From Acidocella sp. (GTDB lineage: Bacteria > Pseudomonadota > Alphaproteobacteria > Acetobacterales > Acetobacteraceae), in the NCBI GenBank assembly GCA_026224875.1, contig JAMFRU010000040.1:1-51289 (forward strand): DNA of 51,289 nt, given 5' to 3'. This document shows positions 1-51,289 of this stretch, in pieces. Made by a program: the position numbers and the translations under genes. The stretch's first letter is position 1. Every line of letters starts with the position of its first letter. A model generated the notes under the pieces. That model did not search any database and was not told the DNA's origin. It was given only the letters and a program-made list of their open reading frames with translations.

Positions 1-40
1 CCCATTGTTTTTCCGAAAGCTCGTAGCGTTTGGGGGCCAT
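1..40 (-). mobile_element. IS5-type transposase, N-terminal tip (continues off the left edge)
   Basis: Reading leftward from an ATG at 40-38, the first codons give MAPKRYELSEKQW. This is the characteristic opening of IS5-type transposases, in which an R-Y-E-L-S/T-x-x-Q-W motif begins the DNA-binding N-terminus. Only 13 codons are in the window, so neither integrity nor subgroup can be judged. The gene would cut and paste its own element. Seen: the motif and start codon. Known: the family motif. Inferred: that a full IS lies to the left. Confidence 0.7.
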
Positions 41-75
41 AGAAAACTCCAGATCGTTGAAGCTGGAGTTCTATG
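38..75. repeat. Hairpin over the transposase start codon
   Basis: The arms AACTCCAG (45-52) and CTGGAGTT (63-70) are perfectly complementary around a 10-nt loop. They extend with CATAG (38-42) pairing CTATG (71-75) across a small two-base bulge. The outer stem covers the transposase ATG, so in the mRNA it could hide the start and limit transposition. That role is inferred. Confidence 0.5.
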
Positions 76-87
76 AATCACAAAGCC
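75..87. repeat. Probable terminal inverted repeat of the left-edge IS
   Basis: On the minus strand this reads GGCTTTGTGATTC. GGCTTTGT is a common opening of IS903/IS5-type terminal repeats, and it lies just upstream of the transposase start as expected. The other end of the element is outside the window, so the boundary and target duplication cannot be confirmed. No gene or clear signal is seen from 88 to 271. Confidence 0.45.
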
Positions 88-271
88 TACCCGCGCCGGA
101 AGTCCCGAATGTCGATTGCTCCTAGTAAATATTTTGATGCGCGACAATGTGCAAAATCAATCCGGACGCGTCTCATCGGCCCCGGACCTCGTTAAGATCG
201 GCCGCGCGATGACTTTATGCCGAAGGTCGGCTGGGGGCTGCCGCATGCAGGGTAGCCTCCAGACCGAAACG

Positions 272-1651
<1,380 letters not shown>

Positions 1652-1680
1652 TCAAGCGATGTAGTTAGCGGAGAGGTGTC

Positions 1681-2043
1681 CTGAAAATCATCCCATCCAC
1701 CCTGTTCGTGCCCATGCTTTATATTGTTTTTACCTTGGGGCCGGCGCCATCCGCGGCGCAGACGGCCGGTGGCACCATGACCCCGGTGGCTGGCACGTCG
1801 GCCGCGAAGCCTGGTGCCAAGCCCGAAGCCAAAACCGGGGGTGAATTGTCGAAAGCATTGGAATTCTCAACCACGGCCGCGGCGGCGGAACATTGCCCCA
1901 GCGGCGTTGTAATGTGGTCCACCCTCAGCAAAAGCCATAGTTTCCATGTCAGCAGCTCGCGGTATTTCGGCAAGACCAAGCATGGCGCCTATGTGTGTGA
2001 GGGCGATGCGCTGGCAGCCGGTTTCCATCAGGCGAAAAGCTGA
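1681..2043 (+). CDS. Small secreted protein, probable CTG start
   Basis: A 120-residue protein of unknown function. The N-terminus reads (M)KIIPSTLFVPMLYIVF followed by an Ala-rich cleavage region ending PSAAQ, which looks like a Sec signal peptide. An Ala/Pro/Lys linker follows. The C-terminal ~50 residues (CPSGVVMWSTLS... SRYFGKTKHGAYVCEGDALAAG) resemble a small periplasmic domain seen in many proteobacteria, with two Cys that could pair. GTG at 1708 and ATG at 1714 cut through the signal peptide. CTG at 1681 restores a Lys-led one and sits four bases after a strong GGAGAGG (1670-1676). The CTG start is inferred from this ribosome site. The gene lies 59 bases before the FKBP gene on the same strand. 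Confidence 0.72.
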   Translation: MKIIPSTLFVPMLYIVFTLGPAPSAAQTAGGTMTPVAGTSAAKPGAKPEAKTGGELSKALEFSTTAAAAEHCPSGVVMWSTLSKSHSFHVSSSRYFGKTKHGAYVCEGDALAAGFHQAKS

Positions 2044-2102
2044 TATTGCATACTCCCAGGCGGCCATGGGCCGTTCAAAGATTACATCTGAAAGGGAGCA
2101 AA

Positions 2103-2462
2103 ATGACCGAAACCGTGACCCTGCCTTCGGGCATCAAATATGTCGATCATGTTGTTGGGACTGGCGAGTCGCCGCAAAAGGGTCAGACAGTGACCGTGCA
2201 TTACACCGGCTGGCTCGACGATGCAGGCGAGAAGGGCAAAAAATTCGACTCCTCGCGCGACCGCGGGCAGCCCTTCAACTTCAAGCTCGGCGTCGGCCAG
2301 GTGATTTCCGGCTGGGATATCGGCGTGTCCACCATGCAGCCGGGCGGGCAGCGTACGCTGGTGCTGCCGGCTGAGCATGGCTACGGCCAGCGCGGTGCCG
2401 GCGGCCTCATCCCCCCAGGTGCGACGTTGATTTTCGACGTGGAGCTGATCAGCTTTAAATAG
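2103..2462 (+). CDS. FKBP-type peptidyl-prolyl cis-trans isomerase
   Basis: A single-domain FK506-binding isomerase of 119 residues, which speeds rotation about Xaa-Pro bonds during protein folding. Diagnostic segments are VTVHYTGWL, KFDSSRDRGQPFNFKLG, VISGWDIGVSTMQPGG and the closing IPPGATLIFDVELI, which carry the usual aromatic and Asp residues of the proline pocket. No signal peptide is visible, so it should be cytoplasmic. The frame is open further upstream, but ATG at 2103 follows AAAGGGAGC at a normal distance and gives a standard family N-terminus. It converges with the EcsC gene three bases away and appears to end at a terminator placed inside that gene. Confidence 0.93.
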   Translation: MTETVTLPSGIKYVDHVVGTGESPQKGQTVTVHYTGWLDDAGEKGKKFDSSRDRGQPFNFKLGVGQVISGWDIGVSTMQPGGQRTLVLPAEHGYGQRGAGGLIPPGATLIFDVELISFK

Positions 2463-2465
2463 ACT

Positions 2466-3374
2466 TTAGATCGCGCGTTCCCGGGGCAGGTATTTGAGTG
2501 CCCCGGGGGTTTTCCCCCGGCGGCCGACACGCCGCCGGTCGCGGGCCGCCTGCACCATCTGCTCGAAGCATTGCTGCAGAACCAGCGTCTCCCCAGTACG
2601 GCGCTCCAGCGCGCGCAGGCAAAAATGTACCCGGGCCATGTTCTGATAATGCTCGGTGAAGGCGTAATTCAACAGTCCGCCGGTAATAGCGCCGGCCACC
2701 GGCACAGCCTGAGCCATAAGCTTGTCCGACAGCACCATGCCAAAACGCCCCGCCGCACTTTTAATCAGCAGGTTGATGGTAAGGTGATTAACGCCGAGCC
2801 TGGTTGCCCAATAGCCCATCTCCGTCTCGTCATCAGCACTACCGGGGCCGCCAAAGGCCAGCACTTCCAGGCAGGCGCGGCGCGTGGCCTCTTCTGATAA
2901 ATCCTCGCCGGAATCACGCGCCACCTGGGCGATGGAGCGTAGGATCATCGTGGTGGTGAAGGGAATGTCGAACACCACGCCGGGAAACCCGGCAAAACCC
3001 GAGGCAGCACCACTGGCGGCGGTGGCCAGGCGATGCAGCCGGTTGGCGCGCGGGTGCCGGGGGCGGGCAAACTCAGGCAGAATTTCCAGCCCAAAGGTGG
3101 CGACATTATAACTCGACCAGAGCGTATCCTCGATCATATCCCCGGCGCGCTGCACCAGGCTGGTCCAGGCGGCACCGCCCAGGCGCTGGCCGGTTTGGGA
3201 GAGGGAGTTGCGCAGATTATCGATCCGGCGGCCGAACACGGCCGTAAGCCGGAGCAGAAGGCCGCGGGAATCCGCCATAATAATGGCGGCATGCCAAAGC
3301 TGCTCCTGTTCCTGCGGTGTGAGGAAGGAGGCGCTTTGCGCGAGATGCTCTGGAATGGGGGCGGGTGGTTTCAT
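2466..3374 (-). CDS. EcsC family protein
   Basis: A 302-residue member of the EcsC family (named after a Bacillus gene linked to an ABC transporter). Its biochemical role is not established. The recognisable core is the Ala/Gly-rich stretch around residues 110-150 (AASGAASGFAGFPGVVFDIP, then TTTMILRSIAQVA), a CLEVLAFGG segment, and a hydrophobic PVAGAITGGLLNYAFTEHY stretch near residue 230. The hydrophobic parts suggest membrane association. Very basic C-terminus. It lies downstream of rplT on the same strand with a gap of 67 bases and converges with the FKBP gene. Confidence is high for the family and low for function. Confidence 0.8.
   Translation of the reverse strand: MKPPAPIPEHLAQSASFLTPQEQEQLWHAAIIMADSRGLLLRLTAVFGRRIDNLRNSLSQTGQRLGGAAWTSLVQRAGDMIEDTLWSSYNVATFGLEILPEFARPRHPRANRLHRLATAASGAASGFAGFPGVVFDIPFTTTMILRSIAQVARDSGEDLSEEATRRACLEVLAFGGPGSADDETEMGYWATRLGVNHLTINLLIKSAAGRFGMVLSDKLMAQAVPVAGAITGGLLNYAFTEHYQNMARVHFCLRALERRTGETLVLQQCFEQMVQAARDRRRVGRRGKTPGALKYLPRERAI
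2480..2513 (+). terminator. Rho-independent-like terminator for the FKBP gene
   Basis: The perfect nine-base arms CCCGGGGCA (2480-2488) and TGCCCCGGG (2499-2507) enclose a 10-nt loop and are followed by GGTTTT. The hairpin starts 18 bases after the FKBP stop and lies within the last codons of the convergent EcsC gene, so it serves the plus strand. The T run is short. Confidence 0.6.
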
Positions 3375-3441
3375 GTCCAGGTAGAGATGAGCTCCACCCG
3401 GACATGAGACAAGTAATGTTGCGGAAAATTATTCCGCTCGA

Positions 3442-3816
3442 TTATTCCGCGGCGGTATCAGCGGTGGATACACCCTTAACCGCCTGCACGATCTCCGCGA
3501 AGGAGGCCGGGTCGTCAAACGCGATGGCGGAGAGGACTTTACGGTCCAGTTCCAACCCAACCTGCTTCAGCCCGAAAATAAACTGGCTGTAGGTAAGGCC
3601 ATGCTCGCGCACAGCGGCATTGATACGCTGGATCCAAAGCGAGCGGAATTCGCGCTTCTTAACCCGGCGATCGCGATAAGCATATTGCAGAGCCTTTTCC
3701 AGGCGCTCCAACGCGATACGATAATTGGTTGAGGAACGGCCGACGAAACCCTTCGACTGTGCCAGGACTTTTTTGTGGCGGGCGTGGGTGGTTACGCCGC
3801 GTTTAACACGTGCCAT
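3442..3816 (-). CDS. rplT: 50S ribosomal protein L20
   Basis: A 124-residue ribosomal protein that binds 23S rRNA early in large-subunit assembly. The opening [18 protein letters not shown], the central [20 protein letters not shown] and the later [11 protein letters not shown] are strongly conserved L20 segments, and the basic N-terminal extension is complete. It follows rpmI by 15 bases and surely shares its transcript. In many bacteria infC heads this operon; here it is absent. Downstream, GCGGAA/TTCCGC arms at 3421-3437 form a small hairpin without a T run. Confidence 0.98.
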
Positions 3817-3831
3817 TGTCTAATTCCTCTC

Positions 3832-4032
3832 TTACAGACCGTAGGGGGCCCACTGCTTAACGGTCAGGCCGTCAGCGTGGGTAAGGGTCTGGCTGCCGCG
3901 ATTCTGGCGCTTGGCCTTCTGGCTACGGGCATAGAGGTTGTGGCGCTTCTTGCCCGGGCCGGCGAGAACCTTGCCCGTGGCCGTGATCTTGAAGCGCTTC
4001 TTGACCGATGACTTGGTCTTGAGCTTCGGCAT
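3832..4032 (-). CDS. rpmI: 50S ribosomal protein L35
   Basis: A 66-residue ribosomal protein with the family signature [20 protein letters not shown] and a basic middle ([20 protein letters not shown]). The frame extends 16 codons upstream, but the ATG at 4032 matches the universal L35 start and follows AGGAGA at six bases. It is the first gene of a two-gene rpmI-rplT operon. A promoter with good -35 and -10 boxes lies about 115 bases upstream. Confidence 0.98.
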
Positions 4033-4147
4033 TTTTGTCTCCTGTCGCTGCATCCCGCCGCAAAGCGGGGTCCCGAACATCGGGGCGGCGGCCAGGCATG
4101 CCTAATGGCCCGGACACGCACGCATCACGTTTTACCGTGAAGCGGCG

Positions 4148-4176
4148 CCTATAAAGCCCCCGCGCCCCCGTGACAA
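4148..4176 (-). promoter_or_regulatory. Sigma-70-like promoter for rpmI-rplT
   Basis: On the minus strand TTGTCA (4176-4171) and TATAGG (4153-4148) are separated by exactly 17 bases, close to the vegetative consensus. It points at rpmI, leaving a leader of about 105 bases. It also overlaps the longest possible recX reading frame, which argues that recX starts further down. Confidence 0.6.
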
Positions 4177-4205
4177 GAGCCCCAAAGGGCGCCAGACTTG
4201 CGCGT

Positions 4206-4769
4206 ATGGCCAAACTCGCGCGCACGGCAGGTAAACCGCCGAATGCGGCAACCTTATACGAAGCAGCACTGAACCACATGGCGCGTTATACCGCCACTGA
4301 GGCAGGACTCGCGCGCGTGCTGGCCCGCCGGGTGGACCGCTGGGGCAGGTTGCAGGGGGAAGAGGCGGCAGAGGAAATCGCCGACACCATACAGCAGGCC
4401 AAGGCCGAAATTCCCGGTGTATTAAGCCGCCTGCGCAAGCTGGGGGTTCTGAACGACGACGCCTTCGCCGTCTCGCGCGCCAACCGCCTGACCCGTGAGG
4501 GCAAATCCCACCGCGCCACTCTGGCGCATCTGGCCGCCAAGGGGATCAGGGCCCCATCCCTGCCCGACGACCCTGAACGCGAACTCGCCGCCGCCTGCGC
4601 CTATCTGCGCCGCCGCCGTGCAGGCCCATTCGGCCCGGCCCCCACGGATAAAATCCTCGCCACCATGGCCCGCGGCGGCTTCGCCCAGTCCACCGCCCGC
4701 CGCGCCTTGGCACTGGACCGGGATGAGGCCGAGGGTCTCATTCTCTCTCTATCTGAGCCCCTTGCTTGA
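4206..4769 (+). CDS. recX: RecX-family regulator of RecA
   Basis: A 187-residue RecX-type protein, which in studied bacteria binds RecA filaments and limits recombination and SOS activity. The sequence has the helical repeats of the family: TLYEAALNHMARYTATEAGLARVLARRVDRWG, then VLSRLRKLGVLNDDAFAVSRA, and a last three-helix unit with AACAYLRRRR. The frame is open from a GTG at 4170, but that would overlap the divergent rpmI promoter, so ATG 4206 (MAKLARTAG) is preferred. No recA is nearby. The prophage-like element begins just beyond and converges with it. The family call is firm; activity is inferred. Confidence 0.82.
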   Translation: MAKLARTAGKPPNAATLYEAALNHMARYTATEAGLARVLARRVDRWGRLQGEEAAEEIADTIQQAKAEIPGVLSRLRKLGVLNDDAFAVSRANRLTREGKSHRATLAHLAAKGIRAPSLPDDPERELAAACAYLRRRRAGPFGPAPTDKILATMARGGFAQSTARRALALDRDEAEGLILSLSEPLA

Positions 4770-4789
4770 GTTGGCGCTTAAGTTCGCGC

Positions 4790-5533
4790 CTAACCCGGTA
4801 CTTTTAACCCGGCCCAGAGCGGGCTGAGCAGCGGATTAAACCCCGCCCCCCCGGCTGGCGGCAAACGCGACTGCCGGAAGATGTAATTTTCCAGCGCCCG
4901 CCCGATATCGGGTGGTGCGACAAGCGCCGGCGCGGCCTCAGCCCCCGTGAACTGGCCGTCCCCCGCCTGCACCGCCACCGCATCACGTACACCGCCCTGC
5001 CGGAGCAACGCCGGCGCCTCCGCTGCCCAAGGCCTCGCAGGATAAAGTGCGCCCCCATCAACCGTGCCACCACCTGGCGGCGCGAAAGGTGAGCCGGCCT
5101 GGGCCGCGCCACCGCCCGGCGGCGGCGCAAACGACAATCCAGCCAACACCGTACCCCGCGCCGGCAAATGCAGCCCTGCCGCATCAGCCTCCCGCCGCGC
5201 CCGCCCGGTCGCAGCCTCATGCCGCGCCTGCGCCAAAACCGCCCGGTAGGATGTGTCTGCTCCGCCGCTCCCCTGCCGCACAGCCAGCGCCCCGGCATCA
5301 TTCGGCACACCGTGCCCGGCCGCCGCAAAACCAGCCTCACCCACGGGCCCCACAACCTTAACCTGCTGCCCCGCAGGGCGGCCAGCTGCCCCAGCGATGG
5401 GCGCAAACCCACCCAACCCCGGCCGGCCGGCCGCCATGGCAATGCCGTAAAGCCCCATTCCCCGCATAGCAGTGCTCCCAGCCATTCCCGCCGCGTTCAG
5501 CGCCTTACGAAACGCGCTCATCATCTCCGACAC
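4790..5533 (-). CDS. Unknown Gly/Ala/Pro-rich protein at the element's distal end
   Basis: A 247-residue protein I do not recognise. It is low in complexity, dominated by Gly, Ala and Pro, with runs such as APPPGGGAAQAG and FAPPGGGTVDGG. The C-terminus is more ordered (IGRALENYIFRQSRLPPAGG). The start is uncertain: GTG 5533, ATG 5524 and ATG 5521 are all possible, and GGAG directly abuts the second. As the last gene of the late transcript it could be a phage accessory or host-interaction protein, but nothing in the sequence shows that. The frame is long and open for a GC-rich region, where chance frames are common, so even its reality is not certain. From 5534 to 5660 nothing is seen. Confidence 0.45.
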   Translation of the reverse strand: MSEMMSAFRKALNAAGMAGSTAMRGMGLYGIAMAAGRPGLGGFAPIAGAAGRPAGQQVKVVGPVGEAGFAAAGHGVPNDAGALAVRQGSGGADTSYRAVLAQARHEAATGRARREADAAGLHLPARGTVLAGLSFAPPPGGGAAQAGSPFAPPGGGTVDGGALYPARPWAAEAPALLRQGGVRDAVAVQAGDGQFTGAEAAPALVAPPDIGRALENYIFRQSRLPPAGGAGFNPLLSPLWAGLKVPG

Positions 5534-5660
5534 CCCGCATCCCCGATCCCCGCATTCGCTGCTAACTCATCGTAATCATGGCCCGCAGAGTAATGGTGCC
5601 CCAGCAACGACACGCAAGCACGACTATCAATATGGCCCGGCTCATCACCGGGCCACACGA

Positions 5661-5972
5661 TCAGAGCCCGAAAATACCCTTCAAATCCGCCAGCACAGTC
5701 TGCAACAGCCCCAAACTTGCCTGCGCCTTGGCCGCATCCTGCACCGGCAAACTTGCCAGCACCGGTGCCGCCACAGTCGCCAACGTATCTGCCGCCGCCG
5801 AAACAGTCGTCAGCGCATCAGCATGGGCCGACTGGCTCGCCGCCACCGAATTCACCACCGCCTCGCCAACCTGCAACCCAGCCGCCACGGCAGCACCTAC
5901 CGGTCCACCAATCGCAGCACCAACACCAGCAGCCACATTCAAAACATTCTCAACCTGCGTTGTCTCACTCAT
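5661..5972 (-). CDS. Small hydrophobic protein of the lysis region, holin candidate
   Basis: A 103-residue protein with an Ala/Gly/Val-rich hydrophobic stretch near residues 10-45 (VAAGVGAAIGGPVGAAVAAG) and a weaker one near 65-80. Charged residues are few. It follows the muramidase and another membrane protein in one tight run, a place where phages keep holins. I do not recognise the family. The frame opens at 5984, but ATG 5972 follows GGAG at six bases and is chosen. It could equally be a small membrane-associated morphogenesis protein. Confidence 0.6.
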   Translation of the reverse strand: MSETTQVENVLNVAAGVGAAIGGPVGAAVAAGLQVGEAVVNSVAASQSAHADALTTVSAAADTLATVAAPVLASLPVQDAAKAQASLGLLQTVLADLKGIFGL

Positions 5973-5992
5973 CACAATCTCCATCGTTACAA

Positions 5993-6295
5993 TTAAGGAG
6001 CCGCCGGCACCGTGCCAGCCACCAACCCCTCCACATCCGCCACCACAGCCCCAACCGCGGCGGAATTTCCCGTCTTCAACAACACCGAAACATCGCCAAT
6101 CGCCTTCTCGAGCTGCGCCACCGTCACGCAGTTATCCGGCTGAAGAATTTTGATCAGCCCCAGCACCAACCCAAGAAGATCGATCGAGGAAACCGCCTGG
6201 CGCAGCAAGAAATACTGCAACCCAGCCGTCACGACCGTCCCAAGCCATATCGCCAGCCCCGTCCTGTTCTCCGGCGATTGAAAAAACCGCTCCAT
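5993..6295 (-). CDS. Small membrane protein next to the endolysin
   Basis: A 100-residue protein starting MERFFQSPENRTG. One clear hydrophobic segment follows near residues 13-50 (LAIWLGTVVTAGLQYFLL, then LLGLVLGLIKIL, perhaps two passes). The Ala/Val-rich C-terminus is soluble. The frame extends upstream into the muramidase gene, but ATG 6295 follows GAGGG at six bases and starts nine bases after the muramidase stop, so it is chosen. Position and topology suggest a holin or antiholin; no family was recognised. Confidence 0.65.
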   Translation of the reverse strand: MERFFQSPENRTGLAIWLGTVVTAGLQYFLLRQAVSSIDLLGLVLGLIKILQPDNCVTVAQLEKAIGDVSVLLKTGNSAAVGAVVADVEGLVAGTVPAAP

Positions 6296-6303
6296 TTTAT
6301 CCC

Positions 6304-6828
6304 TCACCGTAAAATCTCCCCCGCCAGCGCAATTACACGCCGGCTCCACCCCAACCCAAAATTTGGCCATGTCGGCAGCCGCGCATAAAAATCAATCCGC
6401 CGCGCCAGTATCTCCCGCGCCAACACCAGCGGGTCCGCCGCCCCCGCGGCCTCAAGCGTTTTGCTTCCCAAAACACCATCCGCCGTTTGGTTTAAAGCCT
6501 GCTGCAACCAAACAACGGCCCGCCGCAACCCGGCATTCACCGCCCCGTCAAACAACACCAGCCCCACCGGTAATTTCAGCGCATCGCCCTGCAAGGGCGC
6601 ATAGTAATCCCGGCGGTAAATATCTTCCGCATCCTGTTCAGATATGTTTTCAATATCCAGCCCCGGATATGCCGCAGCACTTATTCCGTATTTGGTCCCC
6701 CGCAACACACCATGCCCCACAACACCCCCTGTCCAATTCCCGGGATCAGTTGCGTTATTCGTAAACCCGCCTTCCTCACTCAACGTAAAAGCAAAGCACC
6801 GCGCAAAATTATCCACTAAATTACCCAT
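6304..6828 (-). CDS. Phage endolysin, GH108-type N-acetylmuramidase
   Basis: A 174-residue peptidoglycan hydrolase that should cleave the glycan backbone to release particles. The N-terminal half carries the GH108 signature: the catalytic Glu lies in SEEGGFTNN (residues 17-25), followed by DPGNWTGG and RGTKYGIS. The C-terminal half (QALNQTADGVLGSKTLEA, then RRIDFYARL) is the usual peptidoglycan-binding domain of this family. No signal peptide is visible, so it should need a holin. Its start overlaps the preceding coiled-coil gene by eight bases, and two small membrane proteins follow. Confidence 0.9.
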   Translation of the reverse strand: MGNLVDNFARCFAFTLSEEGGFTNNATDPGNWTGGVVGHGVLRGTKYGISAAAYPGLDIENISEQDAEDIYRRDYYAPLQGDALKLPVGLVLFDGAVNAGLRRAVVWLQQALNQTADGVLGSKTLEAAGAADPLVLAREILARRIDFYARLPTWPNFGLGWSRRVIALAGEILR

Positions 6829-7147
6829 GAAACAGACTCGCCCCCAATCCGCCGCATGCCGCCGACAGCACGCTGATCAACATCACGCTCATCCGCCGTT
6901 CCGCATCCCGCTCACCCCGGATGCGCGACAAATCCTCCCGCACATCCCCCAACCCCGCCACCAGTTCATCAACCTTCGCAAAGAGCTTGTTGATAACCTG
7001 ATCTTCTTGCGCCAGATAACGCACCCGCCACGCCTCTATTGAATCCGATTTCGTCTCTAAAATCCCAACATCCTGCCGTATCGCCGTAACATCGTTACGG
7101 AGCCCTGCAATATCATTACGTAGCAGGGAAATAGTTTCTGTCTCCAT
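6821..7147 (-). CDS. Coiled-coil protein with C-terminal membrane anchor
   Basis: A 108-residue protein. Residues 1-85 are charged and heptad-like (ISLLRNDIAGLRNDVTAIR onward), predicting a long coiled coil. The last ~20 residues are hydrophobic (SVMLISVLSAACGGLGASLF), making a tail anchor. This layout resembles XhlA-type holin accessory proteins and some spanin-like proteins. It overlaps the muramidase start by eight bases, so translation is coupled. Family assignment is by architecture only. Confidence 0.65.
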   Translation of the reverse strand: METETISLLRNDIAGLRNDVTAIRQDVGILETKSDSIEAWRVRYLAQEDQVINKLFAKVDELVAGLGDVREDLSRIRGERDAERRMSVMLISVLSAACGGLGASLFHG

Positions 7148-7156
7148 TTGAGCTCC

Positions 7157-9301
7157 TCAAGCAGCAATATCGGATAAAACGATCGGGTATGCCGTGGCCT
7201 GCAGCGGAAAACTCAAATTCCAGGCCGCACCAAGATCCCCGCCAATATTCCAATTAGCCGGCGGCGTCAGAACCGCGAGATTATCCGTCACCGCATCACC
7301 CCGCCCAATCTGCGTGCTGCCATACGGATAAAAGAACAACGCCTCGGCAGAAGGGCTCGCGATCGGCTGGCTCAACGTTACAGCAATATGCGTTGCATCT
7401 ACCCGCGTCGCCGCAGCCGCCGTAATCATTACCCCAGGCGCCGCGACCGACCCGCCATCCATCACCGCAAACCCGGCACCGTTCTCCGCCTGCAACGGCA
7501 CCAGCAAATCATTCCCCGCATCATGAGCAATCGTCAGAACCAGATTTGTGTCAGAAGCCCGATAAACATGTACAATCCGCGGACCACCCTTCATCGGCAA
7601 TCCACTTCCCGGCAACTGCACCGCCGCTATCGTGTCGGACAGCCCCATCGCAACAGCCGCCTGCCCCGCGGCATGCACGCCTATCCTGCCATATCGCAAC
7701 AAATCCGGTTCGTCCCGATGCGCCGGATCCCCCCCGCTGAACAATCCCGTCGTCGGATCATACGAGGCGTTCAACGGATTCGAATCCGCCGTCTGCGCTG
7801 CAAAAACAACAATGTTATTCGCCTCCACGGCAGCCAAATCCGCAATCGATTCCCGCACCATCTGCACGCCATCATCGGTCTCGTAGGGGATCGCGTTCCA
7901 GGCCAGCAAAGGCAGCTGCGCCGCACTCCGCCCCAACAACGCCCGCGTCATCGCAAGCAGTTGCAATACCGTCGCCTTATACAAATTCTTGTTCGCATAA
8001 GGCATGGTGCTGTCCTGTTCCGACCACGGCCAGATCAGAAACGCGATATCCGCCTTATCAACCGCGCTCACCAGTGCCGCACTACCCGTCAGATACGCCG
8101 TCAACGCCGCAAAATCCGGCCCGACACTCCAGGTCGACGGATCAGACCCATCGCCAGGATTCGTCAAAAACGTGCCCTCACCCACCCCCGGCGGAAACAG
8201 CGGCGGCGACGAATTCGAAATAGGATGACCAGAAACCACAGAGTACCGGTCGGGCGAAATATCGCTCCCCGAAATGGAAGCCGTAAACCCATAGGCCACA
8301 GCACCTAAATACCAGGCAATGCCCTGCGCCAGCGCCAGCGGCCCTCCGGCATTGATAAACCAAGCCGCATTGGACTGCCCCATCACAAGCAGGTTCACGC
8401 CCCGGCGCGTACCCAGCACCCATCGCGCCTGTGCCGCAATCAGCACCTGCACCTCAACCGAATTCAGCGCTTTCTCCCACGCCGCCGCTTCATGAAACCA
8501 GCACTGCGCCGAGCCTTGAAACGAACCATCGTGCAAAAGCAGCACCGGCGCATTCGCGCTCGCCGGCAGCGGATTGGCTACGGCTACAGCCACCTGCACG
8601 CCATCCAGCCACACATCCACGCCCACACCCGGCGTATTGCGCAATATCACCGCATGGCTATGCCGCCGCGCCAAACCACCCGACAGCACAACCTGCCCCC
8701 CCGCGCCCGGAAACAGCGTCAAATTGCTGCCTTCCGCGCTATCCGCCTGCAAAATCGTAGTACCCGATCCTGCGGTCGTATGGATCAACGGAATCGGCTC
8801 ATTATTGGCGGAATACGCCCCCTGCCGCCAATTCGGCCGCGTCCAAACAAAATACCGCGTCCACGCCGCCCCCGCGCCAAACTCCAGCCCCGGATGCGTC
8901 AGGCCCCAATCAGCATCCAGGCTCGGTCCATAATTAACAATCGCCGCATCAGGCGCCCCAACCGCGCCCAAATACCCGTTCACACGCGGCACCGCGAGGG
9001 TCACCACCGGCACCGTATCAAAAACAACATGATACGGTACCAGATTCTGCCCCTGCCCAGACTTGTCCAGCACGGCGCCCACAATGTCATTCACCACCGC
9101 AACGGGCGCACCGCTCGCATCCAGCAGCCCAGACAGCAGCCCCGCATCCCACCAGCCCGAAAGCCCGCTGATATCCGAAGGATACGGCCCCGCGAACAAA
9201 CCAACCGGCGGCGCACTCCCAGCCGGCAACGGCCCCGTCAGCACGCGTTTATTCAAGCTCGCCAACACGGGCGAACCAGGCATATTAAATAATATCGCCA
9301 T
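7157..9301 (-). CDS. Large tail protein with an SGNH/sialate-esterase-like domain
   Basis: A 714-residue virion protein. Residues ~40-290 look like a lectin-type beta-sandwich (ISGLSGWWDAG near the start). Then comes a hydrolase-like domain: LLVMGQSNAAW near residue 303 supplies the block-I Ser of the CE6/sialate O-acetylesterase type, and GGDPAHRDEPDLLRYGRIG near residue 528 has the D-x-x-H of the last block. The rest is beta-rich. Such proteins de-acetylate surface polysaccharide during adsorption. Seen: both motifs in correct order. Inferred: activity and placement on the tail. It sits between a fibre gene and the lysis cassette. Confidence 0.7.
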   Translation of the reverse strand: MAILFNMPGSPVLASLNKRVLTGPLPAGSAPPVGLFAGPYPSDISGLSGWWDAGLLSGLLDASGAPVAVVNDIVGAVLDKSGQGQNLVPYHVVFDTVPVVTLAVPRVNGYLGAVGAPDAAIVNYGPSLDADWGLTHPGLEFGAGAAWTRYFVWTRPNWRQGAYSANNEPIPLIHTTAGSGTTILQADSAEGSNLTLFPGAGGQVVLSGGLARRHSHAVILRNTPGVGVDVWLDGVQVAVAVANPLPASANAPVLLLHDGSFQGSAQCWFHEAAAWEKALNSVEVQVLIAAQARWVLGTRRGVNLLVMGQSNAAWFINAGGPLALAQGIAWYLGAVAYGFTASISGSDISPDRYSVVSGHPISNSSPPLFPPGVGEGTFLTNPGDGSDPSTWSVGPDFAALTAYLTGSAALVSAVDKADIAFLIWPWSEQDSTMPYANKNLYKATVLQLLAMTRALLGRSAAQLPLLAWNAIPYETDDGVQMVRESIADLAAVEANNIVVFAAQTADSNPLNASYDPTTGLFSGGDPAHRDEPDLLRYGRIGVHAAGQAAVAMGLSDTIAAVQLPGSGLPMKGGPRIVHVYRASDTNLVLTIAHDAGNDLLVPLQAENGAGFAVMDGGSVAAPGVMITAAAATRVDATHIAVTLSQPIASPSAEALFFYPYGSTQIGRGDAVTDNLAVLTPPANWNIGGDLGAAWNLSFPLQATAYPIVLSDIAA

Positions 9302-9305
9302 CGCT

Positions 9306-11465
9306 TCAGGTCACCGTTAACGTGAAGCTGCTTACCGCAGTGTTAGTGCCCGCAGTACTCTGTACCCACACATAATAATTCCCCGCAACGGCCGGAATGG
9401 TCTGGAACACCGCCCATAGCGCATTAGAGTCGAAAACCAATGCCGCCTCCCAGCCCGTGCTGGGCACCACAGCATTCGAGGTCGAGAGCGCGACCTGCGT
9501 CGGCACATTCTGTGCCGGCGTTACCGAGCCATTCAGCGGAATGGTATCGACAGTATCTCCATGCACATAACTTCCGCCTGGATTATTAAATCCATAGACC
9601 AGCGCCGGTGCCGCAGCCACGGTAATGGCGGAGGACACAGTCGTAGCACCGGTACCCGAATCCTGCGCCCACGCATAATAAGTCCCACCCGCCGCAGGCG
9701 TCAGAGCTGCCGTGTAACTCCCGCCACTATTGGTTGCCACAATCCAACCACTCGTCGGCACCACAGTATTCTGCACGGAGAGTTGGACATTAACATTATC
9801 CGCCATCGGGCTCACCGTCCCGCTAACGGTCAGCACCGTCCCAGCCACACCGCTAGAAGGTGCGGTCACGCTCAACGAAGCCAATACCACCGACACCGCC
9901 GCGGACACCGCATTCACAACCGTATTCCCCACCTGCTCCGCCCAAATATAAACCGTTCCAGCCGCGGCCGGCGTCAGGCTGCCGGTCCACGCCCCAGCGC
10001 TCGTCACCGCATTTACCCAAACCACAGGTGCCACCGTCGCACTGGCCGAAAGCCCAATCTGCACCGCCGTATTACCAGGCGACACAGCACCGCTAACTGC
10101 AATGGCACTCCCCAGCGTTGCCGTACCCGGCAGGCTCAACATGCTAATCGAAGGCGGTGCCACGGTGAAATTGTTAGAAACACCCAACACCGCAACATTA
10201 TTCTGGTCCCGTACACGCATCGAATATGTCCCGGCTGTCAGCCCCGGCACCGTGAAACTATACGCATTTTCGGTAATCACCGGGCTTGCCGCCACTGCCC
10301 AAGTCGAACCGCCATCAACCGAATAATCCAGAGCCGTCGGCGCATCATTAAAAATACCCCCCGACACAACAAACATTGTGCTCAAACCCGGCGGCACAAT
10401 CGAGGCGATGGTAATCGTCGGCGCATTCGGCACCACCCCGCTCCACCACACCAGAGACCCACCAGAATAACGCAACCCCAGCAACGTCGTCGATGCACCC
10501 GGCGGCAGGCTGGTGCTCCCAGAGCCAGACGTAATACCCGTTCCCATCGTCACAGGCCCAGGCGCAAGATTAACCAAAGTGCAGGAAAACCCCGGTCCCA
10601 TATTGGTAAAATTCGCCGTCAGCGTAACCGGCACGCTCGCCACCAAAAACCGGCCATTATGCTCCGTCGAATCCAGCACGGTATTCGCCGTCAGCTCAAC
10701 AACGGAGGACTGCACGCTCGGCAATTTGTTCTGAAGATACCCCCAGATCGCACTGAAACTCTGCACACTCAGCGTATTGCCGCTTTGCGCCACCAGCAGC
10801 TCATCACTATCCCCCGCCGGCCCCGCCGCGGGCAATTCATCAATCGTCTGCCCACCCAAAAACTGCCCATAGGGCATCCACGCCAGTGCCCCGTTCTGCC
10901 AAAGCGCGACATAATCGGAATCACCAACCGAGCTCGCCGAATTTCCCGCCGCAGGCCCCGCCAGCCCGTCGCCAGCCGGGCCCGTGGCACCAGCAGGACC
11001 CACAGGCCCCGCCGCCCCCACAGGCCCCTGCGGCCCGGCAGCCCCCGCCACAGACGACGCCGTGACGCTGATCACACCATTCTCGATGGCAAGCCCGCTG
11101 CCCGCCGTGAAAAGCCCCCACAACGCCTGCACAGGCAGCAAACCCGGCGCCCCATCAGCGCTGATCACAATATCATCGGAGAGCGCCAGAGACGCCTGCA
11201 CCGGGAACCCCGCATGGTCGGCACCCGTCGCCGCCAGCGCGCCCGCTCTTAACGCCAGCCCGGTGCCAACCACCACAGCTTCCGGCGCCCCAGCCCCTAT
11301 GCTATTTCGTCCCAGCAGATCGCCCGTGGCTATATTGATCCCCGGCTGCAAATCAGCCGTCAGTTGCGACACAGTAACCGAATACAGCAATCCTGCCTGT
11401 GATAAAGGCAGCAGATCACCCGCACCAACGGAGGCCGCCGGCGGTAATTGCGCGATGGTTGTCAT
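9306..11465 (-). CDS. Tail fibre with collagen-like and Ig-like repeats
   Basis: A 719-residue fibre. The first ~60 residues (TTIAQLPPAASVGAGDLLPL) match the start of the next spike protein and probably attach it to the baseplate. A Gly-x-y collagen-like run occupies about residues 140-165. The C-terminal half has at least three repeats of about 90 residues. Each repeat contains a V-x-G-x-V-x-P strand start and a G-T-x-Y-x-W-A-Q/V-Q strand near its end (TVYIWAEQ, TYYAWAQD, NYYVWVQS), as in bacterial Ig-like adhesin domains. It probably binds the cell surface. Four bases separate it from the esterase-like gene. Confidence 0.8.
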   Translation of the reverse strand: MTTIAQLPPAASVGAGDLLPLSQAGLLYSVTVSQLTADLQPGINIATGDLLGRNSIGAGAPEAVVVGTGLALRAGALAATGADHAGFPVQASLALSDDIVISADGAPGLLPVQALWGLFTAGSGLAIENGVISVTASSVAGAAGPQGPVGAAGPVGPAGATGPAGDGLAGPAAGNSASSVGDSDYVALWQNGALAWMPYGQFLGGQTIDELPAAGPAGDSDELLVAQSGNTLSVQSFSAIWGYLQNKLPSVQSSVVELTANTVLDSTEHNGRFLVASVPVTLTANFTNMGPGFSCTLVNLAPGPVTMGTGITSGSGSTSLPPGASTTLLGLRYSGGSLVWWSGVVPNAPTITIASIVPPGLSTMFVVSGGIFNDAPTALDYSVDGGSTWAVAASPVITENAYSFTVPGLTAGTYSMRVRDQNNVAVLGVSNNFTVAPPSISMLSLPGTATLGSAIAVSGAVSPGNTAVQIGLSASATVAPVVWVNAVTSAGAWTGSLTPAAAGTVYIWAEQVGNTVVNAVSAAVSVVLASLSVTAPSSGVAGTVLTVSGTVSPMADNVNVQLSVQNTVVPTSGWIVATNSGGSYTAALTPAAGGTYYAWAQDSGTGATTVSSAITVAAAPALVYGFNNPGGSYVHGDTVDTIPLNGSVTPAQNVPTQVALSTSNAVVPSTGWEAALVFDSNALWAVFQTIPAVAGNYYVWVQSTAGTNTAVSSFTLTVT

Positions 11466-11508
11466 GATCAGCTTTCGTTGAGTTATCCCGTTTCCGGCAA
11501 GCTACGCT

Positions 11509-14073
11509 TCAGGCCACCGCCACCCAGTTGGATGATCCCGTTCCGGATTGCTTCACCCAGAACGTCGTGCCCACACCACCATTCAAATTCCGGAACGTCG
11601 AACCTGCAGGTGCTGTAACCGCATTCAAAGGCGAGCCACGGCCAATAAGCTCCACCGCCCCCGTCGTTTCCGCATCGGATATAATCCGCACAGCACCACT
11701 CCCCGCCGGATGCAGCGAGATATCACCGCTTTGTGTCTTAACCGTCACGCTGCCGTCGCCATTTGGCGATACATAATCGTTTTGCGAAAACCGCATCGCC
11801 CGCCAGCCACTGGCGCCACGGCCAATCCAATCGATCGTCGCATTCGCCGGCACGGTAATCGGTGCCCCCGTCCAATTGCTTTGCACCGGCGCGGCCCCCG
11901 CCGCCGCAAAAGTTACATTCGCCAGGCAATCGATGCTCAGCTCTTTATTCTGCCACGGCGCCAAACCCACCTGTGCGGTTGCAATCGCACCAATCCCATC
12001 ACCGGTAATCGTCACCGTCGTTCCAGCGCCATAACCGGAACCAAAACTGGTCATCTGAATACCGACGATCTTGCCGGCATAAATATTCGCGGTCGCCGCC
12101 GCCCCGGTACCCGTTCCCGTAACGGTGATCGTTGCATGGGTATAAGTAAGACCGGTGTTGGTTATCTTTATAAAAATCACCTGCCCGGCCACCAAAGCCG
12201 CCTGCGCGGTCACCATGCTGGTAATCGGCGCCGTCGCTTGCGATATCGACACGGCATCCGCAATATCCGGGATCGTCAGCGTATAAACCCCATTGACCAG
12301 CGTAGGATTCACCGCCCATCGGGACGTGAAATTCAGCAGATTTCCACGGATGGTGATGCTATCCGTATAGGCTGAAATCGCATTTATTACATTACCGCCG
12401 GAGCTTACAAAAATAACATTGTCTTCAACCAGCAGGTTCTGCGCGCCATCGCGCACCACAATGCCAAGCGCACTACCGCTATAGCTTATCCAATTTCCTA
12501 CAATCGACAAATCCGTACAGGCAAGACCAAAATTGTCACCGCTACCATCACCTTCCACGTTCTGGACACTGACCGACTGCTGCGTGCAGTCCTGAATAAA
12601 ATTAGACCGCGCCCGGCAGTTCTGCCCGCCGCCAATATTCAAACCGACCAAGGATCCATTGATGAAGTTATTATCCACATCCGTATAAACAGAGCCGCCG
12701 CAGTCAATGCCAAAGGGGGACGAACCCGAAATCATATTCCCGGAGACCTTGCAATACCCCGTATCGCACAAAATGCCCGCACCAAAGGATGCCGCCGAAC
12801 TATTATTCGTGCACAGATTTCCCGAAACAAGTATGTTGCGGCCGGAAATATAAATCCCATACTCTCTATTGGAGTAGCAATTATTGGAAGCGATGATCGC
12901 CCCCAACACGTCCGGATTCGCATTTCCATATAAAAACGGCTGCACATTAACGTTATTGGCAACAAAATTGCCGACCAATATGCCAACACCGTTGTTCCAA
13001 CAGGTATTGGCGACAATATGCAGTTCCCGGATTTTTAACGTGAACGTGGTATCCATGCTGTTCACGATAATACCGTTGTTCGAGTTGTCATGCGCACGGC
13101 AGTTGGTAATGCTTAACGCATCCCCAGCAAACGCATTAAGCCCGTGCAGCGCATTCCCCGTAAACTCACAGTCGCTCACATGATGCTGCGTAATCTCCGG
13201 ATCACTCGGCAGATACGTCAGACCGCTGCCATTGTTTACGCTCATGGCATTCCGGAACAGGCAGCGCGAAATCAGCGACTTCGTACACGCCGATCCAATT
13301 GCGACGGACAACGTATTCGCCGTGACAGCGGTATTGGCATCAAAAATAACACCATCAGCGTAAAAACTGGTGCTGGTAACATTAATCCAGGTGGGCGTCG
13401 CAGCCGTCCCAAGCCTGGACTGCGCCGGGCGCAGCAAAATGCTCAACCCCGGCACACCCAACAACGTGCAAACCACCCCGGTAATATCGCACTCACCCGC
13501 AATGGCATAGGTCTTCGCCTGCAGCCGTACGGGCAACCCGCTTGCCACCGCCGCCAGCAATGCCGCGCTATCATCCGTCACGCCATCACCAACCGCGCCA
13601 AAATCCTCGATTGAAACAGCGTTCGCCGCCAACGCAGCAATCGTCCGTACCGAAGTCGCCCCGGTTGCTTTTGCCGTCAGCGCTCCACCCTGCACACCGG
13701 GCACATTCGCCAGGCCCGCCAGAAAATTCGCATAGGAAACACCGACATTTTTGCCACCTTGTCCCAACGGCACAACGTCAACCGCTCCCGGCACCGCGCC
13801 CGTGGTCAGGCCGGGAATCAGAAACGGCACTGAAGTGGCGGATAGTGTATTACCCGACAGCGTTAAATTCGCGCCCACGGTAATCGGGCCAGGCCCCGCG
13901 GTTCCCGTTCCCGCATTGCCCAGCAGACTGTTCTGCGGCAGCGTCAGCGCCGTCTGCACACCCGCGAGCAGCTGCGCCCGCGTTGCCGCCAACGTCTGCC
14001 CGTTCTGATATATTGCTAACAGGTCTGTGTCGGATACAGAGCTGGCCGGTGGTAATTGTCCAATGGTCGGCAT
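11509..14073 (-). CDS. Tailspike with right-handed beta-helix (pectate-lyase superfamily fold)
   Basis: An 854-residue spike. Residues 1-60 (PTIGQLPPASSVSDTDLLAI) form the attachment module shared with the gene at 9306-11465. Around residue 157, SIEDFGAVGDGVTDDSAAL is the canonical entry to phage beta-helix spikes. The middle is full of Asn/Gly-rich turns (NNGIIVNS, CYSNREYGIYISGRN, GNLCTNNSS), consistent with stacked coils to about residue 600. The C-terminus is a beta-rich tip. Such spikes bind and often depolymerise O-antigen or capsule. Catalytic residues cannot be assigned from sequence. Confidence 0.85.
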   Translation of the reverse strand: MPTIGQLPPASSVSDTDLLAIYQNGQTLAATRAQLLAGVQTALTLPQNSLLGNAGTGTAGPGPITVGANLTLSGNTLSATSVPFLIPGLTTGAVPGAVDVVPLGQGGKNVGVSYANFLAGLANVPGVQGGALTAKATGATSVRTIAALAANAVSIEDFGAVGDGVTDDSAALLAAVASGLPVRLQAKTYAIAGECDITGVVCTLLGVPGLSILLRPAQSRLGTAATPTWINVTSTSFYADGVIFDANTAVTANTLSVAIGSACTKSLISRCLFRNAMSVNNGSGLTYLPSDPEITQHHVSDCEFTGNALHGLNAFAGDALSITNCRAHDNSNNGIIVNSMDTTFTLKIRELHIVANTCWNNGVGILVGNFVANNVNVQPFLYGNANPDVLGAIIASNNCYSNREYGIYISGRNILVSGNLCTNNSSAASFGAGILCDTGYCKVSGNMISGSSPFGIDCGGSVYTDVDNNFINGSLVGLNIGGGQNCRARSNFIQDCTQQSVSVQNVEGDGSGDNFGLACTDLSIVGNWISYSGSALGIVVRDGAQNLLVEDNVIFVSSGGNVINAISAYTDSITIRGNLLNFTSRWAVNPTLVNGVYTLTIPDIADAVSISQATAPITSMVTAQAALVAGQVIFIKITNTGLTYTHATITVTGTGTGAAATANIYAGKIVGIQMTSFGSGYGAGTTVTITGDGIGAIATAQVGLAPWQNKELSIDCLANVTFAAAGAAPVQSNWTGAPITVPANATIDWIGRGASGWRAMRFSQNDYVSPNGDGSVTVKTQSGDISLHPAGSGAVRIISDAETTGAVELIGRGSPLNAVTAPAGSTFRNLNGGVGTTFWVKQSGTGSSNWVAVA

Positions 14074-14080
14074 CGCTACC

Positions 14081-14563
14081 TCAAATCGTCGTGAGCGGGG
14101 TTCCCGTCGGGTCCGTCAGCGCCTGGCCCAGCGATGTCTGCAATGCATTCACCGGCGCCGGCACGAAAGAGAGTGCCACCACGGGCAAAGCGATGCTGCG
14201 TACCAATGTACGCCCGCCCGCCGTGGTAACATTAATCGTAACGGTATAGGTCGTCAGCGCCTGCCCGTTGCTCAGCCACAGCACCGCCCTCGCCCCATCC
14301 GCGGCTGCGGACACCAAAGTGAGATCCCCCGGATTATCCGGGCTTATCATCACATCCAAGGTGCTGATCCCGTCACCAGGATTAGCGGTCAGCGCCGGCG
14401 TCAAATCGAACACATAGTCCAGCGTATCGCCAGGGTCCTTTGCCGGCCACACCAACGCTTGCGGCGGCGGTATCTGCGGCCCGCGCGGCGTGGGCACGAA
14501 ACCGTCAATCTGCAAATACCGCGCGTTGGACGGTAACCATAAATGGTTCGCAGGAATTGTCAT
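14081..14563 (-). CDS. Small fibre-associated protein, function unknown
   Basis: A 160-residue protein starting MTIPANHLWLPSNARYLQIDG. It has an Ig-like beta pattern (LDYVFDLTPALTANPGDGIS, then YTVTINVTTAGGRTLVRSI), with no catalytic motif. The frame opens earlier at 14674 inside the Gly-rich fibre, but ATG 14563 follows the strong GAGGAGGGGG and is the real start. It lies between two fibre genes, so a fibre connector or chaperone is plausible. No family was recognised. Confidence 0.65.
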   Translation of the reverse strand: MTIPANHLWLPSNARYLQIDGFVPTPRGPQIPPPQALVWPAKDPGDTLDYVFDLTPALTANPGDGISTLDVMISPDNPGDLTLVSAAADGARAVLWLSNGQALTTYTVTINVTTAGGRTLVRSIALPVVALSFVPAPVNALQTSLGQALTDPTGTPLTTI

Positions 14564-14573
14564 CGCCCCCTCC

Positions 14574-15830
14574 TCAATATTCGACCACGACAAGCCCGGC
14601 ACCACCTGGGCCGCCCGGAGAGCCAATCGGGTTGGCTCCTGGCGAGCAACCGCCACCGCCACCGCCACCGCCATAGCTCTGTGCCGACGCTCCCGTCACC
14701 GGCCCGCTTACACCGCGCCCATTGCCGGGACCGCCGCCATCACCACCACGGCACGCCACAACAATCGCATCGCCCCCATCGGAGCCCGGCAAATTCAACT
14801 GTCCGCCACTCGCCCAACCGCCAGCACCACCGGCATTGGAGATCGAAGCCGTCGATGTTCCACCACCGCCTCCGGCACCACCCAAAGCGAGCAAAAACCC
14901 CGCAAAAGCCGAATTTTCCCCACCGCCCCCTGTTCCCGGGCCGGCTGGTGCCTCACCGCCGCCGCCAACATAAACCGGAATCACCTGCCCCGGCGTCAAT
15001 CCGGACATAATGCTGATCACCTTGCCGCCGGCCCCGCCACCGCCACTCGGCATACTGGCGTGAAACCCTCCAGCACCGCCGCCGGCAGTCACCTCTACAC
15101 GCACCGTCGTCACGCCATTGGGCACGATAAAACTGCCCGGCGCCGTAAACACCTGAATCGTGGAAAAACCCGGGCGCAGCGCCGGCAATTTATATTGCAA
15201 AAACGGCGCACCCGCGGCCACCGCAATATTGGACGAAGTAATGGCCAATTGTCCAAAATTCACCGTCACCACATACAGGCCCACCCAACCCGTATCCACC
15301 GCCGGGGTTGCCTGTGAGCCGGACAATCCGGCGGCACCCGGTTTCACCTGCAGCTGCACGCGCTGTATCCGCTGGGTATTCTGCTCCGTCCCCGCATTAC
15401 CCGGCCCCGAAAATGCCTGGCTCGGATCCGCCGCATTCACATAAGGCAAAACCATCGGATCAGCATCGGTCTCGGAAAATGCCGCCTCAATCAGATAGTT
15501 TATAGATTGCCCCGAGCTTGCCGGCACCGCCAGCGTAAAATTTACCGCCTGCAGATTAATCCCGGTTTTAACAATCTGGTCCGCAACATCCGCCGGCAGC
15601 GACCCATAGGCCGACGCATCCAGGCTCGAAAGCTGCGTAATACTCCCAGGCCCCACAGTCACGGCAAGCGAGGCCGGTGTCGTCGGTGTACAGCTCAAGC
15701 CATCCACCATCACCCCCGTCCCCAATGTCGCCGCGGTCAGCGCCGCAATCCCGACCATGGCATTACGATTAGGGTACAATATATCAGAATCCTGTGGAAT
15801 GCTCCCAGGATAGACAATATTACGATCCAT
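14574..15830 (-). CDS. Glycine-rich tail fibre or adhesin
   Basis: A 418-residue fibre. The N-terminal ~215 residues (DRNIVYPGSIPQDSDILYP onward) resemble the baseplate-attached region of phage fibres. From about residue 220 a beta segment (FSTIQVFTAPGSFIVPNG, then TTVRVEVTAGGGAGG) leads into a long polyglycine-patterned tip with many GGGG runs, ending GGAGLVVVEY. Such Gly-rich sandwiches form receptor-binding tips in several phages. The gene is directly downstream of the baseplate I-like protein, the usual site for the first fibre. Confidence 0.8.
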   Translation of the reverse strand: MDRNIVYPGSIPQDSDILYPNRNAMVGIAALTAATLGTGVMVDGLSCTPTTPASLAVTVGPGSITQLSSLDASAYGSLPADVADQIVKTGINLQAVNFTLAVPASSGQSINYLIEAAFSETDADPMVLPYVNAADPSQAFSGPGNAGTEQNTQRIQRVQLQVKPGAAGLSGSQATPAVDTGWVGLYVVTVNFGQLAITSSNIAVAAGAPFLQYKLPALRPGFSTIQVFTAPGSFIVPNGVTTVRVEVTAGGGAGGFHASMPSGGGGAGGKVISIMSGLTPGQVIPVYVGGGGEAPAGPGTGGGGENSAFAGFLLALGGAGGGGGTSTASISNAGGAGGWASGGQLNLPGSDGGDAIVVACRGGDGGGPGNGRGVSGPVTGASAQSYGGGGGGGGCSPGANPIGSPGGPGGAGLVVVEY

Positions 15831-15839
15831 AAATGATCC

Positions 15840-16418
15840 TTAGTTGGAGATATTCGTCCAGGCGATTGTTGTGGTCGGCACCACCGCCGCGATGCCGGCA
15901 TAAATCTCGGTATCGCTAATGTTGCCTTGAAATTCCGAATTATTCGGCCGGTATGCCTGCACCAAAAACTGATACGGCATCGTCATGCTGCCATACCCGC
16001 CGGCCAGCCCGTAACCCATATTCGCGTTATAGCCACCCGTATCAGCCGGGTTACGCGGCTCGAAAATCACCGGGGGCCGCCCGGTCAAATCCTGCAACGC
16101 CTGCACCACGCTGGCCCGCGTTGCCCTCGGCCGCACCAAATTCTGTTGAATGCGCGCTCGATAAGCCACATCAACCTCCGCCACCCGCCGCGTCAGCGCC
16201 GGACCAAAATAATCGACCGAAGCAATGTCCAGAAATATGCCATTCGCCGTGCCAACGCGCTTCTGCGCATCAACCCCATCGAGCAGCGAGAACACCTCCA
16301 CCCAGGCGCTCGCAATTCCGGCCAGCACGGCATCCAGTACCGGCGAACTATCCGCAAACCACCGCGCCGGCAACACCGATTTCAACCTGCCGAGCAGGCC
16401 CGCAATATCAATGCTCAT
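15840..16418 (-). CDS. Baseplate/tail protein, P2 gpI / Mu gp48-like
   Basis: A 192-residue protein following the baseplate J gene with only one intervening base. N-terminal LLGRLKSVLPARWF and the segment GIFLDIASVDYFGP, then RARIQQNLVRPRATRASVVQAL, resemble the family that completes the baseplate wedge and links it to the fibres. The C-terminus carries the Gly/Tyr-rich loop GGYNANMGYGLAGGYGSMTM. Assignment rests on gene order as well as sequence. Confidence 0.7.
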   Translation of the reverse strand: MSIDIAGLLGRLKSVLPARWFADSSPVLDAVLAGIASAWVEVFSLLDGVDAQKRVGTANGIFLDIASVDYFGPALTRRVAEVDVAYRARIQQNLVRPRATRASVVQALQDLTGRPPVIFEPRNPADTGGYNANMGYGLAGGYGSMTMPYQFLVQAYRPNNSEFQGNISDTEIYAGIAAVVPTTTIAWTNISN

Positions 16419-16419
16419 T

Positions 16420-17544
16420 TCAGGACACCGTCACCACGCCGGCCCTCACCACACCAAACAACGGCGGCACCAAATCCGCCGTCCCGCCATTCAGCAACAG
16501 ATCAGACAAATTCACCACGGCACCGGACGCGTCATAAATCTGCTGCGCCAGCTTGGTATAACTCAGCACCGCCCCAATCGGCAGCGAAGCAATATACACC
16601 TCCACCCCGGCCGCCACCGCCGTAACGGCGGCGGTATGATTGGCCCCAGCCCCCGTCACCAACGCCACCAAAACATTCGCCAGAACCACATTCGGTCCCT
16701 GCACCACAAAGCTCGTCCCCACCGGCCGTACGGCATCCACCTCCTGCTGCACCGCCTGCAACAGCGCTACCGGCGGCGCACCCGTTCCATCATCGATGGT
16801 GACCACAAAGTGTCCCATCTGTATCCCGCCCGCCTGGTTAAGGTTTTCCGTAATGCTGTAGCTCAACCCTTGCTGAACACCGGCAACGGCAGCACCAATC
16901 GAAACATTCGTGGCCCGGGACAGGCTCGCCAGATAATTTCCAAACCGCGCCTTGAACGCCGCATCGCTTTCAGCATCCACACCGCCGGTCAAGGCATTCG
17001 CATTCGTTACGGCATCCACACCCGCCACGGCCGTGCTTACCAGCGAGATCATCCCCGGCAGAACATTTCCTGCAATCCCCGCAACCGCGGCCACCACCGG
17101 TACATTCACACTGGCCACACCAGGCATAATCACATACCCGCTCGCGGCGGCATTATACGCGGCATTGCTTACATCAGCCGTCACCACAAAACTCTGCGTA
17201 TTCGCCGCCGTCGAAACATTCGTCCCCACCGGCACCAAAGCCGTCGAGGTCGCACTGAACCGCGAAAAAATCACCTGGCCGGATGCCGCCACCGCCGGCA
17301 GACGCATAAAACCAAAATCCGCGCCAAAACTATCGCAATCCGCACCGCTGCTCGTCGCCAGCCGCGTCGCTGCCAGCACCTCCACAATCAACCATTGCAG
17401 CCAAAGTGCCACGGAAGCATTCGCCTCCAATATCGCCCGCAGCACGGAGCCCACCGTCAAATCGATCAGGCTGGATGCAGCACCCTGCACAGACGCCGCC
17501 ATCCCCTCCATGAGAGAGGAAAAATTCTGAAGTGATAATTGCAT
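16420..17544 (-). CDS. Baseplate J family protein (Mu gp47-like)
   Basis: A 374-residue wedge protein. The N-terminal GSVLRAILEANASVALWLQW and the central LPGMISLVSTAVAGVDAVTN followed by GGVDAESDAAFKARFGNYLA are the hallmarks of the baseplate J/gp47 family. In contractile tails this protein bridges the hub to the tail-fibre network and carries the trigger for contraction. Length is typical. It lies between the gpW-like and gpI-like genes, exactly as in Mu and P2. Confidence 0.92.
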   Translation of the reverse strand: MQLSLQNFSSLMEGMAASVQGAASSLIDLTVGSVLRAILEANASVALWLQWLIVEVLAATRLATSSGADCDSFGADFGFMRLPAVAASGQVIFSRFSATSTALVPVGTNVSTAANTQSFVVTADVSNAAYNAAASGYVIMPGVASVNVPVVAAVAGIAGNVLPGMISLVSTAVAGVDAVTNANALTGGVDAESDAAFKARFGNYLASLSRATNVSIGAAVAGVQQGLSYSITENLNQAGGIQMGHFVVTIDDGTGAPPVALLQAVQQEVDAVRPVGTSFVVQGPNVVLANVLVALVTGAGANHTAAVTAVAAGVEVYIASLPIGAVLSYTKLAQQIYDASGAVVNLSDLLLNGGTADLVPPLFGVVRAGVVTVS

Positions 17545-17552
17545 GAAACCCC

Positions 17553-17915
17553 CTAGACGGAGAAAGAGAGTGTCGACGTCTGCAGCGTCGCCGCATCGGT
17601 ATACGTCAGCGTCGCCATCACCGTACCGTCATTTCCGGCAACGGTCGTCACCACCGGCGGTGGCGATGCCGCCACATCCGCCTCCTGCAGCAATTGCGCC
17701 CTCGTAACACCGGCAATGGCCGCCGGCGCGCCAGGCTGCCCCACAAACTGCCCCAACCCCGCGCCATAGTTCAACTGCCAGATATAATCGCCCTGGTTCG
17801 TCAGCAACCGCCGCAACACCCGTTGCAAGGTCAGCGTGGCGCCATCGGCCAGCGCCAAATCCCCCGTCGGTCCCACAGATAAATCGCCACCAATCTGCAA
17901 CGCCAGATCAACCAT
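17553..17915 (-). CDS. Baseplate protein, GPW/gp25-like
   Basis: A 120-residue wedge protein. LALQIGGDLSVGPTGDLALA, then TLQRVLRRLLTNQGDYIW and NYGAGLGQFVG, match the gp25/gpW (Mu gp46) fold, which starts sheath polymerisation at the baseplate. A GTG at 17933 overlaps the stop of the gpV gene, but ATG 17915 is preceded by GGAGA at about seven bases and is preferred. Confidence 0.85.
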   Translation of the reverse strand: MVDLALQIGGDLSVGPTGDLALADGATLTLQRVLRRLLTNQGDYIWQLNYGAGLGQFVGQPGAPAAIAGVTRAQLLQEADVAASPPPVVTTVAGNDGTVMATLTYTDAATLQTSTLSFSV

Positions 17916-17929
17916 CACACTGTCTCCGA

Positions 17930-18478
17930 TCACACTGTCTCAGAGGGCAATCCGGTGCTCCCACCCTGCGGCACAACATGCACATGCTGATCATGCGCCT
18001 GCCGTAACGCCGCCACCGTCCCATGCGTGCCATTCAGGTCGTAAATATCACCGCTCACCACGAGATTTCCCGTCACATTCACCTGCGGCGCCTGCAAGGA
18101 AATCGTCCCGTCATTTAGCAATTTAATAAAACTGCCGGTCTGGTGCCGCAGCCACAACTCACCCGCGGGCGCTGCCATGGGCTGATCCACCGTGGACCAT
18201 ATCGCTCCCATAACAACGCCCTGCTCGGCATCACCTTCCTGGGCAATCACCAGCACCTGGGCCCCCGGCATCAATGGTGCGGCCAACCCCCATCCAGCCC
18301 CCACCCAGGCCGAAATCACCGGCAGCCACCCTGTCAACACATTCTCTGGCTGCAACAAAATACGCGCCGCATAGGCCTTCGGATCAAAACTGGAAACCAG
18401 GCCAAACCGCGCCACTCCGGCCCGCCCATCCAACCCTCCAGCACCGGCCTTAATAAAATTTAGCAGATGCTCCATCAC
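17930..18478 (-). CDS. Baseplate assembly protein V (spike)
   Basis: A 182-residue central spike protein. RFGLVSSFDPKAYAARILLQ followed by TGWLPVISAWVGAGWGLAAP is the OB-fold region, and VNVTGNLVVSGDIYDLNG begins the short beta-helix that forms the membrane-piercing tip. The C-terminal HDQHVHVVPQGGSTGLP gives the conserved HxH that often binds iron at the spike apex. Its start overlaps the hub gene stop. Confidence 0.92.
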   Translation of the reverse strand: MMEHLLNFIKAGAGGLDGRAGVARFGLVSSFDPKAYAARILLQPENVLTGWLPVISAWVGAGWGLAAPLMPGAQVLVIAQEGDAEQGVVMGAIWSTVDQPMAAPAGELWLRHQTGSFIKLLNDGTISLQAPQVNVTGNLVVSGDIYDLNGTHGTVAALRQAHDQHVHVVPQGGSTGLPSETV

Positions 18479-19506
18479 ACCACCACCGCTGCATGGGCCA
18501 CGATATCCTGCACAAACCCCGACTTTCCATCCAACCGTCGCGTCACCGCATCCACCACATAGCTTTGGTCCAGCCCCATCCCCGTCCCGGCCATCGCCAA
18601 CAGCATGCCCGGCGCCAGCGTCACATCCGCCGGCATTCGCGCCTGCATAATCAGCCGGTGCTGGCCCAGCGTCTGCAAATGCCCCTTCGCCAAAGCCTGC
18701 GCCTGTGCCTGCATTAAATTCGGGCGTATAATCGTCGTCCCCAGCCCCGTCCCATATGTCCCAGCCACCACGGATTTATTCCGGCAATTCCAGGATCTCA
18801 CCGTCGCCGCCCCCGGCAGCGCCGTAATCATATCAAAAGTGAGTGCCGAAAGACTCCCCGGCGTAATAAACACCGGCGCTCCACTCTGTAGCGGGCCAAA
18901 ATTCAAAACATTCCCGGTCACGGAAACCAGAAACCCCTCCACCTGCGCCAGCGCCGTCAGCAACTCCCACTCAGTGGTAACCCGCGCATTTAACCCCAGC
19001 GCCGTCCGCGCATGGTCCAACTGATAATACTGCCCCACCAGCGTCTGCGTCGGCATCACATTCGCCACAAGCCCATGCCCGGCAGTCACCGTTTGCGCAA
19101 TCTGGCTCGATGTCTGATTGACGAAACTCTGCGAAATCTCAGTATCGATCAACAACGCCGTCAAATCACGCCCAGAAACGACAGCCAGATTACGCGCCCA
19201 ATCGATCCGCACCGCATCGATCTGCCCGGTCAATAAATTACTATACCCAAGCCCGTCGGGCGCCACCTCAATCACCACGCTCTGGTTCGCCAGCCCGGCA
19301 AAATACGCCCCGCCAATCCCCGGCGCCGCCCCAATGGCAAACCCCGCATGAAACCGCCCGGCCATAAAATACCCGCCGGCATTAACCTCCAACTCAACCA
19401 GCCCCGGCATCGGCACACCATCGATGCTCACCCGCGCACGTGGCTGCTGAAGCCGCTGCTCAAACAGCTGCTCAAGCAACAACGCCACCTCCAGCCGTCG
19501 GATCAA
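18475..19506 (-). CDS. Tail hub protein, gpD / Mu gp44-like
   Basis: A 343-residue hub protein which in contractile tails connects tube and spike. The N-terminal half (RARVSIDGVPMPGLVELEVN, then LLTGQIDAVRIDWARN and VVSGRDLTALLIDTE) follows the pattern of hub proteins that mimic tube subunits. Later GQYYQLDHARTALGLNARVT and TTEWELLTALAQVEGF belong to the same family. It overlaps the LysM-type gene upstream by 35 bases, an unusually long coupling. Confidence 0.82.
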   Translation of the reverse strand: MIRRLEVALLLEQLFEQRLQQPRARVSIDGVPMPGLVELEVNAGGYFMAGRFHAGFAIGAAPGIGGAYFAGLANQSVVIEVAPDGLGYSNLLTGQIDAVRIDWARNLAVVSGRDLTALLIDTEISQSFVNQTSSQIAQTVTAGHGLVANVMPTQTLVGQYYQLDHARTALGLNARVTTEWELLTALAQVEGFLVSVTGNVLNFGPLQSGAPVFITPGSLSALTFDMITALPGAATVRSWNCRNKSVVAGTYGTGLGTTIIRPNLMQAQAQALAKGHLQTLGQHRLIMQARMPADVTLAPGMLLAMAGTGMGLDQSYVVDAVTRRLDGKSGFVQDIVAHAAVVV

Positions 19507-19660
19507 CCGGCGGAATCACCAGCGTATTCACACCCGTCAATTGCGGATCTCTAAGCCGATTGGCCTGAGCAATGCGGATCCACTGCGTCGCATCGTTTAA
19601 ATACGCTGCCGCCAGAGCGAATAAATTCCCCCCAACCACCACAACAATCCGTTCATTCAT
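19472..19660 (-). CDS. LysM-type tail protein X-like
   Basis: A 62-residue protein with the LysM pattern: GGNLFALAAAYLNDATQWIR, then ANRLRDPQLTGVNTLVIPP. In P2-like and Mu-like tails such small proteins sit at the hub near the tube tip and may contact peptidoglycan. It lies between the preceding hub-associated gene and the gpD-like gene, the expected place, and overlaps the former's stop by four bases. Confidence 0.85.
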   Translation of the reverse strand: MNERIVVVVGGNLFALAAAYLNDATQWIRIAQANRLRDPQLTGVNTLVIPPVDPTAGGGVVA

Positions 19661-20352
19661 AGCAATGACCCCAAATTCACGCCCGCCCGGTTCACATAGC
19701 CCTGCATCGCCGTCGCCCCCGCCAGTTGCCCAGACACAGCCCCGAGCTGCCCCACCGCCGCAACGCCAACGTCAGGTGTCGCCGCCCCATTCAGCGCGGA
19801 TGACGCCGCATTCATCGACAGCCCCATCGAACTAATTCCCGCCGACAGCACGCTTTGCACCGCCGCAAACCCAGCCAGGCTCGTCGCGCTAATCCCCTGC
19901 ATCGAGGTCCCGGCCTGCCCACTCAGCGCCAGCGCCGCCGCCAGATCGCCCCCCACCAAATTGGCCAAAGGTGCAACGAGATTAGCCGCCGCCGCCAGCG
20001 GATCGGTCACCACCAGACAATTAATTGAAAACGGAATAAGTGTGGACTTGCGATACTCAGCCTTAAACGCCTCAATCACGACGATATAATAAAACCCGCC
20101 CCACACCAGCGGCAATTGCGCCCCCAATGCCCGCGCCGCATCCAGCTCCTGCGCGCGAGACACCGCATCCGCACCGGAAAAAATCCCGGAGAACGAGATT
20201 TCCCCATCATCCAGCCCGAGTGCTGAAACCACCCGGCCGCCACCAATCAAGTTCTGCACGGCCACGCGCTGCTTGCCACCAAAATTGATCTTCTCGGGCA
20301 CCTCCATATCCTGGAAAGGCACACCGCCGAGCGTCAACACCACGTTGGTCAT
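19657..20352 (-). CDS. Hub-associated tail protein occupying the tape-measure position
   Basis: A 231-residue protein. Residues 1-125 (VLTLGGVPFQDMEVPEKINF, then FYYIVVIEAFKAEYRKST) look like a gpU/gp53-type or circularisation-type baseplate protein. Residues 126-231 are Ala/Gly/Leu-rich and hydrophobic (DLAAALALSGQAGTSMQGIS onward). In Mu-type order the long tape-measure gene stands between the chaperone and this protein; here there is no room for one (47 bases). The hydrophobic tail could be a minimal tape-measure substitute; that is speculation. Confidence 0.65.
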   Translation of the reverse strand: MTNVVLTLGGVPFQDMEVPEKINFGGKQRVAVQNLIGGGRVVSALGLDDGEISFSGIFSGADAVSRAQELDAARALGAQLPLVWGGFYYIVVIEAFKAEYRKSTLIPFSINCLVVTDPLAAAANLVAPLANLVGGDLAAALALSGQAGTSMQGISATSLAGFAAVQSVLSAGISSMGLSMNAASSALNGAATPDVGVAAVGQLGAVSGQLAGATAMQGYVNRAGVNLGSLL

Positions 20353-20399
20353 TATGCCTCATCGATACTGATGGTTGTTAATCCCTGCTTAATCCCCGC

Positions 20400-20866
20400 T
20401 TAATCCCAGCGCAGCCGCTGCCAGTCGAAACTTTTACCGGCGAGCGTGCCAAAACTCACGATGTAAGCAATGCGCTCCGCCTCGTCCAAACCAAACGCCA
20501 CCTCATGCGGCACCCCACAGCCGACCAGATACAAACAATCGGTCAGCGCAGGGTGCCGGCTCAGTTTCCCGCTTCTGCCAGCACCTGCGCTACGGCAGGC
20601 CCCATCAGCGCCGCAGCGACAATTTCTACGCCGTCCTCACCCAACCGCTCCAGCACCGCCTCAATGCCCGCCTCGCCGGCGGGAAACGGCACCGGCACGC
20701 CATCCACGGCCGCCACAGCCGCCGCCACCCGTGCCAACCCCACATAGGCGCGATTTTCCGAAAGCTCCGGCCCCAGCACCTTGAACAGCCGCAACTGCTC
20801 CACAACACCCAGCCTGCGCAGCTCAATCACCCGCCCGGCTGTATCCGTCACACGCGCCGGTATCAT
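20400..20866 (-). CDS. Tail assembly chaperone, -1 frameshift fusion product (G-T type)
   Basis: The 101-codon frame from 20866 ends at the TGA 20563-20561. Directly before the stop, the slippery heptamer G-GGA-AAC (20570-20564) is in the right phase for tandem -1 slippage. After the slip the ribosome reads 54 more codons (LSRHPALTDCLYLVGCGV to FDWQRLRWD) and stops at 20400, giving a 155-residue fusion. Phage tail chaperones use this device to make two related proteins in a fixed ratio. The extension has coding character (FGLDEAERIAYIVSFGTLAG) but no start of its own. Confidence 0.8.
20561..20866 (-). CDS. Tail assembly chaperone, short form (G-like)
   Basis: The unshifted product of 101 residues, helical and acidic toward the C-terminus (RRLGVVEQLRLFKVLGPELS, then GIEAVLERLGEDGVEIVAAA). 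It overlaps the tube gene stop by four bases, fitting the sheath-tube-chaperone order of contractile phages. The chaperone normally coats the tape measure before tube polymerisation. Since no tape-measure gene is visible, its client here is unknown. Confidence 0.85.
   Translation of the reverse strand: MIPARVTDTAGRVIELRRLGVVEQLRLFKVLGPELSENRAYVGLARVAAAVAAVDGVPVPFPAGEAGIEAVLERLGEDGVEIVAAALMGPAVAQVLAEAGN
20564..20570 (-). promoter_or_regulatory. Programmed -1 ribosomal frameshift site GGGAAAC
   Basis: On the minus strand the bases are GGGAAAC, read as G-GGA-AAC in the zero frame and as GGG-AAA after slippage. The next zero-frame codon is a TGA stop. This matches the X-XXY-YYZ rule and differs by one base from the lambda G/T site GGGAAAG. 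Confidence 0.85.
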
Positions 20867-21291
20867 ACCCGGGTCCGCCCGGAGGCATAAAAATCCAGCC
20901 TCTGCGTCACCGCAGCATCGCCTTTGTAAACCCCAGCCGAGGTCAGCTTGAACACCACGCCATTGAACTGATAGGTCGAGGTCGATCCATCCGGTTCATT
21001 AACGTATTGATAAAGCGTTCCCGCCCCAATCGACTGTCCGGCAAGATAAGCCTGCTCGATCTGGGCCACGAAATCATCCACCGCCGAAGAACCCCGGTCC
21101 AGCATAAAACTGCCCGTCCAGCCTTTCGGCAATTCCGCCCCCAGCTGCACACCATCCAGCCGGTCCACCCGCAGCGTCAGCGTCATCTGGTGCGCCTCAA
21201 ACCCGATCACATGCGTCAGATCGATCCGCCCGAACGGCCCCATCACCACAACCTGGCAATCACTACCAACCGTGAATGTATTATACGGCAT
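20863..21291 (-). CDS. Tail tube protein
   Basis: A 142-residue beta-rich protein starting MPYNTFTVGSDCQVVVMGPF. It is placed directly after the sheath gene, and its length and strand pattern (WTGSFMLDRGSSAVDDFVAQ, then TYQFNGVVFKLTSAGVYKGD) agree with the Mu/P2-type tube family that stacks in hexamers to form the inner conduit. The gene begins 17 bases after the sheath stop. Confidence 0.82.
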   Translation of the reverse strand: MPYNTFTVGSDCQVVVMGPFGRIDLTHVIGFEAHQMTLTLRVDRLDGVQLGAELPKGWTGSFMLDRGSSAVDDFVAQIEQAYLAGQSIGAGTLYQYVNEPDGSTSTYQFNGVVFKLTSAGVYKGDAAVTQRLDFYASGRTRV

Positions 21292-21308
21292 AATTCTGCA
21301 TCCCTATT

Positions 21309-22859
21309 TTAGTTGGTTGGCAGCGTCTGCACACTCACCTGCACAGTCTGCCCGCCTTGCACATTCACGATAAATTTCTCGTTGATCGCCTGGTAGCGCA
21401 CCTGCACATCCGCCTGCACATAACCCAGCACCGTCCGGCTTTGCGGGTTGTTGGTCACATCGCACACCACCGCGAACGGCAGGCTGCCATCGGTACTGCC
21501 CAGCATCCCCTGCGACAGCAGACCATTCAAAAATGCCAGCAGCGTGCCGCGAATATTCTGAAACAGCGTGGTATTCACCAGCTGCCCCACATAGGCGCCC
21601 ATGCCGGCCGAAAGCGTATAGGCAATATAGTTTGTCAGCCGCGTATAATTATCGCCATTCGTCGCGGCGTTGGACGATGAATTATGCCCGCCGCGCACGC
21701 CCCAGAAATTACCCCCCGGCTGCGGATTGGCAATCACATCAATCCCCGCCCCCAGCAGCACCGACAGATCCGCACTGGCATAGGCGGTCACCGTACCACC
21801 GCCCGGCTGCCCAGATTTCTGGGTTCCGATCACCCCATAAAGCGGCTTGTTCAACGATGATTGTTCCGGCGACAAATTCGCCAGCCGCCCCGCAACAAAC
21901 CCCTGCGGCGACACCAGCCTGATCATCGCATTCGCCTGATCCGCCCAATACACCCAGTCGCCAAACATCATCTTGGCGGCATAACTATCAATCCCAGCCT
22001 CAGCCTTTATAGCCACGGCATTGGCGATATTATCCCCCAATGGCCCGGTCAAAATCATATAAACGCCTTCGGAGAGGCCAAACTCCGTCTGCACGCTCCA
22101 TTGCGTCGCATCATCCGCATCGGCCAACAGTGCCACGGCACAACCTTGGCCGCGCAACCCATACATCCCCTGGCGCGGCAGTGTATCAACCCCCACCAAC
22201 GTCCCCGCGGTAATAGCGCTGGCGCCATCACTCCCCGGATTGCCGGATGCAAAAGCAAACGTGCCAGCCACCGGCTCAGCCGTCATCGCCCCGCCAACCG
22301 CCACCACAAGCTGCGATGGCCCCCGCAAAACCCCATTGCCATTATTCACGGCATTCACAAGGTTTTCCCAGAACACCGCGCCGGTCCCCAGAATATTATC
22401 GAAAATCTCCGGGCTCAGCCCCGGCAGGGAAATCACCGCCCGCCAACTATTCGCAGCCGATCCAGCGGAGAGCGTCACCGCCAGCGCATTGCCCAGACTG
22501 CCGGTATAAATCGCCGTAAACGTCACGCCGTTGAGCAATGGAAGTGCCGCCGCCGTATCCGTGCCATCCGTCACGCGCACACAACGAAAATTCCCCGCAC
22601 CCTGCTGCACTGCGGTCGCCACCTGCGTGCCCATATCGTATTTGCGCGCCATCACGGCACCAAAGCTCGCGGCATAATCGCTCATGCTGCCAACAATCAC
22701 CGGCTCACCAACCGGCCCCCAGCTCGCCGTCCCGACTATGCCCAAAACATCAGTCGGCACACCGTTTAGCAGCAGCGACTGCGGCGGCACAATCTGCACA
22801 TATAAATCGGGCACAATCAGCGCCGTCGTATTCAGTGCACCTTGTTGAAATACCGGCAT
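21309..22859 (-). CDS. Contractile tail sheath protein
   Basis: A 516-residue sheath subunit. The N-terminal VLGIVGTASWGPVGEPVIVG is the typical sheath start; the C-terminal third (FWGVRGGHNSSSNAATNGDN, then LTNYIAYTLSAGMGAYVGQL and a final VNVQGGQTVQVSVQTLP) contains the conserved handshake region and end strands. It proves that the particle has a contractile (myovirus-like) tail. Four bases separate its ATG from the small protein upstream. Confidence 0.93.
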   Translation of the reverse strand: MPVFQQGALNTTALIVPDLYVQIVPPQSLLLNGVPTDVLGIVGTASWGPVGEPVIVGSMSDYAASFGAVMARKYDMGTQVATAVQQGAGNFRCVRVTDGTDTAAALPLLNGVTFTAIYTGSLGNALAVTLSAGSAANSWRAVISLPGLSPEIFDNILGTGAVFWENLVNAVNNGNGVLRGPSQLVVAVGGAMTAEPVAGTFAFASGNPGSDGASAITAGTLVGVDTLPRQGMYGLRGQGCAVALLADADDATQWSVQTEFGLSEGVYMILTGPLGDNIANAVAIKAEAGIDSYAAKMMFGDWVYWADQANAMIRLVSPQGFVAGRLANLSPEQSSLNKPLYGVIGTQKSGQPGGGTVTAYASADLSVLLGAGIDVIANPQPGGNFWGVRGGHNSSSNAATNGDNYTRLTNYIAYTLSAGMGAYVGQLVNTTLFQNIRGTLLAFLNGLLSQGMLGSTDGSLPFAVVCDVTNNPQSRTVLGYVQADVQVRYQAINEKFIVNVQGGQTVQVSVQTLPTN

Positions 22860-22862
22860 GGC

Positions 22863-23003
22863 TCAGATCCCCTTCGCGCTGACACGCACAACAAAGCCAG
22901 CCTGCGGACCGGCCAGAATCTTCTGCACCGCCGGGGCATCGGTAATCACATCGCCACGCTTGAACCCGTCGAACGGCTTCAGCACCACCAAATGAATATT
23001 CAT
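22863..23003 (-). CDS. Small protein upstream of the sheath
   Basis: A 46-residue protein, MNIHLVVLKPFDGFKRGDVI onward. It holds a position like that of the small DUF2635 proteins of Mu-like phages, and its VLKPFDGFKRGD..I pattern is compatible, but I would not insist on the family. The frame is open to 23066 inside the previous gene; ATG 23003 follows GAGG and is chosen. Confidence 0.65.
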   Translation of the reverse strand: MNIHLVVLKPFDGFKRGDVITDAPAVQKILAGPQAGFVVRVSAKGI

Positions 23004-23010
23004 GATTTCC

Positions 23011-23841
23011 TCAACTCTGAAAATTGCCAAGCGTAACGTCATTTGCGGCGATAACCGTCGTGCCAAACAGCATCGCCGGCGTTATCTGTGCCAGTGCCGT
23101 CGGATACTCGACCGCATAGATCAAATCCCTTCGGTATAAATCAGCATCGGCGCCACCATCGCTGGCTGTCACACCAGCAAACCGCACCCGCCCATATGTT
23201 CCATCCGCCAACGGCATAAAATTCAAATCCGTCAGCGCCAGATCAATCACCGGTGCCACCGCATCCCGCGTCGCCGGATCGGGACACCACATCGATATTT
23301 TGAAATCCTGCACCTGCCGCCTGATCTCTTGCAGCGCGCCAGCACCTGCTACAACACGCGCCGTAAATCGGTCCGCCCCCGGCACAGCCAACGTACTTCC
23401 GGCATAATCCACAATCCGGCCGGAATTTCGTATCAACGCCGCCAAGTTACTGGCAATGGTAGCCGGGCTATCCGTCGCCTGCACAGCGTAGGGAAAAGTC
23501 TCGTCATTCACCATAACCCCCGCCAGCTGCCCTACCGCGCAATTGCCGGAAAAAAATGCCGAAACCCCGTTCACCGCCACACTCAACAATGCCGTAACCG
23601 GCGCCACCTCACGCCACACTCGGGGGAACCGCGTCACATCCCGCACCTCACCCCCAGCAGGTGCCACCGAAACATGCACAATCCCCGCCGCCAAATCCGC
23701 ATCGAGCACGGGCGAAGCCGGGTACCCCCGGTAAACCCGGTAAACCACCCCCGTCACACTCACCGCCGCCGTGCCATTCGGGTACAACGCATTGGCCGCG
23801 AGTGCCGCCAAAGCCGTCTCAACATCCGCCTGATCCGCCAT
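23011..23841 (-). CDS. Head-tail or tail completion protein, family unrecognised
   Basis: A 276-residue protein between a 214-residue unknown and the sheath. Start ATG 23841 overlaps the upstream TGA (TGATG), preferred over 23874. The N-terminus is helical (ADQADVETALAALAANALYP), then beta-rich segments follow (YRVYRGYPASPVLDADLAAG; EVAPVTALLSVAVNGVSAFF). QDFKISMWCPDPATRDAVAP and a late LYRRDLIYAVEYPT suggest a tail-terminator-like fold. Its position between capsid and sheath supports a neck or completion role, by inference. Confidence 0.6.
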   Translation of the reverse strand: MADQADVETALAALAANALYPNGTAAVSVTGVVYRVYRGYPASPVLDADLAAGIVHVSVAPAGGEVRDVTRFPRVWREVAPVTALLSVAVNGVSAFFSGNCAVGQLAGVMVNDETFPYAVQATDSPATIASNLAALIRNSGRIVDYAGSTLAVPGADRFTARVVAGAGALQEIRRQVQDFKISMWCPDPATRDAVAPVIDLALTDLNFMPLADGTYGRVRFAGVTASDGGADADLYRRDLIYAVEYPTALAQITPAMLFGTTVIAANDVTLGNFQS

Positions 23842-24485
23842 CAGCTCACCGCCTGTACTAACGAGAACCGCCACACCGCATTCAGCGTCTCCACCGCGGT
23901 CACCAAAAACTTTTGCCCATGCTCATCGAGCACCACATCAGCAACCTGCGGCGTTACCCCAGCCACAACCGGCAGCATCGCCATAAACCCCGGAACCTTC
24001 GTGTCATCCGGCAGCCCCACCTTGGTCCGGTCGCCAACCCCGCCCACCAGCAAGCTCGCCGGAAATTTCGACAACAAAATCGTTTCCGTTCCCCGCGTAA
24101 TCGCCCCATACTGGTTCAACCCCGCCAGCACCGGCACCGCGGGCCGCAGCAAATCCACCACCGCATTCGTCATCACCACCAGCATCGGTTTGGGCGGCTC
24201 AATCGCCGCCACAAACGCCACGCCCTCCGGCCCCGCCAGATAATCGCCCGCGCGTAAATAACCCCAATCCGCCCAGGCCTGCCGAAACGGCACACCAAAC
24301 CCCGCCGGCGCCCCCACATTCCCCCCGGGCAACACAAACGCCACGCAAAGCCGCAAAAAACGCCTGGAAAGATCCAAAGGCTGCACCGGCCCATCAACCC
24401 GGTACGCATCGTGCAAAAACCCCGCCCGCCGCGCCGCGCACCCAGCCCCATAGGCCAGGCGATCCGCCAGTTTCACCCCATCCAT
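23841..24485 (-). CDS. Neck-region protein, unrecognised
   Basis: A 214-residue protein starting MDGVKLADRLAYGAGCAARR. It has hydrophobic beta strands (VAFVAAIEPPKPMLVVMTN) and a C-terminal domain ending FLVTAVETLNAVWRFSLVQA. The last pattern resembles small phage proteins that join head and tail, but I do not recognise a family. Translation is coupled to the next gene by TGATG and the upstream neighbour ends one base away. Confidence 0.6.
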   Translation of the reverse strand: MDGVKLADRLAYGAGCAARRAGFLHDAYRVDGPVQPLDLSRRFLRLCVAFVLPGGNVGAPAGFGVPFRQAWADWGYLRAGDYLAGPEGVAFVAAIEPPKPMLVVMTNAVVDLLRPAVPVLAGLNQYGAITRGTETILLSKFPASLLVGGVGDRTKVGLPDDTKVPGFMAMLPVVAGVTPQVADVVLDEHGQKFLVTAVETLNAVWRFSLVQAVS

Positions 24486-24486
24486 C

Positions 24487-24882
24487 TCACACCACCAGCC
24501 GCACGCCGGCCTGGCTCAGGCCCGGCCCCGGCGGCACACCCAAAAACCCGCACAGCCGCCGGCGCCAATTATCAAACAAATTGGTCCGGTCCCGCAGTTC
24601 ATCGGCATTATGCGTCCACGCCGCGGCACTCTCCGTATCCAAATTATCGGATGTCCCCGGTATCGCCGCCTCAATCGTTGCCAGTGTCGAAATATACTGC
24701 AACACCACCGCCGTTTCCGCCGGCGCCAGATTATTCAACCTGAATTCCAGCGTCCCATAGGCCTGGAAAAACCGCCACGAGCTGAGCCCCGCATCCCCCG
24801 CGCCGTAAGCCGGATATCCGCAAAACCTGCGAATATCCGCCTTCTGCGCATCGGTGAACAATACTGCCACAGTATCGGACAT
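24487..24882 (-). CDS. Probable head-tail connector
   Basis: A 131-residue mostly helical protein: TDAQKADIRRFCGYPAYGAG, then FRLNNLAPAETAVVLQYIST and ELRDRTNLFDNWRRRLCGFL. Size, helicity and place (two genes after the major capsid protein) fit gp6/gp15-type adaptor proteins that extend the portal ring. This is a structural guess. It follows the small capsid-side protein by two bases. Confidence 0.6.
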   Translation of the reverse strand: MSDTVAVLFTDAQKADIRRFCGYPAYGAGDAGLSSWRFFQAYGTLEFRLNNLAPAETAVVLQYISTLATIEAAIPGTSDNLDTESAAAWTHNADELRDRTNLFDNWRRRLCGFLGVPPGPGLSQAGVRLVV

Positions 24883-24884
24883 GC

Positions 24885-25193
24885 CTAATAGGTATCCCCA
24901 TCACCCAAAGTGAAGTAAACGGTTCCGGTACCAGAACTTAATACCACAGCCGCATTGCTCACAAACGGCCCACCATCCACCAGCATCCGCGCGCCCGCGG
25001 GCACCGGCGTATCGCTCACCGCAGCACTCAAACCAGAGGCGCCACCAAGGCGAAAGAACGCGGTCGTGGCCGCGGCATTATAAATCAACACCGCCCCCCC
25101 GCCACCATTCAACGCCACATTTGTTACGGTCGTAGAAGCCGCCGCGGCCGCCGTTCCGGCCGGCCGGAACGGCTGATTAGCACCAGTGGACAT
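24885..25193 (-). CDS. Small virion protein after capsid, decoration candidate
   Basis: A 102-residue Ala/Gly/Thr-rich protein with beta character (TTVTNVALNGGGGAVLIYNA, then VVLSSGTGTVYFTLGDG). It starts 13 bases after the major capsid gene with a strong AGGGGGAG ribosome site. The position suits a head decoration protein or head fibre. No motif proves this. Confidence 0.6.
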   Translation of the reverse strand: MSTGANQPFRPAGTAAAAASTTVTNVALNGGGGAVLIYNAAATTAFFRLGGASGLSAAVSDTPVPAGARMLVDGGPFVSNAAVVLSSGTGTVYFTLGDGDTY

Positions 25194-25205
25194 TTCCGCT
25201 CCCCC

Positions 25206-26528
25206 TTAACCAACATGCTCGATCAACACCGCGCGCTTGTAATTCGCATTGGTCGCGGTCGGCACAGTACTCGCTGTGGTGGTAGTGTCGGAGGGCGCAC
25301 AAAACCCGCCAATCCAATACCAGCTCTGCGCAATAATCTGCTGCAGCCGGTCAATCGGCTCGCGCGTCACCATCGCCACGCCATCGATCACGTTCACTAG
25401 GCTATCCTTGGGCGCCACATCATCAGCAGCCATGCCGGCAAAATCGCCTTCAATCAGCGCACCCTGCCCGCACACAATCGGCCGGCGCACATAAAGCCCG
25501 GTAATGCTCGGATGGTTCTGCACATAAGCCTCGGTCGTCGTAATAAACCGCAGCCCCAAGAAATCACTCACCATACCCTGGCGGAACACCGGATTAGCCG
25601 AAGAACTACCCTGAAACAATTGCTTGAAATCAGCATCGGAAAACAACTGACGCGCCGAAACCGGATCGAGATAGCAATTATATAGCCCCTCCACCAGCGG
25701 CACCGCATTGCGCCGCAACAGCGCCACGGCATCCAGCAGATTACTCATGGTCAGCTGATCGGTGGCCTGCAGCCCAGCCGTGGTGCTGCGCTGCGCCGGC
25801 CGCACAATCGAACTCGCCGTCGCCGCTTTCACAGGGTTACCAGCCGTCCCGTCTGATACAGAAACATTTCCGGAAAATAGCAGCTGCCCGGAAACACCAT
25901 TCGGCGCGGTCGAAACATTGATCGGATCCGGCGTCACACCCACAACGTTATAAACATCAGCCCCCACCGTCACCGTCAGCGGCGCGCCGCCGGAAACACT
26001 CTGCTGCACACCATTCACAAACACCGTCTGGAACCCGCGCAGATCATCCACAAACACAGCTGGCCCAGCCGAAGACAACGTGGTCAGCACACGCGTATTC
26101 CCACCAAAATACGGCGCAAACAGCGCATTGCGCGCTAGCTCATCCAGGCTGCGCGCCGCCTGCTCGCCATTAATCGCAGCATTCTGCAAAAACTGCGAGG
26201 CAATGCCAACACGGCTGGTGACCATATTTAGGTCCTGCGTGGCAGCATAAAAATTCAGCGAAATCGTATACTGCTCCACACCCCAGTTGCCAGGCGTCAA
26301 ACCATTATCCAAGTTCGTATTGGTCGAAGCCGAAAGCGGCGTGGTGATGCTCGGCTTCAACCCAGCCCGGGTCTTGGTCAGCGTCTCACCAATACCAACC
26401 GAAAACTCCTCCCGGTCGGCTACAAGCCGGTAACCCAGCCTGGACTTCAGCGCGGTCTCAAACTCGCGCTCCAAAAATCCTTGTTGAATAATCGGCTGCA
26501 ATGCAGCCGGGAAATTCTGAATACCCAT
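25206..26528 (-). CDS. Major capsid protein
   Basis: A 440-residue protein with the make-up of a capsid subunit: a charged helical start (LEREFETALKSRLGYRLVAD), the segment NNL-type beta region with VEQYTISLNFYAATQDLNMV, an insertion with YNVVGVTPDPINVS, and a C-terminal half with LYNCYLDPVSARQLFSDADF, FLGLRFITTTEAYVQNH and GQGALIEGDFAGMAADDV. The latter are characteristic of phage capsid proteins with the HK97 fold. No protease gene precedes it, so maturation by cleavage is unlikely. It follows the scaffold and portal genes. Confidence 0.88.
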   Translation of the reverse strand: MGIQNFPAALQPIIQQGFLEREFETALKSRLGYRLVADREEFSVGIGETLTKTRAGLKPSITTPLSASTNTNLDNGLTPGNWGVEQYTISLNFYAATQDLNMVTSRVGIASQFLQNAAINGEQAARSLDELARNALFAPYFGGNTRVLTTLSSAGPAVFVDDLRGFQTVFVNGVQQSVSGGAPLTVTVGADVYNVVGVTPDPINVSTAPNGVSGQLLFSGNVSVSDGTAGNPVKAATASSIVRPAQRSTTAGLQATDQLTMSNLLDAVALLRRNAVPLVEGLYNCYLDPVSARQLFSDADFKQLFQGSSSANPVFRQGMVSDFLGLRFITTTEAYVQNHPSITGLYVRRPIVCGQGALIEGDFAGMAADDVAPKDSLVNVIDGVAMVTREPIDRLQQIIAQSWYWIGGFCAPSDTTTTASTVPTATNANYKRAVLIEHVG

Positions 26529-26615
26529 CGCTATAGAACCCTCTCGTTCACACGTAATTCAGCAACCGCCAATGGAAATCTCCATGGCCGGCCCAACCCA
26601 AAAATCTATCCGAAA

Positions 26616-27014
26616 CTAACGGCGGCGGAGCAGTGCCGCTCTGGCCTGCACCCATTCCTCATGGCTCAACTCATTGGCATGGCGCGTCCGCGGCGGCTCC
26701 GGCCGCGGCGGATTAGCCGCGGCGGAGGAAGAAACCCCGCCCCCAAACAACCAAGGCTTGGCCTTCTTCAACCGCCCCAGCAGCGCACCCGCATCCTGCA
26801 CCTCACCGGCCTCATTCACCCGCACCTCACCGGCATCGATCAGCTTCAACCCATCAAGGTCGATCATCCCGGCCTTCACAGCCTCGGCCTTCAACTCTGC
26901 ATGGATCAATTTCGCCCCAGCCTCCGCCTGCAACCGGCTCAACGCCGCCTCAGCCAGTTCAGCCCGCTCAGCCCGGGCCTGCCAATTCTCTGTATTGTTG
27001 AATTCATCAGTCAT
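26616..27014 (-). CDS. Capsid scaffolding protein
   Basis: A 132-residue acidic protein. Residues 8-50 are a helix or coiled coil rich in Ala/Glu (RAERAELAEAALSRLQAEAG), then come AVKAGMIDLDGLKLIDAGEV and a disordered Pro/Arg C-terminus with HANELSHEEWVQARAALL. This is the normal layout of phage scaffolds encoded between portal and capsid. Its ATG overlaps the portal stop. The internal scaffold is expected to leave or be degraded after assembly. Confidence 0.85.
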   Translation of the reverse strand: MTDEFNNTENWQARAERAELAEAALSRLQAEAGAKLIHAELKAEAVKAGMIDLDGLKLIDAGEVRVNEAGEVQDAGALLGRLKKAKPWLFGGGVSSSAAANPPRPEPPRTRHANELSHEEWVQARAALLRRR

Positions 27015-28396
27015 GGTGCATCCTGGTCAATCGCATTCAACTCCGCCGCCACGTCCACAATCCCATTCGAGGCCGCAACGGTTTTTACCCCCGTCTCTTT
27101 CGAAATCTGTCCGGCATTCACCAGCGTGGCCACCGCCTGCGCCTCCTTCAACCGGTCATCGGCCGAAAGCGGGTACCAGCGCGGCCAGCGCAACCGCACA
27201 CGCTGCGTCACATCCAACGCCCCCACACGCTCGCCATTCACCACCAGCGGAAACAGCTGCGACGCGCGCATCACCATTTTCACCAGCGTCAAAATTCCGC
27301 CATCGCCATAAGAGATCCGCAAATTATCCGCGAGCCAGATCAGCCCCTGGTTCATCAACTCCAACGCCCGCCCGCTTTGCGCCGTCGTCAAACGGTCCGC
27401 ACTCGCCCGGTTGCCATGCACACTCTCCAGCGCAAATTCCCGCAGCGTCCGCACATAAGAAATCACGGCTTCGGCCGCCGTCCCGCCAATTTCCAGCAAC
27501 TTGGCATCACCTTTTTCAGAGACCACAAGCGCATTCCCCGCGCCCTTCACAATCTCCGTATCGCTGGTCGCAGGCTCCTTAATCAGCAGCGTCGGATCAG
27601 AGCTATATTTCAACCCCCGCCCCGCCTGGCTCAACTGATAATCAATCTCAATATTTGTATCGATCGCGGTCCTGAACGTACACCCGCCATCAACGCCCCC
27701 GCCGCCCGGCAGATTTTTAATCCACACCACCGGCACAAATCCCAGCCCATGCACAACGCTGCGGCTCTCATCGCGTACCGGCTGATCATCATCATTCCAC
27801 GGCAAATACCAGATCTCACTATCGGCATCCCAAACCCGCTGAAACCAATATAATGCCGCCGGATCAACATCCGCATAGCCCTGCGCCAGCAAATCAGCGC
27901 CGCTCACCCTGTATTTCTCAGTCACACTCGCCAGCGTATCCGGTGCATCAACCCGCCACACCGGCGTCAAATACAAGCTCTCCAGCACCGAGAAAAACAC
28001 CCGCCCCTGCAACACCCTGAACAATATCGCAACCGACCCCACAGCACCCCGCAGTGCCGCATCGATCATCACCTCGTTCAACCGCGCCTCGGCAATCACA
28101 TCCTGCAACACCCGCACCAGCCCGGCATCTTCCGCATCCAACGCCGGAAAATGCCCAGCACTGAACAGCAGCGCCACCGAATCCTCCACAACAATCCGGC
28201 ACAGCCCATACCGCACGGAAGGCCGGCGCAGCCGCAGCGGAATATACTCCCCGGCCCCATTGCGCTCCTCATGGAATTGATACGGTAAATTATCGTAAAG
28301 CGTGCCATCCAGCACCCGCCGCAACACATCCAGCCTCGCCACCCGCGCCGGCAAATTCATATCGGCCGGGATCGTGGCGCAAATCGTCTCGAACAT
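27011..28396 (-). CDS. Portal protein (SPP1 gp6-like)
   Basis: A 461-residue portal which forms the twelve-fold DNA channel of the head. Recognisable segments include LPYQFHEERNGAGEYIPLRL, VRYGLCRIVVEDSVALLF, SLYLTPVWRVDAPDTLA, a long central stem region around YQLSQAGRGLKYSSDPTLLI and SADRLTTAQSGRALELMNQG near residue 345. It lies 16 bases after the terminase stop, as in most tailed phages. The length is typical. Confidence 0.88.
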   Translation of the reverse strand: MFETICATIPADMNLPARVARLDVLRRVLDGTLYDNLPYQFHEERNGAGEYIPLRLRRPSVRYGLCRIVVEDSVALLFSAGHFPALDAEDAGLVRVLQDVIAEARLNEVMIDAALRGAVGSVAILFRVLQGRVFFSVLESLYLTPVWRVDAPDTLASVTEKYRVSGADLLAQGYADVDPAALYWFQRVWDADSEIWYLPWNDDDQPVRDESRSVVHGLGFVPVVWIKNLPGGGGVDGGCTFRTAIDTNIEIDYQLSQAGRGLKYSSDPTLLIKEPATSDTEIVKGAGNALVVSEKGDAKLLEIGGTAAEAVISYVRTLREFALESVHGNRASADRLTTAQSGRALELMNQGLIWLADNLRISYGDGGILTLVKMVMRASQLFPLVVNGERVGALDVTQRVRLRWPRWYPLSADDRLKEAQAVATLVNAGQISKETGVKTVAASNGIVDVAAELNAIDQDAP

Positions 28397-28412
28397 GCAT
28401 ATATCCCGTCAA

Positions 28413-29768
28413 TCAGCGGCTTAAAAAAGACATATTCAACCGCCGCGCCGGCTGTGCCGTACAACCCGCCAGCGTATTCACCGCGCGCGAAAGCGCATCC
28501 ACCTGGTCATCCTTCATACTGTGCGGAAACGCCTTCAACTCCGCCAGCAACGCATCATTCCAAGGTGCCACCACCAACGCCACGCTCCCCGCATCCATTT
28601 GGGTCGCCGCCGGCATCGCCCGCACCACCTTGGCCTCCCGCTCCGGAGACGAAACAATCTTATACCCCGCCAACCCCCGGCTCAGCATCGCAATCTGCGC
28701 CACCCCGGCCTGGCCCGGGTCCTGCGGCAACGCCACAATCACCCCAGTTCCATCCTTCCGCGCCGTCTCCTGTATCCGTGCTTCAACCTGTCCCGGCGTG
28801 CCCTGGAATCGCACCACATCCAGCACCACCATCACATTATCCGCCGTAACACCCAGCTTCAGCCCCACGGTATAATCCGGACGCCGCCCCGCCGCCGGCA
28901 GGCTCGCCGCCAAATCCCAACCCCGCACGCAATGGCGCACAGCCGGCGCCTCGGGCAAAATCTGCACCCGCTCCGTCCTGAACAAAGCCGCATCCGGCGG
29001 CCGCGGCGCCTGCTGATACATCGCCGCAAACGCCCGCTCGCCCACTTCAAGCCGCCGCCGCGCCACCGCCGCCGCATCCTGCCATTCCGGCCACAGCACC
29101 TCACCAGGCGGCCGCCCCAGAGCATCGCCCGCCTCGGCCACCGCCGGCAGCCGCAAACACTCCCACCCGGCCTCAGCACCGTGCAACCGGCCCGCCAGAT
29201 CATCCTCATGCCAACGCGTCATAATCAGCACGACCCGCCCGCCAGGCTTCAACCGCGCCGAAAGCTCACCCCGGTACCAATCATACAAAGCATCCCGGGC
29301 CACCTGGCTCTCAGCGTCAGCCCAGGATTTAACCGGATCATCGATTAGGATGAGATCCGCCCGCCGCCCGGTAATCGGCCCTCGCACCCCTGTTGCAAAA
29401 TACTCAGCGCCGCCCTCAAGTGTAAACCGCGAAGCCGCCTTGCTCTCCTTGGCAATCCCCATGCCCAGCAAACCGGCATGGCCTTCAACCACCCGCCGCA
29501 CCCCCAGCCCAAAATACCCTGCCAGAGACGCCGTATGCGCCACCGCAATCACCTGGGCCTTGTCACTGCGCGCCATAAACCAGGCCGGAAACAGTACAGA
29601 CCCATAGGTCGATTTCGCCGAACCCGGCGGCATCTGCACCATCAACCGGTCGCAGCGCCCATCCGCCACATCCTGCAACCGGCTGATCAGATATTCATGA
29701 TGCCCCGCCGGTTTCAGATTTCTCTCCGCCATCACCTGGCGGGAAAACTCTAAAAACCCGTTAGCCAT
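28413..29768 (-). CDS. Terminase large subunit
   Basis: A 451-residue ATP-driven packaging motor and nuclease. The Walker A box is MPPGSAKST (residues ~46-54) and the Walker B is RRADLILIDDP (~135-145), followed by VVLIMTRWHEDDLAGRL for coupling. The nuclease domain starts at CVRGWDLAASLPAAG (~285) with the metal-binding Asp, and ends with HDQ-like KDDQVDALSRAVN. ATG 29768 is used rather than TTG 29771. No separate small terminase is obvious; one of the two HTH proteins upstream may serve. Confidence 0.93.
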   Translation of the reverse strand: MANGFLEFSRQVMAERNLKPAGHHEYLISRLQDVADGRCDRLMVQMPPGSAKSTYGSVLFPAWFMARSDKAQVIAVAHTASLAGYFGLGVRRVVEGHAGLLGMGIAKESKAASRFTLEGGAEYFATGVRGPITGRRADLILIDDPVKSWADAESQVARDALYDWYRGELSARLKPGGRVVLIMTRWHEDDLAGRLHGAEAGWECLRLPAVAEAGDALGRPPGEVLWPEWQDAAAVARRRLEVGERAFAAMYQQAPRPPDAALFRTERVQILPEAPAVRHCVRGWDLAASLPAAGRRPDYTVGLKLGVTADNVMVVLDVVRFQGTPGQVEARIQETARKDGTGVIVALPQDPGQAGVAQIAMLSRGLAGYKIVSSPEREAKVVRAMPAATQMDAGSVALVVAPWNDALLAELKAFPHSMKDDQVDALSRAVNTLAGCTAQPARRLNMSFLSR

Positions 29769-29819
29769 CAATCTTTAAACAACCCTGTCTCTGCCGGGGA
29801 AAGAACCAGCATGACAAGA

Positions 29820-29849
29820 TGTATAGTTCAACATGGGGTATGTGGGCAA
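29820..29849 (-). promoter_or_regulatory. Putative late promoter before terminase
   Basis: In the 114-base gap before terminase, the minus strand has TTGCCC (29849-29844) and TATACA (29825-29820) separated by 18 bases. This would start the 25-kb late transcript. It is the only sizeable gap among the structural genes, which supports a regulated promoter here. Confidence 0.4.
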
Positions 29850-29882
29850 CAACAAAAATAACGTCGCGTTAGAATAAATTTA

Positions 29883-30377
29883 TCAACCGGCACCCAGCGC
29901 CTGTAACAGCAGCTCCACCGCCTGCCCATGCCAGCGCTGTACAGACTTATGGTCAGCCCCCAGCATCGTCCCAATCCGCCGCCACGGAAACAAATGCCGC
30001 AACGTCACCGGGTGCACGAGCGCCCGTGCCCCCACAATCCGGCGCATCACATATTTGGCCTCGGGTATTAATGTTAGCCAGCCAAACGCCTCATCCATCT
30101 GGTCTATTGCTGCGGCACTCGGCACCGGCGGCCGCACTGCAGCATTCTGCCAGCCATAGGCATCGGCAGCACTTTGCACCACGTCAAACCGCATCGTCCG
30201 TATCTGCGTCGAATATCCTTTTCCCGGCAGCGCCAGCAACGTCGCCCCCGCCGCCTCAAACCGCGCCACCATCTCCTCAACTGTCAGCCCCGGAACGGTC
30301 TTTATACTGACAATTGCAGTTTTGGCGCCCGAACCCAGTAATTCCCGGCCCCTGAATGCCCTAATACCTTCGTTCAT
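29883..30377 (-). CDS. DUF6362-like HTH protein, candidate late regulator
   Basis: A 164-residue protein of a family common in alphaproteobacterial prophages. The C-terminal half has MDEAFGWLTLIPEAKYVMRR, RALVHPVTLRHLFPWRRIG and MLGADHKSVQRWHGQAVELL; the last stretch reads as a helix-turn-helix. Its place just upstream of terminase is typical of late activators or small terminases. Which of these it is cannot be told here. It is translationally coupled (ATGA) to the gene before it. Confidence 0.65.
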   Translation of the reverse strand: MNEGIRAFRGRELLGSGAKTAIVSIKTVPGLTVEEMVARFEAAGATLLALPGKGYSTQIRTMRFDVVQSAADAYGWQNAAVRPPVPSAAAIDQMDEAFGWLTLIPEAKYVMRRIVGARALVHPVTLRHLFPWRRIGTMLGADHKSVQRWHGQAVELLLQALGAG

Positions 30378-30658
30378 TTTTCATCTCCTTTCGGATAGGG
30401 GTCACTACTTATCAATCCCCAGGTTAGCGCATGCCCCGCCGGCAAAGCCGCACGATGTGGATCTTCCAACATGTCATATCCCTTCACCACCACCGGTGCC
30501 CTCACCGGCGCTTGGGCCCGCAACCGCCGGCCCCGCTCAATCACCGTATTGCGCGACAACCCAAGCCGCAGCCCAATCGCCGCCCAGGTTTCACCCCCGC
30601 CCCGCATCTCACAGATCACTCTATCCGCCGCCCCCGTCCACTCCCGTGCCTGTGGCAT
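30374..30658 (-). CDS. Small HTH DNA-binding protein
   Basis: A 94-residue protein with a GcrA-like or Myb-like helix-turn-helix near residues 6-45: WTGAADRVICEMRGGGETWA then IGLRLGLSRNTVIERGRRLR. The C-terminus has PAGHALTWGLISSDPYP, a short motif often seen in such prophage proteins. The start ATG 30658 is fixed by a perfect AGGAGG (30669-30664) five bases upstream. It is the first gene under the repressor-controlled minus-strand promoter. Confidence 0.7.
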   Translation of the reverse strand: MPQAREWTGAADRVICEMRGGGETWAAIGLRLGLSRNTVIERGRRLRAQAPVRAPVVVKGYDMLEDPHRAALPAGHALTWGLISSDPYPKGDEK

Positions 30659-30680
30659 CCGCACCTCCTATGCTCACGCT

Positions 30681-30758
30681 CTAACGTTTACATAGTTAGA
30701 CATACTAACAATACATGTCAAGTAATACTAACATTGAGTTTGTCTCTCATCCTGTTAG
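30681..30758. promoter_or_regulatory. Repressor operator cluster and divergent promoters
   Basis: Five copies of the half-site CTAAC/GTTAG occur in 78 bases, at 30681-30685, 30695-30699, 30705-30709, 30728-30732 and 30754-30758. The middle pair forms the perfect palindrome GTTAG-ACATA-CTAAC (30695-30709). On the minus strand a perfect TTGACA (-35, 30721-30716) stands just before this palindrome, so a bound repressor would cover the lytic promoter. The outer half-sites flank the repressor's own start. Function is inferred. Confidence 0.7.
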
Positions 30759-30766
30759 AACAATCT

Positions 30767-31099
30767 ATGGCCGCAAAAAAACAGCCCCCAACAGAAACCG
30801 TCGGTGCCCGCATCCGCGCACTGCGTCTCGCTGCAAACATGACCCAGGATGAATTCGCCACGAAGCTGAACGTGTCACGTTCCGCCATCGCGCAATGGGA
30901 AACCGACCGCGCCGGCCAGATACGTGACAATATGGAGCGCATCGCGAAAGTGCTGAATACTTCGCTAGGCTATCTTGTCTCGGGCGAAACCGGCTCACTG
31001 CTCGGCGACGAGCTCGCCCTCATGCGCCTCTACCGCGCCTGCTCCCCCGAAGACCGCCGCATCCTAATATTAACCGCCCGCCGCCTCGCCCGCGGCTAG
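30767..31099 (+). CDS. XRE-family repressor of the phage-like element
   Basis: A 110-residue Cro/CI-type regulator. The helix-turn-helix spans about residues 12-66, with IRALRLAANMTQDEFATKLN, VSRSAIAQWETDRAGQ and MERIAKVLNTSLGYLVSG. There is no peptidase domain, so release would not be by RecA-stimulated self-cleavage. The C-terminus (LMRLYRACSPEDRRILILTA) is the usual dimerisation tail of short repressors. It is transcribed away from the structural genes, with clustered CTAAC sites between. Confidence 0.9.
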   Translation: MAAKKQPPTETVGARIRALRLAANMTQDEFATKLNVSRSAIAQWETDRAGQIRDNMERIAKVLNTSLGYLVSGETGSLLGDELALMRLYRACSPEDRRILILTARRLARG

Positions 31100-31107
31100 C
31101 GTCGTTT

Positions 31108-31143
31108 CGAGACCATATTTTTCTGTGTTTTGCAAAAATCTCG
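31108..31143. terminator. Possible bidirectional terminator
   Basis: Between the convergent repressor and glycosyltransferase genes, CGAGA (31108-31112) pairs TCTCG (31139-31143), and TTTTT pairs AAAAA further in, with small bulges. The A/T runs serve both directions. The pairing is imperfect. Confidence 0.35.
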
Positions 31144-31146
31144 CGT

Positions 31147-33711
31147 TCAATCTTCCGGCCCCAGCACACGCAACTCCCGGTAAACCCCGCCCTCCCGCGA
31201 AAAATGCGGGCTGTAATAGGGGTCTTTCGGCAACAATTTCGCATAACGCTGCCGCATCACTTCGTTCTCATACATAAACCGCGCAACCTTTACGGGGTCC
31301 GTATCATCGCCCCGGCTCATGCTTTCCCTGTGCTCAGCCACGGCATCAGGCATATAAATAACCTTGGCGCCGCCTTGAGTTATCTTCACGCATAAATCTA
31401 TATCGTTGAACGCGATGGTCAGATCACGCTCATCAAACCCGCCCACAGCCTCAAACATGGTGCGCCGCACCAGCATGCAGGCCCCAGTCACGGCCGAAAC
31501 CTCCTGGGCCGCCATATTATGCATCATATAGCCCGGCGCATCACCCGCTATGCCCCTGAACGCATGGTCCGCCACCCCGCCCACGCCCAGCACCACCCCG
31601 GCATGCTGCACCAGCCCACCCGGATAAAGCAGCTTTGCCCCCACCACGCCCACGAGCGGGTCCGCCAGCGCCTCGTCCAGCATCACCCGCAGCCAGGCAT
31701 CATCCTCGACAAACACATCGTTATTCAGCATCAGCAAAAATTCATGCCCCGCCGCGCGCGCGCCAATATTATTAATCCGTGAATAGTTGAACGGCTCGGC
31801 AATCCGCAACACCTTGGTCTGCGGCAAATTAGCCTGCTCCGCCGCAAACACCTCGGCCTCCGGCGAGCCCGACCAATTATCCAGCAGAATAATCTCATAC
31901 TTCACGCCCTTGGTATGGCGCCGGATCGCATCCACGCATGCACGCGTCATCTCTATATGGTCCCGGAACGGGATCAGAATGGACACCCCAGCCTTTTTGC
32001 GCCGTGCCGCCGGAATCTCCCATGCCGCCCGGTAACAGGTCAGCCCGCCCCGGCTTTCAACCACCGCCGGCACACCGCGCCGCGCCAAATGCGCCGCCAC
32101 AGCCTGGGCTCCCGCCGCCGCCGCCTTCGGCTTTGCCCCAGAGCCTCCCGCCGCGGTCGAAGCCCCAGATTTGCGCCAATGATACAACACCTCCGGCACA
32201 TGATGGACCTGCTCAGCCTGCAAAATCTCGCACAGCCGCAACAGCAGATCATGATCCTGCGCCCCATCCAGCGCTGCATCCAACCCGCCCGCCTGGCGCA
32301 GCACCGCCGCCTCCACCAGCACAAAATGGCAGATGTAATTAACATCCAGCAAAAACCGGTAATTGAAATCCGGCTTAAAATGCGGCTCGCTCAACCCGCC
32401 GCCCTGCTCCACTTTATCCTCATCGGAATAAAGCAGCTTTGCCCCGGTCACCGCCTGGGCCCGCAGCATAATCTCCAGCGCCCCAGGCTCCAGCAGATCA
32501 TCATGGTCCAAAAACGCCACAAACGCCCCTTTGGCAGCCTTAATCCCAGCATTCGTCGCCCGCGCAATCCCGCCATTCTTCTTCTGCGGCAGTAACTTTA
32601 TCCGCGCATCCTTATCAGTCAGCGCCCGCATCGCCTTGGTCAACGCCGCATCCCCGCTCGCATCATCCACCAGCAGCAGCTCCCAATGCGGGTAACTCTG
32701 CCCCCGCACCGCATCCACCGCCGCCAAAAACGCCCCAATCTCCGGCCGGTAAACCGGGCAAACAATCGAAACCAGCGGCGACCCCATCGGCCGCGCCCCA
32801 TACCGAGCCACCGCCCTGGGCAAAGCCAACGGCAAAGACTCAGCAGCCCAGGCCGCATAATCCCCCAGCAAATACCGGTCCCGCGGCAGCGCCGCCTTCA
32901 AATCCCGCCGCAGATGAAACGCAAAGGCAAACAACTCATCCGCCCGCTTAATCAACCCCTCGATCCGCTCCCGCGCCGTATCCTCCGGATACACAATCTC
33001 ATACGGGCTATTTTGCAGCTCCTCGCGCCCCGGCATGGCAAAAAACCGAAACACCGTCTGCACCCGCCGGCGCAACGCCTGCGGCGGCGCAAAACTAAAC
33101 CCGCACGCCGCCTCGCATCCCACCGCCTCGGCAACGTCCGCCCGGTACTGGTCCGCCACCAGCTCGGCCACCGGCTGCCCCTCATAGGTCACCAGCACCC
33201 GCACCCCACCCAATTTGGTCCCAGCCTTATCATCCACCCGTAGCGCCCAGCCCTGGATCACCCCATCCACCATGCCATCGACCATGCCGTCGACGCGCAC
33301 CGGCTTGGCCAGGCAAAAATTGATCTCCGCCATCGCCGCCCCGCTGCGCGAGCTCATCGGCATCTCCACGCCATCCAGCGTGGCAAAGCGCAGCACATGG
33401 CGCAGTCCGTCATGGAAGCGTTCAGCAATCTTATAATAAAAGCCGATCCGGCTATTCTGCAGGCTCACCAGCCGCGCATCATCGCGGTGCTGGTCACAAT
33501 CCACCACATCCGCGATTACATTATCGACCAGCACCCGCATCGTCAGGCTCTCGCTTGGCCTGTCAAAATCCAGCGCCCAGCCACCAACCGCATTGTCCTC
33601 AATCCGGTCCAAAAAGCATAACAGCCTGCGCTCCGCCGGCGGCTCTATTTTATCCACCGCTACTTTATCAGCCGCAATATTATTGGCCTTCCCCGCCGCC
33701 CGCTTCGCCAT
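31147..33711 (-). CDS. Tandem family-2 glycosyltransferase with duplicated N-terminal module
   Basis: An 854-residue protein. Residues ~30-240 contain two copies of one beta-type module (GWALDFDRP... and GWALRVDDK..., each ending in a GF(Y/S)(Y/F) strand). The first GT-A domain begins near residue 305 (PLVSIVCPVYRPEIGAFLAA) with DDAS and the metal-binding FLDHDDLLEPGAL. The second begins near residue 575 (GVSILIPFRDHIEMTRACVD) with LLDNWS and LMLNNDVFVEDDAW, then FNDIDLCVKI. Such enzymes add sugars to O-antigen or exopolysaccharide chains at the inner membrane face. It is probably co-transcribed with the two genes upstream. Confidence 0.88.
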   Translation of the reverse strand: MAKRAAGKANNIAADKVAVDKIEPPAERRLLCFLDRIEDNAVGGWALDFDRPSESLTMRVLVDNVIADVVDCDQHRDDARLVSLQNSRIGFYYKIAERFHDGLRHVLRFATLDGVEMPMSSRSGAAMAEINFCLAKPVRVDGMVDGMVDGVIQGWALRVDDKAGTKLGGVRVLVTYEGQPVAELVADQYRADVAEAVGCEAACGFSFAPPQALRRRVQTVFRFFAMPGREELQNSPYEIVYPEDTARERIEGLIKRADELFAFAFHLRRDLKAALPRDRYLLGDYAAWAAESLPLALPRAVARYGARPMGSPLVSIVCPVYRPEIGAFLAAVDAVRGQSYPHWELLLVDDASGDAALTKAMRALTDKDARIKLLPQKKNGGIARATNAGIKAAKGAFVAFLDHDDLLEPGALEIMLRAQAVTGAKLLYSDEDKVEQGGGLSEPHFKPDFNYRFLLDVNYICHFVLVEAAVLRQAGGLDAALDGAQDHDLLLRLCEILQAEQVHHVPEVLYHWRKSGASTAAGGSGAKPKAAAAGAQAVAAHLARRGVPAVVESRGGLTCYRAAWEIPAARRKKAGVSILIPFRDHIEMTRACVDAIRRHTKGVKYEIILLDNWSGSPEAEVFAAEQANLPQTKVLRIAEPFNYSRINNIGARAAGHEFLLMLNNDVFVEDDAWLRVMLDEALADPLVGVVGAKLLYPGGLVQHAGVVLGVGGVADHAFRGIAGDAPGYMMHNMAAQEVSAVTGACMLVRRTMFEAVGGFDERDLTIAFNDIDLCVKITQGGAKVIYMPDAVAEHRESMSRGDDTDPVKVARFMYENEVMRQRYAKLLPKDPYYSPHFSREGGVYRELRVLGPED

Positions 33712-33753
33712 CCGGCCTTCAACCCTTCATTATTGTTAGCTCTGACAGCATTG

Positions 33754-34515
33754 TTAGCGCAGACCGCTCGCCGCCAGCGGCAGCAGCTTGGCCAACCGCC
33801 CCGCCCATTCCGCCTGCCCGTCCTCATCCTGGATCAAATCCTGCCTGATTTCTATCTCGACATAATCCAGCCCGCGCCGCTCGGCATGCACCGGCACACC
33901 GTAATCGCTCTCATCGCTCACGCTGTATGGATCGTTTTCCTCCACAACCAGCCCCGCCTCCGTACGCAACAACCCAGCCAACACCCGCGAAAACCGTGGC
34001 TTACGATTATACAGCACAGCCACATGCATCGTCCGCGCCTCACCCAGATAAACCGGCGTAAAACTATGCATCGCCACATAAATCACCCGCCCCGCCTTTT
34101 GCACACGGGCGTCAAGCAGCTGCGAAATCGCCGCATGATACGGCGCGAAAATCGCCGCCCGCCGCACCGCTTTCGCCGCCTCATCCAACCCCAGATTCCC
34201 CGGGATCACCGTCGCCTCGCTCAGCGCCGGAAACGCGCTCTCCGCCCCTCCCGGCCGGTTACAATCAATCACCAGCCGCGAATAATATTGCAGCACCGCC
34301 GGCGCATCCAGCAGCGCGCTCAACCGCCGCGTCACCCCGGCAATGCCGATATCACAGGCAATATGCCGGGCCAGCTCAGCGGCACTCACCCCCAAATCCC
34401 CCAACCCTCGAGGAATCGCTCGCCCCGCATGGTCCGCCGTCAACAAAAACCCCGCCGCCCCCTCAGGCCGCAGCAATTCCACCGGCCCCGGCTCATCAAC
34501 TGCCAGCAAGCTCAT
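33754..34515 (-). CDS. N-formylglutamate amidohydrolase family protein
   Basis: A 253-residue zinc-dependent hydrolase of the FGase family. LLTADHAGRAIPRGLGDLG gives the first His/metal region; YYSRLVIDCNRPGG carries the conserved Arg/Asp/Asn; VIYVAMHSFTPVY gives the second His, and GLDYVEIEIRQDLI the late Glu. No hut genes are near, so the substrate is open; several family members act on other N-formyl compounds. ATG 34515 overlaps the stop of the phosphatase gene (ATGA), preferred over 34524. Confidence 0.85.
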   Translation of the reverse strand: MSLLAVDEPGPVELLRPEGAAGFLLTADHAGRAIPRGLGDLGVSAAELARHIACDIGIAGVTRRLSALLDAPAVLQYYSRLVIDCNRPGGAESAFPALSEATVIPGNLGLDEAAKAVRRAAIFAPYHAAISQLLDARVQKAGRVIYVAMHSFTPVYLGEARTMHVAVLYNRKPRFSRVLAGLLRTEAGLVVEENDPYSVSDESDYGVPVHAERRGLDYVEIEIRQDLIQDEDGQAEWAGRLAKLLPLAASGLR

Positions 34516-35084
34516 ACCCGCCACACAATCTGCTCAGGCGCCGCCACGCGCGGGTCATACCGCAGCATCTCGCCATTCCCGACGGAAACCCCCGTCAACG
34601 CCAGAATAAACGCCCAATGGCTCACCAGCAGCGTCGTCGCCTCATCCGCCCGTGCCGCCATCACCTCACGAAACGCATTCGCCCGGCCAATCACCACGTC
34701 CTCCGGCTCTCGCCCCTCATGCCACCAGCGCACGGGCAAATGCCCAAACTCATGCTGCGGAAACCGCCCGGCCAGCACATCCGGCGCGCTGCCGATATCG
34801 CAGGCAAACGCCGCCCGCTCCCGCACCTCATGCATCACCTCCACCGGCACGCCCGGCAAAAGCCGCCGCACCGGCTCCGCCGTCTGCAGCGCCCTAGTAT
34901 AAGGTGAGACAATAATCCGCGTGAGCCCCAGTTCGCCCACCGCCTGCTCAGTCAGCACCAAAGCCGCAGCCTCGGCCTGAGCCTCCCCCAGTTCCGTCAG
35001 CTCCGGATCCTCAATCCCAGGGTCCCGCCGCGTCGCGGAAAAATGGTGGTTGAACCAGCTCTGACCGTGGCGAAGCAAAATCAT
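34512..35084 (-). CDS. Histidine phosphatase family protein
   Basis: A 190-residue branch-1 histidine phosphatase. ILLRHGQSWFNHHF supplies the RHG phospho-acceptor at the very N-terminus, VSPYTRALQTAEPV the second Arg, and TLLVSHWAFILALTG the second catalytic His. The substrate is unknown. The frame opens at 35129, but ATG 35084 follows AAGGA and places RHG at residue 5, as usual. It is the first gene of a three-gene minus operon. Confidence 0.87.
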   Translation of the reverse strand: MILLRHGQSWFNHHFSATRRDPGIEDPELTELGEAQAEAAALVLTEQAVGELGLTRIIVSPYTRALQTAEPVRRLLPGVPVEVMHEVRERAAFACDIGSAPDVLAGRFPQHEFGHLPVRWWHEGREPEDVVIGRANAFREVMAARADEATTLLVSHWAFILALTGVSVGNGEMLRYDPRVAAPEQIVWRV

Positions 35085-35203
35085 CGTGTATCCTTCATAG
35101 CCAAACCCTACAGGTCCCACCGGTGCCAAACCACCCCATCTGGATCAGAGGCTTGCTTTCCTCTATGCCCTGGCGCACTCTCTTCACACCGCAGAGGATG
35201 CCA

Positions 35204-35878
35204 GTGCAGACTAATACATTGCAATCCCTTGGATCATTTCCAATCGCCTTGGTCCTATTCGCCGGCGTCGCCATATTCCTCATTCTGCGTCTGCGCAGTG
35301 TGCTGGGCAAACGCGTCGGTTTCGAACGCCAGGCCCCGCCCCCCGCACCCGCCTTCAACACCCCCGGCCCAGTCATCGAGGGCCAGGCCGTGCCCATCCC
35401 CACCGGCCGCCCGGTCCCAGACCCGCAATCCCCGCTCGGCGAGCGCCTGATGCAGATCGTCCAGCGCACCAGCGATTTCGACCCGCCCAAATTCCTCGAC
35501 CAGGTGGAAACCGCCTTCCGCGCCATCGTCACCGCCTTTGCCGCCGGCGACCGCGCCACCCTCCAATCCCTGCTTACCGACCATGTCTACGCGACATTCG
35601 AAGGTGCGATCACCGCCCGCGAAGCCGCAAACGAAAAGCATCGCACCGAGATCAAGAACATCCTCTCCGCCAGCATCGAGAGCGCCGAGATCATCGGCGA
35701 CCAGGCCGCCATCATCGTCCGCTTCGTCTCCGATCAGGTGAACCTAACCCTCGACGCCAGCGGCAACCCCACCGACGGCACCGAAGCCGTGGTCGAACTG
35801 ACCGATCTCTGGACCTTCGAGCGCAACCTCAAAGCCCCCGGCCCAGGCTGGCGCCTCGGCGCCGCGCGCAACGGCTGA
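35204..35878 (+). CDS. timA: Tim44-like (TimA) inner-membrane protein
   Basis: A 224-residue protein with one N-terminal membrane span (FPIALVLFAGVAIFLILRLR), a Pro-rich linker, and a Tim44-like domain (FDPPKFLDQVETAFRAIVTA, then SLLTDHVYATFEGAI and a final TDLWTFERNLKAPGPGWRL). The alphaproteobacterial counterpart of mitochondrial Tim44 is peripheral to the membrane; its precise role is not settled. ATG 35198 directly abuts GAGG, so the GTG at 35204 with a six-base gap is preferred. It is followed by mltA four bases on, the order usual in this class. Confidence 0.82.
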   Translation: MQTNTLQSLGSFPIALVLFAGVAIFLILRLRSVLGKRVGFERQAPPPAPAFNTPGPVIEGQAVPIPTGRPVPDPQSPLGERLMQIVQRTSDFDPPKFLDQVETAFRAIVTAFAAGDRATLQSLLTDHVYATFEGAITAREAANEKHRTEIKNILSASIESAEIIGDQAAIIVRFVSDQVNLTLDASGNPTDGTEAVVELTDLWTFERNLKAPGPGWRLGAARNG

Positions 35879-35882
35879 GTCC

Positions 35883-37031
35883 ATGCTTTCTAAGCCTATG
35901 CCTAAAATCAAGTCCGGCCTCTGGCCCGCTTTATCGCTCCTGGCATTGACCAGCTGCGTCCCACCACAACCAGCCGTGCAAACCCAGCCCGGCGCCCCGC
36001 CCGGCAACAAGCTCGCCATCAACTCTCTACCCGGCTGGGCGCAGGACAACACCGCCGCGGCCCTCGCCAGCTTCGTCCTCAGCTGCCAAACCATCCTGCA
36101 CATGCCGCCCGATCAAGCCCTTGGCGGCGACGACATGGCACAGGAAGCCGCCGGCCAGGCCGGGCTCTGGCAGGCCAGCTGCACCAACGCGCAAGCCGTC
36201 CCGCCCGGCGACGATGCCGCCGCCCGCAGTTTCTTCGAAACCAACTTCACCGCGTATGCGGTCCCCGGCCAAACCCTTGTCACCGGCTATTTCGAACCCG
36301 AATACCCCGGCGCCAAAAACCTCGGCAAAGCCTACACCGTCCCGCTCTACGCCAAACCGGCCGACCCTTTTCTGGCCGATCTGCCCCGCGCCGATATCGA
36401 CAACGGCGCCCTCAACCGCAAAGCCCCGGTCACCGCTTATCTTTCCAGCCCGGCCGATGCCTTCATGCTGCAAATCCAGGGCTCCGGCCGCATCCTCCTA
36501 CCCAACGGCACCACCTTGCGCGTCGGGTTCGACGGCCAGAACGGCCAGCCCTACACCCCCATCGGCCGCATCCTGGTGCAAAACGGCGCCATCCAGCCCA
36601 GTGATGTCAGCTTCCAAAGCATCTCCGCCTGGCTGAAGGACAACCCCACCGAGGCCAAATCCATCATGGAGCAGAACGCCCGCTACGTGTTCCTGCGCCC
36701 GCTCGGCAATCTGCCGGACGACCAGGGCGCCCCCGGCACGCTCGGCGTCCCCCTCACCGCCGGCCGCTCGCTCGCCATCGACAAATCCATCATCCCCCTC
36801 GGCACGCCGGTCTTCCTCGCCACCACGGATCCGCTCACCAACGCCCCGATCGAGCGCCTGACCGTCGCCCAGGACACCGGCGGCGGCATCCAGGGCCCCA
36901 ACCGGGCCGACCTCTTCTTCGGTGCCGGACCAGACGCCGAAGCCACCGCCGGCTCCATGCGCCAGCCCGGCCAATTATACGTGCTGCTCCCCAACCCTCC
37001 GGCCCAGCTTCAACAAGCGCCGCAGCAATAG
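35883..37031 (+). CDS. mltA: Membrane-bound lytic murein transglycosylase A
   Basis: A 382-residue lipoprotein which cleaves peptidoglycan glycan strands to 1,6-anhydro ends. The N-terminus is a lipoprotein signal with lipobox LLALTSC. The core has [16 protein letters not shown] and [20 protein letters not shown] of the MltA domain, then the 3D domain: [38 protein letters not shown] with the catalytic Asp region. ATG 35883 or 35898 are both possible. It is paired with the Tim44-like gene; the Smr gene that often follows in related genomes is absent. Confidence 0.92.
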
Positions 37032-37143
37032 CCTTGCAGCGCAGCAACAGCCCAGCCCAGTCCCAACGTTTGCTTCGCACTTGCAGCAGGGGGGGGATAA
37101 GGCTACAGCCCGGCTCCATGGCAACATTGCGGCTCCCGTAATC

Positions 37144-39042
37144 ATGGCTTCCCAAGCAGCTTCCCACGCAAAAGACGCCTCGATGGCACAACTCCGCGCC
37201 AGCGCCCTCATCGGCGTGCTCGGCGTGGTGTACGGCGACATCGGCACCAGCCCGCTCTATGCGCTACAGGCCAGCCTCGCCTATTTCCCCCATGCCGCGT
37301 TGCGAGCCATCGATATCCTCGGCGTCCTATCGCTCATCACCTGGGCGCTCTTCATCACCGTCACCTTTAAATACGTCACCTTCATCATGCGGGTCGACAA
37401 TAACGGCGAGGGCGGCACGCTCTCCCTCATGGCTCTGGCCAGCCGCGTCGCCCGCAGCACCCGCACCCGCAACACCCTCGGCATCATCGGCATCGTCGGC
37501 GCCGGGCTCTTTTTCGGCGACGGCGTCATCACCCCCGCCATTTCCATCCTCTCCGCGGTCGAAGGCATCACCGTGGTCTCCCCGGAAACCGGCCACTTGG
37601 TCCTGCCCATCTCGCTGTTCGTCATCGTGCTGCTGTTCCTGGTACAGCGCCACGGCACCAGCACGGTCGGCAAGGCTTTCGGCCCCATCATGGTGCTTTG
37701 GTTCCTGGTGCTCGGCGCCCTTGGCGTGGCCCAGATCATCCACCACCCCTTCGTGCTGGAGGCCATCAGCCCCTATTACGGTGCGGCCTTCATCATGCAC
37801 CACCACGACCTCGCCTTCGTCACTTTGGGCGCCGTGGTCCTGGCCGTCACCGGCGCCGAGGCGCTCTACGCGGATATGAGCCATTTCGGCAAAAAGCCCA
37901 TCCGCGTCACCTGGCTCTTCTTCGTCCTGCCCTGCCTGCTGCTCAACTATTACGGCCAGGGCGCGCTGGTCATCGCCCACCCCGGCACCGCCGACAACCC
38001 ATTCTTCAAAATGGCCCCGCATATCCTGCGCGTGCCGATGGTCATCCTCGCCACCATGGCCACCATCATCGCCAGCCAGGCCGTCATCACCGGCGCCTTC
38101 TCGGTCTCACGCATGTGCATCCAGCTCGGCCTGCTGCCCCGCATGGAAGTCCGCCACACCAGCGAGACGGAGCAGGGCCAAATCTACGTCCCGCAGATAA
38201 ACACCATCCTCGCCGTCGGCGTCATCCTGCTGGTCCTCACCTTCCGCTCCAGCAATGCCCTGGCCTCGGCCTACGGCATCGCCGTCACCGGCACCTTCCT
38301 GTGCGACAATGCCCTGGCCGCCTTCGTCTACCGCCGCCAGTTCGGCTGGAGCCGCTTCGCCACAATCGCCATCTTCGGCAGCATCGGCATCGTCGATTTC
38401 GCCTTCTTCTCCGCCAACTCCCTCAAATTCTTCGAAGGCGGCTGGGTACCTTTGGCCATCGGCTGCACCATCATCCTCGTCATGACCACCTGGCGCCGCG
38501 GCCGCGGCCTCATCATGGCGCGCTGGACACAGGACTCCCTGCCGCTGAACTCCTTCCTCGCCCGCCTGCCGCAATCGCGCATCGTCCGCGTCCCCGGCAC
38601 CGCCGTATTCATGACCGGCAATCTCGACTTCGTGCCCAACGCTTTGCTGCACAACCTCAAACACAACAAAGTCCTGCACGAGCAAGTTTTCTTCGTCACC
38701 GTCCGCAACCTCGATGTGCCGCAGGCCGATACCGCCACCCGCGTCAAAACCGAGGAAGCCTCCTTCGGCATCTACAAAATCACCCTGAACTACGGCTTCA
38801 TGGAAAGCCCAAACATCCCGCGCGAGCTGGAAAGCATGAACGGCATGGGCATCGACTTCAAACCCATGCAGGCCAGCTACTTCCTCGGCCGCGAAACCGT
38901 CGTGCCGGCCTCCGTGCCCAAACTACGCTTCATCCGCCGCTGGCTCTTCCTGTTCATGTCCCGCAACGCCATCCCCGCCACCGAATTCTTCCGCATCCCC
39001 TCAGATCGCGTCGTCGAGCTCGGCGTCCGCATCGCGGTTTAA
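37144..39042 (+). CDS. kup: Low-affinity potassium transporter Kup
   Basis: A 632-residue K+/H+ symporter of the inner membrane. The family signature [18 protein letters not shown] lies at residues ~28-45, followed by about 12 hydrophobic segments to residue ~460 ([20 protein letters not shown] marks the second loop) and a soluble C-terminus. ATG 37144 is used; ATG 37183 is an alternative, and no clear ribosome site supports either. The 112 bases after mltA hold no obvious promoter. Confidence 0.94.
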
Positions 39043-39062
39043 ACACCCCGCAGCAATTCCCA

Positions 39063-39093
39063 CCCGTCATACTCGCGAATGCGGGCATCCACG
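39063..39093. repeat. REP-like palindrome after kup
   Basis: CCCGTCATACTCGCGAATGC and the following GGGCATCCACG resemble the dispersed alphaproteobacterial repeat of the form CGTCATTCCCGCGAA-AGCGGGAATCC, with a CTCGC/GCGGG stem at 39072-39085. It lies between convergent genes, where such repeats often end transcripts. Only one copy is seen. Confidence 0.4.
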
Positions 39094-39198
39094 CCTTCGC
39101 ATCAACGCCTTCCCAGCTACAAACCGTCGCCCCAGCCCATTCGCAAAAGCAGCGCCGCGCTCCATGCCCCGGCACCGCCAGCCGTGAAACGGCGCTGA

Positions 39199-40356
39199 TC
39201 AGTCCGGGCGCTTCACCCGCGCCAAGCATTCACCAGCATCAGCAACACACCCGCCTGTAGCCCACCAAGCCCGTACTTCGCGCAACAGCTCGCCCATCTC
39301 CGGCCCAGGCTTCACGCCCAGCGTCTCCAAATCCCGCCCCTGCAACGGAAACACCGGCCGTTCCATCGTTAAAAGCCGCCCCCGCAGCGCCTCCCAACCC
39401 GGCCCAACCCCGCCTAAAAAACTCCTGTCCACCAGCACCGCAGCCGGCTCATCAGCCAAAGCCCGCCGCAAAGCCGCGTCATCATCCTCAGGGCGTAGCC
39501 TATTCGGGGCCATCAACCCGGCCAGACACACAGCCTCAGCCGCACTCAACCGCCACCGCGCCGCAAACGCCGCCACATCCCCACGCCACAAAGCCGCCAG
39601 GCGCAGCAAAGCATCCACCGGCGCCCCCACCATTGCCTTAAGCAACTCCTCCAACCGCGCCACATCCGCCCCCGGCAACACCAGCGCCAAAACCCCGGTC
39701 TCATCCATCAACCGCAACGCCGGCACCGGCTCGGGTGCCACCAAAATCTTCTTCAGCTCACTCCAAACCCGCTCAGCCGAAAGCCGGCCCACCCCATCCC
39801 GCAACGCCGTAATCGCAGCCACAGCCTCAACATCCGCCCCCCCGCTCCCGGAACGCGACCCATAACGCGCGAAAAACCGGAAAAACCGCAGCACCCGCAA
39901 ATAATCCTCGGCAATCCGCAGCCTGGCCTCGCCCACGAAGCGCACCTTGCCTGCCGCCAAATCCTCCTGCCCTGAAAAATAATCATAAACCCGGCCACTG
40001 CGGTCCATGGACATCGCATTGATCGTAAAATCCCTTCGCGAAGAATCCTCTTCCCAGTCATCGGTAAATTCCACCACGGCATGGCGCCCATCCGTCGCCA
40101 CATCCCGCCGCAGGCTGGTAACCTCAAACCCGTGCCCCTCGGCCACCAATGTAACCGTGCCATGCGCCAACCCAGTCGGCACCGCTTTCAACCCCGCCGC
40201 CGCCGCGCGCGCCATCACCACTACTGGCGTTAACGGCACAGCAAAATCCACCTCCACAACCTGCACCCCGGCCAGAAAATCGCGCACAGCCCCGCCAGCC
40301 ACCCGCGCCTCAGGCAAGGCATCCCAAACCAGCCCCATGCCCGGCAGGCTGATCAC
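39199..40356 (-). CDS. cca: CCA-adding tRNA nucleotidyltransferase / poly(A) polymerase family
   Basis: A 385-residue class II nucleotidyltransferase that builds or repairs tRNA 3' CCA ends. GGAVRDFLAG (residues ~20-29) is the P-loop-like motif; RRDFTINAMSMDRSG and RIAEDYLRVLRFFRFFARYG mark the middle motifs. The metal-binding pair usually written D-x-D reads E-V-D here (VEVDFAVPL; the codon is GAG). The C-terminal body is of alphaproteobacterial type. A GTG start overlaps the Nudix stop (GTGA), so the two are co-translated. Confidence 0.88.
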   Translation of the reverse strand: MISLPGMGLVWDALPEARVAGGAVRDFLAGVQVVEVDFAVPLTPVVVMARAAAAGLKAVPTGLAHGTVTLVAEGHGFEVTSLRRDVATDGRHAVVEFTDDWEEDSSRRDFTINAMSMDRSGRVYDYFSGQEDLAAGKVRFVGEARLRIAEDYLRVLRFFRFFARYGSRSGSGGADVEAVAAITALRDGVGRLSAERVWSELKKILVAPEPVPALRLMDETGVLALVLPGADVARLEELLKAMVGAPVDALLRLAALWRGDVAAFAARWRLSAAEAVCLAGLMAPNRLRPEDDDAALRRALADEPAAVLVDRSFLGGVGPGWEALRGRLLTMERPVFPLQGRDLETLGVKPGPEMGELLREVRAWWATGGCVADAGECLARVKRPD

Positions 40357-40910
40357 CCAACACCCCGCAGCAGCAACGCCAGACGGCGTAAAATCCCCCC
40401 GGTCGCGCCCCAGATCACATGGTCCTCATGCGGCCACACATGAAACGCCCGCTCCGCCCCATCCACAACAGCCACCCGCTCCCGCGGCAGTGCCGGGTCC
40501 AGCAACACTTCAAACGGCAGGCAGAACACCTCCACCACCTCGTCAGACGCCACATGCACGCCAACCCCGCGCGGCACCAAAGCCACCACAGGCGTAATAT
40601 GAAACCCCGTACCGGTAATATGGTCATCCAGCCGCCCGAGAATCTCGACCCCGGACGGATCGAGCCCGATCTCCTCCCAGGCCTCACGCAAAGCCGCGGC
40701 CTCCACGGTAATATCACCCGGATCCACCTTGCCGCCCGGAAACGACACCTGCCCAGCATGGTTCAACATCAACCCGCTCCGCCGCGTCAGCCACACACCT
40801 CGCCCCGGCTCCAGCGCCACCAGCACCGCCGCCGGCCGGTTATCATCCACAAGCAGCCGGCTATGCGCCAAACCCGCCGGCAGCCGCATCCGCAGCTCAG
40901 CCTCGTTCAT
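40353..40910 (-). CDS. Nudix hydrolase, CoA pyrophosphatase-like
   Basis: A 185-residue cytoplasmic Nudix protein. The complete Nudix box (G-x5-E-x7-REAWEEIG) begins at GGKVDPGDITVEAAALREAW, near residue 60. The preceding LTRRSGLMLNHAGQVSFPGG is the UPF0035 motif of CoA pyrophosphatases, which cleave CoA to phosphopantetheine and 3',5'-ADP. The same pairing with a CCA enzyme occurs in related genomes. The DUF1285 gene precedes it by 18 bases. Confidence 0.9.
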   Translation of the reverse strand: MNEAELRMRLPAGLAHSRLLVDDNRPAAVLVALEPGRGVWLTRRSGLMLNHAGQVSFPGGKVDPGDITVEAAALREAWEEIGLDPSGVEILGRLDDHITGTGFHITPVVALVPRGVGVHVASDEVVEVFCLPFEVLLDPALPRERVAVVDGAERAFHVWPHEDHVIWGATGGILRRLALLLRGVG

Positions 40911-40928
40911 ACCAGCATACCGGAAAAT

Positions 40929-41495
40929 TCAGCCGTCGCAGACGGAGGGCAAATCGCCAAGCGAGAAAAACATCCCCTCGCTCCACACGCCCAGCACCTT
41001 GCGCCCTCGCACAACCCCGGGCTCGGCCAGCGCCACCAGCTCGTAATAGGTCGCACGGTTAATTCGCGCCTCGATCGGATAATTGCCTCTGCCATCTCGC
41101 ACCCGAAGATACGGCGTCGGCTCGCAACTCAGCAAATCATGCGCAATCCGGATGGGATGCTCCGGCCCCGCCGTCACGCATTGGTCCACATTGGTGCGGA
41201 AACTCAACACCTGGTCCCGGCCATGCCCGGTCCAATCCAGCTCTACAGCCATGAACGGCACATCCTCAACCTCAATCCAGCCGCGCTCCGCCGGCGTTTC
41301 CAGCAGATACCGCCCTTCCTCGTCGCGCTTCAGAATGGTCGAGAACAAACACACCATCGGCTTGCGGTTTATCGGGCTGCCTTTGTACAGCCAGGTGCCA
41401 TCGCGCTTGATAATAAACGGCAGGCTCCCGCATTCAGCTATCCGGCAGGCCGGGGCGGTCATCGCGTGATCTTCTTCCCCCCGTTCTGTCATCAT
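40929..41495 (-). CDS. DUF1285 family protein
   Basis: A 188-residue protein of unknown function but typical family sequence: LPFIIKRDGTWLYKGSPINR, then ERGWIEVEDVPFMAVELDWT and RTNVDQCVTAGPEHPIRI, and a late INRATYYELVALAE. No membrane segment. ATG 41495 and 41492 are both possible; GGAAGG lies three and six bases before them, which favours the second. It heads a DUF1285-Nudix-cca run on the minus strand. Confidence 0.87.
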   Translation of the reverse strand: MMTERGEEDHAMTAPACRIAECGSLPFIIKRDGTWLYKGSPINRKPMVCLFSTILKRDEEGRYLLETPAERGWIEVEDVPFMAVELDWTGHGRDQVLSFRTNVDQCVTAGPEHPIRIAHDLLSCEPTPYLRVRDGRGNYPIEARINRATYYELVALAEPGVVRGRKVLGVWSEGMFFSLGDLPSVCDG

Positions 41496-41799
41496 TCGCC
41501 TTCCTTATCCACAACACTGCAATGTCATTGGCATATAGGTATCGCAGCCAGGGTAATCAAATCGCCAAATTCCTTATATCGCGCTGCGGAAACATGGCGG
41601 AAACCCGGATTTTCCCCTTGCTGCGTCCCATTGCCCGGCCACGAAATATCTGTCTATGCTCCCAGCCACGCAGCCGCCGTCCGGGTTGCGATAAAAAAGA
41701 CCCGCTAGCAGCCCGAATTCTGGCAACTGCACTTAAGACCAAACTTAAGTCACTGCTTCCCTTCAGGCCCGCATACTGGGCTGTACGGAGGAATTTGGT
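41496..41799. other. 304-base divergent intergenic region
   Basis: It separates the DUF1285 gene and the oxidoreductase operon. Apart from the inverted repeat at 41731-41750 and the GGAGGA ribosome site near 41787, I see no small gene, tRNA or clear promoter boxes. The antisense frame that runs through it is a shadow of the downstream gene. Confidence 0.5.
41731..41750. promoter_or_regulatory. Inverted repeat upstream of the oxidoreductase operon
   Basis: ACTTAAG (41731-41737) and CTTAAGT (41744-41750) form a perfect palindrome around six bases, 49 bases before the operon start. Such symmetry in an AT-rich spot suggests a dimeric regulator binding near the promoter. The regulator is unknown. 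Confidence 0.5.
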
Positions 41800-43599
41800 T
41801 TGCAACCAACCAATATAACCGATCCCGGCTTTTTTCATAAAGTCGTCGATTGCCAATATGCCTGCCCGGCCCACACGCCGGTGCCTGAATATATCCGCCT
41901 CATCGCCGCCGGCCGGTATTCCGACGCCTACATGCTCAACTGGCAGTCCAACGTCTTCCCCGGCATTCTGGGCCGCGTCTGCGACCGCCCCTGCGAGCCA
42001 GCCTGCCGCCGCGGCCGGGTCGAGGAACAGCCGGTCGCCATCTGCCGCCTCAAACGCGTCGCCGCCGACTATAAGGACGACATCACCGCCCGCCTGCCGA
42101 ACGTGCCCACCGCCAAAAACGGCAAACACATCGCCCTCATCGGCGCAGGCCCGGCCTCCCTCACCGTGGCGCGCGACCTCGCCCCGCTGGGCTACGACAT
42201 CACCATCATCGACGACGGCAACGCCGGCGGCGGCATGATGCGCACGCAAATCCCCAAATTCCGCCTGCCAGACAGCGTGCTGGACGAGGAATGCGGCTAC
42301 ATCGAGCACCTGGGCATCACCCGCCGCTACGGCGAGCGCGTAAACAGCCTGAAATCGCTCTTGGATGAGAATTACGACGCCATTTTTGTCGGCACCGGCG
42401 CCCCGCGCGGCCGCGACCTCGACCTCCCCGGCCGCACCGAAGCCGCCGAAAACATCCATCTGGGCATAGACTGGCTCTCCTCCATCTCCTTCGGCCACGT
42501 CACCAGCATCGGCAAACGCGTTATCGTGCTCGGCGGCGGCAACACCGCCATGGATTGCTGCCGCTCCGCCCGCCGCCTCGGCGGCGAGTCCGTACAGGTC
42601 GTGGTCCGCTCCGGCTTCGAGGAAATGAAGGCCTCTCCCTGGGAGAAAAAGGACGCGATGCATGAAGACATCCCCATCCTCAATTTCCTCGTGCCGAAGG
42701 AATTCACCCATGAAGATGGCAAACTCACCGGCCTGATCTTCGAAAAAGTAAAGGCCGAATACGATGCCAAAGGCCGCCGCAACCTGGTCCCCGCCGGCGA
42801 ACCCGACATCCACATCCCCTGCGACGACGTCCTCGTCGCCGTCGGCCAGGAAAACACTTTTCCTTGGATCGAGCGTGACATCGGCATCGAATTCGATAAA
42901 TGGGGCATGCCGATCGTGGACGAGACCACCTACCGCTCCACGCATGAAAAAATCTTCTTCGGCGGCGATTCCGCCTTCGGCCCCAAAAACATCATCTGGG
43001 CCGTCGCACATGGCCACGAAGCCGCCATCTCCATCGACCTGCTCTGCAGCGATAAATCCTTGGGCGACCGCCCCCCGCCGCACGTTACCCTCGCCAGTCA
43101 GAAAATGGGCATCCACGAGTGGAGCTACGGCAACGAGATTTCCGATGACCGGCGGTACCTCGTCCCGCACGCGGAAAAAGCCCTCGTCCTGTGCAACATC
43201 AAAGCCGAGGTCGAACTCGGCTTCGACCCCGTCCTGGCCCTCGCCGAAGCCGAACGCTGCCTGAATTGCGACGTGCAAACCGTCTTCACTGAAAACCTCT
43301 GCATAGAGTGCGACGCCTGCAACGACATCTGCCCCGTCGATTGCATAAGCTTCGTAGATAACGGCGACGAGGACGACCTGCGCACCCGCCTCAACGCCCC
43401 AGCGCAAAACCTGACGCAAGATCTCTACATCTCCAGCGACCTCAAAACCGGCCATGTCATGGTGAAAGACGAAGACGTCTGCCTGCATTGCGGCCTGTGT
43501 GCCGAGCGCTGCCCCACCGGCGCCTGGGACATGCAACGCTTCCTGTTCAATACTGCGAAAGCGACCGACAAAGCGGGGTCCTCATGCTGCAAATCGTAA
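41800..43599 (+). CDS. Flavin/iron-sulphur subunit of a 2-oxoacid:ferredoxin oxidoreductase (GltD-like)
   Basis: A 599-residue electron-transfer protein. An N-terminal Cys cluster (CQYACPAHTPVPEY, then CDRPCEPACRRG) matches the GltD-type Fe-S domain. The FAD site is IALIGAGPASLTVARDLAP (~residue 107) and the NAD(P) site RVIVLGGGNTAMDCCRSARR (~240). Two ferredoxin motifs follow: CIECDACNDICPVDC and CLHCGLCAERCPTGAW. It probably passes electrons between the KorAB core and NAD(P). TTG 41800 follows GGAGGA at a normal distance. It overlaps the next gene by 16 bases. Confidence 0.87.
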   Translation: MQPTNITDPGFFHKVVDCQYACPAHTPVPEYIRLIAAGRYSDAYMLNWQSNVFPGILGRVCDRPCEPACRRGRVEEQPVAICRLKRVAADYKDDITARLPNVPTAKNGKHIALIGAGPASLTVARDLAPLGYDITIIDDGNAGGGMMRTQIPKFRLPDSVLDEECGYIEHLGITRRYGERVNSLKSLLDENYDAIFVGTGAPRGRDLDLPGRTEAAENIHLGIDWLSSISFGHVTSIGKRVIVLGGGNTAMDCCRSARRLGGESVQVVVRSGFEEMKASPWEKKDAMHEDIPILNFLVPKEFTHEDGKLTGLIFEKVKAEYDAKGRRNLVPAGEPDIHIPCDDVLVAVGQENTFPWIERDIGIEFDKWGMPIVDETTYRSTHEKIFFGGDSAFGPKNIIWAVAHGHEAAISIDLLCSDKSLGDRPPPHVTLASQKMGIHEWSYGNEISDDRRYLVPHAEKALVLCNIKAEVELGFDPVLALAEAERCLNCDVQTVFTENLCIECDACNDICPVDCISFVDNGDEDDLRTRLNAPAQNLTQDLYISSDLKTGHVMVKDEDVCLHCGLCAERCPTGAWDMQRFLFNTAKATDKAGSSCCKS

Positions 43600-45452
43600 A
43601 AAACGAAGGCACGGCCGTCTCTGTTATAGCGGCCGTCAACGACTTCGTCGTAAAATTCGCCAACGTCAACGGCTCCGGCTCCGCCAGCGCCAATCAGCTA
43701 TTCGCCAAATCCATCATCCGCATGGGTGTGCCCGTCGCCCCGCGCAACATTTTTCCCAGCAACATCCAGGGGCTGCCCACCTGGTATGAAATGCGCGTGT
43801 CAGAAGCCGGCTATCTGGGCGCCCGCGAAGGCACCGACCTCATGGTCGCGATGAACCCGCAAACCTGGGACCAGGACATCGCCTCCATCGTCCCCGGCGG
43901 CTATCTTTTCTACGATTCCACCAAAGCCATCCCGCACAGCAAATTCCGCGACGACATCAACATCATCGGCATGCCGCTGACGGAATTATGCAACCACGAA
44001 TACTCCGATCCCCGCCAGCGTCAGCTCTTCAAAAACATCATCTATGTCGGCGCGCTGGCGGCGCTGCTCGACATCGAAATCGAGGTCATCGAGACCCTCC
44101 TCAAAGAACAGTTCCGCGCCAAGGAAAAACTGATCCCGCCCAACATCCACGCTTTGCACGTCGGCCGGAACTACGCGCTCACACACCTCACCTGCCCCAT
44201 CGGCCTCACCATCCGCCGCTCGAACGAAGTCGGCGACCGTATCTCCATCGACGGCAACACCGCCGCCGCTTTGGGTGCTGTCTATTCCGGCGCCACAGTC
44301 GCCGCCTGGTATCCCATCACCCCCTCCACCTCACTCGTAGAGGCCTTCACAAAATACTGCGGCCGCTACCGCGTGGATAAGGAAACCGGCCAGAACAATT
44401 TCGCCATCATCCAGGCCGAGGACGAGATTGCCTCCATCGGCATGGTTATAGGTGCCGCCTGGAACGGTGCCCGCGCTTTCACCGCCACCTCCGGCCCCGG
44501 CATCTCGCTGATGCAGGAGTTCTTGGGCCTCGCCTATTTCGCCGAAATCCCCGCCGTGTTGTTCGACGTACAGCGCGCCGGCCCCTCCACCGGCATGCCC
44601 ACCCGCACCCAGCAATGCGATCTGCTCGCCGCCGCCTACGCCTCGCATGGCGACACCAAACACGTCCTCCTCTTCCCCGAAGACCCGCACGAAAGCTTCC
44701 TCTTCGGCGCCGAAGCGTTTGACCTGGCAGACCGCCTGCAGACCCCCATCTTCGTTATGCTCGACCTCGACATCGGCATGAACGAACGCCTCTGCCGCCC
44801 CCTAACCTGGGACGATTCTCGGCGCATGGATCGCGGCAAAGTCATGACCTCCGAAGAGCTGAACACGGCCAAAGATTTCGGCCGCTATCTCGACACCGAT
44901 GGCGACGGCATCCCCACCCGCACCTACCCCGGCACGCACCCCACCCGCGGCGCCTATTTTACGCGCGGCACGTCGAAGGACCGCTACGCAAAATACACAG
45001 AATCCGGTGCCGCTTACGTGGACAATATGCAGCGCCTGCTGGCAAAATTCCGCACCGCCGAAACCCTCGTCCCCGCGCCGCAAATCCGCTCCGCCGATAC
45101 CGAAACGAAAATCGGCGCCATCTATTACGGCTCCACCAGTGCGGCCATGCGCGAAGCCCAGGACATTCTAACAAAACACAACATCGACATTGACCTGCTC
45201 CGCATCCGCGCCTTCCCCTTCAACGACGATGTCCGCAATTTCATTGCTTCACACGAGCAAATTTTCGTCGTGGAGCAAAACCGCGACGGCCAGCTGCGCA
45301 GCATGCTCATCAACGAGCTCGAAATAAACCCCGCCAAACTCAAACGCGCGGTGCATTTCGATGGCTCACCCATCACCGCCACCAACATTATCGACAAAAT
45401 CGCAGGCTTTTTGCCGGCAGCCCAAATTCTCGAAGCCAGGAGTGCCCTATGA
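43584..45452 (+). CDS. korA: 2-oxoacid:ferredoxin oxidoreductase, gamma-alpha fusion subunit
   Basis: A 622-residue fusion. Residues 1-190 form the gamma domain (FANVNGSGSASANQLFAKSI, then GMPLTELCNHEY); the alpha domain starts near residue 225 (DGNTAAALGAVYSGATVAAW) with YPITPSTSLVEAF and FTATSGPGISLMQEFLGLAY. These match enzymes that decarboxylate 2-oxoglutarate or a similar 2-oxoacid to the acyl-CoA with ferredoxin. ATG 43584 is chosen over the longer frame because it sits near the previous stop. Substrate is inferred. Confidence 0.9.
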   Translation: MLQIVKNEGTAVSVIAAVNDFVVKFANVNGSGSASANQLFAKSIIRMGVPVAPRNIFPSNIQGLPTWYEMRVSEAGYLGAREGTDLMVAMNPQTWDQDIASIVPGGYLFYDSTKAIPHSKFRDDINIIGMPLTELCNHEYSDPRQRQLFKNIIYVGALAALLDIEIEVIETLLKEQFRAKEKLIPPNIHALHVGRNYALTHLTCPIGLTIRRSNEVGDRISIDGNTAAALGAVYSGATVAAWYPITPSTSLVEAFTKYCGRYRVDKETGQNNFAIIQAEDEIASIGMVIGAAWNGARAFTATSGPGISLMQEFLGLAYFAEIPAVLFDVQRAGPSTGMPTRTQQCDLLAAAYASHGDTKHVLLFPEDPHESFLFGAEAFDLADRLQTPIFVMLDLDIGMNERLCRPLTWDDSRRMDRGKVMTSEELNTAKDFGRYLDTDGDGIPTRTYPGTHPTRGAYFTRGTSKDRYAKYTESGAAYVDNMQRLLAKFRTAETLVPAPQIRSADTETKIGAIYYGSTSAAMREAQDILTKHNIDIDLLRIRAFPFNDDVRNFIASHEQIFVVEQNRDGQLRSMLINELEINPAKLKRAVHFDGSPITATNIIDKIAGFLPAAQILEARSAL

Positions 45453-46507
45453 GCTTCCTCCCCAAACCCAAACTTCACCATCCCGGCCTCGGCTGTAATT
45501 CCCTCGGCTTCACCAAACGCGATTACGAAGGTGCGGTCTCCACCCTCTGCGCCGGCTGCGGCCACGACTCCATCTCGGCCGCCATCGTACGCGCCTGTTT
45601 CGAGCTCGATCTCCCCCCACATCGCATCGCCAAACTCTCCGGCATCGGCTGCTCTTCCAAAACCCCCACATATTTCTTAGGGAATTCGCACGGCTTCAAC
45701 GCCGTACATGGCCGCATGCCCTCGGTCGTAACGGGTGCGAACCTCGCCAACCGCGACCTCATCTATCTCGGCGTTTCCGGCGACGGCGATTCCGCCTCCA
45801 TCGGCCTCGGCCAATTCGCCCACGCCATGCGCCGCGGCGTGAACATGACCTACATCGTGGAGAACAACGGCGTTTACGGCCTCACCAAAGGCCAGTTCTC
45901 CGCCACCTCGGACAAAGGTGCAAAGAGCAAATCCGGTGCCACCAATAAAGACGAAGCCATCGACCTCGTCGGCATGGCCCTGCAACTAGGTGCCACTTTC
46001 GTCGCCCGCAGTTTTTCGGGCGACAAAGGGCAACTCGTCCCCCTCATCAAAGCCGCTTTGTCGCATAAAGGTGCCGCCTTCATCGACTGCATTTCCCCAT
46101 GCGTCACCTTCAACAACCACCAGGGCTCCACGAAAAGCTTTGATTACGTCCGCGAACATAATGAGGCGGTAAACTTCCTCGACGTCATCGTCGAAAAAGA
46201 AGAAATCATCGTAGACTACGCCCCCGGCGCCACGGAAATCGTCCGCCAGCACGACGGCTCACTCCTCCGCCTGCGCAAACTCGGAGAGTCCGACTACGAC
46301 CCAAGCGACCGCGCCGCCGCCTTCACCTTCCTCGAGCAACGCAAAGCCCAGGGCGAAATCGTCACCGGCCTGCTCTACGTAGACCCCACCGCCGACGACA
46401 TGCACGACCTCCTCGGCACCACCACCACCCCCCTCAACGAATTGTCCGAGGCCACCCTCTGCCCCGGCGGCACCGTCCTCGACAAACTAAACGCCAGCCT
46501 GCGGTAG
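45449..46507 (+). CDS. korB: 2-oxoacid:ferredoxin oxidoreductase, beta subunit (TPP-binding)
   Basis: A 352-residue subunit that binds thiamine diphosphate. STLCAGCGHDSISAAI and LSGIGCSSKTPTYFLG carry cluster-binding Cys, and VSGDGDSASIGLGQF with YIVENNGVYGLTKGQFSAT is the GDG...NN cofactor motif. PCVTFNNHQGSTKSFDYVRE is usual in KorB. The ATG overlaps the korA stop (ATGA). Together the three genes make a complete complex, in a lineage otherwise known as aerobic. Confidence 0.93.
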   Translation: MSFLPKPKLHHPGLGCNSLGFTKRDYEGAVSTLCAGCGHDSISAAIVRACFELDLPPHRIAKLSGIGCSSKTPTYFLGNSHGFNAVHGRMPSVVTGANLANRDLIYLGVSGDGDSASIGLGQFAHAMRRGVNMTYIVENNGVYGLTKGQFSATSDKGAKSKSGATNKDEAIDLVGMALQLGATFVARSFSGDKGQLVPLIKAALSHKGAAFIDCISPCVTFNNHQGSTKSFDYVREHNEAVNFLDVIVEKEEIIVDYAPGATEIVRQHDGSLLRLRKLGESDYDPSDRAAAFTFLEQRKAQGEIVTGLLYVDPTADDMHDLLGTTTTPLNELSEATLCPGGTVLDKLNASLR

Positions 46508-46596
46508 CCAGCCCCCAGCTGCCGTATCACCCAAACTACAAAATGTTTCTCAGTTCGGTTGAACGCCGTTTCTCCGTCCCGGCCATAAATCCCCTC

Positions 46597-46750
46597 CGCA
46601 TTCCGGTTGGGCGGGGTCAAGGGTGGGCGTCACGCGAATGCGTGCATGCGCGTCACGTGCATGCGCGTCATGCGAATGCGTGCATGCGCACGACGCCCAC
46701 CGCCTCTTGGCGGCGCGCAAGCGTCCTTGAGGCCGCCCAACCGGAATGCG
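46597..46750. repeat. 154-bp palindromic MITE-like intergenic element
   Basis: It is bounded by perfect 18-base inverted repeats (46597-46614 and 46733-46750, CGCATTCCGGTTGGGCGG). Inside are a second perfect pair, GGTGGGCGTC (46622-46631) with GACGCCCACC (46692-46701), and an 18-base direct repeat GCGAATGCGTGCATGCGC at 46634-46651 and 46672-46689. It has no coding capacity. It fits a non-autonomous mobile element or a complex structured leader; no target duplication was recognised. The rest of the 325-base gap shows nothing. Confidence 0.65.
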
Positions 46751-46832
46751 ACGCTTAAACGGCCCGGGCGCACATACCGGGCCACCACCAAATCCCGTGG
46801 CATTCCCCCAACAATCCAGCTAAACCCCCGCC

Positions 46833-48542
46833 ATGATCTACGACGTCATCATCATAGGCGGCGGCCACGCCGGCACGGAAGCAGCAGCAGCCTCCGCCCG
46901 CTTCGGCGCCCGCACCCTACTCGTCACCCAGCGCGCAGACCGCCTGGGCGAGATGTCCTGCAACCCCGCCATAGGCGGCATCGGCAAGGGCCACCTCGTC
47001 CGCGAGATCGACGCCCTGGACGGCCTCATGGGCAAAGCCGCGGACGCCGCCTGCATCCATTTCAAACTCCTCAACCGCGGCAAAGGCCCCGCCGTCCGCG
47101 GCCCCCGCGCCCAGGCCGACCGCGCACTCTACCGCAACGCCATCCAAGCCCTGCTGGCCGCCCAGCCCAACCTCACCATCCTGGAAGGCGAAGCCGCCGC
47201 GCTGGAACAAAGCAACGGCCACATCACCGGAGTCACCCTCGCGGATGGCAAAACCATCGCTTGCGCCGCCGTAGTCCTCACCACCGGCACATTCCTCAAC
47301 GGCATTCTTCATTTCGGAAACACAATGAAATCCGGCGGCCGCATCGGCGACGCCCCCTCCATCAGCCTGGCCGCCTCCCTAGCCCGCCTCAACCTCCCCC
47401 TTGGCCGCCTCAAAACCGGCACCCCCCCACGCCTGGCAAAATCCACAATCGACTGGGAGGCCCTCGCTGAAGACAAAGGCGAGAACCCGCCCGAGCCCTT
47501 CTCGGCCCTCACAGCCGCCGTCACCAACCAGCAAATCTCTTGCCGTATCACCAAAACCACGGAACAAACCCATCAAATCATCCGTGAAAACATCCATAAA
47601 TCAGCGGTTTACGGCGGCAACATCGCCGGCCGCGGTCCTCGTTATTGCCCCTCCATCGAGGACAAAGTTGTCCGCTTCTCCGAAAAGCCCGGCCACCAAA
47701 TATTCCTGGAACCCGAAGGCCTGGACGACGACACCATCTACCCCAACGGCATCTCCACCTCCCTACCGCTGGATGTCCAGGAACTCCTGCTCCACTCCAT
47801 CCCCGGCCTGGAGCACGCAAAAATCCTGCGCCCCGGCTACGCGGTGGAATACGACTACGTGGACCCCCGCGCCCTCGACCATTCCTTGGCTGTAAAACCC
47901 CTCCCCGGCCTCTACCTCGCCGGCCAGATCAACGGCACCACGGGCTACGAGGAAGCCGGCGCCCAAGGCCTCATCGCCGGGCTGAATGCCGCCCGCACCG
48001 CCGGCGGCAACGCCCCCATCACCCTCACCAGGGCGCAAGCCTACATCGGCGTGCTAATCGACGACCTCGTCACCCAAGGCGTGACAGAACCCTACCGCAT
48101 GTTCACCTCGCGCGCCGAATACCGCCTGCAACTCCGCGCCGACAACGCCGAGCTCCGCCTAACCCCACTGGGCCTCGCCTGGAACTGCATCGGCACCGCG
48201 CGCGAAACCAACTTCGCCGCCCTCCAATCGGAGCTAGCAGCCTTCAACAACAAACCCACAGGCGAATCCCGTGCCGCAAACATCCTGCGCGCCGACCAGC
48301 ATTACGCCGGCTATCTCTCCCGCCAGGACCACGAGATCAAAGCCCGCGAACGCGACGAAGCCGTCCGCATCCCCGAATCCCTCGACTACACCACCATCGG
48401 CGGCCTCTCCAACGAACTGCGCGAAAAACTGGAGCGCACCCGCCCGCAATCCCTGGCCGCCGCCGGCCGTATCGAAGCCATGACCCCCGCCGCCCTCGGC
48501 GCCATTTTCGCCGCCCTGAAAAAATCCCGCCGTGCCGCATGA
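46833..48542 (+). CDS. mnmG: tRNA uridine-5-carboxymethylaminomethyl modification enzyme MnmG
   Basis: A 569-residue FAD enzyme which, with MnmE, modifies the wobble uridine of several tRNAs. [20 protein letters not shown] binds [34 protein letters not shown] and [15 protein letters not shown] are family motifs. Relative to ~620-630 residues in E. coli, about 60 residues are missing from the helical region after LRLTPLGL. The end [20 protein letters not shown] is intact. mnmE, often adjacent, is not here. RsmG follows with an ATGA overlap. Confidence 0.95.
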
Positions 48543-49123
48543 GCGGCCGCATGAGTGAAGCCACCTTGCGCCTTTACGCCGCTCTCGTCGAAAAATGGTC
48601 GCCCAAAATCAACCTGATCAGCAAATCGGACCTGCCCCACATCTGGGAGCGGCACATCCAGGACTCCCTCCGCCTGCTCCCCTACATCCCCGCCAACACA
48701 ACCCGCGCCATCGATCTCGGCTCCGGCGCCGGCTTTCCCGGCCTCGCCCTGTGCATCGCCACCGGCATCCCATTCGACCTCATAGAGTCAGACAGCCGCA
48801 AAGCCATCTTCCTCATGGAAGCCGCCCGCAAAACCGGTGCGCCCGCAAAAATTCACAACACCCGCATCGAAACCGCAGAAATCGCACCCGCCCCCCTCAT
48901 CACCGCCAGAGCCTTGGCCCCGCTCGATAAATTGCTCAGCCTCGCCGCCCCGCATCTGGCCCCAGGCGGCATTTGCCTCTTCCCCAAAGGCCGCGCCGCG
49001 GCAGACGAATTGACTGCCGCAACCCCCCTCTGGCACATGCATGCGGAGCGCATAACGGACCCCGCATGGGGCGACCTCTGTATCCTGAAAGTGAGCCAGC
49101 TCCACCATGCCGGACCAGACTAA
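48539..49123 (+). CDS. rsmG: 16S rRNA (guanine-527-N7) methyltransferase RsmG
   Basis: A 194-residue SAM-dependent rRNA methyltransferase. [20 protein letters not shown] and [17 protein letters not shown] are typical of the N-terminus; [20 protein letters not shown] binds [23 protein letters not shown] follows. The ATG at 48539 overlaps the mnmG stop; ATG 48551 is an alternative. The frame is open much further upstream within mnmG, but that part is a shadow. It overlaps parA by 17 bases. Confidence 0.94.
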
Positions 49124-49904
49124 ACGCCCGCGCATCATCGCCATCGCCAACCAGAAAGGCGGCGTCGGTAAAACCACCACCGCCATCAACTTGGCAGCCG
49201 CCCTTGCCGTGGGCGGCCTCAAAATCCTCCTCATCGACATAGACCCGCAAGGCAATGCCAGTACCGGCCTTGGCATCGGCCATGAGCTCCGCGAGGGCGG
49301 CACCTACGCCCTGCTCGCCGGCGAAACCACGCTCGCCGAAGCTACCCTGCAAACCAGCGTCGAAAACCTCTCGATCGTCCCCGCCGTCCCCGATCTCATC
49401 GGCGCAGACATGGAATTCAGCCAGCAAGACGGCCGCGAATTCCTCCTCCGCAACGCCTTTGCACAGGGGTGCGACGCCGACGTCATCTTCATAGACTGCC
49501 CCCCCGGCCTGGGCCTGCTCACCTTGAACGGCCTCGTCGCCGCAGACGCCGTCCTCGTCCCCCTCCAAGCGGAGTTCTTCGCCCTGGAAGGCATTTCCCA
49601 GCTGATCCGCACCATCGAGATGGTCAAACGCAGCCTAAACCCCAGCCTCGAACTGGAAGGCATCGTCCTGACCATGACCGACAAGCGCAACAACCTTTCT
49701 GAACAGGTCAGCACTGACGTCCGCGGCTATTTCAAAACCCAAGTGTTTGAAACCGCCATCCCCCGCAACATCCGCATCACCGAAGCCCCTAGCCACGGCA
49801 TCCCCGTCCTGCTTTATGATTTCCGCTCCACCGGCGCGCAGGCCTATCTAGCGCTGGCCGCTGAATTTCTACGCAGATCGAAAGCCCGGAGGGTGGTGGC
49901 ATGA
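49107..49904 (+). CDS. parA: Chromosome partitioning ATPase ParA
   Basis: A 265-residue Soj-type ATPase that moves the origin region. The deviant Walker A is QKGGVGKTTTAINLA (residues ~16-30), Walker B is DVIFIDCPPGLGLLTLNGL, and DIDPQGNASTGLG is the A' region. It starts inside the end of rsmG and overlaps the parB start by four bases, as in the conserved origin-proximal cluster. Confidence 0.97.
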   Translation: MPDQTKRPRIIAIANQKGGVGKTTTAINLAAALAVGGLKILLIDIDPQGNASTGLGIGHELREGGTYALLAGETTLAEATLQTSVENLSIVPAVPDLIGADMEFSQQDGREFLLRNAFAQGCDADVIFIDCPPGLGLLTLNGLVAADAVLVPLQAEFFALEGISQLIRTIEMVKRSLNPSLELEGIVLTMTDKRNNLSEQVSTDVRGYFKTQVFETAIPRNIRITEAPSHGIPVLLYDFRSTGAQAYLALAAEFLRRSKARRVVA

Positions 49905-50764
49905 GCATGAAAGAACAACCCAAACGGCTCGGCCGCGGCCTGGCCGCCCTCCTGGGCGAAGCTGCCGCGCCGCAAAGCACCACCGCCCCCGGCGTGCAGC
50001 AACTCCCAGTCGACATGCTGGAACCCAGCCCGTTTCAACCCCGCCAGGAAATGGACGAATCCGCACTACAGGAGCTGGCAGATTCCATCGCCCAGCGCGG
50101 CATCCTCCAGCCCCTCCTGGTCCGCCCCACCCCCGGCCGCCCAGACCATTACCAGATCATCGCCGGCGAACGCCGCTGGCGCGCCGCTCAGCGCATCTCC
50201 CTGCACGAAGTCCCCGTCCTGGTCCGCCCGCTCTCCGACAGTGACGCCATGGCCGCCGGCCTGGTCGAAAACCTGCAGCGCGAAGACCTCAACGCCATAG
50301 AAGAAGCCGAAGGTTACAAGCGCCTGCTCGAGGAATTCAGCCTGAGCCAGGACAAACTCGGCGAGGCCGTCGGCAAATCCCGCGCCCATATCGGCAACAT
50401 CATCCGCCTTCTCAAACTCCCCGAGCCGGTCCGCGCCATGCTGCGCCAGGGCAAAATCACCGCCGGCCACGCCCGCGCCCTGCTCACCCACCCAGACCCG
50501 CTCAAAGCCGCGAAAGACATCGTAAAACGCGATCTCTCCGTCCGCCAAACCGAAGCCCTGGCCGCCCAAGCCACCCGCCCCGCCAAAATCGCCGCCGGCA
50601 CCGCCCCGCGCGCGGATTCCGACGTCGAAGCCTTGGCCAACAGCCTGTCTGAACGTCTGGGCCTAAAAGTCCAGATCAAATTCAACGGCAAAGGCGGCGC
50701 CGTCACCCTCAACTACACCGATTTGGACCAGCTGGACTCACTGCTCGCCCTTTTGAACGGCTAA
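49901..50764 (+). CDS. parB: Chromosome partitioning protein ParB
   Basis: A 287-residue centromere-binding protein. The N-terminal RLGRGLAALLGE contacts ParA. The CTP-binding ParB domain includes SPFQPRQEMDESALQELADS and GERRWRAAQRI, and LVENLQREDLNAIEEAEGYK precedes the helix-turn-helix (LGEAVGKSRAHIGNIIRLLK). The C-terminus dimerises. Two parS palindromes lie directly after the stop codon. Confidence 0.97.
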   Translation: MSMKEQPKRLGRGLAALLGEAAAPQSTTAPGVQQLPVDMLEPSPFQPRQEMDESALQELADSIAQRGILQPLLVRPTPGRPDHYQIIAGERRWRAAQRISLHEVPVLVRPLSDSDAMAAGLVENLQREDLNAIEEAEGYKRLLEEFSLSQDKLGEAVGKSRAHIGNIIRLLKLPEPVRAMLRQGKITAGHARALLTHPDPLKAAKDIVKRDLSVRQTEALAAQATRPAKIAAGTAPRADSDVEALANSLSERLGLKVQIKFNGKGGAVTLNYTDLDQLDSLLALLNG

Positions 50765-50783
50765 TGCTTCACGTGAAGCATTA
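50762..50783. promoter_or_regulatory. parS: parS centromere site 1
   Basis: TAATGCTTCAC followed by GTGAAGCATTA is a perfect 22-base palindrome overlapping the end of parB. Its core TGCTTCACGTGAAGCA differs from the common parS TGTTTCACGTGAAACA by one base in each arm. Confidence 0.9.
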
Positions 50784-50797
50784 ATCTCCCGCCTCCC

Positions 50798-50823
50798 GGT
50801 GATGCTTCACGTGAAGCATCACC
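50798..50823. promoter_or_regulatory. parS: parS centromere site 2
   Basis: GGTGATGCTTCAC followed by GTGAAGCATCACC is a perfect 26-base palindrome with the same 16-base core as the first site, 39 bases away. The longer arms could also make a transcript-end hairpin. Confidence 0.9.
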
Positions 50824-50911
50824 CCCGCCCCAAAATTAACGAGCCCTTATTTAGGTTGCCGTAAGCCCTAGCCATCCTCGCACCGCAGCGGGGGTTGCAC
50901 TGGAGCCTCGC

Positions 50912-51172
50912 ATGTCCCGCCTTCTCGGCCGAATTTCCATCACCTGGCAGTTCATGCTGCTCTTTCTCATCGCCCTCACCCTCATGGGCTCCGGCACCTC
51001 CACCGCCCTTTACCTAAGCTACCGAATGGAGATGAACGCCAAACAGGCCCAGATCACCGCGCTCGATGCAGCCAGCGCCTCAATTGCCGAATATTATATG
51101 GCCCAAGCCGCCGATGGCAGCATGAGCACAACAACGGCCCAAGCCGCCGCCAAAACCGCGCTTAGAGTCTGA
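50912..51172 (+). pseudogene. Chemoreceptor (methyl-accepting protein), N-terminal fragment
   Basis: An 86-residue frame starting MSRLLGRISITWQFMLLFLI: a short cytoplasmic start, one membrane span to about residue 33, then a helical periplasmic start (ITALDAASASIAEYYMAQAA). These are typical of methyl-accepting proteins with a single Cache domain, which are over 500 residues. It stops abruptly after AAKTALRV, where relatives continue. The sequence from 51165 is less GC-rich and looks foreign, so an insertion is likely. GGAG six bases before the ATG supports the start. Confidence 0.65.
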
Positions 51173-51289
51173 TATTCTCAAATTGACGCGTACCCGGAAT
51201 TTTTGAGGTAATTTGCGCATTCCTGTGGTGAGAATGCACAGAGCAGGCTTCCAATGCCTTTCCATGTGTCTTCTACGGTGCGGGCGGCG
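51165..51289. mobile_element. Suspected insertion sequence end (continues off the right edge)
   Basis: From about 51165 the chemoreceptor frame is broken and composition becomes more AT-rich. CTCAAATT and AATTTTTGAG form an imperfect inverted pair near 51177-51205. A possible new frame starts at ATG 51254 (MPFHVSSTVRAA). No family motif is visible in so short a piece. Inference from disruption only. Confidence 0.35.

Follow-up and report, generated by a model that had tools for sequence, protein, structure and literature searches.

The tail of RcGTA is non-contractile and that of the PBSX particle of Bacillus is contractile. Three independently exapted groups of gene transfer agents (GTAs) are recognised in the part of the source available, which gives their particles non-contractile tails or no tails (PMC9662315), and the same pages describe the RcGTA type (Rhodogtaviriformidae) as a domesticated alphaproteobacterial head-tail cluster of mostly vertical inheritance. 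For the Acetobacterales, the accessible passage of Kogay 2019 (PMC6821227) gives the row 62, 34, 0, 34, 0, 0 without its column heads, and we read the zeros as the lack of an RcGTA-like element in this order. PBSX, according to the excerpt of PMC8347963, is encoded by ~33 kb, packs random 13-kb pieces of host DNA and kills related strains; together with Bp15.1PLP it shares with the Acidocella cluster described here a size of ~30 kb and the nature of a chromosomally kept phage-like particle. From the Acetobacteraceae themselves, the available part of a peat-moss virome study (PMC12142844) reports ‘DNA virus contigs 1-4’ that align to regions carrying genes for structure, packaging and lysis, with a gpVWJ baseplate and without excision or replication modules, and its authors read such regions as possibly degraded prophages. 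That study probably saw regions of the present kind, although the likeness is one of description in the portion available and from it we infer identity with our cluster. Our literature search found no contractile GTA in the Acetobacteraceae.

The window analysed here is a stretch of 51,289 nucleotides from an Acidocella-like host (Acetobacteraceae), in which an intact, integrase-less contractile-phage cluster occupies positions 4790-31099. It lies between recX (4170-4769, plus strand; NCBIfam RecX at E 2e-11, under its curated cut-off) and a glycosyltransferase gene (31147-33711, minus strand; Pfam 1e-34), and the whole element is thus visible with both chromosomal flanks, as the original prediction had it. 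Genes were named through Pfam, PHROGs and NCBIfam profile searches, and all those given below lie on the minus strand except the repressor. The operon starts with an HTH-like gene (30374-30664; weak AsnC-type HTH, below cut-off) next to a probable terminase small subunit named by position (29883-30377; Pfam DUF6362 3e-13, phrog_6836 1e-18), and continues through the terminase large subunit (28413-29771; PHROG 1e-90), the portal (27011-28396; PHROG 2e-15), a scaffold (26616-27014; Pfam 3e-7, below the curated cut-off) and the major capsid protein (25206-26528; PHROG 4e-35). Ten ATPase and nuclease motif residues of the terminase, intact in the window, are identical in 25/25 genomes, and the capsid protein retains 83-95% identity over at least 439 aa in 22 other genomes of the genus; a structure prediction for it from 21 sequences was of low confidence (mean pLDDT 45). 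Position names the next four proteins: a small head-associated protein without a family but of conserved position (24885-25193), a head-tail connector type (24487-24882; phrog_14539 2e-40), a neck type (23841-24485; phrog_14605 5e-31) and a neck/tail-completion type (23011-23874; phrog_13532 2e-62), the last three PHROGs being of unknown function.

The contractile tail sheath (21309-22859; PHROG tail sheath 1e-45) is followed by a tail tube, named by that position (20863-21291; phrog_12993 1e-38), a tail assembly chaperone (20561-20866; phrog_20383 6e-17) with its -1 frameshift extension (20400-20570), and a tail/baseplate protein likewise named by position (19657-20352; phrog_21362 2e-38), all three PHROGs again of unknown function. 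Beyond these lie the baseplate hub (18475-19506; PHROG tail protein 2e-19), the baseplate V spike (17930-18478; Pfam 1e-6), a gpW/gp25-like baseplate wedge (17553-17933; PHROG 4e-9), baseplate J (16420-17544; Pfam 1e-34) and, by position, a baseplate-associated protein (15840-16418; phrog_26379 4e-53, unknown function). The fibre genes comprise a fibre or fibre assembly protein (14574-15830; PHROG 2e-21), a gp77-type fibre-tail adaptor (14081-14674; Pfam 6e-24), a tail spike with a right-handed beta helix (11509-14073; Pfam 8e-12), tail fibre 2 (9306-11465; PHROG tail fibre 4e-6) and tail fibre/spike 1, which has no family and is named by position (7157-9301; 60-77% identity in Acidocella regions). 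A coiled-coil-like protein of conserved position with a C-terminal membrane segment may be lysis-associated (6821-7147); it is followed by a GH108 endolysin (6304-6828; Pfam 6e-18, PHROG endolysin 3e-40), a putative holin-like membrane protein (5993-6370; a hydrophobic segment, with similar ORFs at the same place in G003, G005 and G029) and a small alanine-rich protein of 107 aa (5661-5984; Acidocella relatives have similar ORFs, and no family matched below E 0.1). Taken together, family matches support the terminase large subunit, portal, capsid, sheath, gpV/gpW/gpJ baseplate, hub, fibre adaptor, fibres, endolysin and repressor, with the scaffold under the Pfam cut-off, and the frames of all these genes are open, in keeping with the packaging, head, contractile-tail, fibre, lysis and repressor functions originally proposed. 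The repressor itself is present (30767-31099, plus strand; Pfam HTH_3 2e-12, 83-96% identity in Acidocella-type loci), with its start near 30767 and a length of 110 aa and not, as first placed, at 30431.

The last gene of the cluster (4790-5533) encodes a protein of 247 aa that is probably a shortened tape measure moved to the cluster end. Over its C-terminal part it is matched by a profile built from proteins that in other genera lie between the chaperone and the homologue of the 19657 gene (E 1.4e-10). The same profile did not reach phage proteins (E 0.59 and 2.5), so the protein owes its name to its position and to a weak match of one phage protein at the N-terminus (E 0.03). Candidates of this kind span 244-456 aa across the cluster genomes and are poorly conserved, and in the window the gene is out of place. 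Two further features go beyond the original prediction. One is the -1 slippery site at 20564-20570; a heptamer GGGAAAC or AAAAAAC with a chaperone extension of 56-65 aa occurs in 25/25 genomes. The other is a putative repressor operator, GTTAG-N5-CTAAC, at 30695-30709, a conserved palindrome that the repressor gene faces. The form GTTA-N7-TAAC, chosen after the alignment was seen, is found in 14/15 Acidocella intergenes and in 0.35% of shuffles, with one further copy elsewhere in 5/15 regions. A genome-wide search with the strict form, in 8 genomes chosen among the ten that have a site of this form, gave one site per genome. This is weak evidence because a reversed control pattern itself turns up 0-2 times in each genome; a lone site is close to what chance would give, and all the search shows is that further targets are not abundant.

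None of the ORFs scanned was named as an integrase, transposase or replication gene, one weak DNA-polymerase PHROG match aside (E 9e-4), which lies inside fibre 2 and ranks below better fibre matches. The genome holds seven integrase-family genes, and the five that are among the matches listed all lie on other contigs. No att-like repeat was found either, the longest word common to both ends being 12 bp, a length equalled or beaten in 32% of 185 pairs of 1-kb pieces drawn at random from the window; tRNA and Rfam searches of the window gave no match. The original observation of an integrase-less cluster is confirmed. A missing prohead protease would say little, since the cluster has a scaffold gene.

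The major capsid protein is 51% identical over the full query to that of the Komagataeibacter temperate phages phiKX1 and phiKX2 (LC644975, LC644976), the best of three records matching among 50,697, and the order of portal, capsid, sheath and baseplate is similar in phiKX1. However, phiKX1 is a 53-kb record that has an integrase, an antirepressor and, at the place of the tape measure, a protein of 742 aa, whereas of the integrase and lysogeny/replication module of such a phage the Acidocella cluster has the repressor only. The terminase large subunit finds its best phage match in Acetobacter phage phiAO1 (LC644971; 43% identical over 99% of the query), which is nevertheless not among the three records with a capsid match. 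With RcGTA the cluster shares the traits of a probably domesticated, mostly vertically inherited head-tail cluster of an alphaproteobacterium, and the contractile sheath gene sets the two apart. TIGR02217, which we take to be a marker of the RcGTA cluster, exceeded its cut-off in 0/22 genomes, with one weak match (G104); of 14 controls only Caulobacter responded, which supports the link. Neither homologous GTA genes, by this marker, nor a non-contractile tail, by the sheath gene, was thus found. With PBSX the cluster shares a contractile tail, again on the sheath gene, yet the host there is Bacillus, for which random-DNA packing and killing are reported.

The cluster is carried by 29/38 genomes of the genus, and among its hosts are the cultured Acidocella aromatica, A. 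facilis and A. aquatica. Where there is room to judge, the right-hand neighbour is the same in 21/23 loci (the exceptions are L024 and L071), and recX follows the cluster in 7/8 Acidocella regions that reach far enough; the exception, G006, lacks recX over the 5.8 kb that follow the endolysin, and the contig of G023 ends in recX. The carriage in 29/38 genomes and the constant neighbour in 21/23 loci indicate host-like inheritance and not a recent prophage. All 24 genes counted are present in 10/10 Acidocella regions. Other genera of Acetobacteraceae hold a largely colinear cluster at other sites (219/240 gene cells filled in 10 regions, colinear by inspection), and every genome listed in an order-level search belonged to this family. 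Only 8/459 homologous frames in 20 genomes are shortened, the portal of G187 being short. The cluster is missing at its site in 3/38 genomes of the genus and is therefore dispensable, and 6/38 could not be judged. Of the three absences, those in G001, where a scar is left, and G028 are deletions, and the search for a clean empty site, a proposed refutation, demonstrated none. Five other candidates for loss (G013, G020, G024, G030 and G031) turned out to reflect gaps in the assembly, the contig ends carrying cluster genes.

Further support for descent with the chromosome comes from the trees, which were built without G008 and G000, whose rpoB is fragmentary, and without G029 and G110, in which rpoB was not found. 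As the original prediction asked of a host-bound element, the head-tail tree follows rpoB: 11/18 splits are common to both (random maximum 3 in 2000 draws) and the distances correlate closely (Mantel r 0.94), with seven splits of each tree not common to the other and no two starred forks in conflict. Purifying selection acts on head, packaging, tail, fibre, endolysin and repressor genes. dN/dS is 0.02-0.31 over the cluster genes measured, with the capsid among the lower values (0.04-0.07) and the fibres at 0.06-0.31, the upper value being fibre 1 of one pair. The pair G000/G026 has no genes beyond the hub, where the locus ends, and gave one false partial match (g14574) without a ratio; in G002/G009 an infinite dS left gpW without one. 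Synonymous divergence in the cluster mostly equals or exceeds that in the flanks.

These data bear unequally on what the cluster might be. A temperate phage that is still mobile, vertically persistent and always re-entering the same site would have relatives with an integrase, as phiKX1 shows, but the sites differ between genera and yet the trees match rpoB, recent replacement would give lower synonymous divergence than seen, and there is neither an att repeat nor an integrase in the cluster; in 11 cluster-bearing genomes none lies within 25 kb among the matches listed (to ~E 2e-18), the nearest being ~27 kb away in G094. We regard this reading as very improbable. Scarcely any weight attaches to a decaying prophage remnant, for which the lack of replication and excision genes and the interpretation in the available part of the peat-moss paper (PMC12142844) would speak, given the purifying selection, the conserved palindrome and frameshift site and the few shortened frames. 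A tailocin or injection system with head genes as passengers would fit a contractile tail with several fibres; the low capsid dN/dS and the constraint on portal and terminase make it similarly implausible. All three were rejected, the mobile phage as largely contradicted and the decaying remnant as largely contradicted for the genus.

The main rival is a particle of the PBSX kind, domesticated, contractile and chromosomal, which packs random host DNA but serves to kill competitors and not to deliver genes. PBSX as described in the excerpt above (PMC8347963) provides the precedent, the contractile sheath and short tape-measure candidate agree with it, and a DNA-filled bacteriocin of this type could look alike at the sequence level. 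A weapon aimed at kin should change its fibres quickly, so the conservation of the fibres (56-77% identity in Acidocella regions, dN/dS as above), little weaker than that of neighbouring genes, argues weakly against it, and we hold this explanation possible but rather unlikely. That the cluster is a domesticated particle, as originally proposed, is by comparison very likely: domestication is strongly supported by the largely fixed site and its synteny, rpoB congruence, dN/dS, the conserved frameshift and palindrome, and loss by deletion. Given domestication, we lean toward DNA delivery, with killing or another use somewhat less probable.

We therefore prefer, as the probable account, a contractile phage, once temperate, that became domesticated and is inherited with the chromosome, with DNA delivery to kin as its most likely use. 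The locus is compatible with a GTA: in the terms of the available part of PMC9662315, its gene content encodes a caudovirion-like particle, it is fully endogenised without mobility genes (integrases checked among the matches listed), and it is mostly vertically inherited and co-diversifies with its host. Further marks of a GTA listed there belong to the particle: a cargo of mostly random host DNA, a head too small to take the GTA's own genes, and DNA delivery into other cells. Domestication would have occurred in an ancestor of many Acetobacteraceae genera, with chromosomal inheritance since. The repressor would keep the operon off, and derepression in some cells may yield heads with a short contractile tail, which the terminase would fill with chromosomal DNA before the endolysin lyses the cell and the DNA reaches kin through a contractile-tail GTA. 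If the capsid holds ~50 kb, as the record of its relative phiKX1 would suggest, the whole cluster could package itself. Whether this amounts to a family-wide, vertical contractile-tail GTA with its own repressor and a phage origin separate from the recognised groups is, on present sequence data, an even call. If true, phage-particle domestication would be a repeatable event that does not depend on a particular type of tail, and a family seemingly without RcGTA would add a lineage to the recognised groups. With cultured hosts and the repressor as a switch, transfer versus killing is directly testable. A second fixed-site cluster of related genes occurs in four further genera and may be a parallel or sister domestication. 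As a caution for virome surveys, 574 IMG/VR stretches encode a relative of the cluster capsid protein, the best 80 of 574 at 75-91% identity.

The minus strand between 4790 and 31099 carries an unbroken phage gene cluster that runs from a small-terminase candidate through to lysis genes and is faced by a divergent repressor (30767-31099, plus strand), and among the window's ORFs Pfam and PHROGs back terminase, portal, scaffold, capsid, sheath, baseplate, fibres and a GH108 endolysin. Both chromosomal flanks described in the original prediction are present, recX on the left and a glycosyltransferase gene on the right, and its claim that the cluster lacks an integrase, transposase, replication gene or att-like repeat was borne out: no scanned ORF was assigned to such a gene, the one exception being a weak PHROG match to DNA polymerase (E 9e-4) inside a fibre gene, and a search of the window for tRNAs, Rfam matches and att-like repeats found none. 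The window's genome (3.87 Mb, 145 contigs) has a single match to the terminase, and its closest named relatives are Acidocella. From its sequence we take the cluster to be a domesticated, regulated particle that would most likely serve to package chromosomal DNA and deliver it to kin. A weapon like PBSX, the DNA-filled killing particle of Bacillus (PMC8347963), is the serious rival. Trees, selection and synteny carry most of the weight in these odds.

Trees were compared for the 21 genomes from 7 genera with both data sets, using terminase, portal, capsid, sheath, tube and scaffold (2140 columns) and rpoB (1395 columns). The head-tail tree follows the host, sharing 11 of 18 splits with rpoB against at most 3 in 2000 label shuffles, with a Mantel r of 0.94 (permutation maximum 0.55, 2000 draws) and a slope of 2.1; every unshared split involves a fork that is unstarred in one or both trees. 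The cluster genes measured, capsid among them, are likewise under purifying selection in four Acidocella pairs (Nei-Gojobori dN/dS 0.02-0.31; capsid 0.04-0.07, repressor 0.02-0.11), in a set that left out the tape-measure candidate and the two small genes beside the endolysin; values for the flank genes in the comparison run from 0.03 (rplT) to 0.42. Synonymous divergence in the cluster is mostly at least that of the flanks and near saturation in places. Purifying selection alone would suit an active phage too, but combined with the site, the trees and the missing mobility genes it does not.

With regard to site, 24 loci have a repressor at least 80% identical, and in 21 of the 23 with room to judge (L013 is too short) the glycosyltransferase adjoins it, the exceptions being L024 and L071. 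All 24 counted genes are present in each of 10 full Acidocella regions (240/240 cells), in the same order by inspection. The suggested synteny with recX held in part: recX and rplT come next in 7 of these 10 regions, G008 and G015 stop at a contig end just past the endolysin, and recX is absent from the 5.8 kb visible in G006. In 10 regions from other genera, 219 of 240 gene cells were found, largely colinear, at another chromosomal place; the flank is common to 3 genomes of one genus and likewise to 2 of another, and the examined neighbours differ between genera. Rearrangement of a resident cluster would fit these different sites better than repeated insertion. In other genera a cluster also lies near rplT (L026) or near recX (G248, G044 and G162b), in differing arrangements, and these may mark the ancestral location. 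Separately, G021 and G015 (L132, L134) carry roughly 3-kb inserts between portal and scaffold that share three similar ORFs, one resembling by eye an SGNH-type hydrolase, and inserts of 1-2 kb between small and large terminase in G006 and G008 (L128, L138) hold a similar protein of 270-277 aa, outer-membrane-like by eye.

A capsid search of 38 genomes of the genus, the window's own included, gave a match in 26. Besides the window, 22 are near full length (at least 439 of 440 residues aligned, 83-95% identity) and one is a fragment (95%); the matches of G001 (64%) and G004 (56%) are divergent and sit on different contigs from the flank genes. Five of the 12 genomes without a capsid match (G013, G020, G024, G030, G031) have cluster genes at contig ends in flank searches. 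By our tally the cluster is carried by 29 of the 38, is missing at the site in three and is unjudgeable in six (G016, G017, G018, G022, G023, G027; in G022 the repressor remains and the neighbourhood is rearranged). Among the three, G001 is an internal deletion scar: the glycosyltransferase and the repressor (90%) remain, as do a weak match (37%) to the first gene (30374-30664, minus strand) and the C-terminal 35 residues of the 4790-5533 protein, followed by recX. In G028, mnmG comes straight after rplT and a neighbouring scrap, and neither recX nor the glycosyltransferase was found at the site. G004 has a glycosyltransferase match of merely 54-55%, on another contig, and neither recX nor a cluster gene was found beside rplT; here loss and never having been present cannot be told apart. 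Family-wide, 168 of 394 genomes have a match, including a close class, drawn by reading E-values off the family match table, of 92 genomes in 30 genera (67-100% identity where listed), the matches outside it being weaker (54-64% where listed). One 81-kb contig, CAIYCW010000145.1, holds the same cluster twice in inverted orientation (L033, L034), which is a true duplication or else a palindrome created in assembly.

GTTA-N7-TAAC lies between repressor and operon in 14 of 15 Acidocella regions (0.35% of shuffles of the window intergene), with one additional copy in 5 of the 15. The strict palindrome GTTAG-N5-CTAAC has a single copy in 7 of 8 whole genomes and two copies in the remaining one, with one copy in each being on the cluster contig and placed at the repressor-operon intergene by comparison. 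Because these eight were drawn from the ten genomes that match the strict form at the site, and a control pattern is found 0-2 times in each genome, the counts show the absence of a wider regulon and not a surprising uniqueness. Since the repressor has 110 aa and Pfam names HTH domains alone, LexA-like self-cleavage seems unlikely.

Other genera and four Acidocella regions (G002, G006, G008, G009) have a tape-measure candidate of 244-456 aa between the chaperone and the tail/baseplate gene at 19657-20352 (minus strand). In the window, G003, G005, G011, G021 and G029 only 169-212 bp separate these two genes, and next to recX there is a protein whose C-terminus is similar (window match E 1.4e-10). 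The gene has been relocated within the resident cluster; the ancestral place is common to G002, G006, G009 and G025, one rpoB clade. Because the proteins at this place in the Komagataeibacter phage phiKX1 and the prophage copy G162a have 742 and 737 residues, against 244-456 in these candidates, the tail of the particle is probably short. The G162a copy (L168-L169), a further one in the same genome as G162b, has extra genes besides its 737-aa tape-measure-like protein and looks like an ordinary prophage. Many tailed phages have a tail-chaperone frameshift, and similarly a perfect slippery heptamer (GGGAAAC, or AAAAAAC in two) lies near the end of the chaperone gene in 25/25 genomes, the -1 frame running on for 56-65 residues past it with a common motif. 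Ten terminase motif residues are identical in 25/25 genomes.

The cluster differs from the known alphaproteobacterial gene transfer agent, RcGTA, in that the RcGTA marker TIGR02217 exceeds its cut-off in none of 22 genomes and gives one weak match; in a 14-genome control Caulobacter was the sole positive. The Acetobacterales row of a table in Kogay 2019 ends in zeros (PMC6821227), which we read as no RcGTA-like element in Acetobacterales, the column heads lying outside the passage. The nearest capsid among 50,697 phage records is 51% identical, and literature on gene transfer agents, domesticated prophages and PBSX reports no such element among the matches listed, as judged from titles and abstract openings, with subscription papers and bioRxiv mostly outside. 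Finally, a related contractile cluster of a second type, with a different terminase, occupies one common site in another four genera of the family (G248, G044, G162b and G060; L164-L165, L178-L179, L170-L171 and L162-L163, respectively). No integrase was found near it among the matches listed, a recX match lies downstream in 3 of the 4 regions, and it may be another domesticated cluster.
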